A stretch of DNA of 64,000 nucleotides from Seonamhaeicola sp. GTDB lineage: Bacteria; Bacteroidota; Bacteroidia; Flavobacteriales; Flavobacteriaceae. How positions within the stretch are numbered: position 1 is the first letter of the stretch; each line of letters opens with the position of its first letter. The notes under the pieces are model-generated. The model saw nothing but the letters and a program-made list of their open reading frames with translations, was not told the origin of the DNA and did not search any database. Below are positions 1 through 64,000 of this stretch, piece after piece. Made by a program: the position numbers and the translations under genes. The stretch covers positions 124,001 through 188,000 of the forward strand of contig NZ_JANQJQ010000016.1 in NCBI RefSeq assembly GCF_028281565.1. The letters are read 5' to 3'.

Positions 1-1
1 T

Positions 2-130
2 TATAAAAAGACCAGGAATGCCATTATAGAATATTTAATGGATATAGGGAATCAGCGTAAATCGGTGGCCAGGGAAGCATTCGTATTACCGGATTTAGCA
101 CCCAAAAGTTTTGTAGGCAGTAGATTTTAA
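2..130 (+). CDS. C-terminal end of an upstream ABC-transporter operon protein (partial)
   Basis: An open frame enters from the left edge and ends at TAA 128-130, giving 42 residues that finish in ...KSFVGSRF. Only the hydrophilic C-terminus is visible, so the family cannot be read directly. It ends 11 bp before the ATP-binding subunit of a nitrate-type ABC transporter on the same strand, so a permease or substrate-binding subunit of that transporter is the natural guess (inference from context). Confidence 0.5.
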   Translation, partial: YKKTRNAIIEYLMDIGNQRKSVAREAFVLPDLAPKSFVGSRF

Positions 131-141
131 AAACAAAGGTT

Positions 142-975
142 ATGAGTACAGATACATTAGATTATAAAGTAGTTGGGGATAGAACAGATAACGGTCTTTT
201 TCCGCCTTCCAGAGTTATGTTGGATTTAAAGAACCTTAAGAAAGTATACCCAACGCCCAAAGGTGATTATGTGGTACTGGAAGATCTAAATCTTCAGATA
301 ATGAAAGAAGAGTTTGTAACCATTATTGGGCACTCTGGTTGCGGTAAAACAACCATGTTATCTATGATAGCAGGACTTAACAATATTACAGACGGTTATA
401 TTTCGGTTTTGGGAAAACATGTAAAGGGCCCGGGGCCGGACCGCGGTGTTATTTTTCAGGCACCAAGTTTAATGCCCTGGATGACATCACTTCAAAATGT
501 GTTATTAGGCGTCAACCAGGTATTTCCACATGCTACCAGAGCACAACGTAATGATATTGCCAAATATTACCTTCAAAAAGTAGGTTTGGAGGATGCCTTT
601 CATAAAAAAGCATCCGAGTTATCACAGGGGATGCAACAGCGTGTCGGCATTGCACGAGCCTTCGCTATTAAACCTAAGGTGTTACTACTGGATGAACCTT
701 TCGGCATGTTGGATTCATTGACCCGGGGTGAACTTCAGGACATCCTTATCGAGATATGGAATAAGGAAAAGATCACAGCAGTTATGATCACGCACGATGT
801 GGATGAAGCGATCTTTTTAGCAGACCGTGTCGTGATGATGACCAGTGGACCCAGTGCTAAAATCGGTGACGTTTTAGAGGTTGATTTTGAAAGGCCAAGA
901 ACGCGTAAAACCGTTTTAGAACATGAAGATTATTACAAATACAGAAAACATTTAATAGATTTTTTAGAACACTGA
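142..975 (+). CDS. Nitrate/taurine-type ABC transporter ATP-binding protein (NrtD-like)
   Basis: This is the cytoplasmic ATPase that would energise uptake of nitrate, nitrite or a similar small anion. At 277 aa it has the usual length for the family. Visible motifs are Walker A GHSGCGKT, a Q-loop in VIFQAPSLMPW, the signature LSQGMQQR, Walker B VLLLDEPFGMLD and the switch His in ITHDVDEA. The MPWMTSLQNVLLGV stretch is typical of the NrtD/SsuB/TauB group. There is an N-terminal extension of about 25 residues before the ABC fold. It follows the partial gene by 11 bp (an operon), and a porin gene lies downstream. The substrate is inferred from similarity and neighbourhood; another anion remains possible. 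Confidence 0.85.
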   Translation: MSTDTLDYKVVGDRTDNGLFPPSRVMLDLKNLKKVYPTPKGDYVVLEDLNLQIMKEEFVTIIGHSGCGKTTMLSMIAGLNNITDGYISVLGKHVKGPGPDRGVIFQAPSLMPWMTSLQNVLLGVNQVFPHATRAQRNDIAKYYLQKVGLEDAFHKKASELSQGMQQRVGIARAFAIKPKVLLLDEPFGMLDSLTRGELQDILIEIWNKEKITAVMITHDVDEAIFLADRVVMMTSGPSAKIGDVLEVDFERPRTRKTVLEHEDYYKYRKHLIDFLEH

Positions 976-1040
976 GAATTAAAGGAAAAAAAGCAGTTAG
1001 AAACATGAGTTTTGTCATAAATAAGATATTCTTGTCTTTT

Positions 1041-1048
1041 TATATTTG
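1041..1048 (+). promoter_or_regulatory. Candidate Bacteroidota -7 box for the porin gene
   Basis: TATATTTG matches the TAnnTTTG consensus of Bacteroidota primary sigma factors and lies 70 bp before the porin start. A TTTG at 1011-1014 could be the -33 element but stands somewhat too far away (26 bp between), so only the -7 box is supported. Confidence 0.35.
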
Positions 1049-1117
1049 CCGACGAACATGTTACTGTTAACCATAAATTAAAAACTAATTCAAACACAAT
1101 ATTTAAAATTAGAAAGT

Positions 1118-2353
1118 ATGAGAAAACAATATGTATTAATAACAATTTTAGCTTTAGTGGCTCAATTTGCACAAGCACAGTTTACCTTAGATGGCGAGTT
1201 TAGACCGCGCTCCGAATACTTCGGAAATGGAGGTAATTTTACCGGAGGGACTTTTCCCGCTCAAACGGCTACAGATGCAGATGAAGGTTTTATAAGAACG
1301 TCTGTAAGAGCAGCCATAAAAGCCAAGTATGTAGCAGAAACTTACACCGTATTTACAAGTTTCCAGGAGGTATTTGTTTTTGGTGACAGACCTCAGATTG
1401 CTACCGCCGGTAATGGTAATTTTAGAGTTCAGGAAGCTTGGGCAGATCTTAAATTAGGAGCATCTTCAACTTTAAAATTAGGTCGCCAGCCATTATCTTA
1501 TGATGATCAAAGAATTCTGGGCGGACTAGGATGGGCACAACAAGCCAGAACACACGATGCGGCCGTTTACAAATACAAAAAAAATAAGTTTAGTTTAGAT
1601 ATAGGTGGTGCTTTAAACACTACAGTAGACGAAGTATATAATACTTCAGCCTTATTCTCTTATAGAGATATGGTATTTGTGAGAGCGAACAGTAAAGGTG
1701 AAAAATTTAATATTTCATTTTTAGGTTTAGTAAATACGTTTCAAGACTCAAATGTAGATGGCTCCAATAAATCCAGCTTACTTACAGCTGGTTTGCACGC
1801 AGGTTACAAAGCAGGTGCTTTGGGGTTAAGCTCTAATCTTTTCATTCAAGAAGGTGAAAGAATTGGTGGGGCAGATGTAAAAGGTGCCTTGTTATATAGC
1901 TTGGATGCCACTTTTAAAGCGTCAGATAAAATCACTATTTTGGCAGGATATGAGTCAATTTCCGGTAGAAAAGATGATTCAGCAGCGTTCTTCCCATTAT
2001 ATGGAACTAATCATAAATTTAACGGTTTAATTGATAGATTTTATGTTGGTAACCATGGCAATGCAGGTGGTTTAAACGATCTTAATTTTGGTGCTAAATT
2101 TGGCTTGGGTAAAGGCAGTGCATTAACAGCTAAATTCCACACATTTAAAGAGGAATCTTTGGATAAAGATAATTTAGGTAGCGAAATTGATTTGGTATTA
2201 GCTAAAAAATTCAAAGAATTTACATTGGTAGGAGGTTATTCTCATTTCTTTGAGCCAAGCGAGGTTGCAGATTTGCCCGGAGTAAAAGATACTCAAAACT
2301 GGGCCTGGGCCATGTTAGTAATTCAGCCTAAATTTTTAAACACGGCAAAATAA
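1118..2353 (+). CDS. Alginate-export-family outer-membrane porin
   Basis: A 411-residue beta-barrel protein with an N-terminal signal peptide (MRKQYVLITILALVAQFAQAQ, cleaved near residue 20). The mature part is rich in alternating beta strands, includes LKLGRQPLSYDDQRILG, and ends in strands with aromatic residues, as in the alginate_exp porin family (EPF porins). In Bacteroidota, porins of this family are often encoded next to nitrate transport and assimilation genes. Placement 142 bp behind the ABC ATPase suggests that it passes the same small anion through the outer membrane (inference). A terminator follows at 2402. Confidence 0.8.
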   Translation: MRKQYVLITILALVAQFAQAQFTLDGEFRPRSEYFGNGGNFTGGTFPAQTATDADEGFIRTSVRAAIKAKYVAETYTVFTSFQEVFVFGDRPQIATAGNGNFRVQEAWADLKLGASSTLKLGRQPLSYDDQRILGGLGWAQQARTHDAAVYKYKKNKFSLDIGGALNTTVDEVYNTSALFSYRDMVFVRANSKGEKFNISFLGLVNTFQDSNVDGSNKSSLLTAGLHAGYKAGALGLSSNLFIQEGERIGGADVKGALLYSLDATFKASDKITILAGYESISGRKDDSAAFFPLYGTNHKFNGLIDRFYVGNHGNAGGLNDLNFGAKFGLGKGSALTAKFHTFKEESLDKDNLGSEIDLVLAKKFKEFTLVGGYSHFFEPSEVADLPGVKDTQNWAWAMLVIQPKFLNTAK

Positions 2354-2401
2354 TATTGAACATATAATCTGATTTTCAGATTTATTATGACTATTTCAAA
2401 G

Positions 2402-2429
2402 AAAATCCCGCCTTAGAGCGGGATTTTTT
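2402..2429 (+). terminator. Rho-independent terminator after the porin gene
   Basis: A perfect 10-bp stem, AAAATCCCGC with GCGGGATTTT, around a 6-nt loop, followed by a T run. It lies 49 bp past the porin stop codon and closes the ABC/porin unit. Confidence 0.85.
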
Positions 2430-2496
2430 ATGTTGAATAATATGAGGTACGGTGAAAGAATTTTAGTATATTTAAAGCCTAACCAATTTCCAACTT

Positions 2497-5400
2497 ATGA
2501 CTAGTTTTTATACTAAGATTTCTGCAAAAATTCCTGAAAATTTTACTAAGCCAACTAATTCCTTTAAAAAGCACGTATGGTTATCCGTCTTCGGGTTGTT
2601 GACATTTATAGCAATTTATTTGCTATTAACCATTTGGTTTGGGCGCTTAGCCTATAACCTTTTTCTTGATGCTTTAAATTTTGATGGTCATTTTTTAAAC
2701 TACATTGTTGCCATAGGTTTTGGGTTTTTATCCTTATTCATGGCGAAATCGCTTTTCTTTTTAAATAAAAAAGAAGAAAACCCGATTCATAAATATATTA
2801 ATGAGAAAGATGAGCCAATCTTATTTGACTATTTGTATAAGCTGGCAGATGAAGCCGGAGCTCCCAGACCCCATAAGGTTTTTTTTACAGATAGGGTAAA
2901 CGCCAGTGTTTCTTACGACATATCTTTAATTAATTTACTTATACCATCGAAAAAGAATTTAGAAATAGGTCTGGGATTAGTAAATGTGCTTAGTTTAGGA
3001 GAGTTTAAAGCTGTTTTGGCTCATGAGTTCGGTCATTTTGCCCAACGTTCCATGTTGTTAGGACGTTATGTTTATGTGGCTCAACAGGTCGCAGCCAGGA
3101 TTGTTGGTAAACGGGATATTTTCGATTCCTTTTTAGCTGGTTTGTCAAGGTTTGACTTAAGAGTTGCCTGGATAGGATGGATTTTATCAATTTTGGTCTG
3201 GGCTATTAGATCTCTTATTGAAACTTGTTTTAGTATCGTAGTTGTCGCTGAAAGAGCTTTGTCCAGGGAAATGGAATTTCAGGCAGATTTAGTTGCAGTA
3301 TCCTTGACAGGAAGTGATGCTTTAATACATGCTTTGTATAAATTACAAATTGCAGACGAAGCATACGCTAACACTTTAGACTGCGTAAATGAGGAACTGT
3401 CAGATAAACGAGCTGTAAAGGATATGTATGAGTTGCAGACCAACTACATACAGCAAATGGCCAATATTCTTGACGATTCTAGCTATGGACAATCTCCGAA
3501 AATCCCATTGGAATCAAGAGAAAATAATAGGATTTTTACTTCCAAAAAGTACAACCCACCCCAAATGTGGTCTACACACCCGGCGGATGTAGATAGAGAA
3601 AATAATGCTAAGAAGATTTATATCTATGAGCCTATTGACGAAAGGTCTTCATGGAGCCTTTTTTCTGACCCAAAGGCTTATAGAGAAGACATGACTGAGC
3701 GTTTGATTAAAACCGCAAAAGTTGAAACTGAGCCTATAAATACTGAGGATGCCATAGCAAACCAAAACAAAGAACACTTTAATTGGACTTTCTTAGACCC
3801 TAAATACCATTCTAACTTTTTAAGCAGGTATACATATTTAAACTATAATTCTTTTGAAGAAGCACTTAATGCTAATCTTAAAGGAATGACACTGGAAGAT
3901 GGTTTCAAAAAGATATATCCCAAAGAAATAGCGGAAAAAATTAAGAACCTAAGGGAGGTTGAAGAAGAGATTGCTGCACTTTTAATCAGTGAAAGTGAAT
4001 CGTTAACTCTTGAGAAAAGGAGGGTCTGGCATAGAGGAAACCAAATTAAGCGTAAGGATATCCCCGAAGTTATAAAAGGTCTAAGGGAAGAGGTGAAAAC
4101 TGTTAAAGCCGAATTAGGTGAGCATGATGCATTATGTAGGACACTTCATTATAGGGCGGCGGAAAAAATTAATGGAGGATGGGATGCGTATTTAAAAAAA
4201 CTGAATAGCCTGGTGCATTACAGTGAACATTCTATTTCAAATCTAAATGATGTTGTAAAGAAGTTTAATAATGTTTTAGGTATTGCTCTGGCTGATGGTA
4301 ATGTGTCTTCTTCTGAACTGGTTAGCATTTTAAGTGTATCAGATGATTATTTTTATACTCTAAAGCGGATTTATGCTGATTCTGAAAAAATGAATTTAGA
4401 TTCAAGGCTGCTGGCTAATATGAAGGTTGAAAGTTATCAAAGTATGTTCGAAGAGTTTAAATTAACAGCACCCGTAAAAGAAAATATAAACGATTGGATT
4501 AATGTTATTGGAGGATGGACATCAGTGGCTTTAAGAGCTTTGCAAAAACTGAGAAATGAATCTTTAGAATTATTGTTAGATACAGAAGCATCTATCAAAA
4601 AAGCCCTTTTAAATGACGAAAGCTTAAGTGGTGTTGGGATGATAAATGGTATACCTGAAAAATACAAGACCTTAACACCTGGGAGTGAACGACATATTCA
4701 AAGAAAATTAAAATTTTGGGATCGTTTTGCAGTGGGTGATGGCATAGTACCATCAATTGCAAAGTTTGGTATTGCAGGTAGTATTTTATTCGCAGCGTTA
4801 TTCTTTGCTAATTATACTCAAAAATTACCATTTCATATATATAACGGACTCCAAACAGATGTGAGTATTGAAATTGATGGAACCACAATTAGTCTAAAAC
4901 CAAATGCCACGGAGGCCATTCAATTGCATTATGGAAAAACATATCAAATAGAAACAAAAACTTATGAAGGAGAATCAATAGAACAGGAAGTATTTAAATT
5001 TCCGGAGCGAACAGCCATGATTTATAATGCTGCTAATGGCGGAGTTTTTATTGAACACCCAGTTTTTTATGGCTATGGAAACAGAACGCCCAAAGGGCTT
5101 AATGATAGAACGTTACTGGGAGCAAGGAAATTTTTTCCAGTAAAGGCCGATTATATTTTAGAAGAACCACCCACTCAAATTTCTTTGCCCAGAGGGAGTA
5201 TGGGAGAAAGAAAAGAAGCGGTTAGAGGGTTTAGTGCAGAATCTGCAGATAATCTAATTACCATTGTTGAAGATCAAGAAGATTTTGAGAATATTGTTAA
5301 ATCACATAGTATGTGGGATGATTCGGAAAGCAAGTATTTAGCAGATTGGATGTACTACTTAAAGGATATTGAAGATGGACTTAGTACTATAGAAGCTCGC

Positions 5401-6330
5401 TTGGATAGAAACCCTGATGAGGTTGTGAGTTTGAGATTGCTTCAGGATGTGGCAGATTCGACAAATTATGGGATCATCTGCGAAAAGCATACCAAACGAT
5501 CACTTAATGATCCGGAAAACCCCGATTATTACTATTTAGCTGCCAGATGTATTGAAGATGAAAACTTAAAAGATAATAGGTTTATTGAAGGTTATAAAAA
5601 ATGGAAGGATCATACCTGGTTAGCTTTTGCTTCAGGTTTTGTTTATTCAGAACGAAACGATTACGAGCAAGCCTATAATGCTTTTTCAAAAGCCGCTGAA
5701 AATCCAAATTTAGAAAGTATGGTTGGAGTTGAAGTTGAGCGTATACGAAGATTGTTGAACCTTCAAAAAGGAAACGATTTTAAAACAGTTATTAATTCGG
5801 AAGATGTTATTTTTTATAATGCTATTGAGAGCGGTAATATTGAAGGAGGCAAAGATAATCCGGATTACATCTATTATTTAATACATAAAGGAAGTTTAGA
5901 GGAAGCATATAGGTTATCAGATAGTTTTGAAAGTATAAAACCTTATACGGATTATTTAATTGTTGCGTCAAGTGGTGTAACAAACGACATAAAAGATGTT
6001 ATTCTTAATCAAGAGGTGAACTCAGGTCTTAATTTAAATACAGTGTGGGGGGTTGTTGGATTAGCCATTAAAGAAAATATTGATTATAAGCAGTATTTAG
6101 ATATTTTCGAGCCTTTAGACTTAAAGGGTGATTTTATTGAGAAATTAATCGGATTAATTCAATCACGAAATTATACTGGAGTAGAACAACATATTAGTGA
6201 ATTACGGTTAAGATGGCAATTACAATCCTATGTAATGGCAAGTGTCATGTTAGACGGTAACATACCTAACAAATGGAAACAAAAAATTAATGCGGGTTTA
6301 TTTGCAAGTGAAAGACCCTTTTTAAATTAA
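2497..6330 (+). CDS. Giant membrane-anchored M48-family metalloprotease with TPR-like C-terminus
   Basis: A 1277-residue protein. Two hydrophobic segments (about residues 28-50 and 68-88) precede an M48 (Ste24/HtpX-like) zinc protease domain with HEFGH at 176-180 and a second-site EFQAD motif near residue 260 that would supply the third zinc ligand. A further transmembrane segment lies near residue 757-775 (FGIAGSILFAALFFANYTQ). The middle is helical and charged, and the last roughly 300 residues read like TPR or Sel1-type repeats (for example NDYEQAYNAFSKAAENPN). HtpX and Ste24 are only about 300-450 aa, so this is a strongly extended form. Its substrate is unknown; membrane-protein quality control is the family-level guess. 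It is monocistronic. Confidence 0.8.
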   Translation: MTSFYTKISAKIPENFTKPTNSFKKHVWLSVFGLLTFIAIYLLLTIWFGRLAYNLFLDALNFDGHFLNYIVAIGFGFLSLFMAKSLFFLNKKEENPIHKYINEKDEPILFDYLYKLADEAGAPRPHKVFFTDRVNASVSYDISLINLLIPSKKNLEIGLGLVNVLSLGEFKAVLAHEFGHFAQRSMLLGRYVYVAQQVAARIVGKRDIFDSFLAGLSRFDLRVAWIGWILSILVWAIRSLIETCFSIVVVAERALSREMEFQADLVAVSLTGSDALIHALYKLQIADEAYANTLDCVNEELSDKRAVKDMYELQTNYIQQMANILDDSSYGQSPKIPLESRENNRIFTSKKYNPPQMWSTHPADVDRENNAKKIYIYEPIDERSSWSLFSDPKAYREDMTERLIKTAKVETEPINTEDAIANQNKEHFNWTFLDPKYHSNFLSRYTYLNYNSFEEALNANLKGMTLEDGFKKIYPKEIAEKIKNLREVEEEIAALLISESESLTLEKRRVWHRGNQIKRKDIPEVIKGLREEVKTVKAELGEHDALCRTLHYRAAEKINGGWDAYLKKLNSLVHYSEHSISNLNDVVKKFNNVLGIALADGNVSSSELVSILSVSDDYFYTLKRIYADSEKMNLDSRLLANMKVESYQSMFEEFKLTAPVKENINDWINVIGGWTSVALRALQKLRNESLELLLDTEASIKKALLNDESLSGVGMINGIPEKYKTLTPGSERHIQRKLKFWDRFAVGDGIVPSIAKFGIAGSILFAALFFANYTQKLPFHIYNGLQTDVSIEIDGTTISLKPNATEAIQLHYGKTYQIETKTYEGESIEQEVFKFPERTAMIYNAANGGVFIEHPVFYGYGNRTPKGLNDRTLLGARKFFPVKADYILEEPPTQISLPRGSMGERKEAVRGFSAESADNLITIVEDQEDFENIVKSHSMWDDSESKYLADWMYYLKDIEDGLSTIEARLDRNPDEVVSLRLLQDVADSTNYGIICEKHTKRSLNDPENPDYYYLAARCIEDENLKDNRFIEGYKKWKDHTWLAFASGFVYSERNDYEQAYNAFSKAAENPNLESMVGVEVERIRRLLNLQKGNDFKTVINSEDVIFYNAIESGNIEGGKDNPDYIYYLIHKGSLEEAYRLSDSFESIKPYTDYLIVASSGVTNDIKDVILNQEVNSGLNLNTVWGVVGLAIKENIDYKQYLDIFEPLDLKGDFIEKLIGLIQSRNYTGVEQHISELRLRWQLQSYVMASVMLDGNIPNKWKQKINAGLFASERPFLN

Positions 6331-6419
6331 GTATTATTTACTAGAATACAATTTAAAATATAATTTAGTTATATAGTTTTGCTTGTTAGAAAAGGCTAAG
6401 TGTTTACTGGATTTGAACT

Positions 6420-7064
6420 TTAAGGCGTATATAACTTATGCTTTATAGCGTACATCACCAGTCCGATCTTGTTCTTAACCTGAAGCTTTTTAAAAAGGGC
6501 ATCCCGATAACCATCAATGGTCTTAGGGCTTCGGTACATGCTTTTGGCAATTTCCTTATAGGTCATTTCCGAACAGACATAACGAATGAACTGTAGTTCC
6601 TGCTGTTTTAAATTTACTTTCTTCGATTCCGACTCACCCATTAAAAATTTTATCAGAACATCCGATACGTTTTTAGTATGGTGGTAGCCTTGCGTAATGA
6701 CATCTACCAGGGCAATTTCCAATTCACTCTTTTCAATACTCTTAAACAGGTAGCCTTTGGCGCCTGCTCTGAGCATATTAATAATGGAATGCTCATCCTC
6801 GTCAGCTGTAAGTGCCAAAATATTAATTCGGGGATAGATCTCTGAAACCAGTTGCGTGGTTTGTATACCATTCAATTCCGGCATACAGATATCCATTAGT
6901 ACAATATCCGGAAGCACTGAATTTTGTTTCAGTTTGTCAAGTAATTCCTGACCATTATTGCAGATATAGAGTGTTTCGAATTCTTCGAACGAATCTACCA
7001 GATGGGCTATAGCTTGCGATAAAAGTACATGACCGTCTACAATAACGACAGAATACGTTTTCAT
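6420..7064 (-). CDS. NarL/FixJ-type DNA-binding response regulator
   Basis: A 214-residue two-domain regulator. The receiver domain (1-125) has the phosphoacceptor Asp58 (IVLMDICMP), Thr86 (LALTA) and Lys108 (YLFKS). The C-terminal LuxR-type HTH (about 150-212) contains EIAKSMYRSPKTIDGYRDAL. The acidic pair normally seen at the end of beta1 (VDDH) reads VDGH here, so one Mg2+ ligand is Gly11. No histidine kinase gene is adjacent, making it an orphan regulator. It is divergent from the contractile injection locus, separated by 464 bp, so control of that locus is plausible but unproven. Confidence 0.9.
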   Translation of the reverse strand: MKTYSVVIVDGHVLLSQAIAHLVDSFEEFETLYICNNGQELLDKLKQNSVLPDIVLMDICMPELNGIQTTQLVSEIYPRINILALTADEDEHSIINMLRAGAKGYLFKSIEKSELEIALVDVITQGYHHTKNVSDVLIKFLMGESESKKVNLKQQELQFIRYVCSEMTYKEIAKSMYRSPKTIDGYRDALFKKLQVKNKIGLVMYAIKHKLYTP

Positions 7065-7528
7065 TTGTATAAAATTAGTTAAAGCCTTAACTAGTTTTAT
7101 AGGGAAATATGATATAGGTGAGAGAGTTATAAATATAGGAATTTTTTTTGAACAATCCGGTATCGAAATATTATTAATTGATGAATTTAAATCGGAAAAA
7201 CACCCTTTTTTTATTTGTTCTTTTTCTTACAAAAACAAGTGTTGTAAAAAAGATGTCAATCCCTGGTTTTGTAAGTCATATCCTAAAAACTTAACGGGAC
7301 AAAGCGGTTTTACCCTGTGTGAAATTTAGTCTGTTGAGGTTGGTATCCGAATCTATAGTACAGGATTTCCCTTGTTTAATATTCATTTATTGCCCCGTAA
7401 AATAAGGTTGTTTTTCTCATTGAAAATCAGGTTTTTATGTTTGTGAGTCTCTGGTGATTGATGCTACTTTTAGAGGTGTAGTTTTTTTAATACGGTGCTA
7501 ATTAGGGTATCATAACAGTCACATTATC
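7065..7528 (+). promoter_or_regulatory. Divergent intergenic region carrying the probable eCIS promoter
   Basis: This 464-bp stretch has no convincing gene. It separates the response regulator from the first eCIS gene, with no terminator visible, so it must hold the promoter for the roughly 30-kb cluster. The best -7 candidate is TATGTTTG at 7436-7443, 85 bp before the first ATG. A TTG at 7408-7410 is a little too distant to be a standard -33 element. The AT-rich part at 7140-7220 has T and A runs but no clear hairpin. Confidence 0.4.
7076..7093. promoter_or_regulatory. 7-4-7 inverted repeat upstream of the response regulator
   Basis: TAGTTAA and TTAACTA form a perfect inverted repeat around a 4-bp spacer, 11 bp upstream of the regulator's start codon. 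NarL/LuxR-type regulators commonly bind 7-mer inverted repeats, so this is a candidate autoregulatory operator. No second copy was noticed in the rest of the intergenic region. Confidence 0.35.
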
Positions 7529-8104
7529 ATGATTTATGAAGTGCTACAGGTCTTAACCGAAGAGGTCAATAATTATATTGAAGGAGCTCCGGTGGCTCTT
7601 GATAATATAGCCTCCATAGAAACCGACACCAGTGATACGTCTGCTTCCATAGATATTGTATTGACTTTGCTAAACCTACAGGAGGAGTCTACTTTAAAAA
7701 ATATATCAAATTATTATGTCACCGATACCAAGGTGACCTATAAGAATCCACCAGTTAATATTAATCTTTTTATACTTTTTAGTGCTAATAACAGTACATA
7801 TTCCGAATCCTTAAAGAGTCTGTCCAGGATTATTGAATTCTTTCAGGGCAAGCATGTGTTCACACAGGACAATACGGACTTCGACAGGGATGTTGCCGGC
7901 ATGGAAAAGCTTAAGAATTTCAAATTTATTGTAGACCTCTATACACCCTCTTTTGAAGAGCTCAATTATATATGGGGAACTCTGGGAGGAAAGCAATACC
8001 CGTCAGTCTTGTATAAGGTCACACTCGTCCAGATAGAACGAGATATAGTACAGTCTGAAGGCGTGGTTATAACACAGATTAATCCTATTTTAAACAGAAA
8101 CTGA
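7529..8104 (+). CDS. eCIS DUF4255 protein (Pvc16/Afp16-like tube/sheath terminator)
   Basis: A 191-residue soluble protein that begins MIYEVLQVLTEEVNNYI, the hallmark start of DUF4255. In Afp, PVC and AlgoCIS particles this family ends or caps the distal end of the tube and sheath. It contains the usual IDIVLTLLNLQEE strand near residue 50 and a YKVTLVQIE segment near 170. It is the first gene of the cluster and is separated from the next by 2 bp. The start is fixed by the ATG at 7529. The function is assigned by family, not by structure. Confidence 0.85.
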   Translation: MIYEVLQVLTEEVNNYIEGAPVALDNIASIETDTSDTSASIDIVLTLLNLQEESTLKNISNYYVTDTKVTYKNPPVNINLFILFSANNSTYSESLKSLSRIIEFFQGKHVFTQDNTDFDRDVAGMEKLKNFKFIVDLYTPSFEELNYIWGTLGGKQYPSVLYKVTLVQIERDIVQSEGVVITQINPILNRN

Positions 8105-8106
8105 CC

Positions 8107-9099
8107 ATGATATTTAAAAGTATTTTCAATATCAGGTTGTACCATGGCTACTTTTTAAATGATGGGGAAAGTAACTTCTCCGGTATGTCTGACCTTAACA
8201 AAAACAGGATTTTAAAGAACTACAAGGTCTCCGAGTTCTTAGAGGTCCGTCCCACAGACGCTACAAAGAAGGCATTGAAGAATCACCGCATATTGTTTAA
8301 GCCCCATACCAGTGGTTTCAGGTTACTTGTAAGTGTGATCGAGCATACGGATACTAAATCCAGCCCACTCATTCCATTTGAAGATGATCTTAATTTTACA
8401 TTCGGTATTTACGCTAATGACCCCTATTTTGACAATTACTCACAGGTTGTAAACAGGATTGACAGGCGCCTGTATCTATTTTCAAACAGGATTCCCGCAA
8501 CCGAGGATGCCGGTTTTGCCAATATTTTTACAGATGATGGTACCGTGGATACAAGCTTTTTACTTAAGGAGACCAGCACAAGGAATTTGATGGCAGCCAT
8601 TGCCTTCGAAAACGAAGCATTAACTGAAAATACCGATACATTTTCCATTACCAATAGCTTCAGGGATATTGAAGCCAAAGTGAACCTCACAGATGCAGAA
8701 AAGAAGCCCCTTAAGAATGAGATCCTCAATGAAGCCTTATTAGCGGAAAAAAGAAATGGGCTTCTTGGGTTTATTCGTCTTTTTGTAAAAGGAGATGCTA
8801 ATAAAAACTTACTCAAGTTTGAGACTGTGGCCACTCAGGTAGAACAATATGTTTTAGAGACTACGCCGCTATTTACTTTAAGTTTTAAGAACAGGAAGAC
8901 ATTTTGGAGATATATCAAACCTTCCGATAACATCATATTAACCACAGATGCCACAAAGCCTTTAACAAAGAACGGTTTTGTAAAAATAGAACCCTCAGAT
9001 TTTAATCCTGCACCTACAGAAGATCATCACTATCCTAATCCGAGACCCGATATCATCCGGAAAGAGGGTAATAAATACTATTCAGAAATATTCATTTAA
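8107..9099 (+). CDS. Conserved eCIS protein of unknown fold, candidate cap-region component
   Basis: A 330-residue protein with no signal peptide or membrane segment. It opens MIFKSIFNIRLYHGYFLNDGE and looks beta-rich in the N-terminal half with a mixed second half. I do not recognise a named domain. It sits 2 bp after the DUF4255 gene and 22 bp before the sheath gene. AlgoCIS-type particles are known to have an extra adaptor between sheath/tube and cap, and position suggests that role here (inference). Immediate coupling to the structural genes makes a particle component much more likely than a cargo. Confidence 0.6.
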   Translation: MIFKSIFNIRLYHGYFLNDGESNFSGMSDLNKNRILKNYKVSEFLEVRPTDATKKALKNHRILFKPHTSGFRLLVSVIEHTDTKSSPLIPFEDDLNFTFGIYANDPYFDNYSQVVNRIDRRLYLFSNRIPATEDAGFANIFTDDGTVDTSFLLKETSTRNLMAAIAFENEALTENTDTFSITNSFRDIEAKVNLTDAEKKPLKNEILNEALLAEKRNGLLGFIRLFVKGDANKNLLKFETVATQVEQYVLETTPLFTLSFKNRKTFWRYIKPSDNIILTTDATKPLTKNGFVKIEPSDFNPAPTEDHHYPNPRPDIIRKEGNKYYSEIFI

Positions 9100-9121
9100 A
9101 AAAAGTTAAACAGTTAAAATT

Positions 9122-11026
9122 ATGGCAACAACGTACCAAACACCCGGAGTTTACATAGAGGAAATTGTAAAGTTTCCCCCGTCGGTGGCTCAAGTAGAAA
9201 CGGCTATTCCTGCCTTTATCGGCTATACGGAAAAAGCAACGAAAAAAGAAGATGGCGATTTAAATAATGTTCCTAAGCGCATTACTTCCATGCTGGAGTA
9301 TGAAACCTATTTTGGGAATGCCCTGAAAGAAACGGACATCGCCGTTACAGTGGTAGATAGTGACGTGATAACCGTTACCGCACCACCTGAGGATAAAAGA
9401 TCACCTTTTTTAATGTATTACTCCATGCAGATGTATTTTGCCAATGGTGGAGGCCCCTGTTACATTGTTTCAGTTGGTCAATATGGAGGGACGGTTGCTC
9501 CGGCAACATTAGTGAACCTTAATAATCTAAAGGCTGGCCTGGCTGCCATTAGAAAGGAAGATGAGCCAACGTTACTTCTTTTTCCGGATGCCACTTCATT
9601 ATTGAGTGATGGTGATTTTTATGCCATTTATGGTGATGCTTTAACGCAATGTAATGAGTTACAGGATCGTTTTACAATAATTGATACCTATTCTGATGCG
9701 GAATATGAAGATGACACGTCCAATGACGTGGACCCGATAGCTGCCCTTAGAACTAAAATAAGCCTGGAAAAAGACTATCTGAAGTATGGTGCCGTTTATT
9801 ATCCTTTTTTGGAAACCATTTTAGACTATGTCTATGATGACGCCCAGATAGATGTTACCCAGCAATCAACAAATCCCGATGATATTAAGCAAAAAGCACA
9901 GGATATTGCTGACGGCATTGATACCGGTGAATTTGACAGTGCTAAATTTGACACTTTGGAGGCTGAAATAACAGCCGTTTCAGGAGCCGATGCAGCCGAG
10001 ACAAATACCCTGGCAGTGGCATTCGTTCCTGCAGTAAAAAGTAAGATCGATACTTTTAAAACCTTGGTGAAGGGTGTGGTTACCGATTTGGAATCGGTTG
10101 TTGCCCTGGGCAAGCTGCATAATGCAGATGCTGAAGCAAACCTTTTGGATACCTGGGCTACAGACGAGATGGAACAGGCCCACCTGGATTTGAGTAAGGC
10201 CATAGACAGGTTGAACCTGGATGATACGAAAACAAAGATTCTCAATGAGATCACTACCACAAAAGCTGCTATCGATGCTATTAAAACAAAGTTGGATACG
10301 TTGAAAGCTTCCGGAGAATTATTTAACCTTATTGGGGCTTTGCCGGGAGCCGGAGCGACTTCAACCACGGTTAAATTAGACACCCTGGAATCAGGTAATA
10401 ACCAATTGTTCAATAGAATAAAAGCAGAAATAGGATTACTGCCGGTAAAATTACCACCAAGCACAACCATGGCAGGTGTATATGCCAGGGTTGATAGTGA
10501 TCGTGGCGTATGGAAAGCCCCGGCAAATGTGGGATTAAGTTATGTAACCAAACCCTCTGTGGTGGTTTCCCATGAAGACCAAAAGGATTATAATGTAGAT
10601 AAAGTAGCCGGTAAATCTGTAAACGCTATCAGGACCTTTACCGGTAAAGGTGTACTTGTCTGGGGGGCCAGAACTCTGGCCGGAAATGATCTGGAATGGC
10701 GTTATGTATCTGTACGACGCTTTTTTAATATGGCCGAAGAGTCCATTAAAAAAGCAACCGAACAATTCGTTTTTGAACCGAATGACAGGAATACCTGGGT
10801 TCGCGTTAAGGCCATGATCAACAATTTCCTCACTTTACAATGGCGCGCAGGAGCCCTGGCGGGTCCAACCCCAGAAAAAGCCTTCTACGTGAGTGTAGGC
10901 CTGGGAGAAACCATGACGGCACTTGACATTCTGGAAGGAAATATGATCATTGAAATTGGGCTGGCTGTAGTAAGACCGGCGGAATTTATTGTATTAAAAT
11001 TCTCTCATAAAATGCAAGAAGTATAA
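9122..11026 (+). CDS. Contractile tail sheath protein with large helical insertion
   Basis: A 634-residue sheath subunit that would polymerise around the inner tube and contract to drive it into a target. The N-terminal arm TYQTPGVYIEEI and the segment AFIGYTEKA are classic. The C-terminal core (about 540-634) has WVRVKAMINNFLTLQW and ends in the C-terminal arm FSHKMQEV. Between residues about 240 and 440 lies a roughly 200-residue helical, Ala/Asp/Lys-rich insertion, after which the core resumes at LPPSTTMAGVYARVD. Afp and PVC encode three sheath paralogs; only one is encoded here, so the sheath would be homopolymeric, and the insertion would lie on the outer surface. Confidence 0.95.
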   Translation: MATTYQTPGVYIEEIVKFPPSVAQVETAIPAFIGYTEKATKKEDGDLNNVPKRITSMLEYETYFGNALKETDIAVTVVDSDVITVTAPPEDKRSPFLMYYSMQMYFANGGGPCYIVSVGQYGGTVAPATLVNLNNLKAGLAAIRKEDEPTLLLFPDATSLLSDGDFYAIYGDALTQCNELQDRFTIIDTYSDAEYEDDTSNDVDPIAALRTKISLEKDYLKYGAVYYPFLETILDYVYDDAQIDVTQQSTNPDDIKQKAQDIADGIDTGEFDSAKFDTLEAEITAVSGADAAETNTLAVAFVPAVKSKIDTFKTLVKGVVTDLESVVALGKLHNADAEANLLDTWATDEMEQAHLDLSKAIDRLNLDDTKTKILNEITTTKAAIDAIKTKLDTLKASGELFNLIGALPGAGATSTTVKLDTLESGNNQLFNRIKAEIGLLPVKLPPSTTMAGVYARVDSDRGVWKAPANVGLSYVTKPSVVVSHEDQKDYNVDKVAGKSVNAIRTFTGKGVLVWGARTLAGNDLEWRYVSVRRFFNMAEESIKKATEQFVFEPNDRNTWVRVKAMINNFLTLQWRAGALAGPTPEKAFYVSVGLGETMTALDILEGNMIIEIGLAVVRPAEFIVLKFSHKMQEV

Positions 11027-11060
11027 CTAAACGATTCAGTAATTAAAAATCACAAAAATC

Positions 11061-11504
11061 ATGGCAACAGCATATGCATTACCAAAATTCCATTTTAAGG
11101 TCACTTTTGGAGATACCGAATTTAATTGCACCGAAGTTTCCGGACTCGATTTCGAAAGAGAGATCATAGAGTACCGGGGCGGTGCCGATAACGAATATCA
11201 TAAAACAAAACAGCCTGGTTTGGCCAAGTATAGTAATATTACGATAAAGCGCGGAACCTTTGCTGATAAGAGCAAAGAGTTTTATAGCCAATGGGTTAAA
11301 ACCGTTTATTTTCAGGAAGGTGAAGAAGAATTCCGTGGCGATTTAACCATTAGTATGCTCGACGAAAAACACGAGGCTGTAGTTAGTTGGAAGGCAGAAC
11401 GGGCTTATATAACCAAGATACAGTCCACAGATCTGAAGGCTGATGGGAACGAGATCGCCATTGAAACTGCAGAATTTGTTCACGAAAAACTGTCCTTATT
11501 ATAA
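11061..11504 (+). CDS. eCIS inner tube protein (Pvc1-like)
   Basis: A 147-residue member of the phage tail tube (gp19/Hcp-like) family. It begins ATAYALPKFHFKVTFGD and has the central YRGGADNEYHKTKQPG and ITIKRGTF motifs that define tube subunits of PVC-like systems. Hexameric rings of this protein would stack into the needle whose lumen carries cargo. Its stop overlaps the next start by one base (TAATG), consistent with translational coupling to the second tube protein. Confidence 0.95.
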   Translation: MATAYALPKFHFKVTFGDTEFNCTEVSGLDFEREIIEYRGGADNEYHKTKQPGLAKYSNITIKRGTFADKSKEFYSQWVKTVYFQEGEEEFRGDLTISMLDEKHEAVVSWKAERAYITKIQSTDLKADGNEIAIETAEFVHEKLSLL

Positions 11505-11956
11505 TGGCATCCTATTATCCACCTGTAGGCTTTCACTTTAGGGTTGAATTTCCTTCGAATATCGAAGGAGCGGATACAACCAATGATTTTCAATTTCAAT
11601 CGGTTTCCGGTCTTTCAGTAGATATGGAAACCGAAGAGATTGCCGAAGGTGGAGAGAACCGGTTTAAACATCGCATTCCGGTAAGAACCAAATATCCTAA
11701 TCTGGTTTTAAAAAGAGGCATGATGGTTAATTCCGGTCTGATAGAATGGTGTAGAAAAGCACTGGAAAATTTCGAGATCGTTCCTGTTGATATCATTGTC
11801 AAGTTACTCAATGAAAAGCACGAACCCTTGCAAAGTTGGAATGTGATTCATGCCTACCCGGTAAAATGGGATGTTGGAGACTTTAATGCCGAAGAGAACA
11901 AACTCGTCATTGAAACACTTGAATTATCGTATAACTATTTCAAAATTTTAAGCTAA
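11504..11956 (+). CDS. Second eCIS tube protein (Pvc5-like tube initiator)
   Basis: A 150-residue homolog of the preceding tube protein with the variant start YYPPVGFHFRVEF and the pattern VSGLSVDMETEEI...GGENRF. Pvc5-type paralogs form the first ring connecting tube to spike and baseplate. The loop WCRKALENFEIVPVDI differs from the main tube subunit. It overlaps both neighbours through TAATG junctions, so three genes in a row are translationally coupled. Confidence 0.9.
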   Translation: MASYYPPVGFHFRVEFPSNIEGADTTNDFQFQSVSGLSVDMETEEIAEGGENRFKHRIPVRTKYPNLVLKRGMMVNSGLIEWCRKALENFEIVPVDIIVKLLNEKHEPLQSWNVIHAYPVKWDVGDFNAEENKLVIETLELSYNYFKILS

Positions 11957-12123
11957 TGCCCATAGAGATCAAGGAATTGCACATAAAGATCAATGTTGAT
12001 GAAGGGGCTAATCGTGGCAACAATGCCTCCGAAGGCGGAGCATCGGCTACTTCAAAAGCCGATATTATTGCTACCTGCATTGAAGAGGTTATGTACATTT
12101 TGGAAAAACAGAAACAACGCTAG
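11956..12123 (+). CDS. Small DUF5908-like eCIS protein
   Basis: A 55-residue gene beginning MPIEIKELHIKINV, with ATG 11956-11958 overlapping the stop of the second tube gene and ending TAG 12121-12123. DUF5908-type proteins with this MPIEIKEL opening occur between tube and LysM genes in Bacteroidota eCIS clusters. After a Gly/Ser/Ala-rich stretch, the C-terminal half is a single predicted helix (IIATCIEEVMYILEKQKQR). The role is unknown; a minor baseplate or assembly factor is likely. The one-base overlap and 12-bp gap to the next gene support that it is real. Confidence 0.75.
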   Translation: MPIEIKELHIKINVDEGANRGNNASEGGASATSKADIIATCIEEVMYILEKQKQR

Positions 12124-12135
12124 TAATGTATCATT

Positions 12136-12861
12136 ATGAGTGAAGGGAAATTACAAAAGCTGGTTATCCGCTGTTTTAAGGATGAAAAATTTAAGGAGGA
12201 GATCACCGATCTGAAATATACGGCGCTGCTAAACCCTGAAAAATACTCACAAACCTTTAAAACAGAGTACAAAAAAGAGCAGGCCTCCGGTAATAGTGCC
12301 ACGGATCCGAAGTTTACACGATCGCTGCCTACCGATCTGGATTTTGAATTCCTCTTTGATAGAACCGGGGTTATTGTGCACTATGGCGATGACCCTGAAG
12401 CCAGTGACGATGACATTGTGTATAAAGACCAGGGCAATGGTATCATTGATGATATTGAGAATTTCAAGAAAGCGGTTTTCGATTATAATGGCGATAAGCA
12501 TAAACCCAATTATTTATTGGTATGCTGGGGAAATTTGGCGTTTAAAGGGATTTTAACCGAACTAAATATCGAATACAAGCTTTTCAAGCCGGATGGAACA
12601 CCCATCAGAGCTATAGCCAAAGTAAAGTTCATTTCCCATAAGGAGGCGGAAAGGAGAGCTGCGGAAGAAAACAATCAATCGCCTGATCTCACACATTATC
12701 GCAAGGTTAAAGAAGGGGATACCCTCGCACTGATGACACATAGGATCTACGGTGATTCCAAGTATTACCTGGAGGTAGCCAGAGCTAATAATATTATCAA
12801 TTTCAGAAAGTTGACACCGGGACAGGAATTAATCTTTCCGCCGTTAAAAAAGACATCTTAA
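12136..12861 (+). CDS. LysM-containing eCIS tube/spike adaptor (Pvc7-like)
   Basis: A 241-residue protein. Residues 1-170 match the CIS tube-protein/gp53-like baseplate fold (EGKLQKLVIRCF at the start, FLFDRTG and LLVCWGNLAFKGILTEL in the middle). Residues about 188-238 form a LysM domain (VKEGDTLALMTHRIYGD ... LTPGQELIFPP). In PVC-like particles this component links the initiator tube ring to the spike; LysM here is structural rather than a secreted wall-binding module. It abuts the spike gene directly (stop 12859-12861, start 12862). Confidence 0.88.
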   Translation: MSEGKLQKLVIRCFKDEKFKEEITDLKYTALLNPEKYSQTFKTEYKKEQASGNSATDPKFTRSLPTDLDFEFLFDRTGVIVHYGDDPEASDDDIVYKDQGNGIIDDIENFKKAVFDYNGDKHKPNYLLVCWGNLAFKGILTELNIEYKLFKPDGTPIRAIAKVKFISHKEAERRAAEENNQSPDLTHYRKVKEGDTLALMTHRIYGDSKYYLEVARANNIINFRKLTPGQELIFPPLKKTS

Positions 12862-14607
12862 ATGAACAATAGCGATATCATACAAACCTCAAAAAGTGCT
12901 GATCTCATTACCCATAAGATACTGATCGAAGGGGATGAGCTTTCAAACATCTATCAGGTTAAGAGTATTGTTGTTAACAGAGAAGTAAACAGGATACCCT
13001 CGGCACAGATCGTGTTGATCGATGGCGAAGCTGCGGTGCGCGATTTTAAATTGAGCAATGAAGCTTTTCTGATTCCGGGCAAAGAAGTTGAAATAACCGC
13101 TGGATACCATTCTGATGAAGAAACCATTTTTAAAGGCATTGTTATCAGGCATAATTTAAGGATCCGGGAAAACAGCTCCCAGCTTATTATTGAATGCAAG
13201 GATGAAGCCGTAAAGATGACCATTGGCAGGAAGAGCAAATACTTTTACGATAGTAAAGACAGTGACATCTTCGAGCAGTTAATAGGGGATTATGGCCTTT
13301 CGAAGGAAGTAGAGGCCACAACACATACGCATCAGGAGCTTGTACAATACAATGCTTCCGATTGGGATTTTATGATCTCCAGGGCCCAGGCCAACGGCAA
13401 ACTGTGTTTTATAGACGACGGAAAAGTAACCGTTGCCAAGCCTAATGTAGAGCAACCTGAGATTGAGACTGTGACTTTTGGTGCCACCCTTCTGGATTTT
13501 GACGCCGAGATCGATGCACGTCATCAGGTCCAAAAGGTGTCTTCCTATGGATGGAATCACGCAGACCAGGAATTGCTGGAAATTGAAGGGACTGATCCGG
13601 GCGTGTCACTAAACGGGAATTTGTCGAATGCCGATCTGAATGCTGTGATCGGGTTGGAGAATTTGGAATTACGACATGGCGGTGCTATAACCGATGCGGA
13701 ATTACAGGAATGGGCTAACGGTAAGTGGTTGTTTCAACAATTGGCAAAAGTACGTGGCAGGGTACGGTTTCAGGGTATTCCTGCTGTAAAACCTAATACC
13801 ATTTTAAAGTTGGAAGGAGTAGGTGACCGCTTTAACGGTAAAGCCTACGTTACCGCCATACAACATACGATTACAGAAGGAAACTGGACCGTAAATGCAC
13901 AGTTTGGATTAAACCCCGAATGGTTTTCCGAAACCTTCGATATTAGTGCCCAGCCTGCTTCGGGCCTGTTACCGGCTATTAACGGTTTACAGGTAGGGAT
14001 CGTTTCACAACTCCAGGATGATCCCGATGGAGAAGACCGTATTTTAGTACAGATCCCCATAATTGATAACGAGGAGCAGGGTATCTGGTGCCGGGTAGCG
14101 TCTCTGGATGCAGGAGATAGCCGGGGCGCCTTTTTTCGTCCTGAAATTGAAGATGAGGTTATTGTAGGTTTTATAAATGAAGACCCCAACGAAGCTGTGG
14201 TCCTGGGCATGTTGCACAGTAGTGCAAAACCGGCCCCCATTACAGCCGCCGATGACAATCATGAAAAGGGCTTTGTGACCAGAAGCGAAATGAAGATCCT
14301 GTTTGATGACGATAAAAAGACACTGAATATATCGACCCCTGTGGGGAAGAAAATTTCACTCGATGAAGATGCCGGAACCATTGTTATAGAAGATGATCAT
14401 TCCAATAAGATCACTCTGGACAGTAATGGCATCCTTATGGAAAGCCAGGGGAATATAGATTTAAAGGCATCAGGAGATGTCAATATAGAAGGAACAAATG
14501 TTAATCTTAAAGCCAGTGCCTCATTTAAAGCGGAGGGATCGGCAGGCGCCGAAGTTTCAACATCAGCTACTGCCATTTTAAAGGGATCGCTGGTACAAAT
14601 AAATTAA
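12862..14607 (+). CDS. VgrG-like spike protein (Pvc8-like)
   Basis: A 581-residue trimeric spike. The N-terminal gp27/phage late control D part spans about 1-350 (VNREVNRIPSAQIVLIDG, then a GYHSDEETIFKGIVIRH strand). The OB-like gp5 part follows at about 375-460 (VGIVSQLQDDPDGEDRILVQIP), and a Gly/Ser/Ala beta-prism forms the C-terminus. No additional catalytic domain is attached, so it is a plain spike rather than an evolved effector. It precedes the PAAR gene by 3 bp, which would cap its tip. Confidence 0.93.
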   Translation: MNNSDIIQTSKSADLITHKILIEGDELSNIYQVKSIVVNREVNRIPSAQIVLIDGEAAVRDFKLSNEAFLIPGKEVEITAGYHSDEETIFKGIVIRHNLRIRENSSQLIIECKDEAVKMTIGRKSKYFYDSKDSDIFEQLIGDYGLSKEVEATTHTHQELVQYNASDWDFMISRAQANGKLCFIDDGKVTVAKPNVEQPEIETVTFGATLLDFDAEIDARHQVQKVSSYGWNHADQELLEIEGTDPGVSLNGNLSNADLNAVIGLENLELRHGGAITDAELQEWANGKWLFQQLAKVRGRVRFQGIPAVKPNTILKLEGVGDRFNGKAYVTAIQHTITEGNWTVNAQFGLNPEWFSETFDISAQPASGLLPAINGLQVGIVSQLQDDPDGEDRILVQIPIIDNEEQGIWCRVASLDAGDSRGAFFRPEIEDEVIVGFINEDPNEAVVLGMLHSSAKPAPITAADDNHEKGFVTRSEMKILFDDDKKTLNISTPVGKKISLDEDAGTIVIEDDHSNKITLDSNGILMESQGNIDLKASGDVNIEGTNVNLKASASFKAEGSAGAEVSTSATAILKGSLVQIN

Positions 14608-14610
14608 AGT

Positions 14611-14898
14611 ATGGGAGCACCTGCAGCGCGAATATCCGATATGCATGTTTGTCCAATGGTAACCGTTTTGGTTCCCCATGTAGGCGGTCCTATTTCTTTG
14701 GGAGAAGCTACGGTATTAATAGGTAATATGCCGGCAGCCAGGGTAGGTGATATGGCGGTATGTGTCGGCCCCCCGGATTCTATCGTGGCGGGATCAGGAA
14801 CTGTATTTATAGGAGGCATGCCTGCCGCAAGAATGGGAGATTCAACAGCTCACGGCGGAACCATTGTTTCAGGATTACCAACCGTATTAATAGGATAG
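14611..14898 (+). CDS. PAAR-domain spike tip protein
   Basis: A 95-residue protein made almost entirely of a PAAR domain, with MPAARVGDMAVC and MPAARMGDSTAHGG repeats plus His and Cys residues positioned to bind the tip metal ion. It would sharpen the VgrG-like spike. No C-terminal toxin extension is present. It is 3 bp after the spike gene and 1 bp before the gp25-like gene. Confidence 0.95.
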   Translation: MGAPAARISDMHVCPMVTVLVPHVGGPISLGEATVLIGNMPAARVGDMAVCVGPPDSIVAGSGTVFIGGMPAARMGDSTAHGGTIVSGLPTVLIG

Positions 14899-14899
14899 C

Positions 14900-15316
14900 A
14901 TGGAATACAAACAATCATTTTTAGGTACCGGATGGGGCTTTCCCCCGGAATTTGACAGATCACAAAAGGCTTTGAAAACGATCTCGGATGAAGTCGATAT
15001 CAAGAGCAGTCTTCATATCCTGCTAAGTACCAGGCTGGGGGAGCGCGTGATGCTGCCCGATTATGGCTGTAACCTGGATGAGCTTATGTTTGAAAATTTA
15101 AATCGCACCTTGATCACCTATGTTGTTGAGCTTATAAAAACGGCCATTCTGTATCATGAGCCCAGGATCGATGTTATAAAGATTGATATTTCCGAAACAG
15201 ACCCGCTTGAAGGGATGTTGCACATAGCCATCGAATACCTTATAAGGGCTACAAACTCAAGACATAATGTGGTGTTCCCATTCTATAAAGAGGAAGGCAC
15301 AAACATTATAGTGTAA
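14900..15316 (+). CDS. gp25-like baseplate protein (Pvc9-like)
   Basis: A 138-residue GPW/gp25-family protein. It carries LSTRLGERVMLPDYGCNLDELMFENL, the classic gp25 core, near residues 47-72. gp25 proteins nucleate sheath assembly at the baseplate. Length and position between PAAR and gpJ-like genes match PVC-like clusters. Confidence 0.93.
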   Translation: MEYKQSFLGTGWGFPPEFDRSQKALKTISDEVDIKSSLHILLSTRLGERVMLPDYGCNLDELMFENLNRTLITYVVELIKTAILYHEPRIDVIKIDISETDPLEGMLHIAIEYLIRATNSRHNVVFPFYKEEGTNIIV

Positions 15317-15326
15317 ACAAATATGT

Positions 15327-18300
15327 ATGAGCAACTGCAATGACATAGATACTATTTTAAGGCGAAACGGAACCGACCAGCCGCAGCGCTTTTTGGCCGA
15401 TCTGGATCCGCAGAATCTGGAACTTCATGATTTTGATATAGAAGATTGGATATTATTTACTTACAATTTCGCCCAACATGTCAATTATTTTGATGTTACT
15501 GACGATGCAGCAGCTTTTGATAACTGGCAGGATCTTTTCAATTATTTTGAGCTTTCCGGCAGTAGTATCCCGCTCAGGAACAGTTACAAGTATAAAAAGA
15601 TCAAAGCATCCATTAAGCAGACTATTGCCCAATATAAGACAGATGGTAATCTCACACCACATTTAACGCTTTTTATTTGTTTTTTACACCTGTTGGAAGC
15701 ATCCAAAAAACGCTTTAACAGCCTGACTAAAAGACATCTGGACTTCTATTATAATGAAGTATTAAAGGTTAAAAGGAATGATCCAGCACCGGATCAGGTG
15801 CACGTTATTTTCGAGTTAGCTAAAAAAAGCCTTGAGCAGCAAATTGTAGCTGATACCGCCTTAAACGGAAACAAGGATAAGCAGGGCAACCAGATGATCT
15901 ACAAGACCGGCGAAGAACTTATTGTCAACAAAACCAGTGTAGCCGCCTTAAAGAGTGTTTATAATGATATTGATTTAAAGGAATTAAAGGTGAGTCAGGT
16001 GGCCAATACACTTGATGGTTTTGAAGAGCCCTTACCAGAAGAGAACCCCTATTGGTGGCCGTTTGCGTATACTTCAAAAGAACAGGGTTTTACAGCTTTG
16101 CCAGATGCCATGCTGGGGTTTGCCCTGGCTTCACCCATGTTCAATTTAAAGGAGGGACTAAGAACAGTACAGATAACTATTGATTTCAAGTCGGATGCAT
16201 CTTCAGATCTAAGCAAATTCCCGGCCCCTAAAATAATAGAGATCATATCCCTTTACGGCAGTGGTTCCGAAGGTTGGATAGAGCTGCCGCCACTTGCCGA
16301 AAGTATCACGGTGACCCACAAGGATAATTCCGAAGCAACCTATCAAACGTCAAGCGATAAAAAAGACACTTTAAGCCTTGCTTTTCAACTCGATAAGGAT
16401 ATTGAGGGGCTTTCACATTACAACCCTGAAATTCTGGGGGACAGCTATAATACGGGATTTCCTGTCGTACGTTTTGTTATGGATACAAAACATGAAGCAG
16501 CTTATGACTTTTACAGAGCCCTGGTAAACAGGATTGTTACGAATATTTCAATAACCGTGGATGTCATGGATGCCAAATTATTGAGTATTGAAAACGATTT
16601 TGGGGTATTAAATCCGGGCAAACCTTTTTACCCTTTTACTACCCAACCTATAAAAGGGTCTAACTTTTTTATAGATCATGCAGAACCGTTCTCAAAAGCA
16701 TGGGATAGTTTAAATATCAACCTCCTTTGGAAAAACACACCTGATATTGGATTTGATGAATGGTATGGTGCTTACACCAATCCGCCTGATGATGCATCCT
16801 ATTTTAAGGTCACCACCTGGCTAATGCATAAAGGGGTATGGCAGGAGGATCATGATGCCCAGGAGCTTTTTGCTGTTCTGAAAGACCCTGATACAGGAGA
16901 CCCGGCAGGGTATGAATGTAATATTAAAATTGATAATAGTGGTGATACTTATAACGGTGCTGATACCGCCGGGCCCGTAAAGCTATCACTGCTCAATTCT
17001 TTTTTCCATGAGCAATTCTCAAGTACGTATGCCAGGGCCCTGATCAGCCTTGCAAATGATATAACTTCAGACGATAAAGATATCCCCAATGAACCCTATA
17101 CACCGCTGGTTGAAAGTATATCATTGGATTATACCGCACAGGAATCTAGGACCGTTGTATCACAAACCTTACCTATAGATGAAACCACGCCCCTGGAACC
17201 TGAAAATAGTCTTAGTGCTTATAATAAAAACAGGTTGCAATTATTTCATATACAGGACTTTGGGATGGATGAAGTGCATAATCACTTAAATGTGGTGAAA
17301 CAGGAGAAAGGCATAAAAGACCGGTATGATACAAACACTGTTAATACCCATATATTTCCTAAGTTCTGTGAAGGCGGCTCCCTCTTTATCGGTTTAAAAG
17401 ATGCCAGGCCGCTGCAATCCGTTTCATTGCTTGTACAGGTATTGGAGGGGAGTGAAAATCCGTTGGTAGAGACTTTTAAGGATAATGAAGCTATAGACTG
17501 GGCTGTGTTATGTGATAACAAATGGAAGAGCCTGAAAGATGATATTTTGACCAATACCACTCACAATTTTTTAGTTTCGGGAATTGTTAAATTTAATATC
17601 CCCAGGGAAGCCACGGACACCAATACACGATTCCCAAAAGGTTATATATGGATACGGGCCAGAATGCATAAGGACTATGATGCTGTTTGTAAGGTAATCA
17701 ATATCCATGCACAGGCTGTTCAGGCAGCGTTTGAAAACAATGGTAACGAATTGTCCCAATTGGAAAACGGATTGGTATCCGGGACTATCAAAAAGCTTAT
17801 AACACGTATTCCGCAGATAAAATCGGTATCCCAACCCTATAACTCCTTTGATGGCGTCCCCAAAGAATCTGATGCTGCTTTTTACAGGCGGATCAGTGAG
17901 CGATTAAGACATAAGAACAGGGCGATAAGCCTTTGGGACTATGAGCATTTGATCCTTCAGAAATTTCCCGATATCTATAAGGCCAAATGTTTAAATCACA
18001 CCTACGATCATCACTTTCTTTCTGCCGGGCATGTAACAGTTGTTGTCATTCCCGATACGGTAAACAAAAATGTCTTCGATATCTATCAACCTAGAGTAAG
18101 CCAGGGATTGATAAGTAAAGTAAAAGCCTATATCAACAGTTTAAACACCATGCATGTTACAGCAGATATTGTTAACCCCGATTATGAAGAAGTGAAGGTC
18201 ATACTGGAGGTGCAGTTTCATGAAGGCTATGATGCCAGTTTTTATTCGAAACAAATGGATCAGGATATTATAAAATTCCTGTCCCCATGGGCTTTTGACG

Positions 18301-18548
18301 ACGCTAAAAAAATTGCCTTTGGTGTAGAACTGCATAAAAGTGTTCTGATAGACTATCTTGAAAAACTCGAGTATGTGGATTACCTGCAAAATGTAAGGCT
18401 GGAAAAGGATGGTCAACCTGTAAATAACAGTGTGGCACCATCAAGCCCCAGGGCTATTTTGGTTTCGGCAAAGACGCATACTATTAGTACTGACTTAGAA
18501 AATTGCAAAGGGGAAAAACCTAAAACGCTTGAAGAATGTCCGTCATAA
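15327..18548 (+). CDS. gpJ-like baseplate protein (Pvc11-like)
   Basis: A 1073-residue baseplate wedge component, much longer than phage gpJ but usual for Bacteroidota eCIS. The baseplate J signature lies in the C-terminal third (NSFDGVPKESDAAFYRRISE ... ISLWDYEHLILQKFPDI), followed by ferredoxin-like strands (VILEVQFHEGYDA). The N-terminal 700 residues are a mixed alpha/beta extension. The C-terminal ISTDLENCKGEKPKTLEECPS has three spaced Cys/Pro residues and looks flexible. Its last 13 bases overlap the next gene's start. Confidence 0.88.
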   Translation: MSNCNDIDTILRRNGTDQPQRFLADLDPQNLELHDFDIEDWILFTYNFAQHVNYFDVTDDAAAFDNWQDLFNYFELSGSSIPLRNSYKYKKIKASIKQTIAQYKTDGNLTPHLTLFICFLHLLEASKKRFNSLTKRHLDFYYNEVLKVKRNDPAPDQVHVIFELAKKSLEQQIVADTALNGNKDKQGNQMIYKTGEELIVNKTSVAALKSVYNDIDLKELKVSQVANTLDGFEEPLPEENPYWWPFAYTSKEQGFTALPDAMLGFALASPMFNLKEGLRTVQITIDFKSDASSDLSKFPAPKIIEIISLYGSGSEGWIELPPLAESITVTHKDNSEATYQTSSDKKDTLSLAFQLDKDIEGLSHYNPEILGDSYNTGFPVVRFVMDTKHEAAYDFYRALVNRIVTNISITVDVMDAKLLSIENDFGVLNPGKPFYPFTTQPIKGSNFFIDHAEPFSKAWDSLNINLLWKNTPDIGFDEWYGAYTNPPDDASYFKVTTWLMHKGVWQEDHDAQELFAVLKDPDTGDPAGYECNIKIDNSGDTYNGADTAGPVKLSLLNSFFHEQFSSTYARALISLANDITSDDKDIPNEPYTPLVESISLDYTAQESRTVVSQTLPIDETTPLEPENSLSAYNKNRLQLFHIQDFGMDEVHNHLNVVKQEKGIKDRYDTNTVNTHIFPKFCEGGSLFIGLKDARPLQSVSLLVQVLEGSENPLVETFKDNEAIDWAVLCDNKWKSLKDDILTNTTHNFLVSGIVKFNIPREATDTNTRFPKGYIWIRARMHKDYDAVCKVINIHAQAVQAAFENNGNELSQLENGLVSGTIKKLITRIPQIKSVSQPYNSFDGVPKESDAAFYRRISERLRHKNRAISLWDYEHLILQKFPDIYKAKCLNHTYDHHFLSAGHVTVVVIPDTVNKNVFDIYQPRVSQGLISKVKAYINSLNTMHVTADIVNPDYEEVKVILEVQFHEGYDASFYSKQMDQDIIKFLSPWAFDDAKKIAFGVELHKSVLIDYLEKLEYVDYLQNVRLEKDGQPVNNSVAPSSPRAILVSAKTHTISTDLENCKGEKPKTLEECPS

Positions 18549-21223
18549 ATAAACATATAAGTATACCAAAACATGTGGCTTCAGGAAATGATCTGGATTA
18601 CTATTATTTACGAGAAGCCGGCATCAGGTACATTGAGCAGTTGGGTAACCGACTATGGACAGATTACAATTCACATGATCCCGGGATAACCATCCTGGAA
18701 ATGCTCTGTTATGCTATTACCGATCTTGGTATGCGTATGGATATGCCTGTTAATGATCTGCTTGCTTCCGATGACCCGGGTAAGAGCCTTAACAGCCAGT
18801 TTTACAAGGCCTCCGAAATATTTCCCTCTAAGCCTGTTACTCCTTTGGATTACAGAAAGCTCTTTATCGACATAGACGGCGTTAAGAATTGCTGGCTTAC
18901 AAAGTTTGAGAAAACCGTTTATGTGGATTGTAAAAATGATAAACTATCCTATAATGAGGCAGATTTTAGTGCTACACATGCGGCATTCAAAAAAGAATTT
19001 ATTCTCAACGGTTTGTACAACATATTGGTCGATTTTGATGAACTGGATGCAGGTCAGACAAAAGACGAGATCTTTTCCAAAATAAGGGAAGCCTATCACG
19101 CTAACCGGAACCTTTGTGAAGACCTTATAGAGATTGATGAAGTAACCGAACAAAAAGTGGCGGTTTGCGCCAGTATAGAGGTGGAACCCGAAGCCGACGA
19201 AGAAATGGTGCACGCTAAGGTTTTGAATGCTATTGAAGACTATTTCTCACCCGCATTGCGGTTCTATTCCATTACCGAAATGCTGGATAAACAATATACA
19301 CCGGATCAGATATTTGACGGGCCGCTTTTGGAGCATGGATTTATAGATACGGAAGCACTTAAAAACGCTGAATTAAGAACAGAAGTCCGTTTATCCGATA
19401 TCATGAAAATAATCATGAATATTGAAGGCGTGAAGCTGATAAAAGACATTTCAATAGGGCATTGTGATGCTTCGAAGGATCTGAAAAATGACTGGGTAAT
19501 ATGCATTGATAAACACAAAAAACCGGCCCTTTGTAATACCAGGACCTTTAGTTATCATAAAGGCGTTTTGCCCTTAAATATTAATCATGATCAGGTAGCC
19601 AAATACCAAAAAGAACTCAAAGCTGAAGAGGAGGATCTACAGAGTAATGCAAAAAATGACAAAGTTCTGGAGTTCCCCAATGGACGTCATCGGGCTCCGG
19701 ATACCTACACCACCATAATGAATGATTTTCCGGATACTTATGGTATAGGGCAGGAGGGCTTAACTGCCAGGGCAACCACCCAAAGAAAATCCCAGGCAAA
19801 GCAATTGAAAGCTTACCTCCTGTTTTTCGATAAGATCCTGGCCAGTTACTTTAAACACCTTGCAAAAGTAAAAGACTTACTGTCTATAAATGGAACAGAA
19901 ACCAAAACCTTTTTTACACAGGCGATAAAGGATGTACGCGGTTTTGAAGATTTAGTAAAGAACTATGATAGCGACGATGACGATAATCTTACCGAATTAT
20001 TATTCGAACAATTGGATAATAGCATAGAGCGCAGAAATGACATGCTGGATCACTTGTTGGCACGTTTTGCCGAAAAGTTCGGAGAATATGCCTTCCTGAT
20101 GAAGATCTTATATGGTAAGGTGGCTGACGATATCGTTTTATCTAACAAGGAGTCTTTTCTGGGCGATTATATTGCCATAAGTTCCCAGCGGGGCTGTGCC
20201 TTTAATTATTATAAACAAACACCCGAAAAGCTTTGGGATACCAACAATATTTCAGGGGTACAAAAGCGTATATCCCGGCTGATGGGCTTAAAAGATTACA
20301 ACCGGCGACATCTTTCTTCGTCTTACGTTGAGATCTATAAACCCACTCCTGCCGAAGAAAAATACAGATGGCGGATAAAAGATGACCATGGAAATATTAT
20401 CCTGTCTGCTACCACACATTATCCTGCTCCGGAAGTAGCTTCACGCGAACTGTACTTTTCCGTATTGCAAATTATACAAACCAGTGAAAAAGCTATTGAA
20501 GATGCCTTCGAAGTAGGGGTGTCCGAGGGGACTGTTATCGAAAATTTAAGGATCCAACAATTACCTACCGGCGAATATTTCTTTGATGTCATTGACCCTC
20601 AAAAGGATCCTGGGCATGTGGATTATATCGTGGCCAAGCAGTTTAGTTATTACGGTACCCCTGAGGCATTGGAGGATGCGATACTAAGCATTATTGAATT
20701 TATGAAATACCGGTTCACCGAGGAAGGGATCTTTCTGGTGGAACACATTTTATTACGGCCCGATGTGAACCAGAGCGCATCAGGTGTCTTTATGCCAATT
20801 TGTACCAATGATTGCAAGGACGATTGTTTCATTGATCCCTATTCATATAGGGTAAGTATAGTCCTGCCGGGATACACCTTTAGGTTTTCAAATCCGGATT
20901 TCAGGAATTATATGGAGACTATCATTAAAGAAGAATTACCAGCTCATGTATTACCCAGGATTTGCTGGGTAGGACACAGAAAAGGGGAGGTGGACGATGA
21001 TAAAAATGACCTGTTATGCTTTGAAGATGCCTATAAGGCATACCTGCTTGAAAAAACAAAACTGGAACAGGAACAACCGGAAAACCAGATAAAAACACTC
21101 CTGACCGCTTTGTCAAAATTAAACAGCGTCTATCCAACCGGACGATTACTGGATTGTGCTGATGAAAGCGATGATCTGAGAGGACGAATCATATTAGGAA
21201 GAACCAATTTAGGAACACTTTAA
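18536..21223 (+). CDS. Second large baseplate protein (Pvc12-like)
   Basis: An 895-residue protein pairing with the gpJ-like subunit in the baseplate wedge. It contains LGNRLWTDYNSHDPGITILEMLCYAITDLG near residues 35-65, a conserved opening of this eCIS family, and a C-terminal region with SVIRVLPGYTFRF-like strands (VSIVLPGYTFRFSNPDFRN) and EELPAHVLPRICW. The middle (about 370-520) is helical. It begins inside the previous gene (ATG 18536) in another frame, showing tight translational coupling. Confidence 0.85.
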   Translation: MSVINKHISIPKHVASGNDLDYYYLREAGIRYIEQLGNRLWTDYNSHDPGITILEMLCYAITDLGMRMDMPVNDLLASDDPGKSLNSQFYKASEIFPSKPVTPLDYRKLFIDIDGVKNCWLTKFEKTVYVDCKNDKLSYNEADFSATHAAFKKEFILNGLYNILVDFDELDAGQTKDEIFSKIREAYHANRNLCEDLIEIDEVTEQKVAVCASIEVEPEADEEMVHAKVLNAIEDYFSPALRFYSITEMLDKQYTPDQIFDGPLLEHGFIDTEALKNAELRTEVRLSDIMKIIMNIEGVKLIKDISIGHCDASKDLKNDWVICIDKHKKPALCNTRTFSYHKGVLPLNINHDQVAKYQKELKAEEEDLQSNAKNDKVLEFPNGRHRAPDTYTTIMNDFPDTYGIGQEGLTARATTQRKSQAKQLKAYLLFFDKILASYFKHLAKVKDLLSINGTETKTFFTQAIKDVRGFEDLVKNYDSDDDDNLTELLFEQLDNSIERRNDMLDHLLARFAEKFGEYAFLMKILYGKVADDIVLSNKESFLGDYIAISSQRGCAFNYYKQTPEKLWDTNNISGVQKRISRLMGLKDYNRRHLSSSYVEIYKPTPAEEKYRWRIKDDHGNIILSATTHYPAPEVASRELYFSVLQIIQTSEKAIEDAFEVGVSEGTVIENLRIQQLPTGEYFFDVIDPQKDPGHVDYIVAKQFSYYGTPEALEDAILSIIEFMKYRFTEEGIFLVEHILLRPDVNQSASGVFMPICTNDCKDDCFIDPYSYRVSIVLPGYTFRFSNPDFRNYMETIIKEELPAHVLPRICWVGHRKGEVDDDKNDLLCFEDAYKAYLLEKTKLEQEQPENQIKTLLTALSKLNSVYPTGRLLDCADESDDLRGRIILGRTNLGTL

Positions 21224-21234
21224 AACATAATGCC

Positions 21235-24200
21235 ATGAGTACTAAGCTACATACTATAACGACGCAGTATAGAAAATTCAATACAAATCAGGTATTAACA
21301 GAAAGCCAACTCAATGAGTTTTTAGATTATTTTGAAGACCAGGACCATTTATCCCGAATTGGTCTTAGCGGTGTTGGTCTGGTATGTGGCTTTAAGGTCA
21401 CGTACAACGCATTGCTTAAAACAATAAAGATCACTCAGGGCTATGGTGTAACAACAGATGGCGATCTGTTGACACTGCTAAATCCTTCAGGAACCGATGC
21501 TGGCGAGCGTAGCAGTATTTTAAAATCGATCGACCTGTTGTATAAAACCTATACGCATTTTAAGGTCTACCAAAGTGATAAGGTCAAGTATAAGCCCTTC
21601 TTTTATTCCGGCGATAACCAAATAGAACTTTGGGAATTACAGACCGAAGCTGAAATTGCCGAAGGTGATACCTCCTATAGTAAACTGGAACTCCTGGATA
21701 ACCTTGAGGATAAGGTGGTACTTTTATATTTGGAGAACTATTCGAAGGAAGGCGATCTGTGTACCGAGATTACCTGTGACAACCAGGGAATCGATCAGGT
21801 AGCCCGGCTTAAGGTATTGCTTGTATCAACGTTGAATGCCCGATATATTGCAGGCCTGGACCCTATATACAACGCACACGACTGGTACGATTCGTATCTT
21901 CAATTACCTGTAGTTAGTGCCAGGCGGGTGATATTGAACTGCGAAAATACCAAAACCTTTAAATCACTAAAACAAAATTACTTCAATGCCATAAAATCTA
22001 ACCTGACATTGCCCGATCTTAAACTGGGCTACGATGTGATCTTTTCGAAATTCAACAGGCCCGGCATATCATCTAAGATAACGGCTATTTTCAATATGAA
22101 TTCCAATAGCGTGCCACTGGATTTTCAATACCGCTATGATGTGTTAAAGGATCTTATTGATACCTACAACGATATTAAAGACCTGTTGCTTCATATTAAT
22201 GTCCATTGTTGTCCCGATATCGGGTCATTCCCAAAACACCTTATGCTTGGGAAACTTGAAGAAACGGAAGATTATTTGTCCTTACGGCATCGGTTTTATA
22301 AATCACCGATCATTGGACATGAAGACCATAATTACAAATGTGTCTTAAGTCTTTTGAACAGGGCCGAGGCACTGGTGAATAATTATTTGAATAAGAACAA
22401 ATCCCAGATCATCAAGATCACACCCTCCCAGGCATTTGGAGACCTGGAACATAAGGCCATACCCTTTTATTACAATGTAAATGATACACTCATAGACTCC
22501 TGGAGTTATAACCGGTATACCAACTTCAGTCAAAAGCATAATTTGAGCTATCACACTACAAACCTGGCACCGGTTGCTCCTGTGCAGCGACCGCTGGAGT
22601 ATAATATGGATAATAATAATTTCTATCGGATAGAAGGCCACCAGGGAAAACCATACCGGGAAGCCCTGGAGGACGTATTGAAGCTTAAAAAACAATACGG
22701 GCTGAACTTCGATGTGAAAGTATTGTCCGTAAACCCCGTAGAAGAGGAAATCGACCTGAACGATTATAAGTGTGAATTTGAGGACCTGAGTGTGTTATTA
22801 AAGGCCTGGACCGTAGAACAGGAATGTATACTGGCAAGCATCACCAAGTTCTTTGCGGGGCTTAGCACTAAAGAGGTTGGGAAGCATGTCAAGGAAGCCG
22901 AGTATGTGGGACGAATGCATCACTTTTTTCCAATAACCGAAGCGGAGCCTAAAGAGGAAAAGACACTTGATAAATCTTCTAAAACGAAGTATCGTTATCG
23001 CAGGAATGTAGTTAAGGACAATGTTGGGGAGGAAGATCATACTATTGGGAAATATATGAAGCTCGCCTTTGAAAAGAATAAAGGCGGTTCTGCAAATGAT
23101 ATTAAGCATACAGCCAAAATTCTGATAGACCAGGATGTTAATACATCAGCCTGGGCTGAGCATGGCAATACAAAGAATTTCCTGTACAACACTGTGGAGT
23201 TGATTGGCCTGACCGCTGTTTTGACCGAGAAGGCGCCGCAAAGTTTATTCGATTTGGATGCCTTAAGGCTTTCGGAGTATGAATTGTCATTGAAAGACGT
23301 ATGTGCCCTGGTTAAAAAGTTACAGGCTACTTACCAAAGCATTGCCATGGAAGATGACTTGAAACAAGTGCTGGGTATGCTCATCAACCAGCTATCCGTG
23401 GTTTGTTGTTCCGAAAAGAAATTAAAAATCTTATTTGAAGAAATAAAAATAAGAAAGCAAAGGATATTGTTAAAAATTCAGTTGTGCCCTTATGTAAAAT
23501 ACCATCCGGGATTGGAACATCTGGCGGGTGTTATGATTGGGGGCACCTTTATCATGGTGTACCTGGCCGAAGCTGAATCCGTTAAAGATATCTTTGAAAA
23601 GGTAAGCCTGGATCTCGAATTTTTAACGCAGCCTGCTCAGGCAACCAATCATTTGAAATTAGATAGTGGCCATATCAGGGTCTTTAATGATGAACGGATC
23701 AGTGTTGATTTTGCCTTTGCATCCGGGTTTAAAGCGATCTCCAAAAGATATCGGAACAGATTGGTTCAAATTGGCGAAACCCTTGAAGAAACGGTTCAGA
23801 ATTTAGCCGAATTCCTTAATTATACCTGGCGGGTTGCGGGAGCTTCCAAATATTGTCTGGCAGAGGCTAAAGGTAATTTTTTGCGTATAAGCCTAAGTAA
23901 TAAATCCATAAAAAGGGATGAGAACTACGTTTATTTCAAAAACCCTAAGCTCGTTGGGACCGATGATAAGATATTTTTTGAGACCAATCGTATTGTTAGT
24001 AGTAATGTTACTAAGAAAAATACGGTCATTGCCGATTTTGCCTTACCTTATATGTGCTGTTCAGACTGTGCCCCGGTTAACTTTATCATTCCAAAAGAAC
24101 CGGTATTTTTAAGCCTGCCCGAACCACACATTTGTCTTCATGAGACTACCGTGCCGATTCTGTTTGTGGTCTCTCCGAAAAATGCCATTGTTAAAGCCCT

Positions 24201-26172
24201 GGTAGATGACGGCCTTAATGGTGGTGTTACCACCAATGAACATGGGCAATTTGTTTTTGATGCCCGTTTGGTAAGCCCTGAATTATATGGTACGCTTATT
24301 AGGTTTACAGTTAATGACGAAGAAACCGATTGTAAGATTACGGTTTACGACAGCCCCGACCTGTTGGTATCAACAGACATACAATACAACCAGGGTAAAA
24401 CCAGAGCCACAGTACGATTCAGAGTCCTGGGTGACATTCCGGACGATATTGTATTCAGTTGGGATCTTGGTAATGGCACCACGCTTGACGAAAAACCGGA
24501 TGCCAATGGCGTATTCACTTATATCTATAACCTGCCGGTCAACGATAGTAATATTGTTAAGCCTGTATTGACCATCAGCAATGGTTTCTGTGATGACATT
24601 ATAACCATTGAGGAAATTGAATTCGAAAAGCCTGTTGATGTCAACTTAAGGATCAGGGAACATACCTGTATTGACACAACAAGCACAGTAGATGTTATTA
24701 TTCCGTTTACGAATTTAAGTCCGGTTGATGGCACCATAAAAATAGTGAATGCACCTGTTGCCGGTATGAGTATTGTAAACAATGAACTCGTTATCAAGCC
24801 TGGTACATTTGTAAACTTTAATACAGCCGTTTCGTTTACCGTAAACGATCTGCCAACCACGGCGGCTATTACTGTTTCTCCTGTACTGGAAATTGAAATT
24901 ATAGAAGATAAAGGATCGTTCTTCTGGAAGGATGATCAATTATTCCACAGTTATTTCTTTGGATCTAAAATACCGGCAAATCCTAATGCCACCAATTTAG
25001 ACTTTGAATGGATCATTAATGAGGTTGTTGTTGGTACCGATAAGAACCTACAGACCAACCTGTTAATTAAGGAAGGGGAGAATCCGTTTGTAGTGACGCT
25101 TAACGTCACAGACCCTAAGGGCTGTACGGCTACAGAGACCGTTGTGGTCACCATTAAACACCCTATTTTCTCACTTGGTTTACCATTTAACAGGTTAAAC
25201 TATTGTACCGATGATAACGGTTCTTACAAAATTTCTGTGAAGCCGGTAATTAGGGGTACTATTGTTACAGGCCCGGGATTGAAGTTTGATGCCCAGGGCA
25301 ATGCCCTATTGGTTCCTTCGGCTATCGGACCGGCATTTGGTAATACGCCCTCCTATAGTGTAGCAGGAAAAGAACTGCTTAAGATCGTGCTGCATCAACC
25401 AGCCAAGGCCCGATTTACCCCCATTCAGCAGGGCAATAAGATCATCCTTAGAAATGACTCTACAGGAAATATTAAATCGTCTAAATGGTTCTTTAACAAT
25501 AAGACCAAGCTGCTTAATGGTAAAAAGAATTTCACCATTGACCTGCAACCAAACGGTCCTGTTGAATGGGTATTTAAACTAGAGGTCACAAACGATCGTT
25601 GTGGTACCAGTAGTACGAACAACATTCCATTTGTTGCTATTGTTTCCAATGACGTTTGTATGGAAGAGACTACTGTGAGAATTAAGAAGGATCAGGGAGG
25701 ATTAGACCCTAATACGGATCTCCCCGGTAATTTAAGAACTACCGTTTTAGCTGCTACGATAAGACTATATAAACAAGTATTATCCAACCCTGGACCATTC
25801 CTGGAAGGTGAAAACAATGAAAAGCTATTGGAGTTATTCCAAACATTGACCAATAGAACATTTAATGCGATAGCCACAAATCAGGATGGTTTTGTTATAA
25901 ACGAACTGTCCAAGCTTTATAGCGCTCAGATAAAACTGTTCTATAATATCATTCATTGTCAGCCGCATGCCGTCTTGACTGCCGATAAAACTAAAATAAC
26001 ACCTGTCAGTGCATTATTTGCCATACAGTTTAAGCGATTGAGAGAGGCCGGCAAAAAATTCGATCCTAATAATGATCTCAAAAAGTATCTCAATGCCTAC
26101 ATAGCGGATGCCAGAATCATTAAGTACGTTGCTACTGCTATTAAAAATCAATTAATCCCGCAAATACCTTAA
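21235..26172 (+). CDS. 1645-residue PKD-domain eCIS structural protein, candidate baseplate extension or fibre
   Basis: The largest protein in the cluster. Its N-terminus (QVLTESQLNEFLDYFEDQ, then GLSGVGLVCGFKV) resembles proteins found after Pvc12 in Bacteroidota eCIS. Residues about 1-900 are mixed and partly helical, with VVCCSEKKLKIL near 720. Two PKD/Ig-like beta domains are recognisable near 1043-1110 (IVFSWDLGNGTTL) and 1248-1310 (DFEWIINEVVVGT), followed by further beta segments. The last 150 residues are helical. There is no signal peptide or membrane anchor. PKD domains in a particle protein suggest surface exposure and possible target contact (inference). It ends one base into the next start (TAATG). 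Confidence 0.75.
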   Translation: MSTKLHTITTQYRKFNTNQVLTESQLNEFLDYFEDQDHLSRIGLSGVGLVCGFKVTYNALLKTIKITQGYGVTTDGDLLTLLNPSGTDAGERSSILKSIDLLYKTYTHFKVYQSDKVKYKPFFYSGDNQIELWELQTEAEIAEGDTSYSKLELLDNLEDKVVLLYLENYSKEGDLCTEITCDNQGIDQVARLKVLLVSTLNARYIAGLDPIYNAHDWYDSYLQLPVVSARRVILNCENTKTFKSLKQNYFNAIKSNLTLPDLKLGYDVIFSKFNRPGISSKITAIFNMNSNSVPLDFQYRYDVLKDLIDTYNDIKDLLLHINVHCCPDIGSFPKHLMLGKLEETEDYLSLRHRFYKSPIIGHEDHNYKCVLSLLNRAEALVNNYLNKNKSQIIKITPSQAFGDLEHKAIPFYYNVNDTLIDSWSYNRYTNFSQKHNLSYHTTNLAPVAPVQRPLEYNMDNNNFYRIEGHQGKPYREALEDVLKLKKQYGLNFDVKVLSVNPVEEEIDLNDYKCEFEDLSVLLKAWTVEQECILASITKFFAGLSTKEVGKHVKEAEYVGRMHHFFPITEAEPKEEKTLDKSSKTKYRYRRNVVKDNVGEEDHTIGKYMKLAFEKNKGGSANDIKHTAKILIDQDVNTSAWAEHGNTKNFLYNTVELIGLTAVLTEKAPQSLFDLDALRLSEYELSLKDVCALVKKLQATYQSIAMEDDLKQVLGMLINQLSVVCCSEKKLKILFEEIKIRKQRILLKIQLCPYVKYHPGLEHLAGVMIGGTFIMVYLAEAESVKDIFEKVSLDLEFLTQPAQATNHLKLDSGHIRVFNDERISVDFAFASGFKAISKRYRNRLVQIGETLEETVQNLAEFLNYTWRVAGASKYCLAEAKGNFLRISLSNKSIKRDENYVYFKNPKLVGTDDKIFFETNRIVSSNVTKKNTVIADFALPYMCCSDCAPVNFIIPKEPVFLSLPEPHICLHETTVPILFVVSPKNAIVKALVDDGLNGGVTTNEHGQFVFDARLVSPELYGTLIRFTVNDEETDCKITVYDSPDLLVSTDIQYNQGKTRATVRFRVLGDIPDDIVFSWDLGNGTTLDEKPDANGVFTYIYNLPVNDSNIVKPVLTISNGFCDDIITIEEIEFEKPVDVNLRIREHTCIDTTSTVDVIIPFTNLSPVDGTIKIVNAPVAGMSIVNNELVIKPGTFVNFNTAVSFTVNDLPTTAAITVSPVLEIEIIEDKGSFFWKDDQLFHSYFFGSKIPANPNATNLDFEWIINEVVVGTDKNLQTNLLIKEGENPFVVTLNVTDPKGCTATETVVVTIKHPIFSLGLPFNRLNYCTDDNGSYKISVKPVIRGTIVTGPGLKFDAQGNALLVPSAIGPAFGNTPSYSVAGKELLKIVLHQPAKARFTPIQQGNKIILRNDSTGNIKSSKWFFNNKTKLLNGKKNFTIDLQPNGPVEWVFKLEVTNDRCGTSSTNNIPFVAIVSNDVCMEETTVRIKKDQGGLDPNTDLPGNLRTTVLAATIRLYKQVLSNPGPFLEGENNEKLLELFQTLTNRTFNAIATNQDGFVINELSKLYSAQIKLFYNIIHCQPHAVLTADKTKITPVSALFAIQFKRLREAGKKFDPNNDLKKYLNAYIADARIIKYVATAIKNQLIPQIP

Positions 26173-27854
26173 TGTATAGTGACGATACACATATCATCAA
26201 CAAGGTTTTTCTTGACGTAAACACCGGGAATAAGAAGGTGGCGTATGAGATCAAGGATAATATCAGTGCGTTTTTGAGTAAGAACCTGTTTCCTTATCTC
26301 GAGAATTATTTTGATTCCTTGGAAGGCAAATTAGCATCCGGAATCCTTCAAATACCCAGCCTTTCGGTGGAGATCAATGTATCCGGTCAAAACAGTATTT
26401 CCCAGATGGGAGCTGTTGTTGGGGAGCAATTTGTAGAGGATTTTCAGAAAGTGCTTAATAGCTCTAAAAGTCATGGTCAGGACGTCCTTTATCTGAATAG
26501 GGAAGCACGTGATTTAAGATCGTTACTGGTCTTTCTGGAGAAAGGCATAAACCCATGGTGGCAGACTTCCGGTGATGTCATGGTATTTGATACCCCGGAG
26601 CTTAAAGCTGTCGTCAAGGTTGGAAATTTCGGATTTGAGTTCAGGCAATTAATTAATAGACCTGCTGTACGGGAAAGGCTCATAAACCAGTTTTCGGATG
26701 ACCAGATTTACCTGATGTTGCATCATGGTTTCAATGATGTTCCGGAAACTGAATCGCTTCTAATTTTAAGTTCGGAACTGCCGGTTAAAATGAAACCCCT
26801 GAACCCATATTACAGGAAACAGGTTTGGAAAATGATCATCGATTTTCTTATAAGAAATGACATCTCAAAACTAAGGGCTGAGACTGGAAGGCTTATATAT
26901 TTGGTGAAAGACCACAAGGATACAAGCTTGTATGAATCTCTTAAAGAGATCACCTTGTTAATGATTAAGAGCCTAAAAGGCCAGGGCACTCAGGATATGC
27001 ATGCTATTTTTAATGTATCATCCGCCGGCAGCGAAAGACAAACCCCGGATCCTGATACTGATAATGGTTCGGATACGATAAACCCTGTTGATAGTTCTAA
27101 TAATAGAGAAGGAACAAATAGGTTGCAAGAAGCTCATGCCTGCGACCCGGATAAGGTTGATAGCTTAGAGTTGATAGTGCCTCTCGGTATTTCCGGAGAT
27201 AAGGATGCAGACCTGTTACTGCCGGGTGAAACCTCTGGTTCTGATTTAGATACGGTGAAGGCTTTTGGCATTAATGACCCAAAAGCATTGCCACAAGACC
27301 AGACAGCGGATTCTGATGATTTTGTATTGGAACTGGATAATTATTGGGAAACGGAAAAGGACAAAGACTATTATTTTGCTAATGCGGGACTTATCCTGTT
27401 GCATCCTTTTTTAAAGCATTTTTTCGATAATTGTGGGCTTTTGGATGACAATGACGGTATTAATAATAAGGAATTAGCCAGCCATTTGCTGCATTATGTT
27501 GCGACGAAACAGGAATGCCAACTTGAAAGCCAAATGGTCTTTGAGAAATTTGTTTGTGGTATCCCAATACATCAGTCAATTCGCAGGGATATCCGATTCA
27601 GTAAAAAACAAAAGGCAGAGACCGAAGCACTTTTGGAAGCTGTAATTACTAGCTGGGGTGCCTTGAAAAACACATCTCCGGATTTGTTACGTCGTGAATT
27701 TTTACAACGCCCCGGTAAGCTCATCTTAAAAGGAGCCAATCCCAAACTTATCATAGAGCGCAAAGTACAGGACATACTATTGGACAGATTACCATGGAAT
27801 ATTAGCCTTGTTAAGCTACCATGGATAGACAAATTAATATTTACAGATTGGTAA
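26172..27854 (+). CDS. eCIS tape-measure protein (CIS_TMP family)
   Basis: A 560-residue protein whose start (HIINKVFLDVNTGNKKVAYE) and end (DRLPWNISLVKLPWIDKL) match the contractile injection system tape-measure family, which sets tube length. The intervening part is helical except for an acidic, low-complexity linker at about residues 284-392 (rich in Asp, Ser, Asn, Gly and Pro). Both terminal modules are intact, and the linker is the part likely to vary in length between strains. The start codon overlaps the stop of the PKD gene. Confidence 0.85.
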   Translation: MYSDDTHIINKVFLDVNTGNKKVAYEIKDNISAFLSKNLFPYLENYFDSLEGKLASGILQIPSLSVEINVSGQNSISQMGAVVGEQFVEDFQKVLNSSKSHGQDVLYLNREARDLRSLLVFLEKGINPWWQTSGDVMVFDTPELKAVVKVGNFGFEFRQLINRPAVRERLINQFSDDQIYLMLHHGFNDVPETESLLILSSELPVKMKPLNPYYRKQVWKMIIDFLIRNDISKLRAETGRLIYLVKDHKDTSLYESLKEITLLMIKSLKGQGTQDMHAIFNVSSAGSERQTPDPDTDNGSDTINPVDSSNNREGTNRLQEAHACDPDKVDSLELIVPLGISGDKDADLLLPGETSGSDLDTVKAFGINDPKALPQDQTADSDDFVLELDNYWETEKDKDYYFANAGLILLHPFLKHFFDNCGLLDDNDGINNKELASHLLHYVATKQECQLESQMVFEKFVCGIPIHQSIRRDIRFSKKQKAETEALLEAVITSWGALKNTSPDLLRREFLQRPGKLILKGANPKLIIERKVQDILLDRLPWNISLVKLPWIDKLIFTDW

Positions 27855-27962
27855 CTCAAATTTTAGATTATGAAATGAGCCATAATAACTTAATGGTAAT
27901 ACCCACCAAAATGCGTTGCATTGAGCTTGTCGAAATCTTTAATGGCGAATTACATCTGACAT

Positions 27963-28487
27963 ATGAAAACAATAAAATTTAAACAGATGAAAAGAATTTA
28001 TTTGGCCATACCCGTTGCACTTGCGCTTGCTATGGCATATTATGAAAAGCTGGGAGTGATCACACTCAAGGAAATGGACGAGATAGACCTAAGCACCTTA
28101 ATGTTTGTATTTCCGGTTATACTGGCATTGGTTGAGCGTTTTAACGAATTGATCGTTGTCAAAAAAAAGAATGACCCTAACCTGACAGCGGATTCACTTA
28201 ATGAGATCGTTAAATCGAATTTTAACGGGGCGGTAATGGCCTCCTTTTCAATCGGTATTTTATTAGCCATTGCCGGTTTCAGGATCCTGGAATATTTTAT
28301 TGACCCACCCGCATCATATGCCTATGAATTTGGAGGGTTCTTATTCCGGTTTTTGGATTGTGTCCTTACGGCTGCAGTAATAGCAGGTGGTGCCGATGGA
28401 TGGCATCAGATCGTTGCGCTCATAACCGATAAGACAAAGAATCAACGTAAAGAGGCCAAGGCCGAACTAGAGGGAAAAACATCATGA
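27963..28487 (+). CDS. Holin-like eCIS-associated membrane protein
   Basis: A 174-residue protein with about four hydrophobic segments (near 11-26, 38-54, 79-98 and 123-140) separated by short charged loops and a Lys/Glu-rich C-terminus. The motif FRFLDCVLTAAVIAGGADGWHQIV is typical of small membrane proteins in eCIS and phage-tail loci. A holin-like role in opening the cell membrane so that the lysin can act and particles be released is an inference. An ATG 24 bp downstream (27987) is an alternative start. It shares ATGA with the following cargo gene, so the two are translationally coupled. Confidence 0.65.
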   Translation: MKTIKFKQMKRIYLAIPVALALAMAYYEKLGVITLKEMDEIDLSTLMFVFPVILALVERFNELIVVKKKNDPNLTADSLNEIVKSNFNGAVMASFSIGILLAIAGFRILEYFIDPPASYAYEFGGFLFRFLDCVLTAAVIAGGADGWHQIVALITDKTKNQRKEAKAELEGKTS

Positions 28488-30091
28488 GAAGGCGCTACAG
28501 AAAACCGAAACCATTGCCTCCCGCTACGGGCGATCCCTTTTTCAAACCTTTGGTACAACAAAAACTAAAGGTAGGGCAACCGGGAGATAAATATGAGCGG
28601 GAAGCCGATGTCATGGCCGATCAGGTTGTAAATCGAACAGGAGAACAGGGAACTATTCAGAAAATGGAAGGTACGGAAGACGAACTACAACAAAAACCAT
28701 TGGCAGCCTCAGTAACACCATTGATACAGCGTATGGAAACTACTGAAGAAGAAAATGTCCAGGCGAAATGTGATGATTGTGAAAAGGAAGAAACGGTTCA
28801 GAAAATGGCTGAGGAAGAAGAACCTGTTCAGAAAATGGAAGAAGAGGAGGATGCGGTGCAAATGATGGAGGAAGAGGAGGCCGTACAGGCAAGGTCCAAT
28901 AACCCTAATCCTTCGCCTTCCATAGAACCCGGTTTAAGGCGCAGTAAAGGCCGTGGTTCCAAATTGTCGGGTGACGCCAAATCCCAAATGGAACAGGGCT
29001 TTGGTGCTGATTTTAGTCATATTAATATCCATACCGATAGTGAAGCGGTTCAAATGAGTCAGGAGCTTGGGGCTCAGGCATTTACTTATGGCAATGATGT
29101 GTATTTTAATACCGGAAAATACGATCCTAACTCTAAAGAAGGCAAGCATTTACTGGCACATGAGTTAACCCATACTATACAGCAGGAAGGAAGCATCAGA
29201 AAAAAAGAGGATCCCTCTGAAGCCTTGCCAGTACAACAAAACCCATTGGTTGGTCTAAAACGGGGGGATGGCCTTGTATTCGGGACCTGGCATTTAAGGC
29301 CACGGGTTAAGATTTTACAGCAAAAGCTTAATGAGAAAATGGGGTCAAGGTTGAAAATTGATGGTATGTTTGGACCCAATACCGGTGAAATTTTGAGAGG
29401 CTACAAAGCCATTGAGGGCTCTGAAATGACGAGTAACCTCTTTGCTACAGCTCAATCCCATGATGGTGATGAGGTGCAACAGGCTGGGTTTGAAAAGACT
29501 GGTGACGGACTTGAGGTGGTCGACCGGAAAACGGCAGATTCTTTGATGGGGGCCAGATCACAAAGAGAAGTACCCCTTCTGGATGATGATACCATGTTCG
29601 TGCTTAGCCCGCCACCCGTGGTGTGTCAGGGAGACTCGTTAGTTTGCTGGGCAGCTGCTGGAGCATCCTGGCTTAATGCTACAAAAATTTTGCCTGGCGC
29701 AACCAGGGATTCCCTCATCATAAGGTTTGGACATTGTATTTGCGATGATGGCAGCCTGCCTGAAAAATTTGTTTCCGAAGTATATGGCGAATTAGGCATA
29801 GGCTTGTTTGATGTTGCCAATTTTGATTATGAATTCTTAAAAAGTAACCTCAAAAGTCATGGACATATCATACTGATAATTGGTGGTAATATTGGTCATG
29901 CTGTTGTAGCCTATGGGGTTGGTGTGAGCGATACGGGTACGCCTGATAGAGATTTCTATAGCATTTTTGACCCTATCGACTGTAAGTATCACAACCACCG
30001 CTTTGGAGACCAGGACGTCGTACAGATTGGGAAAAGAGCACAGCTTGGTCCTCGCGCCGTCTGTGCGGATGTAGATGTGGAGTGTGGATGA
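28484..30091 (+). CDS. DUF4157 eCIS cargo with C-terminal papain-like cysteine protease
   Basis: A 535-residue modular protein, probably loaded into the tube and delivered. It has a leader motif at 26-49 (KLKVGQPGDKYEREADVMAD), then acidic VQKM-type repeats at 57-137 (VQKMEEEEDAVQMMEEEE). The DUF4157 domain at about 155-235 contains HELTH at 226-230. A peptidoglycan-binding-like module lies at about 270-310 (LKIDGMFGPNTGEILRGY). The C-terminal papain-like domain (380-535) has Cys388 in SLVCWAAAGASW, His472 in GHAVVAYG and Asp496 in FDP. DUF4157 is known as an eCIS toxin-associated domain. The C70 (AvrRpt2)/C39-like payload suggests host-protein cleavage; the target is unknown. Confidence 0.85.
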   Translation: MRRRYRKPKPLPPATGDPFFKPLVQQKLKVGQPGDKYEREADVMADQVVNRTGEQGTIQKMEGTEDELQQKPLAASVTPLIQRMETTEEENVQAKCDDCEKEETVQKMAEEEEPVQKMEEEEDAVQMMEEEEAVQARSNNPNPSPSIEPGLRRSKGRGSKLSGDAKSQMEQGFGADFSHINIHTDSEAVQMSQELGAQAFTYGNDVYFNTGKYDPNSKEGKHLLAHELTHTIQQEGSIRKKEDPSEALPVQQNPLVGLKRGDGLVFGTWHLRPRVKILQQKLNEKMGSRLKIDGMFGPNTGEILRGYKAIEGSEMTSNLFATAQSHDGDEVQQAGFEKTGDGLEVVDRKTADSLMGARSQREVPLLDDDTMFVLSPPPVVCQGDSLVCWAAAGASWLNATKILPGATRDSLIIRFGHCICDDGSLPEKFVSEVYGELGIGLFDVANFDYEFLKSNLKSHGHIILIIGGNIGHAVVAYGVGVSDTGTPDRDFYSIFDPIDCKYHNHRFGDQDVVQIGKRAQLGPRAVCADVDVECG

Positions 30092-30134
30092 CATTAAAGT
30101 GCCATAAAAAGAAAAACAACTAAAAATTAAACCC

Positions 30135-30746
30135 ATGAAAGCATTATTTGAAAACCTCTTTTTGTACGAAATCATACTGCTCTTTTTAGGAGTAATATTT
30201 TTCCTGTTGTTATGTGCCATGTTGTATCGTAATTACACCAGCGATAAACCCTTTACAGGGCTTTTGAAATTTTTCCTGCTTCCAATCATTATGATAGCCT
30301 ATCCCAGTATTAAGTCGGTCCAGATTGGTGACTGGAAGCTTGAAATGGAACGGGCTAAGGTAGCCGTGTCTTCCAATCCTGAGGATAATCTGGCTATAAA
30401 ACAATTGACCGAGATAACAGAGAAACTTCAAAAACGAGCTAAAACGCCTGAGGATATATTGTCTATAGGGCAGGCGAAATTCTTATTGGGAGATAGTAAG
30501 GAGGCCATAAAATTTGCTGATGAGGCTATTACTGTATCTCTCGAAAACGCTGATAATCCTAAAGACAAAGTCATTAAAGAAAGTGCTACACAATTAAAAC
30601 AACTTGCAAATTTTCAGCAAGAGGTTAAAAATGGACGGGATACACATTTGCTACAGGAAGGGGTAGCCGAAATGGAGGTAATTGATCCCAATAGTCGTTT
30701 GTATATCGAGAACAAATTTAAGATTAATGAAGGGCTGGGGTATTGA
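30135..30746 (+). CDS. Small membrane protein with helical-repeat tail, unknown role
   Basis: A 203-residue protein with two N-terminal transmembrane segments (about 11-31 and 41-56), then a cytoplasmic helical region containing a TPR-like unit (EDILSIGQAKFLLGDSKEAIKFADEAI). I recognise no named family. It lies between the two DUF4157 cargo genes (43 bp after one, 27 bp before the next). Possible roles are a protective partner, a loading factor or a release factor; the sequence does not decide between them. Confidence 0.55.
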   Translation: MKALFENLFLYEIILLFLGVIFFLLLCAMLYRNYTSDKPFTGLLKFFLLPIIMIAYPSIKSVQIGDWKLEMERAKVAVSSNPEDNLAIKQLTEITEKLQKRAKTPEDILSIGQAKFLLGDSKEAIKFADEAITVSLENADNPKDKVIKESATQLKQLANFQQEVKNGRDTHLLQEGVAEMEVIDPNSRLYIENKFKINEGLGY

Positions 30747-30773
30747 AATAGAGAAGTAATAGAGTTATAATTA

Positions 30774-33700
30774 ATGTTTGCGGCTAAGCACATAAAAAAA
30801 TCATCAGGACATTCGTCAACACAACATACGAACAAGACTGGTACGCCTTTTATTCAACCTAAACTGAATTTTGGCCAGGCCGGAGATCAATACGAGCTTG
30901 AAGCCGATAAGGTGGCCGATCAGATTGTGGCCGGAAAGGAAGCATTGAGCCCTTCATTTTTTAGTCCTGTTGCAAACATTCAGAAGATGACCGAGGAAGA
31001 CATCCAGCAAAAAGAGGAGGAGCAGCTCCAGCAAAAAGAAGATGAGAATTTTCTTCAAAAACAATCTGTCGGGTCAGGTGATCCGGGAGATACGACCTCA
31101 TTGGAAACCGGTCTGAATAATTCAAAAGGTTCCGGCAGCCGGCTGTCCGATGGTACCCGTAGTGAGATGGAGTCCGGTTTTGGTGCCAATTTCAGTGATG
31201 TAAGGGTACATACCGATTCTAATGCCGTTCAAATGAGCAAGAGTATAGGCGCTCAGGCGTTTACCCATGGTAATGATATTTATTTCAATGAGGGAAAATA
31301 TAACCCTGGTAGTGATTCCGGAAAACATTTATTGGCACATGAACTCACGCATACCGTACAACAGGGAGCGTCATCGGTGCAACCGAAAATGATTCAAAAG
31401 GATGATGACGATAACCCGCCGGAAATACCACAAACCGGAAGTAATTATGATTTTACCTCCAGCCCTCCTAAAATTTATATAGATAATTTACCAATCCCGG
31501 CTTTTAAAAGCGCTTTTATGTCCGCCTCCGGGAACTTTAGAGCAAGGGAGTTTAGCGGCTCAGGACGTTCAGGGGACAATGATGCTAACCAGGCAGGTGT
31601 TTGGAATACTATTAGTAGTGAAGGGGCCCATGGAAAACTATTAACTGGTGGTATCCAGGATGATCATTTATATGGTATTTCAACCCGGGTCAGCTCAGGA
31701 GGGAGAAATAAAAGTTTTGAAAGAAATGGTGATGCCGGACTTCTTGCAGAAAACTTAAAAGTTCCTTTCTGGGATGATGAATCCGGGGTAAAGGAATATT
31801 ATCAGATTGATCATATGCAGGAACTTCAACTCAAAGGCTGGCCCAGAGTAAGAACGGCAGGGCTTATTGATAATCTTCACTTACTTTCGAATGAAGCGAA
31901 CAGAACTTCCGGAACCACAATTTTAGATAGTGTAAATACATCTATAAAAGACCTTGTTAGGACAGATCAACCTCTTAAAGATGCAGTTGCTGCTCAGGGT
32001 ATCAATGTAAATAGGATTAACAATACCCTGGCAAATACAATTAAGTCCCGTTTTGATATTCATTACAGGAGTTTTACTACGACTTCAGACCCTCCTAATT
32101 TAAAGACCTGGAATAAGGGGCAGGTTCAGTCCGGAGACCATATTGATAAACTATTATCCAGACAAAAAGGTCGGGGAGCGATTAATTTTTATGATTTCCA
32201 GGATCCTAATCCTTCTCCGTCTTTGCCATTCGATCCACATCCTTCAAATTTAAACCTTGAAGGCCGGATGGGATCAAGTTCAAGCTATGTCCTTTATTGG
32301 GGAGATAATTTGGGGAATAGGACCAAATTGGCCTGGAATGACCCTAACACTATAACACAACAGGCTTCAACAAATTTATTTAACCCCAGACTAACCATGC
32401 ATGGCAAATTTTTCAATGTAGAGACCATGCAATTTGATCCGGCAGTTAACGAGGGAAGAAAGGGGCATCTAAGGGGCAAACCATTTAAGTTCAGAACTAG
32501 GGATGGTAGTAGACAATTATTAATGTTGCCTGAATATTTCAACTGGCCAATTTATAAAATGCCCGGAACCACATACGCTGGCTTCTTGAAGTCGAGTGAT
32601 CTTAAAGACTTTCTTAATAATACTCAAGCAGAGTTTGAATTATTAAGCCCATTCAGTATTGACAGTATTCTTTTTACTGAGTCTGGTCTTAGAGCACGGG
32701 GTACACTGTTACCTTCGGTACCTTTTATCTCCAGGGCAAATATTGAGATTGTCATTACGGAAGATGATGTCATACTACAGAAAGTATTTTCAAGTGGAGA
32801 TTTGGACATGCCAGCCCCATTTAATATTTCAGATGTAAGCCTAACATTAGGTTATGGCCTCCGTAGAGGTTTCTTAATTGGTGGTCGGGTTAACTTTGGG
32901 ATCGATAATGTAGGGGATGGTTATATTGGAGCAATAGCTTCTACTCGTGGTGGTTTTGAACTGGAGGGCGCTTTTAATTTTGATTCCGAACTCTTTGATC
33001 CGGCCCAAATAAATGTAGAATATAAAGATAATATATGGACCATTGGAGGGGAGATCGGTATCCCTGAAGGCAAGATAAGAGGTGTTAAAAATGCTACTAT
33101 TACAGCGTCTTACAGTGAGAACAATTTTACGGCAACAGGAACTGCCGAACTTGACATACCGGGTATAGAGCGTGGTACCATGACCGTTAATTATGGAGAT
33201 CAGGGCTTCTCCATTAGTGGGGACTTTGATCTGAGCTCTGATATACCGGGAATCCGTAGTGGAAACGTGGCTGCGACCATATCCAGACAAAATGGAGAAG
33301 AAGGTTACAACGTCATGGTTTCCGGAACCGCGCAGCCGGATATTCCGGGAATTGACACCTCTCTGACAGTTACTTATGATAACGGAGCCTTGACTATTGA
33401 AGGCACCGCAGCCTATGCCCGAGGTATGTTGTCCGGTACTGTCCGTATAGGGGCCACAAATCGTGCTATTGGTGATGATGGCCAGCCTAATGGAGATCCC
33501 GATGATACCATGCGTGTGTATGGCGGTGGTAGTTTAACGTTACGTCTAACACCCTGGCTGGAGGCTACGGCAGGCGTGAATTTCCTTCCTAATGGCGAAA
33601 TTGAGGTTACCGGGCGTATTGGATTACCAAGTACCGTTGATGTATTCGACAGGCGATCCTTCGATAGGAACCTGTTCAATATTCCGGCTATTGAAATACC

Positions 33701-34337
33701 CATATTTGCCATTCCATTAGGTCCTAGAAGTATTGGACTGGTTGCCAGAATTACTGGCGGACTGGACTTTTCAGCCGGTTTTGGTCCGGGGCAATTAAGA
33801 GACCTTTATGCACAGGTAACCTATAACCCGGACAGGGAAGATGAAACCACCATTTCCGGGCATGGCGAATTTGTTATTCCGGCCGATGCCGGCCTTACTT
33901 TAAGAGGTGATCTAGGGTTGGGCGTAAGTGTTGGTTTTGCCAGCCTAACGGGAGGCATCGAGTTGGCAGGTACTTTAGGATTGGAAGGAGAAGCTGCAGC
34001 GGAAGTAGATGTTAACTGGAGCCCGCAAACAGGTCTGGCTTTAGATGCCGAAGGCAGAATTACGGTGAACCCGAAATTCCAGTTTGATATCAATGCGTTT
34101 GCAAGAGCCAGCCTGGATCTTTGGTTGATCTCCCTTTCTGAAACATGGCGCTATAATCTGGCATCCTTCTCATGGGGGCCTGATATCCAATTTGGAATTG
34201 TATTCCCTATTCATTACCGCGAAGGACTACCATTTGATATATCGTTTGATGATTTACAGGTTATTTATCCCGATATCGATGTGGTGAATATGGCTAAAGG
34301 GCTGGCCCGTGATATAAAAGATAATATTTTCGATTAA
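30774..34337 (+). CDS. Giant DUF4157 eCIS cargo with HNH-like motif and beta-repeat C-terminus
   Basis: An 1187-residue protein. The leader repeats the pattern of the first cargo: KLNFGQAGDQYELEADKVAD at 30-49, a short IQQKEEEQLQQKED linker, then DUF4157 at about 119-197 with HELTH at 189-193. Residues about 225-435 contain a probable treble-clef/HNH-type nuclease motif (YQIDHMQELQL with Asp346-His347, then DNLHLLSNEANRTSG at 366-380). From about 690 to 1140 the chain is Gly-rich beta repeats with three DIPGI units at 794, 823 and 856. No signal peptide is present, in line with loading into a particle rather than Sec export. Nuclease activity is inferred from the motif only. Confidence 0.75.
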   Translation: MFAAKHIKKSSGHSSTQHTNKTGTPFIQPKLNFGQAGDQYELEADKVADQIVAGKEALSPSFFSPVANIQKMTEEDIQQKEEEQLQQKEDENFLQKQSVGSGDPGDTTSLETGLNNSKGSGSRLSDGTRSEMESGFGANFSDVRVHTDSNAVQMSKSIGAQAFTHGNDIYFNEGKYNPGSDSGKHLLAHELTHTVQQGASSVQPKMIQKDDDDNPPEIPQTGSNYDFTSSPPKIYIDNLPIPAFKSAFMSASGNFRAREFSGSGRSGDNDANQAGVWNTISSEGAHGKLLTGGIQDDHLYGISTRVSSGGRNKSFERNGDAGLLAENLKVPFWDDESGVKEYYQIDHMQELQLKGWPRVRTAGLIDNLHLLSNEANRTSGTTILDSVNTSIKDLVRTDQPLKDAVAAQGINVNRINNTLANTIKSRFDIHYRSFTTTSDPPNLKTWNKGQVQSGDHIDKLLSRQKGRGAINFYDFQDPNPSPSLPFDPHPSNLNLEGRMGSSSSYVLYWGDNLGNRTKLAWNDPNTITQQASTNLFNPRLTMHGKFFNVETMQFDPAVNEGRKGHLRGKPFKFRTRDGSRQLLMLPEYFNWPIYKMPGTTYAGFLKSSDLKDFLNNTQAEFELLSPFSIDSILFTESGLRARGTLLPSVPFISRANIEIVITEDDVILQKVFSSGDLDMPAPFNISDVSLTLGYGLRRGFLIGGRVNFGIDNVGDGYIGAIASTRGGFELEGAFNFDSELFDPAQINVEYKDNIWTIGGEIGIPEGKIRGVKNATITASYSENNFTATGTAELDIPGIERGTMTVNYGDQGFSISGDFDLSSDIPGIRSGNVAATISRQNGEEGYNVMVSGTAQPDIPGIDTSLTVTYDNGALTIEGTAAYARGMLSGTVRIGATNRAIGDDGQPNGDPDDTMRVYGGGSLTLRLTPWLEATAGVNFLPNGEIEVTGRIGLPSTVDVFDRRSFDRNLFNIPAIEIPIFAIPLGPRSIGLVARITGGLDFSAGFGPGQLRDLYAQVTYNPDREDETTISGHGEFVIPADAGLTLRGDLGLGVSVGFASLTGGIELAGTLGLEGEAAAEVDVNWSPQTGLALDAEGRITVNPKFQFDINAFARASLDLWLISLSETWRYNLASFSWGPDIQFGIVFPIHYREGLPFDISFDDLQVIYPDIDVVNMAKGLARDIKDNIFD

Positions 34338-34349
34338 ATACAAGAGACC

Positions 34350-35321
34350 ATGATGACACAAGAAGAACAATTGAATAACGAAGGTGTGAAGCATTTCTTA
34401 AATGGTGAATTTAAAGATGCAAAGGTCAAGTACGACCAGGCTTTGGAAGTGAAGCCTGACTATGCTACCGCTTTGAACAACCTGGGCATGCTTTGGCTAC
34501 AGGAAAAGGAGTTTGAAAAAGCCGCTACCTGTTTTGAGAAAGCTAATAACACATCGGAAAATGCCACTTACATACTTAACCTGGGGCATGCCTATGCTAA
34601 CCGGAATATGATAAAACAGGCAGAAGATTGCTATCGTAAAAGTATTGAACTTGATCCCAATAAACTGATAGCCTGGAAAAGCCTGGCCGCTTTATACCAG
34701 GCACAAAAACGGTTTGTCGATTCAGCTACTATATGGAACACCATCATTGAAAATTACAGCCGTGATCCCGAATATAAGATTCAATTAGCCAAAGACCTCA
34801 TAAACCTCAAAGAGTTTAATAATGCATTGGCAGTACTTCATGATGCCGCTAACTATGACAAGAATATAGAGGTTACCTGCTACTACATAGCATTAGTTCA
34901 TTTTAATAACAGGAATTTCGGATTGGCCCTGGATGCCATAAATAAAAGTATGGTGGTTCGGCCCGATGAGAATAGGTTCAGACTGTTGGCCGCTTCTATT
35001 TACCTGGGGCTTGGCCAATTAGATAGAGCAATGATGCAATGGGATCATATATTGCATATGGAAGCCGATAATCATAAAGTCAGAACTGACAAAGCGGTCG
35101 CTTTGTTATCTCATAATTATAAAGACAAAGCCCTTAAGGAACTGGATTATGTCCTTTTAAGGGATAAGGATAATATTAAAGCCAGATTCTACAAGGCATT
35201 AACGCTCATTGAAATGAAAGCTAGAATGGATGAAGCGAGAAAGATTCTTGAGCTTTTGGCAGGCGGGGAGCATGCTTTTACAGCCAGGGTTGAACAATTG
35301 TTACAAACACTAAGATCATAG
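34350..35321 (+). CDS. TPR-repeat protein in the eCIS cargo block
   Basis: A 323-residue soluble protein composed almost wholly of TPR units (for example FKDAKVKYDQALEVKPDYATALNNLG, then IKQAEDCYRKSIELDPNKLIAW); about eight repeats are visible. TPR proteins act as docking scaffolds. It lies 12 bp after the giant cargo gene and 74 bp before the CHAP-like gene, so a chaperone or loading-adaptor role for the cargo is attractive but unproven. No signal peptide or membrane segment is present. Confidence 0.7.
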   Translation: MMTQEEQLNNEGVKHFLNGEFKDAKVKYDQALEVKPDYATALNNLGMLWLQEKEFEKAATCFEKANNTSENATYILNLGHAYANRNMIKQAEDCYRKSIELDPNKLIAWKSLAALYQAQKRFVDSATIWNTIIENYSRDPEYKIQLAKDLINLKEFNNALAVLHDAANYDKNIEVTCYYIALVHFNNRNFGLALDAINKSMVVRPDENRFRLLAASIYLGLGQLDRAMMQWDHILHMEADNHKVRTDKAVALLSHNYKDKALKELDYVLLRDKDNIKARFYKALTLIEMKARMDEARKILELLAGGEHAFTARVEQLLQTLRS

Positions 35322-35395
35322 AAACAGAAGCCTGTCTCCCGGAGCTAAGTAGAACGTTATAACAATCATTTACACTAATACAAACAAAATAAATC

Positions 35396-36220
35396 ATGAT
35401 AAAAAAAGCCTATAAAAAAGAGCTTGTTATAAAAACAACGCAACGGAAGAACGGAACAACTAATAACAGGAAAGACGTCCGTAAGATCCAGTCATGGCTA
35501 TCGCTTTATGCCATTCAAAACCCGCATAGTGGAACAGCTACTGCCATAGATGGCGACTTTGGGCCCGCCACAGATGGGGCGGTTAAGAACTTTCAAATGG
35601 CACGTAACGTTGCGGTAAACGGTATTGTGGACCATGGGTTATTTTCGTTACTGTCCGGGAATATGTTAGATGCTTTTGAAACGCCCTTACAGGAAACAAC
35701 CCTTAGGGACCTTGTTATTGAGGCTGCAGAAAATCATTTAAAGAATTTTGCATTTGAATTACAAATTAACGGGGCTTCCAATAGCGGCCCCTGGGTGCGT
35801 GCTTACATGGACGGTCATGACGGCTCGCCATGGTACTGGTGCATGGGGTTTGTACAGACCATTATAGACCAGGCAGCAAGTAGTGTGGGGAAAAGTTTTA
35901 AAAAACTGATGCCTTTAACTTATAGTTGTGATACAGTGGGTACGGTTGGGGTTCAAAAAAACTTACTGACCAGGTATCGGGTCATCAGGCAGCACCCTGA
36001 AATTATAGAGCCCGGAGATATATTCCTTATTCAGAAATCCCTTAACGACTGGATACATACCGGTATAATAACAGCCATAGATGGGGATGTGATTGAAACC
36101 ATTGAAGGTAACACCAATCAGGCCGGTTCCCGAAACGGTATAGCGGTTATGAAAAGGAACAGGAACTTTAGAAAATCGAAAATCGATGTGTTTTCAATCG
36201 CACCACTTGTTAATGCATAA
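35396..36220 (+). CDS. Peptidoglycan-binding/CHAP-like cysteine peptidase (putative eCIS lysin)
   Basis: A 274-residue protein. Residues about 25-88 form a PG_binding_1 domain (VRKIQSWLSLYAI ... IDGDFGPATDGAVKNFQ). Residues about 100-260 form a CHAP/NlpC-like amidase with Cys149 in WYWCMGFVQ, His221 in WIHTGII and polar partner Glu237 or Asn239 in IEGNTN. The predicted reaction is peptidoglycan peptide or amide cleavage. No signal peptide is visible, so access to the wall would need a holin-like pore or delivery by the particle. Together with the membrane protein at 27963 it could form a release module; it could also be a delivered antibacterial effector. Confidence 0.8.
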   Translation: MIKKAYKKELVIKTTQRKNGTTNNRKDVRKIQSWLSLYAIQNPHSGTATAIDGDFGPATDGAVKNFQMARNVAVNGIVDHGLFSLLSGNMLDAFETPLQETTLRDLVIEAAENHLKNFAFELQINGASNSGPWVRAYMDGHDGSPWYWCMGFVQTIIDQAASSVGKSFKKLMPLTYSCDTVGTVGVQKNLLTRYRVIRQHPEIIEPGDIFLIQKSLNDWIHTGIITAIDGDVIETIEGNTNQAGSRNGIAVMKRNRNFRKSKIDVFSIAPLVNA

Positions 36221-36230
36221 AACCTGAACC

Positions 36231-37580
36231 ATGATAAATAATGTCAGCAAACCACAGGAGGATAGTTATATCCGGTGTTTTTCCTTTCTAAGAGAGCGTA
36301 TAAAACATCGCCTTAGAACCGAATACAATTTGGCAAAGGATCCGGTTCCCGAGTTGGATACACTTAACTTAACTGATGACAGCCATTTGTCTGCTTTTAT
36401 AAAACGGGAACACTTATCTGATGAGGACACCATATTGTTGCTTTTAGCACTTGTAACGCATTTGGCTCCCGGTTTTTTATCGGATATCATATCGGATGTC
36501 TTTCCCAATGGCGGTGAATTTCCGGAATTTGGAGGGGTTAAGGGAAAGCAGCACCGTGGTATTTTGCCTACGGGAGAAACTGCCTTATTTGTGCTTTTCG
36601 GAAGTCATTACCAACAACGGCTTCGGGGTATGAACCTGATTTATGGCGACTCGATCTTGTTTCGTAAAAATATGCTATGCCTGGGGGCGGTACCCAAAGG
36701 AGAGCCCCCGATGAGTGGAAAACTGTTAATAGATGAAGAGTACCTGGCCCGACTTACTACAGGCAAGGTGCTAAAGCCCAAACTGAGTGAAGATTTTCCA
36801 GCGAGCATTATTGAGACCGGATTGGAATGGTCTGATCTGATACTCAATCCGAAAACGCTTGCCGAGATCAAGGAAATAGAGGTCTGGTTACAGTATAATC
36901 AAATACTCATGAGGGACTGGGGCATGAAAGCAAAGATCAAACCGGGATTCAGAGTCATGTTCCATGGCCTTCCGGGAACTGGAAAAACGCTTACGGCCAG
37001 CCTTTTGGGAAAATATACAGGCCGCGATGTATATCGGGTAGACCTGTCAATGGTGGTTTCCAAATATATAGGTGAAACCGAGAAAAGCCTGTCTCGTCTT
37101 TTCGACAAGGCTGCTGATAAGGATTGGATCCTGTTTTTTGATGAGGCCGATTCTGTTTTCGGGAAGCGCACCAATGTCCGGGATGCCCATGATAAATATG
37201 CCAATCAGGAGGTATCCTATCTGTTACAACGTATTGAAGCCCATTCCGGGTTGGTGATCCTGGCTTCCAATTTTAAGAGCAATATTGATACGGCCTTCAC
37301 CAGGCGCTTCCAGTCCCTGGTTGAATTTGATATGCCTTCCTACAACGAACGGTTACAGCTTTGGAAAAATAACTTACCTGAAGTGATTGCCCTGGATAGT
37401 GATGTCAATTTGGAAGACATTGCCCGGAAGTATGCCGTTAGCGGAGCCAGTATTGTTAATATCATTCATTATACCTGTCTTAAGACCCTGGCATCCAATC
37501 AATCCCTGATAAAACGTGCTGATCTGATGGAGGGCATCAAGAAGGAGTATCAGAAAGAGGGCAAGACCTTAAATGTATAA
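36231..37580 (+). CDS. eCIS AAA+ ATPase (Pvc15-like)
   Basis: A 449-residue protein with an N-terminal helical and linker region (1-200) and a Ftsh/CDC48-type AAA+ domain (about 205-440). Walker A GLPGTGKT is at 246-253, Walker B ILFFDEAD at 300-307, sensor 1 Asn347 in ILASN, and arginine-finger residues are in FTRRF near 357-360. A single such ATPase is a defining member of eCIS clusters (Pvc15/Afp15) and is thought to help assembly or cargo loading; T6SS uses ClpV instead, which has two AAA domains. It is the last gene before the terminator. Confidence 0.92.
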   Translation: MINNVSKPQEDSYIRCFSFLRERIKHRLRTEYNLAKDPVPELDTLNLTDDSHLSAFIKREHLSDEDTILLLLALVTHLAPGFLSDIISDVFPNGGEFPEFGGVKGKQHRGILPTGETALFVLFGSHYQQRLRGMNLIYGDSILFRKNMLCLGAVPKGEPPMSGKLLIDEEYLARLTTGKVLKPKLSEDFPASIIETGLEWSDLILNPKTLAEIKEIEVWLQYNQILMRDWGMKAKIKPGFRVMFHGLPGTGKTLTASLLGKYTGRDVYRVDLSMVVSKYIGETEKSLSRLFDKAADKDWILFFDEADSVFGKRTNVRDAHDKYANQEVSYLLQRIEAHSGLVILASNFKSNIDTAFTRRFQSLVEFDMPSYNERLQLWKNNLPEVIALDSDVNLEDIARKYAVSGASIVNIIHYTCLKTLASNQSLIKRADLMEGIKKEYQKEGKTLNV

Positions 37581-37623
37581 TAATGTATAATGCATAATGT
37601 ATAATGTGAATAAAATCATTCTG

Positions 37624-37651
37624 AAAATCCTGTCTTTTGGCGGGATTTTTT
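37624..37651 (+). terminator. Rho-independent terminator closing the eCIS cluster
   Basis: An 11-bp stem (AAAATCCTGTC with GGCGGGATTTT, including G-T pairs) around a TTTT loop, with a T tract. It lies 44 bp past the AAA+ gene. The gap before it holds a short run of imperfect ATAATGT repeats (37577-37607) with no evident function. Confidence 0.85.
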
Positions 37652-37763
37652 ATGTTTAATGAGAAAAAGTTTTACTTACTCATTATAACATACCATTCAC
37701 TCAATGGTGGTTTTGTTGCTTATTATTTGTGCATAGTTTCGGGGAAACAAATAAATCAAGACC

Positions 37764-38435
37764 ATGAAACAGCAACTTATTTTAAACATTAACATGCCAT
37801 GTTCGGAAAAATTCAATAAATTTGATAAAACTAAACAAGGTGGATTCTGTAACACTTATAAAAAAGAAGTTATAGATTTTAGGAACATGACCGCTACTGA
37901 GCTTATTAAGTTCTTTGAAGATAACCGATCAACTACTTGTGGAATTTTTAAAACATCTCAAATGAAAACGTATTCTCAACCTTCGATACCCCGGAAAAAA
38001 AGGCATTCTAATTATTTAACAGTGTTAGGGTTTGTAGTCCTTTCTTTGTTTGCATTTCAAAATATGGAGGCACAACAAACCAATACACCCACAGAAGTTA
38101 AGACCAGTGAACAAGTAGGTTTGCTAACCGGTACGGTTCTGGATCATGATAACCTGCCGTTACCAAATATGAGTATTGTACTTAAAGGTACTAAAGTAGG
38201 GACCACAACTAATTTTGAGGGTGAATATACCTTTCCTCAAAAACTAAAAGAAGGCGATATTCTGATATTCAGTTCTCTGGGTTATTCGCCAAAGCGTATT
38301 AAAATTGGTAAGGACCAAACCGTTCTTAACGTGGTTATGGAAGCCGAACTGGTGGAGTTAATGGGAGCGGTAGATACAAACAAAGCTTATAAATCCAAAC
38401 GAACCCTTTGGCAGAAAATAAAGGCCATTTTTTAA
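37764..38435 (+). CDS. CarboxypepD_reg-like domain protein
   Basis: A 223-residue protein. The N-terminal 60 residues are a Cys-containing segment (NMPCSEKFNKF, GGFC, TTCG), which in related proteins reads FCxxC; here the second Cys is Tyr (FCNTY). A transmembrane segment follows at about 84-102, then a carboxypeptidase-D regulatory-like beta domain at about 118-195 (LLTGTVLDHDNLPLPNMSIV ... TNFEGEYTF). Such proteins are common in Bacteroidota and usually have no assigned function. Its stop overlaps the transglutaminase gene start (TAATG), so the two form an operon. Confidence 0.75.
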   Translation: MKQQLILNINMPCSEKFNKFDKTKQGGFCNTYKKEVIDFRNMTATELIKFFEDNRSTTCGIFKTSQMKTYSQPSIPRKKRHSNYLTVLGFVVLSLFAFQNMEAQQTNTPTEVKTSEQVGLLTGTVLDHDNLPLPNMSIVLKGTKVGTTTNFEGEYTFPQKLKEGDILIFSSLGYSPKRIKIGKDQTVLNVVMEAELVELMGAVDTNKAYKSKRTLWQKIKAIF

Positions 38436-39457
38436 TGAACAGACTGCTACTGCTGTTAACTTTTTTATGGAGTTTTAAGCCATTTGCACAGACATCGGAT
38501 TTTAAGTCTATTGATTTTGAAAAAGCTGATAGTATTGCCAAACAGTTAAAAGGGGCCTCTTTAAATGATATGCCAATTCTGGTGCATAGGCTCACTTCAA
38601 ACCTCAGTACGGATGTAGAGAAATTCAGGGCCGTTTATACCTGGGTGTGCCTCAATATTGAAAACGATTATGGGAATCATTTACAAAATTTAAAAAAGCG
38701 CAGAAAGTTCCAAAACGATAGCACTGCTCTGGCTAATTGGAATACTGAATTTAAGAAAAGGGCGCTTAAAAAACTTATTAAACATAAGAAGACCATTTGT
38801 ACAGGTTACGCCTATTTGCTTCAGGAATTAGCGTCTTTTGCCGGTCTAAATTGTAAAATGGTTCATGGTTACGGCAGAACGGTAAGTGCTAATGTGGGCG
38901 AACTAAGTATACCCAACCACTCCTGGAATGTGATCCGATTAAACGGGAAATGGTATTTATCGGATCCTACCTGGTCCAGTGGATTTTTTCATTTTGATGA
39001 TGGCAGGTTTGTAGCACAGTATAACGACGGTTATTTTCTGGCAGACCCCGAACTGTTTGTAAAAAGCCATTATCCTTTAGATACCAGGTGGATCTTAATG
39101 GAAACGGATGCCCCAACTATTGATGATTTTTTAACGGGGCCTTTGGTGTATGGCAATACCTTTAAATATAGTATTATGCCTTTGCAGCCGGTTAGCATGA
39201 AAGCTGAAATACCTGTAAACAAAGAGGTTGCGTTTAAGTTTAGAGTGCCGAAAGATCATGAAAAAAGCAAGTTTCGTTTGGTTATGAACAGAGGTTCCAG
39301 TGATATCATAATAAAACCAGAGTCATACAATGAGCAAACCGAAATTTTAGAATTTAGATACGTTTTTAAAAGAGGTTTGTATGATGTTCATTTAAAGGTG
39401 AATGATGATGTGGTTACCACGTATACCGTAAAAGGTGTAAAAAAACAAGTAAAATAA
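38435..39457 (+). CDS. Transglutaminase-like cysteine peptidase family protein
   Basis: A 340-residue secreted or periplasmic protein. I chose the ATG at 38435 because it overlaps the upstream stop (TAATG) and gives a clean signal peptide (MNRLLLLLTFLWSFKPFAQ); an in-frame ATG at 38408 would spoil it. The transglut_core domain covers about 60-185 with Cys122 (TICTGYAYLLQEL), His162 (NHSWNVI) and Asp177 (SDPTW), so the triad is complete. A beta-rich C-terminal region follows. Substrates are unknown; bacterial members often act as peptidases or cross-linkers on envelope proteins. Confidence 0.82.
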   Translation: MNRLLLLLTFLWSFKPFAQTSDFKSIDFEKADSIAKQLKGASLNDMPILVHRLTSNLSTDVEKFRAVYTWVCLNIENDYGNHLQNLKKRRKFQNDSTALANWNTEFKKRALKKLIKHKKTICTGYAYLLQELASFAGLNCKMVHGYGRTVSANVGELSIPNHSWNVIRLNGKWYLSDPTWSSGFFHFDDGRFVAQYNDGYFLADPELFVKSHYPLDTRWILMETDAPTIDDFLTGPLVYGNTFKYSIMPLQPVSMKAEIPVNKEVAFKFRVPKDHEKSKFRLVMNRGSSDIIIKPESYNEQTEILEFRYVFKRGLYDVHLKVNDDVVTTYTVKGVKKQVK

Positions 39458-39509
39458 GTTAATACCGTTAGCTCTATTTATCTCAAACTATTCAGTTTAA
39501 TAGGCATGC

Positions 39510-39676
39510 ACACCCTCCTTAACGAAAGCTTCGCTCTCTAACTTCAATCAAAGGTGTACTTTGATTTCGTTAATTTCAAGGGAGGAATCTCACATGGCAA
39601 AATTGTCCCCTAGAGGATTATCGAAATGAAAATATATTTTCATTGAAGATACCGAGCGTAGCTCTATAGGGGTGTT
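39510..39676. repeat. MITE-like nested palindromic element
   Basis: This gene-free stretch is built of nested inverted repeats. The outer ends are roughly ACACCC (39510-39515) and GGGGTGT (39669-39675). An inner stem AATCAAAG/CTTTGATT (39546-39566) and a perfect 20-bp palindrome (39625-39644) lie inside, and CCCCTAGAG (39607-39615) faces CTCTATAGGGG (39662-39672). No ORF is present. It looks like a small non-autonomous repeat rather than a promoter or terminator. The rest of the 322-bp gap between 39457 and 39780 shows nothing else. Confidence 0.45.
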
Positions 39677-39779
39677 TATAATATGCAAACAGATAAATTT
39701 CCTATAATGTCATGTCTTAATTACTAATTCTTTCAAAAGTTAAAATACTTTTCTTACATTTAAACTGAAAACAAGTTTT

Positions 39780-41318
39780 ATGTTAAAGAAAGTATTTGGG
39801 AGTGCCGTTTTTGGGGTTGAGGCTACCACCATTACCGTAGAAGTAAATATTGATACCGGAATAGGGTATCACCTGGTAGGGCTACCTGATAACGCTATAA
39901 AAGAAAGTAACTATCGCATTGCGGCGGCCCTTCAGAATAACGGTTATAAAATTCCCGGGAAGAAGATTATTATCAATATGTCTCCCGCAGATTTACGTAA
40001 GGAAGGTAGTGCCTACGATCTTACACTGGCTATAGGTATTTTGACAGCTTCCAAACAAATTCAGGCCGAAAATTTAGAGCGCTATTTAATTATGGGTGAA
40101 CTGTCCCTTGACGGCAGTTTACAACCCATAAAAGGGGCCTTGCCCATTGCTATTAAGGCCAGAGAGGAAGGGTTTAAAGGGTTTATTTTGCCAAGCCAGA
40201 ATGCTAAAGAAGCTGCCATTGTAAACGATCTGGAAGTTTATGGTGTTGATAATATCAAACAGGTCATCCATTATTTTGATAAGGGCGAAGCCTTAGAACA
40301 AACCATCGTAGACACTCGAGAGGAGTTTTATAAGAACCTGGAATTTCCGGATCATGATTTCGCTGATGTTAAAGGGCAGGAAGGCATTAAGCGTTGTATG
40401 GAAATAGCAGCAGCCGGAGGCCATAATATTATTTTAATTGGGCCACCAGGAGCTGGAAAGACTATGTTGGCTAAACGTTTACCGAGTATCTTGCCACCAA
40501 TGACTTTACAGGAGGCTTTGGAAACCACTAAAATACATTCAGTGGTTGGCAGGGTCAAAGAACATACCGGACTCATGGCACAACGGCCGTTTCGGAGTCC
40601 GCATCATACCATTTCAGATGTGGCTTTAGTTGGAGGCGGAGCCTATCCGCAACCGGGAGAAATATCCTTATCACATAACGGCGTACTCTTTTTAGATGAG
40701 TTACCAGAGTTTAAACGTGGTGTTTTAGAGGTCATGCGCCAACCGCTGGAGGATAGAGAAGTGACAATTTCAAGAGCCAAGTTTACTGTAACCTATCCAT
40801 CGTCTTTTATGTTAGTGGCCAGTATGAATCCCAGTCCGGGAGGTTATTTTAATGATCCGGATGCCCCTGTAACCTCCAGTCCGGCAGAGATGCAACGCTA
40901 TTTAAGCAAGATATCAGGGCCGTTACTGGATAGGATCGACATTCATATAGAAGTCACACCGGTCCCTTTTGAAAAACTGTCAGAAGATAGAAAAGGGGAG
41001 TCGTCCATAGAAATTCGAAAACGAGTTACGGCTGCCAGGGATATCCAAAGCAAGCGCTTTGAAACTAATGAGAGCGTTCATTACAATGCCCAAATGAGCA
41101 CCAAACAAATCAGGCAATATTGTGTGTTGGATGAAGGCTCCAAACAACTCCTTAAAACCGCTATGGAACGTTTGAACTTGTCTGCCAGGGCCTATGACCG
41201 TATTTTAAAAGTCGCCAGAACCATTGCTGATTTGGAAGGTTCAGAAAACGTAAACGGCTCCCATATAAGTGAAGCCATTCAATACAGGAGTTTGGATAGA
41301 GAAGGGTGGTTGGGGTAA
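39780..41318 (+). CDS. comM: YifB/ComM-family Mg-chelatase-like AAA+ ATPase
   Basis: A 512-residue protein of standard length. The N-terminal Lon-protease-like domain ([18 protein letters not shown]) is followed by an AAA+ module with Walker A GPPGAGKT near residue 221, Walker B in [11 protein letters not shown], and a C-terminal Mg_chelatase_C region ([15 protein letters not shown]). Homologs (ComM) are branch-migration helicases that help integrate acquired DNA during natural transformation. It is monocistronic. Confidence 0.93.
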
Positions 41319-41321
41319 TCA

Positions 41322-41365
41322 ATTCCTGCGAAAGCTGGAATCTCTATTTGCTTCGTAGTATAGAG
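41322..41365. repeat. Palindromic intergenic repeat (ATTCCTGC type)
   Basis: ATTCCTGC GAAA GCTGGAAT forms a hairpin with one T-T mismatch and a GAAA loop, followed at once by a CTCTAT/ATAGAG stem. It lies just after comM and could act as a weak terminator. The ATTCCTGC opening recurs at 63575, so it looks like a dispersed family of short palindromes. Confidence 0.5.
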
Positions 41366-41529
41366 GTTTGTATGGATGGTTAAAAATTGAAGCTACCAGT
41401 TGCAAACTGGCTGCAGCGTTAAAAAATTAGAATAGGGATAAATTAAAAGAAATAGTGGTCGAGGTTTGTTTTATCTTTAGACAAGATTTAAAAGTTATTT
41501 TGGACGCTAGGACTTTGTGAGATTGTCAA

Positions 41530-42330
41530 TTAAAAAGGAGCTTCATTATAGGAATTAATAAATTCTTGGTTTAAATAGTTTTTCCAAAAGTGGTCACCTT
41601 TTTTTGTAAAAGCGTGACCACGACGTGCTAGGGTTTTATATATTATATCTTCCATTTCATATTTTTCGATTACATAATCAGGTAAATTAGATTTAGGTAT
41701 TTCTGTCTGAAATAAAACTTTTACACCAATCATTTTAAAAAAATCAAATAATTTTGAATTAGAGAAAAATTTATAGGCATTATCTAATTCTTCTATTTCA
41801 TCTGGGCCAAAAGACTTTGCTTTTAAATTATTGTAGTCATTTTTTAGCTTAGAAATTTCTTCATTTTTTGTATTTACCTTAGTTAGTAAATCATCATTAT
41901 CGAGCTGTAGACTATTAATTTTGTCATTAAGCTCTGAAGTTTCTTTAAAATCAGCTTTTATATTTTCAAGTTTTAAACTTTCTCTAGTAGTAGCCTGTTT
42001 ATTTCTAATAGTTAATAATTCTTCATCAAGTTTATTAGATAATCTTCCTGATTTAGCCTTAATATACAATTCTTCTAACCCCCACATCATATAGGGTAAT
42101 ATAACTATATATAAAATGGCAAATACAAACGGAAAACCTAAATTATCCCATATATTGATATACTTACATTCTATCGTACTTATTCTGTCTGACATTATAT
42201 CATCTGAAAAAATTAAATATAGTATGGGTTTCCAGTTGAATACTAGCCATGCAAAAATAAATGAACCTAAAAAGGGATTCTTTATTCTTTCTTTGCTTAC
42301 TTCTAATAATGAATTTAAAAATTCTTTCAT
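41530..42330 (-). CDS. Two-TM, coiled-coil membrane protein of unknown function
   Basis: A 266-residue protein. Two transmembrane segments (about 22-41 and 64-84) follow the conserved-looking opening SKERIKNPFLGSFIFAW. A long coiled coil runs over about 95-170 (LEELYIK ... NDLLTKVNTKNEEISKLKNDY in heptad pattern). The C-terminal 85 residues form a small alpha/beta domain that could be winged-helix-like. I recognise no named family. It is AT-rich, isolated, and lies in an accessory patch between comM and a transposase remnant, the kind of place where defence genes occur; that is only context. Four phased repeats lie 94-165 bp upstream of its start. Confidence 0.6.
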   Translation of the reverse strand: MKEFLNSLLEVSKERIKNPFLGSFIFAWLVFNWKPILYLIFSDDIMSDRISTIECKYINIWDNLGFPFVFAILYIVILPYMMWGLEELYIKAKSGRLSNKLDEELLTIRNKQATTRESLKLENIKADFKETSELNDKINSLQLDNDDLLTKVNTKNEEISKLKNDYNNLKAKSFGPDEIEELDNAYKFFSNSKLFDFFKMIGVKVLFQTEIPKSNLPDYVIEKYEMEDIIYKTLARRGHAFTKKGDHFWKNYLNQEFINSYNEAPF

Positions 42331-42423
42331 TTTAATAATATTAATATTACAAATTTAAATGCAAATTCAATAAAATATAGGAAAGTTGGAAAGAGTTATT
42401 AACCAAATAATCATTTGTTTAAC

Positions 42424-42495
42424 ACAAAAGTGTACATGCTATAAACAGAAGTGTTTATTATGGCACAAATGTGTTTTATCTCCACACAAAAGTGT
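42424..42495. repeat. Four phased ACAAAAGTGT-type direct repeats
   Basis: Near-identical 10-mers stand at 42424 (ACAAAAGTGT), 42445 (ACAGAAGTGT), 42465 (ACAAATGTGT) and 42486 (ACAAAAGTGT). The start-to-start distances are 21, 20 and 21 bp, two helical turns each, so all copies face one side of the DNA. Each is itself a loose inverted repeat (ACA..TGT). They lie upstream of the gene on the minus strand and beside the transposase element. They look like cooperative protein-binding sites. The rest of the 323-bp gap from 42331 to 42653 contains only the left REP hairpin. Confidence 0.55.
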
Positions 42496-42538
42496 CATAA
42501 AAAATTAGCTCAAATTTTGCTACAAATTTTTTTCTCTT

Positions 42539-42564
42539 GCTAGCGCTCGTTTGTAACGAGTGCT
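42539..42564. repeat. Left REP-like hairpin, inverted-repeat end of the transposase element
   Basis: A 26-bp sequence that is a hairpin in itself (core CTCGTT-TGT-AACGAG, extended by TAGC/GCTA). Its exact reverse complement stands at 43217-43242, on the far side of the transposase remnant. Confidence 0.8.
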
Positions 42565-42653
42565 AACTATGAATCTTATAAAAGAAAAGCCATGTTATTT
42601 TAAGCCATAGCTTACTTCAACTCTGTTCAGTACAAGTTTTGTATTTTAGAACA

Positions 42654-43210
42654 ATGAGTAGAAAATATAAGTTTCATAACAAAAGTGGCTTATACTTTGT
42701 AAGTTTTGCAGTAGTAAACTGGATAGACGTTTTTACAAGACAAGTATATTTTAATGTATTGGTAAACAGTGTAAATTATTGTAGAACTGAAAAGGTATGG
42801 AGCTATATGCATATTGTTTTATGCCTAGTCATGTACATTTTATCTTTAGGTCTAGTAATGAGCAACCAATGGAACTATTACGGGATTTTAAGAAGTATAC
42901 AGCTAAAAAAGTTATAGAAGCTATTAAAAATAATCCGCAAGAAAGTAGAAAAGAGTGGTTATTATGGGTGTTTCAACAAGCAGGTAAAAAGCAAGGAAAT
43001 ATTTCAAAATATCAGTTTTGGCAACATCATAATAAACCTATTGAACTTTGGAGTGAAAAAGTTATAAAACAAAAAATTAATTATATCCACAATAATCCTG
43101 TTGAAAGTGGTTTTGTAACTAAACCTATCGACTGGAAATACTCAAGTGCCAGAAATTTTCAAGAAGATAATACCATTTTAGAAATAGATGATACAGGTTT
43201 TTTAGGGTGA
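42654..43210 (+). pseudogene. Frameshifted REP-associated (Y1, IS200-like) transposase
   Basis: The coding region starts at ATG 42654 (MSRKYKFHNKSGLYFVSFAVV) and runs to about 42795 in one frame, then continues to 43210 in the -1 frame starting MELYAYCFMPSHVHFIF. Joined, the two give a typical RAYT-type Y1 transposase of about 185 aa, with HUH motif HVH and catalytic Tyr in KINYIHNNPVESGFV. The switch lies at GAAAAGG near 42790. A one-base deletion is the simplest reading; programmed slippage on A-AAG is possible but not usual for this family. Exact inverted REP hairpins flank it on both sides. Confidence 0.8.
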
Positions 43211-43216
43211 TCAAAC

Positions 43217-43242
43217 AGCACTCGTTACAAACGAGCGCTAGC
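43217..43242. repeat. Right REP-like hairpin, inverted copy of the left one
   Basis: The exact 26-bp reverse complement of 42539-42564, beginning 6 bp after the transposase stop. The pair defines an element of about 704 bp (42539-43242). Confidence 0.8.
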
Positions 43243-43262
43243 CAATCTATAATTTAAATAAA

Positions 43263-43289
43263 AGGGTGGTTTTCACTGAAAACCACCCT
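43263..43289 (-). terminator. Terminator of the beta-galactosidase gene
   Basis: A perfect 13-bp inverted repeat (AGGGTGGTTTTCA / TGAAAACCACCCT, one base between) followed on the minus strand by TTTATTTAAA. It lies 26 bp past the lacZ stop codon. Confidence 0.85.
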
Positions 43290-43315
43290 CATAAAACAAC
43301 GTATTAAATATTTTT

Positions 43316-46591
<3,276 letters not shown>

Positions 46592-46624
46592 CTATAGTGA
46601 TTATTGTTTAGTTGTAGCTCAACA

Positions 46625-46632
46625 CAAATATA
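46625..46632 (-). promoter_or_regulatory. Candidate -7 box for lacZ
   Basis: On the minus strand this reads TATATTTG, a match to TAnnTTTG, 48 bp before the lacZ start. No clear -33 TTG is seen at the expected distance. Confidence 0.35.
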
Positions 46633-46767
46633 TTTATTAATATTATGGAGAAATAATTTATGTATGCCACATATCGTCAAAAATGGGTAAGTATTGTTCA
46701 AAAACAACTTTTCTAGGGGTTTTGACTTTTTAGGACGTCATAAACAAGTAAAATAAATTGTAAAAGC

Positions 46768-47889
46768 ATGAATAAAATTATCGTTCCTTTTCTGATCTTA
46801 TTTCTTATAAGTTGTAATACTTCAAAAAAAGAAGAAAATAAAACAGAGGTGCAACCTGCGGTGGAGACAATCATGGCACCCGTTCCAAAACTGGATCTGG
46901 AACAGGCCAATAAACTGGCGGAATTGCCACTACATTGTATGAACATTGAATATCCTAACAGGTTGTCACAAACTTTAGGAGGCGATAAGGACCTGTTACC
47001 ACCAAGAACATTGCATCCGGCGTTTTACGGATGTTTCGATTGGCATTCGGCGGTTCACGGGCATTGGAGTTTAGTAAGTTTATTGAAACAGTTCCCTGAC
47101 CTGGATAAAACAGAAGAAATAAAAGAACGTTTGCTTAAGAATATATCGAAAGAAAATATTGAAGCTGAGGTCACCTATTTTCATGGCAAGCATAACAAAT
47201 CTTATGAACGGACTTATGGCTGGACCTGGCTTTTAAAACTGGCTGAAGAGTTGCATACCTGGGATGACGACACCGCCAGGGTTTTAGAAAGTAATTTACA
47301 ACCATTGACGGATTTAATTGCTGAAAAGTATATCGAATATTTGCCGAAACTTAATTACGCTCTTAGGGTAGGTACGCATACCAATACGGCTTTTGGGTTA
47401 TCGTTTGCTTATGATTATGCTGAAACTACCGGTCATGAAGCCCTTAAGAAAGCCATTAAGGATAGGGCGTTATATTTCTTTTTGAATGATGAAAATTGCC
47501 CGATGTCCTGGGAGCCCAGCGGGAGTGATTTTTTGTCACCATGCCTGGAAGAAGCAGCCTTAATGAAACGTTTGTTGTCGCAAGCAGAATTTAAAACCTG
47601 GTTAGAGGCGTTTCTACCCCAATTAAAAGACAAGAATTACAGTTTGGAGCCGGGTATTGTTTCCGATAGAACGGATGGGCATTTGGTACATTTAGATGGC
47701 GTAAACTTTTCCAGGGCCTGGAATTTATATGAAATTACCAAAGGCATGCCAGAATATAAGCATTTACAGAACGTAGCCAACCAACATATTAATTATTCGT
47801 TGCCAAGCATTTTTGATGATGATTATATGGGTGGACATTGGCTGGGTAGTTTTGCTATTTACGCGTTAAATATGGTTGGTCATGATTAG
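46768..47889 (+). CDS. DUF2891-family lipoprotein
   Basis: A 373-residue protein with a lipoprotein signal (IIVPFLILFLISC, Cys17 as lipidation site). The body matches DUF2891: PPRTLHPAFYGCFDWHSAVHGHW near residue 78-100, YGWTWLLKLAEEL, and HTNTAFGLSFAYDYA. The (alpha/alpha)6-type helical make-up and conserved Trp, His, Asp and Glu suggest a glycosidase- or epimerase-like fold, but no activity is established. It is divergent from lacZ across a 191-bp gap. Confidence 0.85.
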   Translation: MNKIIVPFLILFLISCNTSKKEENKTEVQPAVETIMAPVPKLDLEQANKLAELPLHCMNIEYPNRLSQTLGGDKDLLPPRTLHPAFYGCFDWHSAVHGHWSLVSLLKQFPDLDKTEEIKERLLKNISKENIEAEVTYFHGKHNKSYERTYGWTWLLKLAEELHTWDDDTARVLESNLQPLTDLIAEKYIEYLPKLNYALRVGTHTNTAFGLSFAYDYAETTGHEALKKAIKDRALYFFLNDENCPMSWEPSGSDFLSPCLEEAALMKRLLSQAEFKTWLEAFLPQLKDKNYSLEPGIVSDRTDGHLVHLDGVNFSRAWNLYEITKGMPEYKHLQNVANQHINYSLPSIFDDDYMGGHWLGSFAIYALNMVGHD

Positions 47890-47987
47890 CACTTTTTTAA
47901 TTATTTTATTGTGTTAAATTATAATTAATTATTAGTCTTTTGCATTTAATTAATCTTAATTTTAGGCTTTTAAATAATAAATCAACC

Positions 47988-50900
47988 ATGAATATGAAAT
48001 TTCATTTAAGATTACTAAGTGCATGTGCTTTATTGTTTGCTGTAAAAGCCGTGGCTCAAGCCCCTATAATTAATATGCCTTCCATTAGTCCTGACGGACA
48101 AACCATAGCATTTAATTTTCAAGGTGATATTTGGACGTCTGATATTAACGGAAATAATGCCAGGCGTTTAACGGTGCATGAAGCCTATGATACCAAACCC
48201 ATTTGGAGTGCTGACGGGAAAACCATTGCTTTTCAAAGTGATCGATATAGCAATAATGACATTTATATAATACCGGCTTCGGGAGGGGCCTCAAAACGGT
48301 TAACACATCATTCTGCAACTGATGTTATTACAGATTATACCAAAGATGGTCATATTATATTTTCAACCAGAAGGAATTTTATCCAGGTAGAACGTTCAGG
48401 GGAAACACATATCATTAATGAAAAAGGCGGAACACCTTACAGGTATATGAGTGCCACAGGCTTTGATGCTAAACTATCACCGGATGGAAAGCACATTGTT
48501 TTTACACGAGGCACTTGTCGTTTAGAACGTGAAGCCTATCACGGGCCCGCCAACAGGGATATTTGGTTATATACTATTGAAAACGATCAGTATACACAGC
48601 TTACTACCTATCAGGGAAATGATTTTTATCCACATTGGGGAGGTAACAATATCATTTATTTTCAGTCTTCCAGAAGTGGAAAATATAATGTGCATAAACT
48701 TGAGATCAATGATTCGGGAGTAAAGACAGGAAGTGTATCTCAGATAAGTAATTTTAAAGATATGGGTCTGTTTTCGTTTCATTTGAGTAAAAACGGAAAA
48801 GATCTGATTATGACAAAGGGCGACCAGGTCTTTACATTGAATACGGCCACAAATGCCCAAAAAGAAATTAAAATTAATATCGCTTCAGATTACAGGTTTG
48901 ATCCTGTTTCCCATAAAACCTATTCAAGTGATGTTAGTAATGTAGCCATATCTCCTAATGGAAAGTACAGCGCCCTTGAGATCAGAGGAGAGATTTTCTT
49001 AAGAGCCACCGATAAAGATAAAAAGCGCACGGTTAATGTGTCCGGATCACCATACAGGGATAGAGGCGCCACCTGGTTAAACGACAGTACGCTTGTTTTT
49101 ATTTCTGACAGGGATGGGCAAAAGGACATTTATTTAGTGACATCAAATGATGAAAATCAATCGGATCTCTTCAAAACCTTAAAACACAAAGTTGAACGGA
49201 TAACAAAAACAACCGAAGAGGAAAGCAATTTAACTTTATCACCCGATGGGAAGCAGATAGCTTTTAACAGAGGCAGAGGGAAGCTCATAGTTGCCGGTAT
49301 AAGCAGTAAAGGGAAATTGTCTGATGAAACGGTTTTATTAGATGGTTGGGCAACGCCAGGTGAAGTTGCGTGGTCACCGGATTCTAAATGGTTGGCATAT
49401 AGTGTAACCAATCTGGATTTTAACAGAGAAATATTTATTCACAAAGTGGATAATTCAAGAAAACCGGTCAACATTTCCATGCATCCTAAACAAGACAGAA
49501 ATCCCGTTTGGAGCCCGGATGGAAAAAAACTGATGTTTTCATCAAACCGTAATAACAGTGATTATGATGTTTGGTTTACCTGGTTAACTAAAGCCGATTG
49601 GGAAAAAACTACCCAGGATTGGGAAGAAGAAGATACCGATGATAAAAAAGACTCTAAAGACAAAAATGGTTCCGATAAAAAGGATAAAGAGGCTAAAAAG
49701 GATAAAGTAAAACCTGTGGTCATTGACTTTCAGGATATTCATGAACGCCAGGTGCAGGTTACGTCATTTGTTGGCGGTGAGTTTGGCAGGTTGTTTTCAA
49801 AGGATAGCAAAACCATCTATTATACTACGGGAAATGGCAGCAGAGGTAATGCCGAAGTGGAATCTGATCTCTTTAAAATCAAATGGAACGGAAAAGATAA
49901 AAAAGCCATTACAACCAAAAATAGCAGGCCATCCAATTTTGCAACCGATAAAAAGCTGACAAAGATCTATTATACCAAACGCGGTAGTTTGTCAAGTATC
50001 AATATGTCTAATGATAAGTCTGAAAGCCTTCCGTTTTCAGCTAAGCTGGATATAGATTATGACAGTGAATCCAAACAAATATTTAATGAAGCCTGGAAGG
50101 CGATAAACGATGGGTTTTATGACCCGAATTTCCATGGTCAAAACTGGAACAGTTTAAGAAAACAATATGAGCCTTTAGCATTGGGTGCTTCTACAAGAAC
50201 TGATTTTCAAACTATGTTTAACAGGATGTTGGGGCAAATCAATGCCAGTCATATGGGGCTCTATAATGTAGAGACCAGAGACAATACGCAGCGCGAGTCG
50301 ACAGGTTTATTGGGCGTTGAGGTAACTCCTAATTCTAACGGAAGTCTTAAGGTGGTATCTATTGTTCCGGATATGCCCGGAGACAGAAGTTCCAGTAAGC
50401 TTTTTGTAGGAGATGTGATTACCGCTGTTAATGGAACAAAGCTTACTAAGAATTTAAATGCATATAGTTTGTTGCAAGGGACTTCCAATGAAAAAATATA
50501 CCTTGGCGTTGAAAGAAACGGGGTATCCAAAGAAATTGTGATCAGGCCCAAGAGCAGCAACCGGACAGAAAACTATAAGGCCTGGGTCAGGCAACGCAAA
50601 CAATTAACCGATAAGTATTCTAACGGAAGATTAGGCTATATCCATATCCAGGGCATGAACTGGACCAGTTTTGAGCGTTTTGAACGTGAATTAATGGCTG
50701 CGGGCCATGGCAAGGAAGGTATTGTGATCGATGTTCGCTTTAATGGTGGCGGATGGACTACCGATTACCTGATGGCTGTATTAAATGTCAGGCAACATGC
50801 CTATACCGTACCGCGCGGTGCCGCAAAAAACCTGGAGGCTGAACACAAAAAATTTATCAATCATTATCCGTTTAGTGAGCGATTACCATTGGCGTCCTGG

Positions 50901-51224
50901 ACCAAACCTTCCGTAGCCCTGTGTAATCAAAGCAGTTACTCCAATGCCGAAATATTTTCGCATGCTTATAAGTCTTTAGATTTAGGGACTTTAGTTGGGG
51001 TACCGACATTTGGAGCCGTTATATCAACCGGAGGTACAGGTTTGATCGATGGTTCTTATGTGAGGATGCCGTTCAGAGGGTGGTATGTTAAAGAAACGCA
51101 GTCTAACATGGAGTTAGGGCCGGCCGTACCGGATATTGTAGTTTATAACAATCCTGATGATAAAGCTAAAAATAAGGACACACAATTAAAGAAAGCGGTT
51201 GATGAACTGTTAAGTCAACTATAA
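47988..51224 (+). CDS. Tricorn-like S41-family serine protease
   Basis: A 1078-residue exported protein. I chose ATG 47988 because it begins the signal peptide (MNMKFHLRLLSACALLFAVKAVAQ); an upstream TTG at 47940 would add 16 residues before it. PD40/WD40-like propeller repeats come first (SISPDGQTIAFNFQGDIW, SPDGKQIAFNRG, SPDGKKLMFSSNR), then a Lys/Asp-rich linker (about 545-575), a core domain, a PDZ domain (about 780-860), and the S41 catalytic domain with Ser985 in SYSNAEIF. Tricorn-like proteases degrade oligopeptides; here the role is probably periplasmic peptide turnover. Sixteen bp separate it from the Nramp-like gene. Confidence 0.9.
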   Translation: MNMKFHLRLLSACALLFAVKAVAQAPIINMPSISPDGQTIAFNFQGDIWTSDINGNNARRLTVHEAYDTKPIWSADGKTIAFQSDRYSNNDIYIIPASGGASKRLTHHSATDVITDYTKDGHIIFSTRRNFIQVERSGETHIINEKGGTPYRYMSATGFDAKLSPDGKHIVFTRGTCRLEREAYHGPANRDIWLYTIENDQYTQLTTYQGNDFYPHWGGNNIIYFQSSRSGKYNVHKLEINDSGVKTGSVSQISNFKDMGLFSFHLSKNGKDLIMTKGDQVFTLNTATNAQKEIKINIASDYRFDPVSHKTYSSDVSNVAISPNGKYSALEIRGEIFLRATDKDKKRTVNVSGSPYRDRGATWLNDSTLVFISDRDGQKDIYLVTSNDENQSDLFKTLKHKVERITKTTEEESNLTLSPDGKQIAFNRGRGKLIVAGISSKGKLSDETVLLDGWATPGEVAWSPDSKWLAYSVTNLDFNREIFIHKVDNSRKPVNISMHPKQDRNPVWSPDGKKLMFSSNRNNSDYDVWFTWLTKADWEKTTQDWEEEDTDDKKDSKDKNGSDKKDKEAKKDKVKPVVIDFQDIHERQVQVTSFVGGEFGRLFSKDSKTIYYTTGNGSRGNAEVESDLFKIKWNGKDKKAITTKNSRPSNFATDKKLTKIYYTKRGSLSSINMSNDKSESLPFSAKLDIDYDSESKQIFNEAWKAINDGFYDPNFHGQNWNSLRKQYEPLALGASTRTDFQTMFNRMLGQINASHMGLYNVETRDNTQRESTGLLGVEVTPNSNGSLKVVSIVPDMPGDRSSSKLFVGDVITAVNGTKLTKNLNAYSLLQGTSNEKIYLGVERNGVSKEIVIRPKSSNRTENYKAWVRQRKQLTDKYSNGRLGYIHIQGMNWTSFERFERELMAAGHGKEGIVIDVRFNGGGWTTDYLMAVLNVRQHAYTVPRGAAKNLEAEHKKFINHYPFSERLPLASWTKPSVALCNQSSYSNAEIFSHAYKSLDLGTLVGVPTFGAVISTGGTGLIDGSYVRMPFRGWYVKETQSNMELGPAVPDIVVYNNPDDKAKNKDTQLKKAVDELLSQL

Positions 51225-51240
51225 CAATGAATTTATTTTT

Positions 51241-52473
51241 TTGAAAAATCTTTTAAAGAATATAGGGCCCGGGCCATTAGTAGCGGCGGCTTTTATTGGC
51301 CCGGGAACCGTAACTATGTGTACGGTAGCCGGTGTTGGTTTTGGTTATGCATTGCTTTGGGCTATGGTGCTTTCTATCGTGGCCACTGTGGTGTTGCAGG
51401 AAATGGCTGCCAGGTTAGGTATCATTACACAAAAAGGCTTGTCTGAAATAATCAGGGCAGAAATTAATAATCCGTTTCTGAGGTCACTCACCGTTATTTT
51501 AATATTGTCCGCTATTGTCATTGGTAATGCTGCCTATGAAGCTGGAAACATATCAGGCGGTGTCCTGGGGCTGGAAACCTTAGTAGGCGATCCTAAAATA
51601 GAATTATCGGGATTTTCAATAAATACCCTTAGTATTTTAATTGGTATTATAGCATTTGCATTACTTTATATTGGGAATTATAAAGTTATAGAACGTGCTT
51701 TGATCTCATTGGTCATTTTAATGAGTTTAGCGTTTTTAACAACGGCCATTTTAACCCAACCCAATCTGTTAGCCATTTTTAAAGGACTTTTTATACCGCG
51801 GTTTCCTGATGATAGCCTGCTTATAGTTATTGGTTTGATAGGTACCACGGTAGTGCCTTATAATTTATTTTTACACGCTTCTTTGGTAAAAGAAAAATGG
51901 CAGGATAAAAGCGATTTGGCTTTTGCCAGAAAAGATACTGTAATAGCTGTGGTTTTAGGAGGTTTGGTATCTATGTGTATCATTATTTCGGCGGGATCTA
52001 TTCAAAGCCAGGAGGTAACCAATGCTTCCGACCTTGCAAAAGGATTAGAGCCGTTATTCGGAAGTTTTGCAAAATACTTTTTGGCCATAGGGCTATTTGC
52101 AGCCGGCATTACCAGTGCTATTACAGCCCCTTTGGCGGCCGCTTATGTGGCCAGTGGTTGTCTGGGCTGGACATCCAATTTAAAATCGAAACAATTTCGG
52201 GGTGTCTGGATATTTATTTTAGTGCTCGGGGTGATTATATCGTCACTGAACCTCAAACCTATTGATATTATTAAATTTGCTCAGGTCGCCAACGGCATCT
52301 TGCTGCCGGTCATTGCTATAGTTTTGATCTGGATTATGAATAAATCGTCTGTATTAGGGATTTATAAGAATAATATCAGGCAAAATATTTTAGGATTTCT
52401 TATCTTGGGGATAACCGTTTTACTTTCTGTGGCGGCACTTAATAAAGTATTCGGTTTAAATATTTTCCAGTGA
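51241..52473 (+). CDS. Nramp-related transporter lacking canonical metal ligands
   Basis: A 410-residue inner-membrane protein with about 11 transmembrane helices of the LeuT-like Nramp fold. The only reasonable start is TTG 51241; an ATG at 51316 would cut helix 1. The helix-1 metal motif DPGN reads GPGT (20-23) and the helix-6 motif MPH reads VPY, so both metal-binding sites are gone, as in Nramp-related clades with other substrates. It is followed by pxpABC with a GTGA overlap, which suggests that it imports a substrate for that pathway, for example 5-oxoproline, or a cation it needs (inference). Confidence 0.82.
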   Translation: MKNLLKNIGPGPLVAAAFIGPGTVTMCTVAGVGFGYALLWAMVLSIVATVVLQEMAARLGIITQKGLSEIIRAEINNPFLRSLTVILILSAIVIGNAAYEAGNISGGVLGLETLVGDPKIELSGFSINTLSILIGIIAFALLYIGNYKVIERALISLVILMSLAFLTTAILTQPNLLAIFKGLFIPRFPDDSLLIVIGLIGTTVVPYNLFLHASLVKEKWQDKSDLAFARKDTVIAVVLGGLVSMCIIISAGSIQSQEVTNASDLAKGLEPLFGSFAKYFLAIGLFAAGITSAITAPLAAAYVASGCLGWTSNLKSKQFRGVWIFILVLGVIISSLNLKPIDIIKFAQVANGILLPVIAIVLIWIMNKSSVLGIYKNNIRQNILGFLILGITVLLSVAALNKVFGLNIFQ

Positions 52474-53210
52474 ATCATTATGTTATTGATATTAATGCCG
52501 ATGTGGGCGAAGGTATTGGCAATGAAGCTGAATTGATGCCTTATATATCGTCGTGCAACATTGCCTGCGGCGGCCATGCCGGAGACAAGGATACCATGCA
52601 CGATATTGTGCAATTGGCAAAACAACACAAAATAAAGATTGGAGCACACCCGTCTTTTCCGGATAAGGAGAACTTTGGACGCACTAAAGTTGATATGTCT
52701 TGTGCCGCGCTGTTTACTTCCTTAAAACATCAGATAACCGATCTGCTAAATGTATTGTATCATGAGAATGCTACATTGCATCATATAAAACCTCACGGAG
52801 CCCTTTATAATCTGGCTGCCGTGGACGAGAAAGTAGCTAATGTCATCATAGAAGTGGTCCAAAGTATGCATCGCCCGGTTCAGTTATATGTGCCTTATGG
52901 ATCGGTTATTGCCAAATTAGCTCAGGGCCATGGTATCGCCATTACCTATGAAGCTTTTGCCGATAGAAATTATAATAACGATCTAACCCTGGTTTCCAGG
53001 CAAAATCATAATGCCCTGATAAGCGATGAAAATCTTATGTTGGATCATGTTTTAAACATGGTTAAACATAAAAAAGTAACCTCCATCAAAGGTAAGGACA
53101 TTCGAATAGAAGCTCATACATTTTGTGTGCATGGTGATACGCCTAATGCCATTAACTTAGTTAAAAAGCTACATGAAAAATTATCAGAGCATGAGGTTGA
53201 AATTAAGTGA
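52470..53210 (+). CDS. pxpA: 5-oxoprolinase subunit A (LamB/YcsF family)
   Basis: A 246-residue protein with the family opening YVIDINADVGEGIG, then CNIACGGHAGD and KIGAHPSFPD. PxpA with PxpB and PxpC cleaves 5-oxo-L-proline to glutamate using ATP. The start is GTG 52470, overlapping the transporter stop; no in-frame ATG lies near the family's usual N-terminus. It is the second gene of a four-gene operon. Confidence 0.92.
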   Translation: MNHYVIDINADVGEGIGNEAELMPYISSCNIACGGHAGDKDTMHDIVQLAKQHKIKIGAHPSFPDKENFGRTKVDMSCAALFTSLKHQITDLLNVLYHENATLHHIKPHGALYNLAAVDEKVANVIIEVVQSMHRPVQLYVPYGSVIAKLAQGHGIAITYEAFADRNYNNDLTLVSRQNHNALISDENLMLDHVLNMVKHKKVTSIKGKDIRIEAHTFCVHGDTPNAINLVKKLHEKLSEHEVEIK

Positions 53211-53216
53211 TTTTTA

Positions 53217-53948
53217 ATGGATTATCAGTTAACATTCAAACCTTACGGAGCACGCGCTATTTTAATAGAATGGCCACCTGTCATTGATGAAGGTGTCCTT
53301 TATGATGTTCTTGGTTTTAAAGAAAAAATTCGAAAAGAATCTATTAAAGGGTTACTTGATGTAAATCATGCATATAATTCATTATTAGTTGTTTATAATG
53401 ATTTTTTATTGAATTTTAAAGATGAGATAGAGGTATTAAAGACCGTATATGAAAAAGGTCAGGATATTCTCAAATCAACCTATCGATTGTGGAGGATCCC
53501 GGTGTGTTATGATACCCGTTTTGGTATTGATCTGGAAGCATTGTCCGTTTCTAAAAGTCTATCGATCGATACCATTATAAAGCTGCATTCACAACCCATT
53601 TACACAGTTTATTTTATTGGCTTTTTACCAGGCTTTTTGTACCTGGGTGGTTTGGATGAAGTATTGCATACACCAAGAAAAGCAACACCGCGATTAAAAA
53701 TTGAAAAAGGTGCTGTAGCTATAGGAGGGAATCAAACAGGGGTGTATCCCGATGAAAGTCCGGGCGGTTGGAATATCATTGGAAATTCGCCCATTGACTT
53801 TTTCGACATTAAAGAGGAAACCCCTTGTTTTGCTGCTCCGGGAGATCAAATTCAATTTCACCCTGTGTCTTTAAAAGAATACCAGGATATTAAAACCCTG
53901 GTTGAAGCCGGTGTATATCAAATAGAAAGTGAGGTGATTGATGATTAA
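53217..53948 (+). CDS. pxpB: 5-oxoprolinase subunit B (KipI/PxpB)
   Basis: A 243-residue member of carboxyltransferase domain subfamily 1. Signature parts are GFLPGFLYLGGLDEVLHTPRK and ATPRLKIEKGAVAIGGNQTGVYP, and the terminal region has APGDQIQF. It works in a complex with PxpC. Six bp separate it from pxpA, and it overlaps pxpC by 8 bp. Confidence 0.93.
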   Translation: MDYQLTFKPYGARAILIEWPPVIDEGVLYDVLGFKEKIRKESIKGLLDVNHAYNSLLVVYNDFLLNFKDEIEVLKTVYEKGQDILKSTYRLWRIPVCYDTRFGIDLEALSVSKSLSIDTIIKLHSQPIYTVYFIGFLPGFLYLGGLDEVLHTPRKATPRLKIEKGAVAIGGNQTGVYPDESPGGWNIIGNSPIDFFDIKEETPCFAAPGDQIQFHPVSLKEYQDIKTLVEAGVYQIESEVIDD

Positions 53949-54792
53949 GGTCTTAAGCGCGGGGATTTTTTCAACCATACAGGATTTTGGCAGAGTTGGG
54001 TTTCAAAAATATGGTGTACCGTATTCGGGGGTTATGGACCAAAAAGCAGCGTCCTTTGCCAATGCCATTTTAGGAAATAAAAAGGATTTACCGGTTCTTG
54101 AAATCACCATGCAAGGGCCGAAATTACAGTTTGATCGTGATACGTCTATTTGTATATCCGGGGCAGACCTATCTGCAAAGTTGAATAGCCATCCTGTTTT
54201 AAACAATAAACCGGTATCCATTAAAGAAGGCGATATGTTGTCCTTTGGTAAATTAACTAAAGGATTCAGGGCATATTTAGCAGTTTCTGGAGGTTTTAAA
54301 ACCGAACAAGTGATGCAGAGTTTTAGTATGTATCAAGGTATAACCGCTAAGTCTAAACTGGAAAAGCACGATGTTTTAGAGATTGAGTCTCAGAATGAAT
54401 TCAGGGAAAACAAGCATGCAATCATCAAAGTGAATGACGGTTATTTTAATTCAAAAACCATTGAAGTATTCAAAGGGCCCGAGTTTGATGCCCTTTCAGA
54501 CCATCAAAAAGAGTATCTCTTAAATCAGGAATTCACCATTTCAAAGGATAATAACAGAATGGCCTATCAGTTAAATGAAATGTTGGAAAACAATTTAGAG
54601 CCTGTTATTACCTCTCTGGTATTACCGGGAACCGTGCAATTAACACCATCGGGAAAGCTCATTGTTCTAATGCGGGATTGTCAAACCACCGGGGGATATC
54701 CAAGAGTATTGCAGCTGAGGGAATCAGCTATAAATGTCTTAGCTCAAAAATTTACGGGACAAATGGTTTCTTTTGGTTTAGATATGTACTAA
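53941..54792 (+). CDS. pxpC: 5-oxoprolinase subunit C (KipA/PxpC)
   Basis: A 283-residue carboxyltransferase domain subfamily 2 protein. It opens MIKVLSAGIFSTIQDFGRVGFQKYGVPYSG, diagnostic for PxpC, and contains DCQTTGGYPRVLQL near the end. ATG 53941 is preferred over a TTG three bases upstream. It overlaps pxpB in the sequence ATGATTAA, consistent with coupled synthesis of the two subunits. Confidence 0.93.
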   Translation: MIKVLSAGIFSTIQDFGRVGFQKYGVPYSGVMDQKAASFANAILGNKKDLPVLEITMQGPKLQFDRDTSICISGADLSAKLNSHPVLNNKPVSIKEGDMLSFGKLTKGFRAYLAVSGGFKTEQVMQSFSMYQGITAKSKLEKHDVLEIESQNEFRENKHAIIKVNDGYFNSKTIEVFKGPEFDALSDHQKEYLLNQEFTISKDNNRMAYQLNEMLENNLEPVITSLVLPGTVQLTPSGKLIVLMRDCQTTGGYPRVLQLRESAINVLAQKFTGQMVSFGLDMY

Positions 54793-54816
54793 GTAATTTT
54801 TTTTCTCATAAAAGAG

Positions 54817-54830
54817 CAGTAATATTACTG
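54817..54830. promoter_or_regulatory. 14-bp palindrome upstream of the PhoD-like gene
   Basis: CAGTAATATTACTG is a perfect palindrome ending 22 bp before the phosphatase start codon, with an AT-rich TATATTTA just after it. It could be an operator or the foot of a small hairpin ending the pxp operon. Confidence 0.25.
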
Positions 54831-54852
54831 TAAATTATATTTAGTACTACAA

Positions 54853-56277
54853 ATGGATCTGAAAAAAATAGTATTCCTGACAAGCATTTTCTTAGTTCTT
54901 TTTACATATACAGCCAATGCTCAAACTGAAAAGGACAGTGTGTACTTCACCACGGGTTTTAAAATTGGCGAAGTATCCCAATCTTCCGTTATTATCTGGA
55001 CGCGCCTTTGTAAATCGGCTAAACCGGTTCCTGTGTGGCATGAACGACAGGACAAAACATTCAGGTTTCCAAAAAAGTTTGACAATAATATGCCGGTAAA
55101 AGACATGGACGGTGCTGTGGAAGGTGCTTTTGGCCAGGTAAAGATTGAATTATTCTCTGCAAATGATACCATTGTTGTGGATTGGGCCTACGTGTCAGCC
55201 TTACAAGATTATACACTTAAAAAAAAGATAGAAGGTTTAAATCCCAATACCCATTATACAGTAAGATTAAGGGGTAGAAAAGGAGAAGACCTCCCGGAAA
55301 CTAAAGCTTTTGGTGAATTTTTTACTGCACCGAATAAAGATGAGGTGGTACCGGTATTGTTCACATCATCTACCTGTCAGCTTTTCTGGAGTCACGATGA
55401 CCCCGAAAGAGGGTTTAAGATTTATGACGAGATGAAAAAACTAAAACCCAGATTCCATTCGCAGACAGGCGATTATGTGTACTATGACAAACCGGGGCCC
55501 TTTGTTAAAACCATAGAAATGGCCAGGCATAAATGGCATGCTATGAATTCATGGCCTTCATTGAAGGAGTTTTATAGGCACACACCGCTCTATATTGAAA
55601 AAGATGATCATGATCTGTTGCGAGATGATGCCTATCCCGGAAGCAAACCGTTAGGTGAATTAACTTTTGAGGATGGACTTGCATTATGGTATGAGCAAAC
55701 ACCTATAGGAGAGAAGCCTTATAGAACCGCCAGATGGGGGAAGGATTTACAGGTTTGGTTTGTTGAGGTGCGCGAATTCAGGTCGGATAACCGAATTGAA
55801 GACAGTAAAGACAAAACCATTTGGGGTAAGGAACAAATAGCATGGTTTAAAGAAACTCTTGAAGCCTCCGATGCAACTTTTAAGGTATTGGTGAGTCCAA
55901 CGCCTGTTGTTGGTCCCGACAGGCCTAAAGGAAAAAACGATAACCATTCAAACAAAGCTTTTCAAACAGAAGGTGCATGGTTAAGAGCCTACTTGGCAAA
56001 ACATGAGGTTTTCGTGGTTAATGGAGACAGGCATTGGCAATATGCTTCTGTTGATCCGGTCACAGGGCTTAGAGAATTTAGCCAGGGAGCCGTAAGCGAT
56101 TATCATGCCGGTGGCTGGAGCCAGGATAACGTAAAACCGGAGCATAAGTTTTTGAGGGTTAAAGGCGGATTTCTAGCCACTAAAGTGTACAGAGAAAAAG
56201 GCATCCCTATCATTGAGTTTCTTCATTATGATGTAGATGGTAATGTTGTGAATAAAGAAACGTTCAGAAATAAGTAA
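54853..56277 (+). CDS. PhoD-like secreted alkaline phosphatase/phosphodiesterase
   Basis: A 474-residue protein with a signal peptide (IVFLTSIFLVLFTYTANAQ). The N-terminal Fn3-like PhoD_N part (VIIWTRLCKSAKPVPVWH) is followed by a calcineurin-like metallophosphatase domain with SQTGDYVYYD, EKDDHDLLRDDAYPG and VNGDRHWQYASVDP supplying metal ligands. PhoD enzymes release phosphate from phosphomonoesters or phosphodiesters in the periplasm. No Pho box is recognisable, and neighbours do not specify the substrate. Confidence 0.87.
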   Translation: MDLKKIVFLTSIFLVLFTYTANAQTEKDSVYFTTGFKIGEVSQSSVIIWTRLCKSAKPVPVWHERQDKTFRFPKKFDNNMPVKDMDGAVEGAFGQVKIELFSANDTIVVDWAYVSALQDYTLKKKIEGLNPNTHYTVRLRGRKGEDLPETKAFGEFFTAPNKDEVVPVLFTSSTCQLFWSHDDPERGFKIYDEMKKLKPRFHSQTGDYVYYDKPGPFVKTIEMARHKWHAMNSWPSLKEFYRHTPLYIEKDDHDLLRDDAYPGSKPLGELTFEDGLALWYEQTPIGEKPYRTARWGKDLQVWFVEVREFRSDNRIEDSKDKTIWGKEQIAWFKETLEASDATFKVLVSPTPVVGPDRPKGKNDNHSNKAFQTEGAWLRAYLAKHEVFVVNGDRHWQYASVDPVTGLREFSQGAVSDYHAGGWSQDNVKPEHKFLRVKGGFLATKVYREKGIPIIEFLHYDVDGNVVNKETFRNK

Positions 56278-56329
56278 AAAGAAGTTAAGTATGTTTGTTT
56301 TTTACGACAGATAATGAAAATTTTCGTTT

Positions 56330-57079
56330 ATGATAAAAAACGCTGTATTCTCTGTTTTGTTTGTTAGTTGTCTTTTGAGTTGTAAACAGGAGCCTTTAAG
56401 TGCTAATGCCATTATTGATAGATCCATTGAAGTTTCCGGTGGAGCGCATGTTAAGAACGCTACAATCAGTTTTGATTTCAGGGATATACATTACACTGCG
56501 ATTAGGAATGATGGGATTTTTAAATTAGGAAGGACATTTGTTAAAGGACAGGATACCATCATGGATTGGTTAAGTAATGACGCCTTTAAAAGGACTATAA
56601 ATAACCAACCGCTAAAAGTTCCGGATAGCATGGTTCCAAGATACTCGGCATCAGTAAACTCCGTGCATTATTTTTCGGTATTACCTTTTGGATTAAATGA
56701 TGGAGCCGTAAATAAAGATTACCTTGGGGATGTTAAAGTTAAAGAGAAGACTTACCATAAAATTAAAGTGACCTTTAATGAAGCAGGCGGCGGAGAAGAC
56801 TTTGAAGATGTATTTATTTATTATGTTGACACTAAAACTTTTAAGGTTGACTATTTATCTTATTCTTATGAAGAGGATCACGGTATTGGGTTACGTTTCA
56901 GAGAAGCTTATAATGAGCGATTTATTAAGGGAGTCAGGTTCGTGGATTACAATAATTATAGACCCAAAAAAGAAAAAGAACCTTTAGATAACCTGGAAGT
57001 TTTATTTGAAAATGATGGATTGGAGTTGCTTTCAAAAATTGAATTAAAGAACATTAAAGTAGATTTAAGCCAACTCTAA
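56330..57079 (+). CDS. DUF6503-like lipoprotein
   Basis: A 249-residue protein with a lipobox ([11 protein letters not shown], Cys18) and the pattern [26 protein letters not shown] that marks this Bacteroidota family. The rest is beta-rich, compatible with a LolA/LolB-like half-barrel that binds a lipid or hydrophobic ligand, but no activity is known. Its last 15 bases overlap the end of the convergent deoD gene. Confidence 0.75.
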
Positions 57080-57763
57080 AGCTATTTCAACCATATCTTT
57101 AAACGTAGTTTCACGGTCTTTACTGGATAAACGCTCACCGGTCACTAAGGAATCCGAGATGGTCAGAATCGTTAAGGCGTTTACATTATGCTTAGCCGCT
57201 ACGGTATATAGGCCGGCAGTCTCCATTTCCACACATAACACGCCGAATTTCGACCATTTTTTATACGATTCAAAATCGTCAGCATAAAACTCATCTGAGG
57301 TAAAAACATTGCCTGCTTTAATAGCAATATTTTTACTTTTTGCAGCTTCTACAGCTTTTTGAAATAGTCCGAAATTGGCCGTAGGTGCATAGTCTGCTCC
57401 GCCAAAGCGTAACTCATTGACACCGGAGTTTGAAGAGGCTGCCATGGCCAAAACTATATCTCTGATTTCAACATGTTTTTGATAAGAACCGGCACTGCCC
57501 ACCCTGATGAGGTTCTTAACCCCGTATTCCGTAATTAGCTCATGGGCATAAATTGAAATAGACGGCACCCCCATACCCGTTCCCATCACGGATATTTTTT
57601 TACCATGAAAAGTTCCGGTATATCCTAACATGCCTCTGACTTCATTGAAGCAAACCGGATTTTCAAAAAAAGTTTCGGCAATCCATTTGGCACGCAACGG
57701 ATCTCCCGGAAGTAATATGGTTTCGGCTATATCGCCTTTTTTGGCTTCAATATGTACGCTCAT
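57065..57763 (-). CDS. deoD: Purine-nucleoside phosphorylase DeoD
   Basis: A 232-residue hexameric-type PNP cleaving purine (deoxy)ribonucleosides to base and (deoxy)ribose 1-phosphate. Visible motifs are [29 protein letters not shown] at the start, [16 protein letters not shown] and [13 protein letters not shown]. It follows deoC by 5 bp, forming a nucleoside-salvage operon. Confidence 0.95.
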
Positions 57764-57768
57764 TCGAT

Positions 57769-58440
57769 TTAATAATTTGAATTAGACGAAGACGAAGACC
57801 CTTCAACAATAGCTATTCCCGATGATGTCCCTATTCTGTCAACACCTAAATTAATATATTCCAAAGCGGTCTTAGCATCTTTAATACCGCCGGAAGCTTT
57901 TATTTTAATGCACTTTTTACAGACACTGGCCATGAGTTTTACATCGTGTATCGTAGCGCCTCCGGTTCCAAATCCCGTAGCCGTTTTAATAAAATCCGCA
58001 CCACTTTGAATAGCTAGTTCACTGGCTTTAATGATCTCAATTTCTTCAAGATAACAGGTTTCCAAAATAACTTTAAGCGTATGATTTGGCATGCAGGATT
58101 TAACAGATTCGATATCTTTCCAAACGGCATCAAAATCTTTGCTTTTTAAAAGGCCCACGTTAATGACCATATCAATTTCATCGGCACCGTCATTTATGGC
58201 TGCTTTTGCTTCGGCTACTTTAGCTTCGGTTGACATGGCTCCGAGAGGAAAACCAATGACACAGCATACTTTTACATCGGTATTTTCCAGTTGTTCCTTA
58301 GCCAAAGCAACATAACAACCATTAACGCATACCGAAAAAAAACGATACTGTTTGGCTTCATCACAAAGTTTAATAATATCGTCTTTAGTAGCTGTAGCCT
58401 TTAAAAGCGTGTGGTCTATATATCTGTTTAAGAGTTTCAA
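57769..58440 (-). CDS. deoC: Deoxyribose-phosphate aldolase
   Basis: DeoC splits 2-deoxyribose 5-phosphate into glyceraldehyde 3-phosphate and acetaldehyde. Counting from TTG 58440 (223 aa, [14 protein letters not shown], the usual family start), the Schiff-base Lys152 lies in DFIKTATGF, the relay Lys181 in IKASGGI, and Asp90 in DEIDMVIN; the phosphate loop GTSSG is intact. A longer reading from TTG 58479 adds 13 unusual residues and is less likely. The C-terminus ends in a Ser/Asn-rich tail. It pairs with deoD for nucleoside catabolism. Confidence 0.9.
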
Positions 58441-58556
58441 AATCAGGCTAAAGTTAAAGTTATTTTTGGATGCAATCAAACCTTTGATCTCAATATGCTA
58501 AGATGAGGCTTTTATCCTGCTGTAAACAATGATTAAAATCAGTTTTGATAAATAAA

Positions 58557-58588
58557 AAAAAGGCTACATAGTGTTATATAGCCTTTAT
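58557..58588 (-). terminator. Terminator between the DeoC paralogs
   Basis: AAAGGCTA and TAGCCTTT (58559-58566 and 58579-58586) form an 8-bp stem extended by ATA/TAT pairs around a short loop. On the minus strand it is followed by a run of eight or more T, so it ends the upstream deoC-like gene and separates it from deoC/deoD. Confidence 0.8.
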
Positions 58589-58606
58589 ATCTGATCTATT
58601 AAAGTT

Positions 58607-59254
58607 TTACACGGTGATTTCATTGGTCTTAAACTCTAAAGTAACACCAATTCTTTTAACTCCGGCATCAAGATACTTGCTGGCGGTTTCTTCATCATTT
58701 ATACCGTCAAATGCACAAATCTTGATAGAACTTCTCAACGTCTTTTTAATGATCTTTACCGCTGTTAAAGTAGCGCCGCCTTTTGAAAAACCGGTAGATG
58801 TTTTTACATAGTCCACCCTGGCATCCATGCAGATCTGACAGGCTTTTAGTATTTCATTTTTATTTAATTCGGAAACTTCCAGGATAACTTTAAGAGGGAT
58901 GCTCCCTATGGCTAATTTTACATCACTGATATCCTTTAAGACCGAAACATAATTTCGGCTTTTCAGTAGCCCTAAGTTTAGCACCATATCAATTTCATGG
59001 GCACCGTTTTTAACAGCTGTTTCAGCTTCGTGTATTTTAGAGGCGGTGGCTGTTGCTCCAAAAGGAAAACCAACCACAGAGCAGATCTTTACATGGCTGT
59101 CTTTTAATAGTTCTGAGCTCAGGGCCACGTAAGAACTGTTTACACAAACCGAATGAACTTGCCGTTCTTTTGCGTGAAGACACAGGTCTATAATATCACG
59201 TTCAGTAGTGTTAGGGTTTAACTGCGTAAATTCAATGTGCTGGAAAATATTCAT
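58607..59254 (-). CDS. Degenerate DeoC paralog, probably not an active DERA
   Basis: A 215-residue homolog of the neighbouring deoC. The fold markers remain (HEIDMVLN with Asp89, Schiff-base Lys151 in DYVKTSTGFSKGGAT, SVCVNSSYVAL), but the relay lysine of KASGG is replaced: the segment reads ICAFDG, with Cys180 at the Lys position. The phosphate-binding GTSSG loop is replaced by GVTLEF, and DHT near the start reads EFT. A class I aldolase with another substrate, or a non-catalytic partner, is possible. It has its own terminator. Confidence 0.85.
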   Translation of the reverse strand: MNIFQHIEFTQLNPNTTERDIIDLCLHAKERQVHSVCVNSSYVALSSELLKDSHVKICSVVGFPFGATATASKIHEAETAVKNGAHEIDMVLNLGLLKSRNYVSVLKDISDVKLAIGSIPLKVILEVSELNKNEILKACQICMDARVDYVKTSTGFSKGGATLTAVKIIKKTLRSSIKICAFDGINDEETASKYLDAGVKRIGVTLEFKTNEITV

Positions 59255-59516
59255 TCTTATAAGTAGGTTTTTAAATCTATTGTATCCTGTAAAAGATAGA
59301 ATAGGAGCTATTAATCATTAGGGATAAATGTAGCGTTTGGGGCTTTACATTTAGGCCCAAGTTATAAATTATTATCGTTAAAAATAGGTTTGAGGTCAGA
59401 TTTTCGACGAACTACAATCTTTATTTTTTTAACTCATTTATTTTCAAATTATTGCATTTTAACTAAGTTTTATGATTTTAAACGGGTTTTTGGGTGTTTT
59501 AGTCGTGAAAACTCAT

Positions 59517-60011
59517 TTAAGACGTTTTTGATAAATGCGGTCGTAATTGGCGCAATCGGTCTTCAAAAGAACGAGCCTCTATAGGATTAATAATGGCCTT
59601 AAAAAGCCCCATTAAATCTTCGGTATGAAATGCTCTTTTTTGCTTTAAAAGATTGAAATGTACAAAGCCGGACCAAATAATGGCTTTCAGATGACTTTTG
59701 TCTTCATTGTACATACGCATTTCTACTTTTAATTCACTGTTGGTATAATGGATCAATTGGGATTCAATGATCACCGTTTCCATCAACAAGGCCGGTTTTA
59801 GGTAGGCTATTTGGTTACTGCTGGAAACCCAGGATTTACCTAGTTTATGAGCCATTTTGTATACATCTATATCATAGTTTTTTATCAGTTCATCTTCACG
59901 GTGATTCATAAAATAGTTGATGTAGCTCCCATTGTTTAAATGATTAAACGGGTCGCAATCCTGAAACCTGATCTTGGTTTTGCTTTCTAGTACTTTTGGA
60001 AGTTGTTTCAT
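59517..60011 (-). CDS. Acyl-CoA thioesterase-like hot-dog protein (4HBT family)
   Basis: A 164-residue hot-dog fold protein. RFQDCDPFNHLNNGSYINYF near residue 15-35 is the catalytic Asp/His/Asn segment of the 4-hydroxybenzoyl-CoA thioesterase group, followed by the beta strands of the fold. It probably hydrolyses a short or aromatic acyl-CoA; the substrate cannot be told. It lies 45 bp downstream of the TetR gene on the same strand, with a TetR-type operator in between. Confidence 0.85.
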   Translation of the reverse strand: MKQLPKVLESKTKIRFQDCDPFNHLNNGSYINYFMNHREDELIKNYDIDVYKMAHKLGKSWVSSSNQIAYLKPALLMETVIIESQLIHYTNSELKVEMRMYNEDKSHLKAIIWSGFVHFNLLKQKRAFHTEDLMGLFKAIINPIEARSFEDRLRQLRPHLSKTS

Positions 60012-60024
60012 GCTTTATATATTT

Positions 60025-60040
60025 TATACCGATTGGTATA
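60025..60040. promoter_or_regulatory. TetR operator, thioesterase side
   Basis: TATACC-GATT-GGTATA, a perfect 6-4-6 inverted repeat 13 bp upstream of the thioesterase start. The same half-sites occur before the TetR gene at 60674-60693, so the regulator probably represses both. Confidence 0.65.
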
Positions 60041-60056
60041 TTTTTGATTAAAAAAA

Positions 60057-60653
60057 TTATTTTTTAAGCTCGCTATGTATTAATTGATCGATCTGATTCA
60101 TGGTGTCTTTTATATAAAATTCGTCATCCATAATATAGGTCATAAAAATAGCCCCTTGTATCATGGTATCTATGCGTTTGGCATATTGCATAGCGTTAAT
60201 TTCAGTTGAGATCTCACCGGCTTCAATACCATCTTCTATAATGCTACACAATTGATCCTGGATACGCTGGATCAAGTCCCTTACTCGTTTTAGCAATGCC
60301 GAATTACTGTAATTGGCATCTACGCCTATATTAATAATCGGACAACCTCCAATGGGCTTGGTTAAAGGGTAATATCCGCGATAAAAGTCGGTTATTAAAA
60401 AAAGCTTTTGCAACGGGGAATCACTTAAATTCAAGTGTTTTGAAAGCGGCTTCATTATGGCTTTAACCATATATTTGAAAGATGCATAAGCTAGGTCTTC
60501 TTTGTTTTTAAAATTGCCATAAATAGCGCCCTTTGTTAAACCGGTAGCTTTGGTTATATCACTTAGGCTGGTGGCAGCATAACCGTTTTTGTTAAAAATA
60601 GGGGCTACCGTTTCTATGATATATTGCGTTGTAAGTGCAGCTTTTGTTGTCAT
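60057..60653 (-). CDS. TetR/AcrR-family transcriptional repressor
   Basis: A 198-residue regulator. The N-terminal HTH is typical (YIIETVAPIFNKNGYAATSL, then SDITKATGLTKGAIYGNFKNKEDL), and the C-terminal helical part binds an unknown ligand. I chose ATG 60653; an upstream TTG reading adds ten residues that run into the operator. Matching operators stand upstream of this gene and of the thioesterase gene, indicating autoregulation and control of the enzyme, perhaps in response to an acyl-CoA. Confidence 0.9.
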   Translation of the reverse strand: MTTKAALTTQYIIETVAPIFNKNGYAATSLSDITKATGLTKGAIYGNFKNKEDLAYASFKYMVKAIMKPLSKHLNLSDSPLQKLFLITDFYRGYYPLTKPIGGCPIINIGVDANYSNSALLKRVRDLIQRIQDQLCSIIEDGIEAGEISTEINAMQYAKRIDTMIQGAIFMTYIMDDEFYIKDTMNQIDQLIHSELKK

Positions 60654-60660
60654 TATGATG

Positions 60661-60693
60661 CAAATATATAAAAAATATACCAAACGGTATATT
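60661..60693 (-). promoter_or_regulatory. TetR promoter and overlapping operator
   Basis: On the minus strand a -7 box TATATTTG (60661-60668) lies 7 bp before the TetR start. The operator AATATACC-AAAC-GGTATATT (60674-60693) sits directly upstream, where bound repressor would block the polymerase. The half-site TATACC is shared with the operator at 60025-60040. Confidence 0.6.
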
Positions 60694-60702
60694 TTTTATA
60701 TG

Positions 60703-60747
60703 AAAAAAAAGCAACGATCCTCTAATTAAAGATTCACGTTGCTTTTT
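60703..60747 (-). terminator. Terminator of clpB
   Basis: AAAAAGCAACG and CGTTGCTTTTT form an 11-bp stem over a 20-nt loop, with a run of T on the minus strand. It lies 67 bp past the clpB stop. Confidence 0.75.
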
Positions 60748-60813
60748 CAACTAACCAACCAACTATATAGACTGTTGTAAACAAGTTTTGTTACAACAAT
60801 TTATAAAGTATTT

Positions 60814-63420
60814 TTAAAATTCTTCGGTAACCAGATCGCCTTGATTTCTGAAAACCAATTTATCATCAAAAGAATCCAGTAAAATAATGCTATCGGTAGT
60901 TACCTTACCCGCCAGTATTTCTTTACTTAGAGCATTTAATACTTCCTTTTGAATCACCCGTTTTACAGGCCTGGCACCGTATTCCGGATTAAATCCTTTG
61001 TCCGCTAAATATTCAATCGCTTCCTGTGTAGCATCAAACGTAATACCTTGCTGTGCTATCATTTTTGTAACACCTTTCAGTTGTAAGCCCACAATATCAA
61101 TAATGTTTGCTTTAGATAAAGGCGTGAACATGATGGTATCATCAATTCTATTTAAAAATTCCGGCCGGACACTCTGTTTCAGCAATCCGAGAATTTCAAC
61201 TTTAGCCGATTCCATCGCAGTTTCCATGTCTTTTACGGCTTCAAATTTTTCCTGAATAATATGACTACCTAAATTAGATGTCATAATGATGATAGTATTT
61301 TTAAAATCCGCCACACGTCCTTTGTTATCTGTTAACCTGCCTTCATCTAAAACCTGAAGCAGGATATTAAAAGTATCCGGATGCGCTTTTTCTATTTCAT
61401 CCAACAGTACCACTGAATAGGGTTTACGTCTTACCGCTTCTGTTAATTGTCCGCCTTCATCATAGCCAACGTATCCCGGAGGTGCTCCCACCAATCGGCT
61501 TACGGCATGGCGCTCCTGATATTCGCTCATATCTATACGGGTCATGGCGTTTTCATCATCAAACAGGTATTCTGCTAAAGCCTTGGCCAATTCGGTTTTA
61601 CCTACACCGGTAGTTCCTAAGAACAGGAAGGTACCAATAGGCTTTTGCGGATTTTGTAAACCGGCTCTGCTACGTCTCACGGCATCGCTTACGGCAATAA
61701 TGGCTTCTTCCTGACCCACCACACGTTTGTGTAATTCGTCTTCCAGTCTAAGAAGTTTTTCGCGTTCGCTTTGCACCATTTTGGTGACCGGAATACCGGT
61801 CCATTTGGCCACTACTTCGGCAATATCATCATAGGTAACCTCTTCTTTTATCAGTGCATTTTCTTGCTGACCGGCAAGAATGGCCTGTTGCGCTTCAAGT
61901 GTTTCCTGAGCCTCTTTGATTTTCCCGTAACGTAACTCAGCTACTTTGCCATAGTCACCATCACGTTCCGCGCGTTCCGCTTCCAGTTTGTAGTTTTCAA
62001 TATCCTGTTTAATGTTTTGAATAGTGTCAACTACTTCTTTTTCACTTTTCCACTTGGCATTGATCTCATTCCTGGCCTCTTTTAAATTGGCCAGATCGGC
62101 TCTTAGTGATTTTAACTTGTTCTCATCTTTTTCACGCTTAATAGCTTCAATTTCAATCTCTAATTGCATGATCTTTCTATCCAGAACGTCTAACTCTTCG
62201 GGTTTGGAATTGATCTCCATTCTAAGTTTGGAAGCGGCTTCGTCCATTAAATCGATAGCCTTATCCGGCAAAAAACGATTCGTTATATAGCGGGTAGATA
62301 GCTCTACGGCTCCGATGATAGCTTCATCTTTTATACGTACTTTATGATGGGTCTCGTATTTTTCTTTAATACCCCGCAGGATAGAAATAGCACTCTCCGT
62401 ATCCGGTTCGTCCACCATGACCTTTTGAAAACGACGTTCTAAGGCTTTATCCTTTTCAAAATATTTTTGATATTCATCAAGTGTAGTGGCTCCAATAGCT
62501 CTTAATTCGCCTCTGGCCAAAGCCGGTTTCAATATATTGGCAGCATCCATGGCACCTTGTCCGCCACCGGCTCCTACAAGTGTGTGGATTTCATCAATAA
62601 ACAGGACAATGTCCCCATCACTGGTTGTTACCTCTTTGATAACCGCTTTTAGACGTTCCTCAAATTCCCCTTTGTACTTGGCACCGGCAATTAAGGCCCC
62701 CATATCTAGAGCAAAGATTTGCTTGTCTCTAAGATTTTCAGGGATGTCCCCATCAATAATTCTATGAGCCAAACCTTCGGCAATAGCTGTTTTACCGGTT
62801 CCGGGCTCACCAACCAGTATCGGGTTATTCTTAGTTCTACGGGATAAGATCTGAAGTATTCTTCGAATCTCTTCATCACGGCCAATAACTGGGTCCAGTT
62901 TGCCGTCCTTCGCTAATTGATTCAGGTTTTTGGCATATTTACTAAGTGCATTATAAGTATCTTCCTGGCTTTGAGAGGTGACCCTGTCTCCTTTGCGCAA
63001 TTCCTCTATACTGGCAGTTAACCCTTTTTCAGTAACCCCCTGGTCCTTCAGCATTTGGGCTATTTTGCTTTTCGATTTAAAAACAGCAATGATGAGGTGC
63101 TCTACAGATACGTAGTCATCTTTCATTTTTTTAGCAATGATTGCTGCTTCATTTAATGCTTTACCCGCTTCCCTGGACAACATTAATTCACTGCCGGAAA
63201 CTTTTGAAAAACTTTCCAGTTGTTTACCTAAAGCTTGCTGAAGTATGGAAACATTTACATTAAGTTTCTTTAAAATAAAGGGCAATACATTTTCATCAAC
63301 TTCAAAAATGCCTTTGAAAATATGTTCGTTCTCTATTTGTTGATGGCCATAACCTTGCGCTATTTGTTGCGCCTGTTGTATGGCCTCCTGTGATTTTATA
63401 GTATAATTATTAAAGTTCAT
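60814..63420 (-). CDS. clpB: ATP-dependent chaperone ClpB (disaggregase)
   Basis: An 868-residue Hsp100 chaperone that extracts polypeptides from aggregates together with DnaK. The start ATG 63420 gives the family opening MNFNNYTIKSQEAIQQAQ; a longer TTG reading is not needed. Order: Clp_N repeats (1-145), AAA1 with Walker A GEPGTGKT at 204-211, a coiled-coil M domain (about 400-520), AAA2 with GTTGVGKT at 602-609, and a ClpB_D2 small domain. The M domain distinguishes it from ClpA, ClpC and ClpV, so it is not a T6SS motor. No CIRCE element is visible upstream. Confidence 0.96.
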   Translation of the reverse strand: MNFNNYTIKSQEAIQQAQQIAQGYGHQQIENEHIFKGIFEVDENVLPFILKKLNVNVSILQQALGKQLESFSKVSGSELMLSREAGKALNEAAIIAKKMKDDYVSVEHLIIAVFKSKSKIAQMLKDQGVTEKGLTASIEELRKGDRVTSQSQEDTYNALSKYAKNLNQLAKDGKLDPVIGRDEEIRRILQILSRRTKNNPILVGEPGTGKTAIAEGLAHRIIDGDIPENLRDKQIFALDMGALIAGAKYKGEFEERLKAVIKEVTTSDGDIVLFIDEIHTLVGAGGGQGAMDAANILKPALARGELRAIGATTLDEYQKYFEKDKALERRFQKVMVDEPDTESAISILRGIKEKYETHHKVRIKDEAIIGAVELSTRYITNRFLPDKAIDLMDEAASKLRMEINSKPEELDVLDRKIMQLEIEIEAIKREKDENKLKSLRADLANLKEARNEINAKWKSEKEVVDTIQNIKQDIENYKLEAERAERDGDYGKVAELRYGKIKEAQETLEAQQAILAGQQENALIKEEVTYDDIAEVVAKWTGIPVTKMVQSEREKLLRLEDELHKRVVGQEEAIIAVSDAVRRSRAGLQNPQKPIGTFLFLGTTGVGKTELAKALAEYLFDDENAMTRIDMSEYQERHAVSRLVGAPPGYVGYDEGGQLTEAVRRKPYSVVLLDEIEKAHPDTFNILLQVLDEGRLTDNKGRVADFKNTIIIMTSNLGSHIIQEKFEAVKDMETAMESAKVEILGLLKQSVRPEFLNRIDDTIMFTPLSKANIIDIVGLQLKGVTKMIAQQGITFDATQEAIEYLADKGFNPEYGARPVKRVIQKEVLNALSKEILAGKVTTDSIILLDSFDDKLVFRNQGDLVTEEF

Positions 63421-63574
63421 AGCGTTAAATTTGTTTTCTTTACAACCACACTTGGTCAATAATCTTACCAATGGTTATAGTCGGACAAAATGTCGTCTAA
63501 ACCTTGTGTTTGTATGACTTTTCGTCAGTTTGTAAGATTTTAAAAAGTTAACGACTTATATGCTAAAAATGTGG

Positions 63575-63618
63575 ATTCCTGCCAAAGTCTATCTTGAGCG
63601 AAGCCGAAAGGCAGGAAT
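63575..63618. repeat. Palindromic intergenic repeat (ATTCCTGC type), second copy
   Basis: ATTCCTGCC (63575-63583) and GGCAGGAAT (63610-63618) are perfect inverted arms around a 26-bp centre. The first eight bases match the repeat after comM at 41322. Confidence 0.55.
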
Positions 63619-63637
63619 GACAAAATTGTTATTGAAT

Positions 63638-64000
63638 ATGGGGTTATTAAACAGATTATTCGGAAGTAATGAACCAAAAGAAGAAAAAGTGCTTCCCTGG
63701 ATTCCTTTAAAGGAATTATCACAATTAGACTTTATAGAAAAAAAATCAGAACATAGGACACAAGTCATTTTTAAACATTCTACCCGTTGCGGTATTAGCG
63801 GAATGGTCATCAATCAATTTATTGATGCCTATAATTTTACTGAAAAAGATCTGGATTTATACTTATTAGATATTTTAAGTCATAGGGAAGTATCCAATGA
63901 AGTAGGTTATAAGTTCCAGGTTATGCATGAATCCCCGCAGCTCCTAGTCATTAAAAATGGGGAAGTAGTGGCGCATGCTTCACATGGACAGATCACTGCC
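63638..64000 (+). CDS. ytxJ: Bacillithiol-system redox protein YtxJ (partial at right edge)
   Basis: The first 121 codons of a thioredoxin-fold protein are present, ending at the window edge without a stop. IFKHSTRCGISGMVINQF with Cys51 is the YtxJ/DUF2847 active-site segment, a monothiol bacilliredoxin-like site; SPQLLVIKNGEVV follows as the cis-Pro strand. ATG 63638 (MGLLNRLFG) is preferred; an in-frame ATG at 63617 overlaps the palindromic repeat. Presence of ytxJ implies that the organism uses bacillithiol. Confidence 0.88.
   Translation, partial: MGLLNRLFGSNEPKEEKVLPWIPLKELSQLDFIEKKSEHRTQVIFKHSTRCGISGMVINQFIDAYNFTEKDLDLYLLDILSHREVSNEVGYKFQVMHESPQLLVIKNGEVVAHASHGQITA

What the first reader, a model, noticed from the sequence alone, without database searches (positions are those of the whole stretch)
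7529..37580. Complete Bacteroidota eCIS locus with an internal cargo and release block
Twenty-one co-directional genes run for 30 kb with gaps mostly under 45 bp and many one- or four-base overlaps, ending at one terminator. All core parts of a contractile particle are present exactly once, apart from the two tube paralogs. DUF4255, CIS_TMP and a single AAA+ ATPase, with no TssJLM or ClpV gene, place it with PVC/Afp/AlgoCIS particles. Between tape measure and ATPase lie two DUF4157 cargo genes, a holin-like gene, a CHAP-like gene and two unknown partners.
Basis: partly seen in the sequence, partly recalled or inferred. Interest (0 to 1): 0.8.

Follow-up and report, generated by a model that had tools for sequence, protein, structure and literature searches.

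The report
Bacterial injection particle with lysis enzyme
This stretch encodes a phage-tail-like particle that a bacterium could release to inject proteins into other cells, of a kind already known from Algoriphagus, together with a cell-wall-cutting enzyme whose family keeps company with such particles and may be how they get out of the cell.

Summary
In detail: 21 co-directional genes at 7529-37580, no internal stops, one terminator-like stem. It is an AlgoCIS-type eCIS. Sheath, two large baseplate proteins, fibre and cap adaptor all match AlgoCIS chains best in the PDB. AlgoCIS already has two DUF4157 cargo proteins (PMC8894135), so core and cargo layout are not new. CIS_TMP is in 1 of 7 genomes of the genus; three relatives hold both flanks together without the locus. 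The part worth keeping is gene 35396-36220, a peptidoglycan-binding CHAP protein that matches phage endolysins. Of the best 80 relatives (of 338), 46 have eCIS genes within 10 kb; 34 of the 43 scored lie directly before the ATPase. Of 29 other Bacteroidota copies, 23 are in genomes with an eCIS elsewhere. In one sample 11 of 12 carriers have CIS_TMP, against 32 of 383 non-carriers. An N-acetylmuramidase version fills the same slot in other loci. I favour a dedicated release enzyme; an injected effector is the main rival. The 'holin' is unproven.

The parts
7529..8104 (+). g01 cap (Pvc16_N / DUF4255; Alg16A position)
   Evidence: Pfam PF14065 E 2.7e-38
8107..9099 (+). g02 cap adaptor
   Evidence: best PDB match 7adz_1A, AlgoCIS cap adaptor, E 3.4e-30
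9122..11026 (+). g03 single contractile sheath
   Evidence: PF17482; AlgoCIS sheath 7adz_2A 640 bits, then All3325 520, 9r9h 363, Afp/Pvc up to 215, T4 gp18 and pyocin 23-24
11061..11504 (+). g04 tube, gp19 family
   Evidence: PF06841 E 3.3e-35
11504..11956 (+). g05 tube, gp19 family
   Evidence: PF06841 E 1.5e-45
11956..12123 (+). 55-aa DUF5908 protein; position of the AlgoCIS plug Alg6 (position only, not compared in sequence)
   Evidence: PF19265 E 1.1e-19
12136..12861 (+). g06 tube initiator, CIS_tube with a weak LysM-like end
   Evidence: PF19266 E 1.8e-52
12862..14607 (+). g07 hub/spike (GPD + OB)
   Evidence: PF04717 E 6e-20; PF05954 E 9e-7, just under its cut-off
14611..14898 (+). g08 PAAR tip
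   Evidence: PF05488
14900..15316 (+). g09 gp25 wedge
   Evidence: PF04965
15327..18548 (+). g10 baseplate, AlgoCIS Baseplate_J protein (Alg11 position)
   Evidence: 7aeb_G 767 bits over the whole length
18536..21223 (+). g11 baseplate, Alg12-like
   Evidence: 7aeb_A 955 bits over the whole length
21235..26172 (+). g12 tail fibre, Alg19 position; best stretch of the match is residues 1-554
   Evidence: 9wt0_a 'PKD domain-containing protein' 565 bits
26172..27854 (+). g13 CIS_TMP (tape measure family)
   Evidence: PF19268 E 1.2e-101
27963..28487 (+). g14 membrane protein, four hydrophobic segments, overlaps g15 by 4 bases; holin-like only by size and hydropathy
   Evidence: hydropathy; relatives 49% identical in a Tenacibaculum and an Aquimarina eCIS
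28484..30091 (+). g15 cargo: acidic low-complexity leader, DUF4157 with HELTH, C-terminal papain-like motif (CWAA...GHAVV...DP, motif reading)
   Evidence: PF13699 E 1.3e-30; sequence
30135..30746 (+). g16 membrane hairpin + TPR-like helices
   Evidence: AlphaFold2 mean pLDDT 79.5; relatives mostly in Aquimarina/Tenacibaculum eCIS
30774..34337 (+). g17 cargo: DUF4157, HNH-like motif, long conserved C-terminal part
   Evidence: PF13699 E 3.8e-32; motif kept in g17 and five relatives; C-terminal part 65-66% identical in three loci
34350..35321 (+). g18 TPR partner of g17
   Evidence: TPR; beside the g17-type C-terminal part in four other loci
35396..36220 (+). g19 eCIS-linked endolysin-like enzyme: PG_binding_1 + CHAP, invariant C149, H221, E237, no hydrophobic leader
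36231..37580 (+). g20 AAA+ ATPase (Pvc15/Alg15 position)
   Evidence: PF00004 E 2.6e-24
37623..37650 (+). terminator-like stem and T-rich tail
   Evidence: 12 pairs, 4 of them G-C (5 such sites found in 4 kb, 3.8 expected, this one has by far the longest stem)
6420..7064 (-). LuxR-type response regulator, divergent, about 460 bp upstream; candidate regulator
   Evidence: PF00072 + PF00196; GerE genes adjoin 25.8% of eCIS loci (PMC8213781 passage)

Best explanation
The locus makes an AlgoCIS-type extracellular contractile injection particle with one sheath, cap and cap adaptor, a plug-like small protein, two large baseplate proteins, an Alg19-like fibre and an AAA+ ATPase. Two DUF4157 proteins are the likely tube cargo: one with a papain-like cysteine-peptidase motif, one with an HNH-nuclease-like motif and its own TPR partner. 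Particles would assemble in the cytoplasm. Gene 35396-36220 is then, most likely, a dedicated endolysin: it cuts the producer's own wall so that particles get out, as lysis genes do for phages and tailocins. The operon's membrane proteins (g16, perhaps g14) are candidates for giving it access to the periplasm. Shown by sequence: particle type, cargo domain, endolysin relationship, linkage of the endolysin family to eCIS in cis and trans. Inferred: cargo loading, enzyme activities, lysis of the producer, role of g14 and g16.
For: Particle. Cargo layout as in AlgoCIS. Endolysin: PHROG lysis/endolysin families, Myxococcus phage Mx4 'putative endolysin endopeptidase' 37% over 85% and annotated Streptomyces phage endolysins at 28-33% over 42-45%. 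Linkage in cis: 46 of the 80 kept loci; 34 of 43 scored ones directly before the ATPase, 2 directly after, 7 elsewhere. Linkage in trans: 23 of 29 Bacteroidota copies without eCIS genes in the fetched flanks are in genomes with CIS_TMP. Same-sample 2x2, window's own genome included: 11 of 12 carriers against 32 of 383 non-carriers (order), 12 of 14 against 34 of 285 (family), 10 of 10 against 30 of 226 genera. A different enzyme with the same layout (PG_binding_1 + N-acetylmuramidase, PHROG endolysin E 1e-90) takes the slot elsewhere; of the 18 lysins called in 66 complete loci, 12 are directly before the ATPase and 2 directly after. No DUF4157, no leader. Among 29 detached copies no neighbour gene within three places is shared by more than 7.
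Against: Only 19 of 66 complete loci carry either lysin type, so it is not needed everywhere. Nine carrier genomes have neither CIS_TMP nor CIS_tube; in one of them the gene is broken (the CIS_tube search rang in no control genome). No holin-like gene is constant: the five Flavobacterium-genus loci with the CHAP gene have neither g16 nor the 8-TM protein. Many linked copies have an unknown 190-435-aa gene directly before them, one of them SUKH-type, which could be an immunity gene for the cargo before it or, less likely, for the lysin. Published work counts proteins with peptidoglycan-binding domains among predicted injected toxins (68 of the predicted EATs; PMC11297309 passage). The model of the g15 end failed (pLDDT 33.8).
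Confidence: 0.6

Rival explanations
1. g19 is an injected antibacterial effector: the particle fires into another bacterium and delivers the wall-cutting enzyme to its periplasm together with the two DUF4157 cargos.
For: AlgoCIS binds a bacterium, Echinicola pacifica, and its tube ends in that cell's periplasm (PMC13314943 section 8). A peptidoglycan hydrolase toxin (EAT10) is known from another eCIS, and many tested EATs lack immunity genes (PMC8213781 passages). It sits in the cargo block. A SUKH-type immunity gene stands directly before the CHAP gene in a Tenacibaculum locus, and unknown genes stand there in many others.
Against: No DUF4157 and no acidic leader as in g15 and g17; detached copies lie among ordinary metabolic genes where neighbours were scanned (L131, L159, L166, L168); no shared partner gene, detached or linked; its identity across 42 loci (mean 70%) exceeds that of the ATPase (65%) and tracks it (Mantel r 0.84), unlike fast-changing effectors.
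Confidence: 0.27
2. g19 is a tail-associated lysin carried on the particle that opens the target wall for the tube, like the lysozyme part of T4 gp5 (comparison recalled).
For: Phage-derived enzyme in the operon; AlgoCIS acts on a walled cell.
Against: Neither lysin type was found in 47 of 66 complete loci; placed beside the ATPase, not beside hub or tip; the words lysin and peptidoglycan do not occur in the main text of the AlgoCIS paper.
Confidence: 0.08
3. g14 and g16 are loading or protection factors for the cargo and have nothing to do with release.
For: g14 overlaps the first DUF4157 gene by 4 bases here and in L134; g16 often lies between two cargo genes; its model is a membrane hairpin with TPR-like helices, with no significant fold match and TPR proteins leading the list.
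Against: The C-terminal ends of the neighbouring cargo differ while g14 is kept at 49%, so a toxin-specific immunity protein is unlikely; g16 stands beside the CHAP gene without eCIS genes in L286, and directly beside it in L175 and L190.
Confidence: 0.5
4. The particle is a membrane-anchored T6SS (iv-like) rather than an extracellular one.
For: Clade Ib contains T6SS-iv (PMC8894135 section 6); g14 and g16 are membrane proteins.
Against: Best match of five structural proteins is AlgoCIS, which is free in the cytoplasm and found in the medium; no anchor domain hit.
Confidence: 0.05

Closest known systems
AlgoCIS of Algoriphagus machipongonensis (clade Ib eCIS; PMC8894135, PMC13314943)
   Same: Cap adaptor, sheath, both large baseplate proteins and fibre match AlgoCIS chains best in the PDB; cap, plug position, CIS_TMP, two DUF4157 genes and AAA+ ATPase agree in kind.
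   Different: Extra genes g14, g16, g18 and the endolysin-like g19; different cargo ends; fibre match strongest over its first third. The words holin, lysin and peptidoglycan do not occur in the main text of PMC8894135. The AlgoCIS genome itself was not searched for the CHAP family by name.
Antifeeding prophage (Afp) and its predicted lysis cassette (endopeptidase, holin, lysozyme), as told in PMC12961389 (passage)
   Same: An eCIS with lysis-type genes beside it.
   Different: That cassette lies upstream of the Afp operon; here one endolysin-like gene lies inside the operon before the ATPase. The enzymes were not compared in sequence. Afp has several sheath proteins (Afp2, Afp3, Afp4), here one.
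R-tailocins with holin, lysin and spanin (PMC10598620 passages)
   Same: Phage-tail-like particle released by lysis with genes of the same cluster.
   Different: R-tailocins act without injected effectors (PMC12961389 passage); here two DUF4157 cargo genes and an AAA+ ATPase.
EAT10 and other peptidoglycan-acting eCIS toxins (PMC8213781, PMC11297309 passages)
   Same: Peptidoglycan hydrolysis predicted, no DUF4157 in EAT10.
   Different: EAT10 is from Pseudoalteromonas luteoviolacea; its sequence was not compared here.
Phage endolysins with PG_binding_1 + CHAP or + N-acetylmuramidase
   Same: Domains, size, lack of leader; PHROG endolysin families.
   Different: Linked to eCIS rather than to a prophage; 36-39% identity to the three best viral contigs over most of the length (best 80 of 130 kept).

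Membership tests
AlgoCIS-type (clade Ib) eCIS | Cap adaptor Alg16B next to a short cap | tested here: met
   7adz_1A E 3.4e-30 for g02; g01 191 aa, Pvc16_N over 4-182
AlgoCIS-type (clade Ib) eCIS | Large baseplate proteins Alg11 and Alg12 | tested here: met
   767 and 955 bits over full length
AlgoCIS-type (clade Ib) eCIS | Plug protein Alg6 | tested here: inconclusive
   DUF5908 protein in that position; not compared with Alg6 itself
AlgoCIS-type (clade Ib) eCIS | Two DUF4157 cargo genes in the cluster | tested here: met
   two matches, the only two in the genome; cargo role by analogy
AlgoCIS-type (clade Ib) eCIS | Sheath closer to AlgoCIS than to T6SS, phage or PVC/Afp sheaths | tested here: met
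   bit-score ranking in the PDB, no tree built; no T6SS sheath is in the list at E 0.001
AlgoCIS-type (clade Ib) eCIS | Free particles in the cytoplasm and the medium | not testable with these tools
   needs electron microscopy
PVC/Afp (clade Ia) | Several sheath paralogs (Pvc2-4, Afp2-4) | tested here: not met
   one sheath gene
Type VI secretion system | Membrane complex and ClpV genes in the cluster | tested here: not met
   no such domain in the 20 proteins scanned; rest of the genome not searched
Phage-type endolysin (g19) | Wall-binding plus catalytic domain with the residues of a CHAP enzyme | tested here: met
   PF01471 E 5e-10; PF05257 E 3.2e-5, 24.8 bits against a cut-off of 26; C149, H221, E237 invariant in 10 of 10; that these are the catalytic residues is recalled
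Phage-type endolysin (g19) | No Sec leader, needs a holin | tested here: inconclusive
   no hydrophobic segment; no holin identified
Phage-type endolysin (g19) | Lyses the producer | not testable with these tools
   experiment
Holin (g14) | Match to a holin family | tested here: inconclusive
   no family match; four hydrophobic segments; no structure predicted

The most novel reading that the evidence does not exclude
Bacteroidota eCIS have their own dedicated exit enzyme. One operon slot beside the ATPase is filled by one of two unrelated catalytic domains (CHAP or N-acetylmuramidase) on the same kind of wall-binding head. The enzyme works with operon-borne membrane proteins (g16 type, or an 8-TM protein with a patatin-like motif) as a non-canonical lysis cassette, and it may also act from elsewhere in the genome.
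Probability: 0.42. Interest if true: 0.65.

Novelty: new member of a known kind. Interest (0 to 1): 0.45.

Why it matters
How eCIS particles leave a Gram-negative producer is mostly told as 'cell lysis', and a review notes that some eCIS loci lack a lysis cassette and that their regulation is unclear (PMC10598620 passage). An endolysin family that tracks eCIS in cis and in trans gives a gene to delete and a simple read-out. It also bears on whether eCIS proteins with peptidoglycan-binding domains should be counted as injected toxins.

Tried and rejected
Single-sequence AlphaFold2 of the g15 end gave no model (mean pLDDT 33.8), so the papain-like call stays at motif level. Fold searches with the g16 model gave no match at E 0.001 or better. 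PDB sequence searches for g15 and g17 gave nothing useful. A cognate-immunity role for g14 was set aside, because its neighbour cargo changes while g14 stays. A constant holin partner was looked for: g16 or the 8-TM protein is in 9 of 19 lysin loci against 6 of 47 others (Fisher 0.007; lists put together by hand), so it is enriched but not constant. Other wall hydrolases in the 47 complete loci without a lysin: of 74 proteins of 120-480 aa only 3 have PG_binding_1, and no other wall-hydrolase family is among the 25 of 63 families shown. An immunity partner directly before linked lysins was looked for: unknown genes of many unrelated clusters (largest cluster 8 members, counting the two places before the lysin), 0 Pfam hits in 10 of them scanned, one SUKH gene in L119. 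Cargo ends are shared by 221 of 780 locus pairs; those loci were chosen for having the CHAP gene, so I draw no conclusion. A tree of 77 CHAP proteins needs 9 changes between linked and detached (6 forced by well-supported branches). No sheath or ATPase tree was built.

'eCIS beside it' means an ATPase, TMP or DUF4157 hit to HMMs that I built from relatives, inside fetched flanks of at most 10 kb; several 'detached' copies (for example L123, L188, L191) are on short contigs, where neighbours may simply be cut off. In 5 of the 80 loci my ORF caller did not pick the CHAP frame (L124, L125, L161, L192, L193); the first three have eCIS genes and count among the 46. Several genomes are near-duplicates or share a genus, so the Fisher values overstate independence; the genus count is the safest. 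The two searches of each 2x2 were separate calls with the same number of genomes and the same handles, taken to be the same draw. Without the window's own genome the counts are 10 of 11 and 11 of 13. One eCIS-linked contig is labelled Limnohabitans (L157). Of 82 loci, 16 lacked a called TMP or ATPase and were dropped before the 66-locus count; lysin hits under 100 bits (such as L095) were not counted; L038 was added. Only two muramidase-type lysins (L042, L039) were scanned with Pfam; the other six are HMM hits.

Full report
WHAT IS THERE. The 30-kb run is real. Twenty ORFs of 95 aa or more plus one 55-aa ORF (DUF5908, 11956-12123) lie on the + strand from 7529 to 37580 without internal stops, all but two gaps 43 bp or less, with a terminator-like stem of 12 pairs at 37623-37650. 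Locus GC is 41.7% against 39.4% for the whole window.

WHICH PARTICLE. Pfam names most parts. The five structural proteins compared with solved structures point to one system: cap adaptor g02 to 7adz_1A (E 3.4e-30), sheath g03 to 7adz_2A (640 bits; then All3325, of a cyanobacterial CIS by recall, 520; 9r9h 363; Afp/Pvc up to 215; T4 and pyocin 23-24), g10 to 7aeb_G (767 bits), g11 to Alg12 (955 bits) and the fibre g12 to 9wt0_a (565 bits, best stretch residues 1-554). This is an AlgoCIS-type eCIS rather than a PVC/Afp one. I built no tree.

WHERE IT SITS. CIS_TMP is found in 1 of 7 genomes of the genus, 46 of 299 sampled genomes of the family and 75 of 395 of the phylum. In G001 the relatives of the window's genes at 1118 (left flank) and 37764 (right flank) are 0.2 kb apart; in G003 and G005 they are 2.4-2.6 kb apart with one other gene between; in G002 only the right-hand genes are on the fetched contig end; in G004 and G006 the left-hand genes were not in the fetched stretch. 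So about 35 kb, including 2497-6330 and 6420-7064, looks inserted. G001 and G006 carry, near the Mg-chelatase gene, a LuxR-type gene 58-60% identical to 6420-7064. The divergent LuxR-type response regulator fits the report that GerE genes adjoin 25.8% of eCIS loci (PMC8213781 passage).

THE CARGO BLOCK. AlgoCIS has two DUF4157 proteins shown to fill the tube (PMC8894135 section 15). Here g15 and g17 have a similar layout: an acidic low-complexity leader, DUF4157 with HELTH, and different ends. The end of g15 reads CWAA...GHAVV...DP, a papain-like pattern (from memory; no Pfam hit; structure model failed). Residues 205-480 of g17 carry DH...N...N, kept in g17 and five relatives, an HNH-like pattern (name recalled). 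The part of g17 after about residue 500-575 is 65-66% identical in three loci and 39-45% in two more, and the TPR gene g18 stands beside it in four of these five, so g18 looks like a partner of that part. g14 (four hydrophobic segments) has relatives in a Tenacibaculum and an Aquimarina eCIS (49% identity), again directly before the first DUF4157 gene, whose end shows no similarity to that of g15 at E 1e-4. g16 has 15 relatives at 27-47% identity among the loci held, 10 of them from Aquimarina or Tenacibaculum; the model is a membrane hairpin with TPR-like helices (mean pLDDT 79.5), without a significant fold match.

THE ENDOLYSIN. g19 has PG_binding_1 and CHAP (the latter just under its cut-off), no hydrophobic leader and C149, H221 and E237 invariant in ten aligned sequences. 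It matches PHROG endolysins (best 7e-11), Myxococcus phage Mx4 gene 76, noted 'putative endolysin endopeptidase' (37% over 85%), and Streptomyces phage endolysins. A scan of genome contigs kept the best 80 of 338 relatives. Of these, 46 have eCIS genes within the fetched flanks; of the 43 whose frame was called, 34 are directly before the ATPase, 2 directly after and 7 elsewhere. The other 34 were tested for an eCIS elsewhere in the genome: 23 of 29 Bacteroidota genomes have CIS_TMP, 0 of 5 others do. In evenly drawn samples, 11 of 12 carriers have CIS_TMP against 32 of 383 non-carriers (order), and 12 of 14 against 34 of 285 (family); by genus 10 of 10 against 30 of 226. Against this, nine carrier genomes lack both CIS_TMP and CIS_tube, one of them with a broken gene (the CIS_tube search rang in no control genome). 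Several detached Aequorivita-type copies have the same downstream gene sizes (about 281, 242, 244, 408 with 11 hydrophobic segments) as eCIS loci L041, L042 and L046, so they may be left over from an eCIS at that place (compared by size and order only).

A SECOND ENZYME IN THE SAME SLOT. In 66 of 82 fetched loci both TMP and ATPase were called. Eighteen of these, the window included, carry one lysin: ten of the g19 type and eight with PG_binding_1 + N-acetylmuramidase (for L042: PF11860 E 1.5e-65, PHROG endolysin E 1.2e-90). Twelve are directly before the ATPase, two directly after, four between TMP and ATPase. L038 adds a nineteenth. Two of the named contigs (L133, L139) have both types. Two unrelated catalytic domains on the same kind of head in the same slot argue for wall cutting as the selected function.

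RELEASE OR INJECTION. For release: phage endolysin ancestry, no DUF4157, no leader, detached copies among metabolic genes where scanned, no partner gene shared by more than 7 of 29 detached copies, and high conservation that tracks the ATPase. For injection: AlgoCIS punctures Echinicola pacifica and its tube ends in that cell's periplasm (PMC13314943 section 8); a peptidoglycan hydrolase is among tested eCIS toxins (EAT10); 68 predicted toxins have peptidoglycan-binding domains (PMC11297309 passage); unknown genes, once a SUKH gene, stand directly before many linked lysins and could be immunity genes, though in the window that place is held by g18. A holin is needed for a classical route and is not identified; g16 or an 8-TM protein with a patatin-like motif (motif reading; 0 Pfam hits) is enriched beside lysins (9 of 19 against 6 of 47) but not constant.

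NOVELTY AND PAPERS. The particle and the two-cargo layout are known. A predicted lysis cassette is known for Afp (PMC12961389 passage) and lysis genes for tailocins (PMC10598620 passage). In the searches and the passages read I found no description of an endolysin family tied to Bacteroidota eCIS. Supplementary files were not read, the library holds open-licence papers only, and the 68 peptidoglycan-binding predicted toxins of PMC11297309 may include this family. What I saw of each paper: PMC8894135 abstract, sections 6, 8, 15 and passages; PMC13314943 abstract and section 8; PMC8213781, PMC11297309, PMC12961389, PMC10598620, PMC7394362, PMC12210884, PMC8528098 and PMC12237407 passages only; all others listings only. 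Hence 'new member of a known kind', with the endolysin as the point to test.

Noticed in passing
window 6420-7064 (-): LuxR-type response regulator divergent from the operon; a 58-60% relative sits beside the Mg-chelatase gene in G001 and 7 kb from it in G006, which have no CIS_TMP.
   Followed up: partly
window 2497-6330 (+): 1277-aa protein with an M48 peptidase domain, without a relative in the fetched site of six same-genus genomes; seems part of the inserted stretch.
   Followed up: no
window 42797-43210 (+): Partial IS200-type transposase (Y1_Tnp just under its cut-off), a likely remnant.
   Followed up: no
L042:5502-8111 (family also in L035, L038, L039, L045, L046, L057, L117, L140, L151, L178): About 870-aa protein with 8-9 hydrophobic segments and a patatin-like GASGGS motif (motif reading; 0 Pfam hits), beside both lysin types in eCIS operons and as a pair with the CHAP gene without eCIS genes around it.
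   Followed up: partly
L119:8673-9893: SUKH-1 (SMI1/KNR4) immunity-type gene directly before the CHAP gene in a Tenacibaculum eCIS; SUKH also in 2 of 74 other cargo-block proteins: a hint of bacterial targets.
   Followed up: partly
L289 (G527): CHAP gene broken by stops in a genome without CIS_TMP or CIS_tube.
   Followed up: partly
L157: Contig of a 'Limnohabitans' MAG carries a Flavobacterium-like CHAP gene and eCIS genes; binning error or transfer.
   Followed up: no
L048: One locus of the family with eight DUF4157 genes after CIS_TMP (one search run, shown).
   Followed up: no
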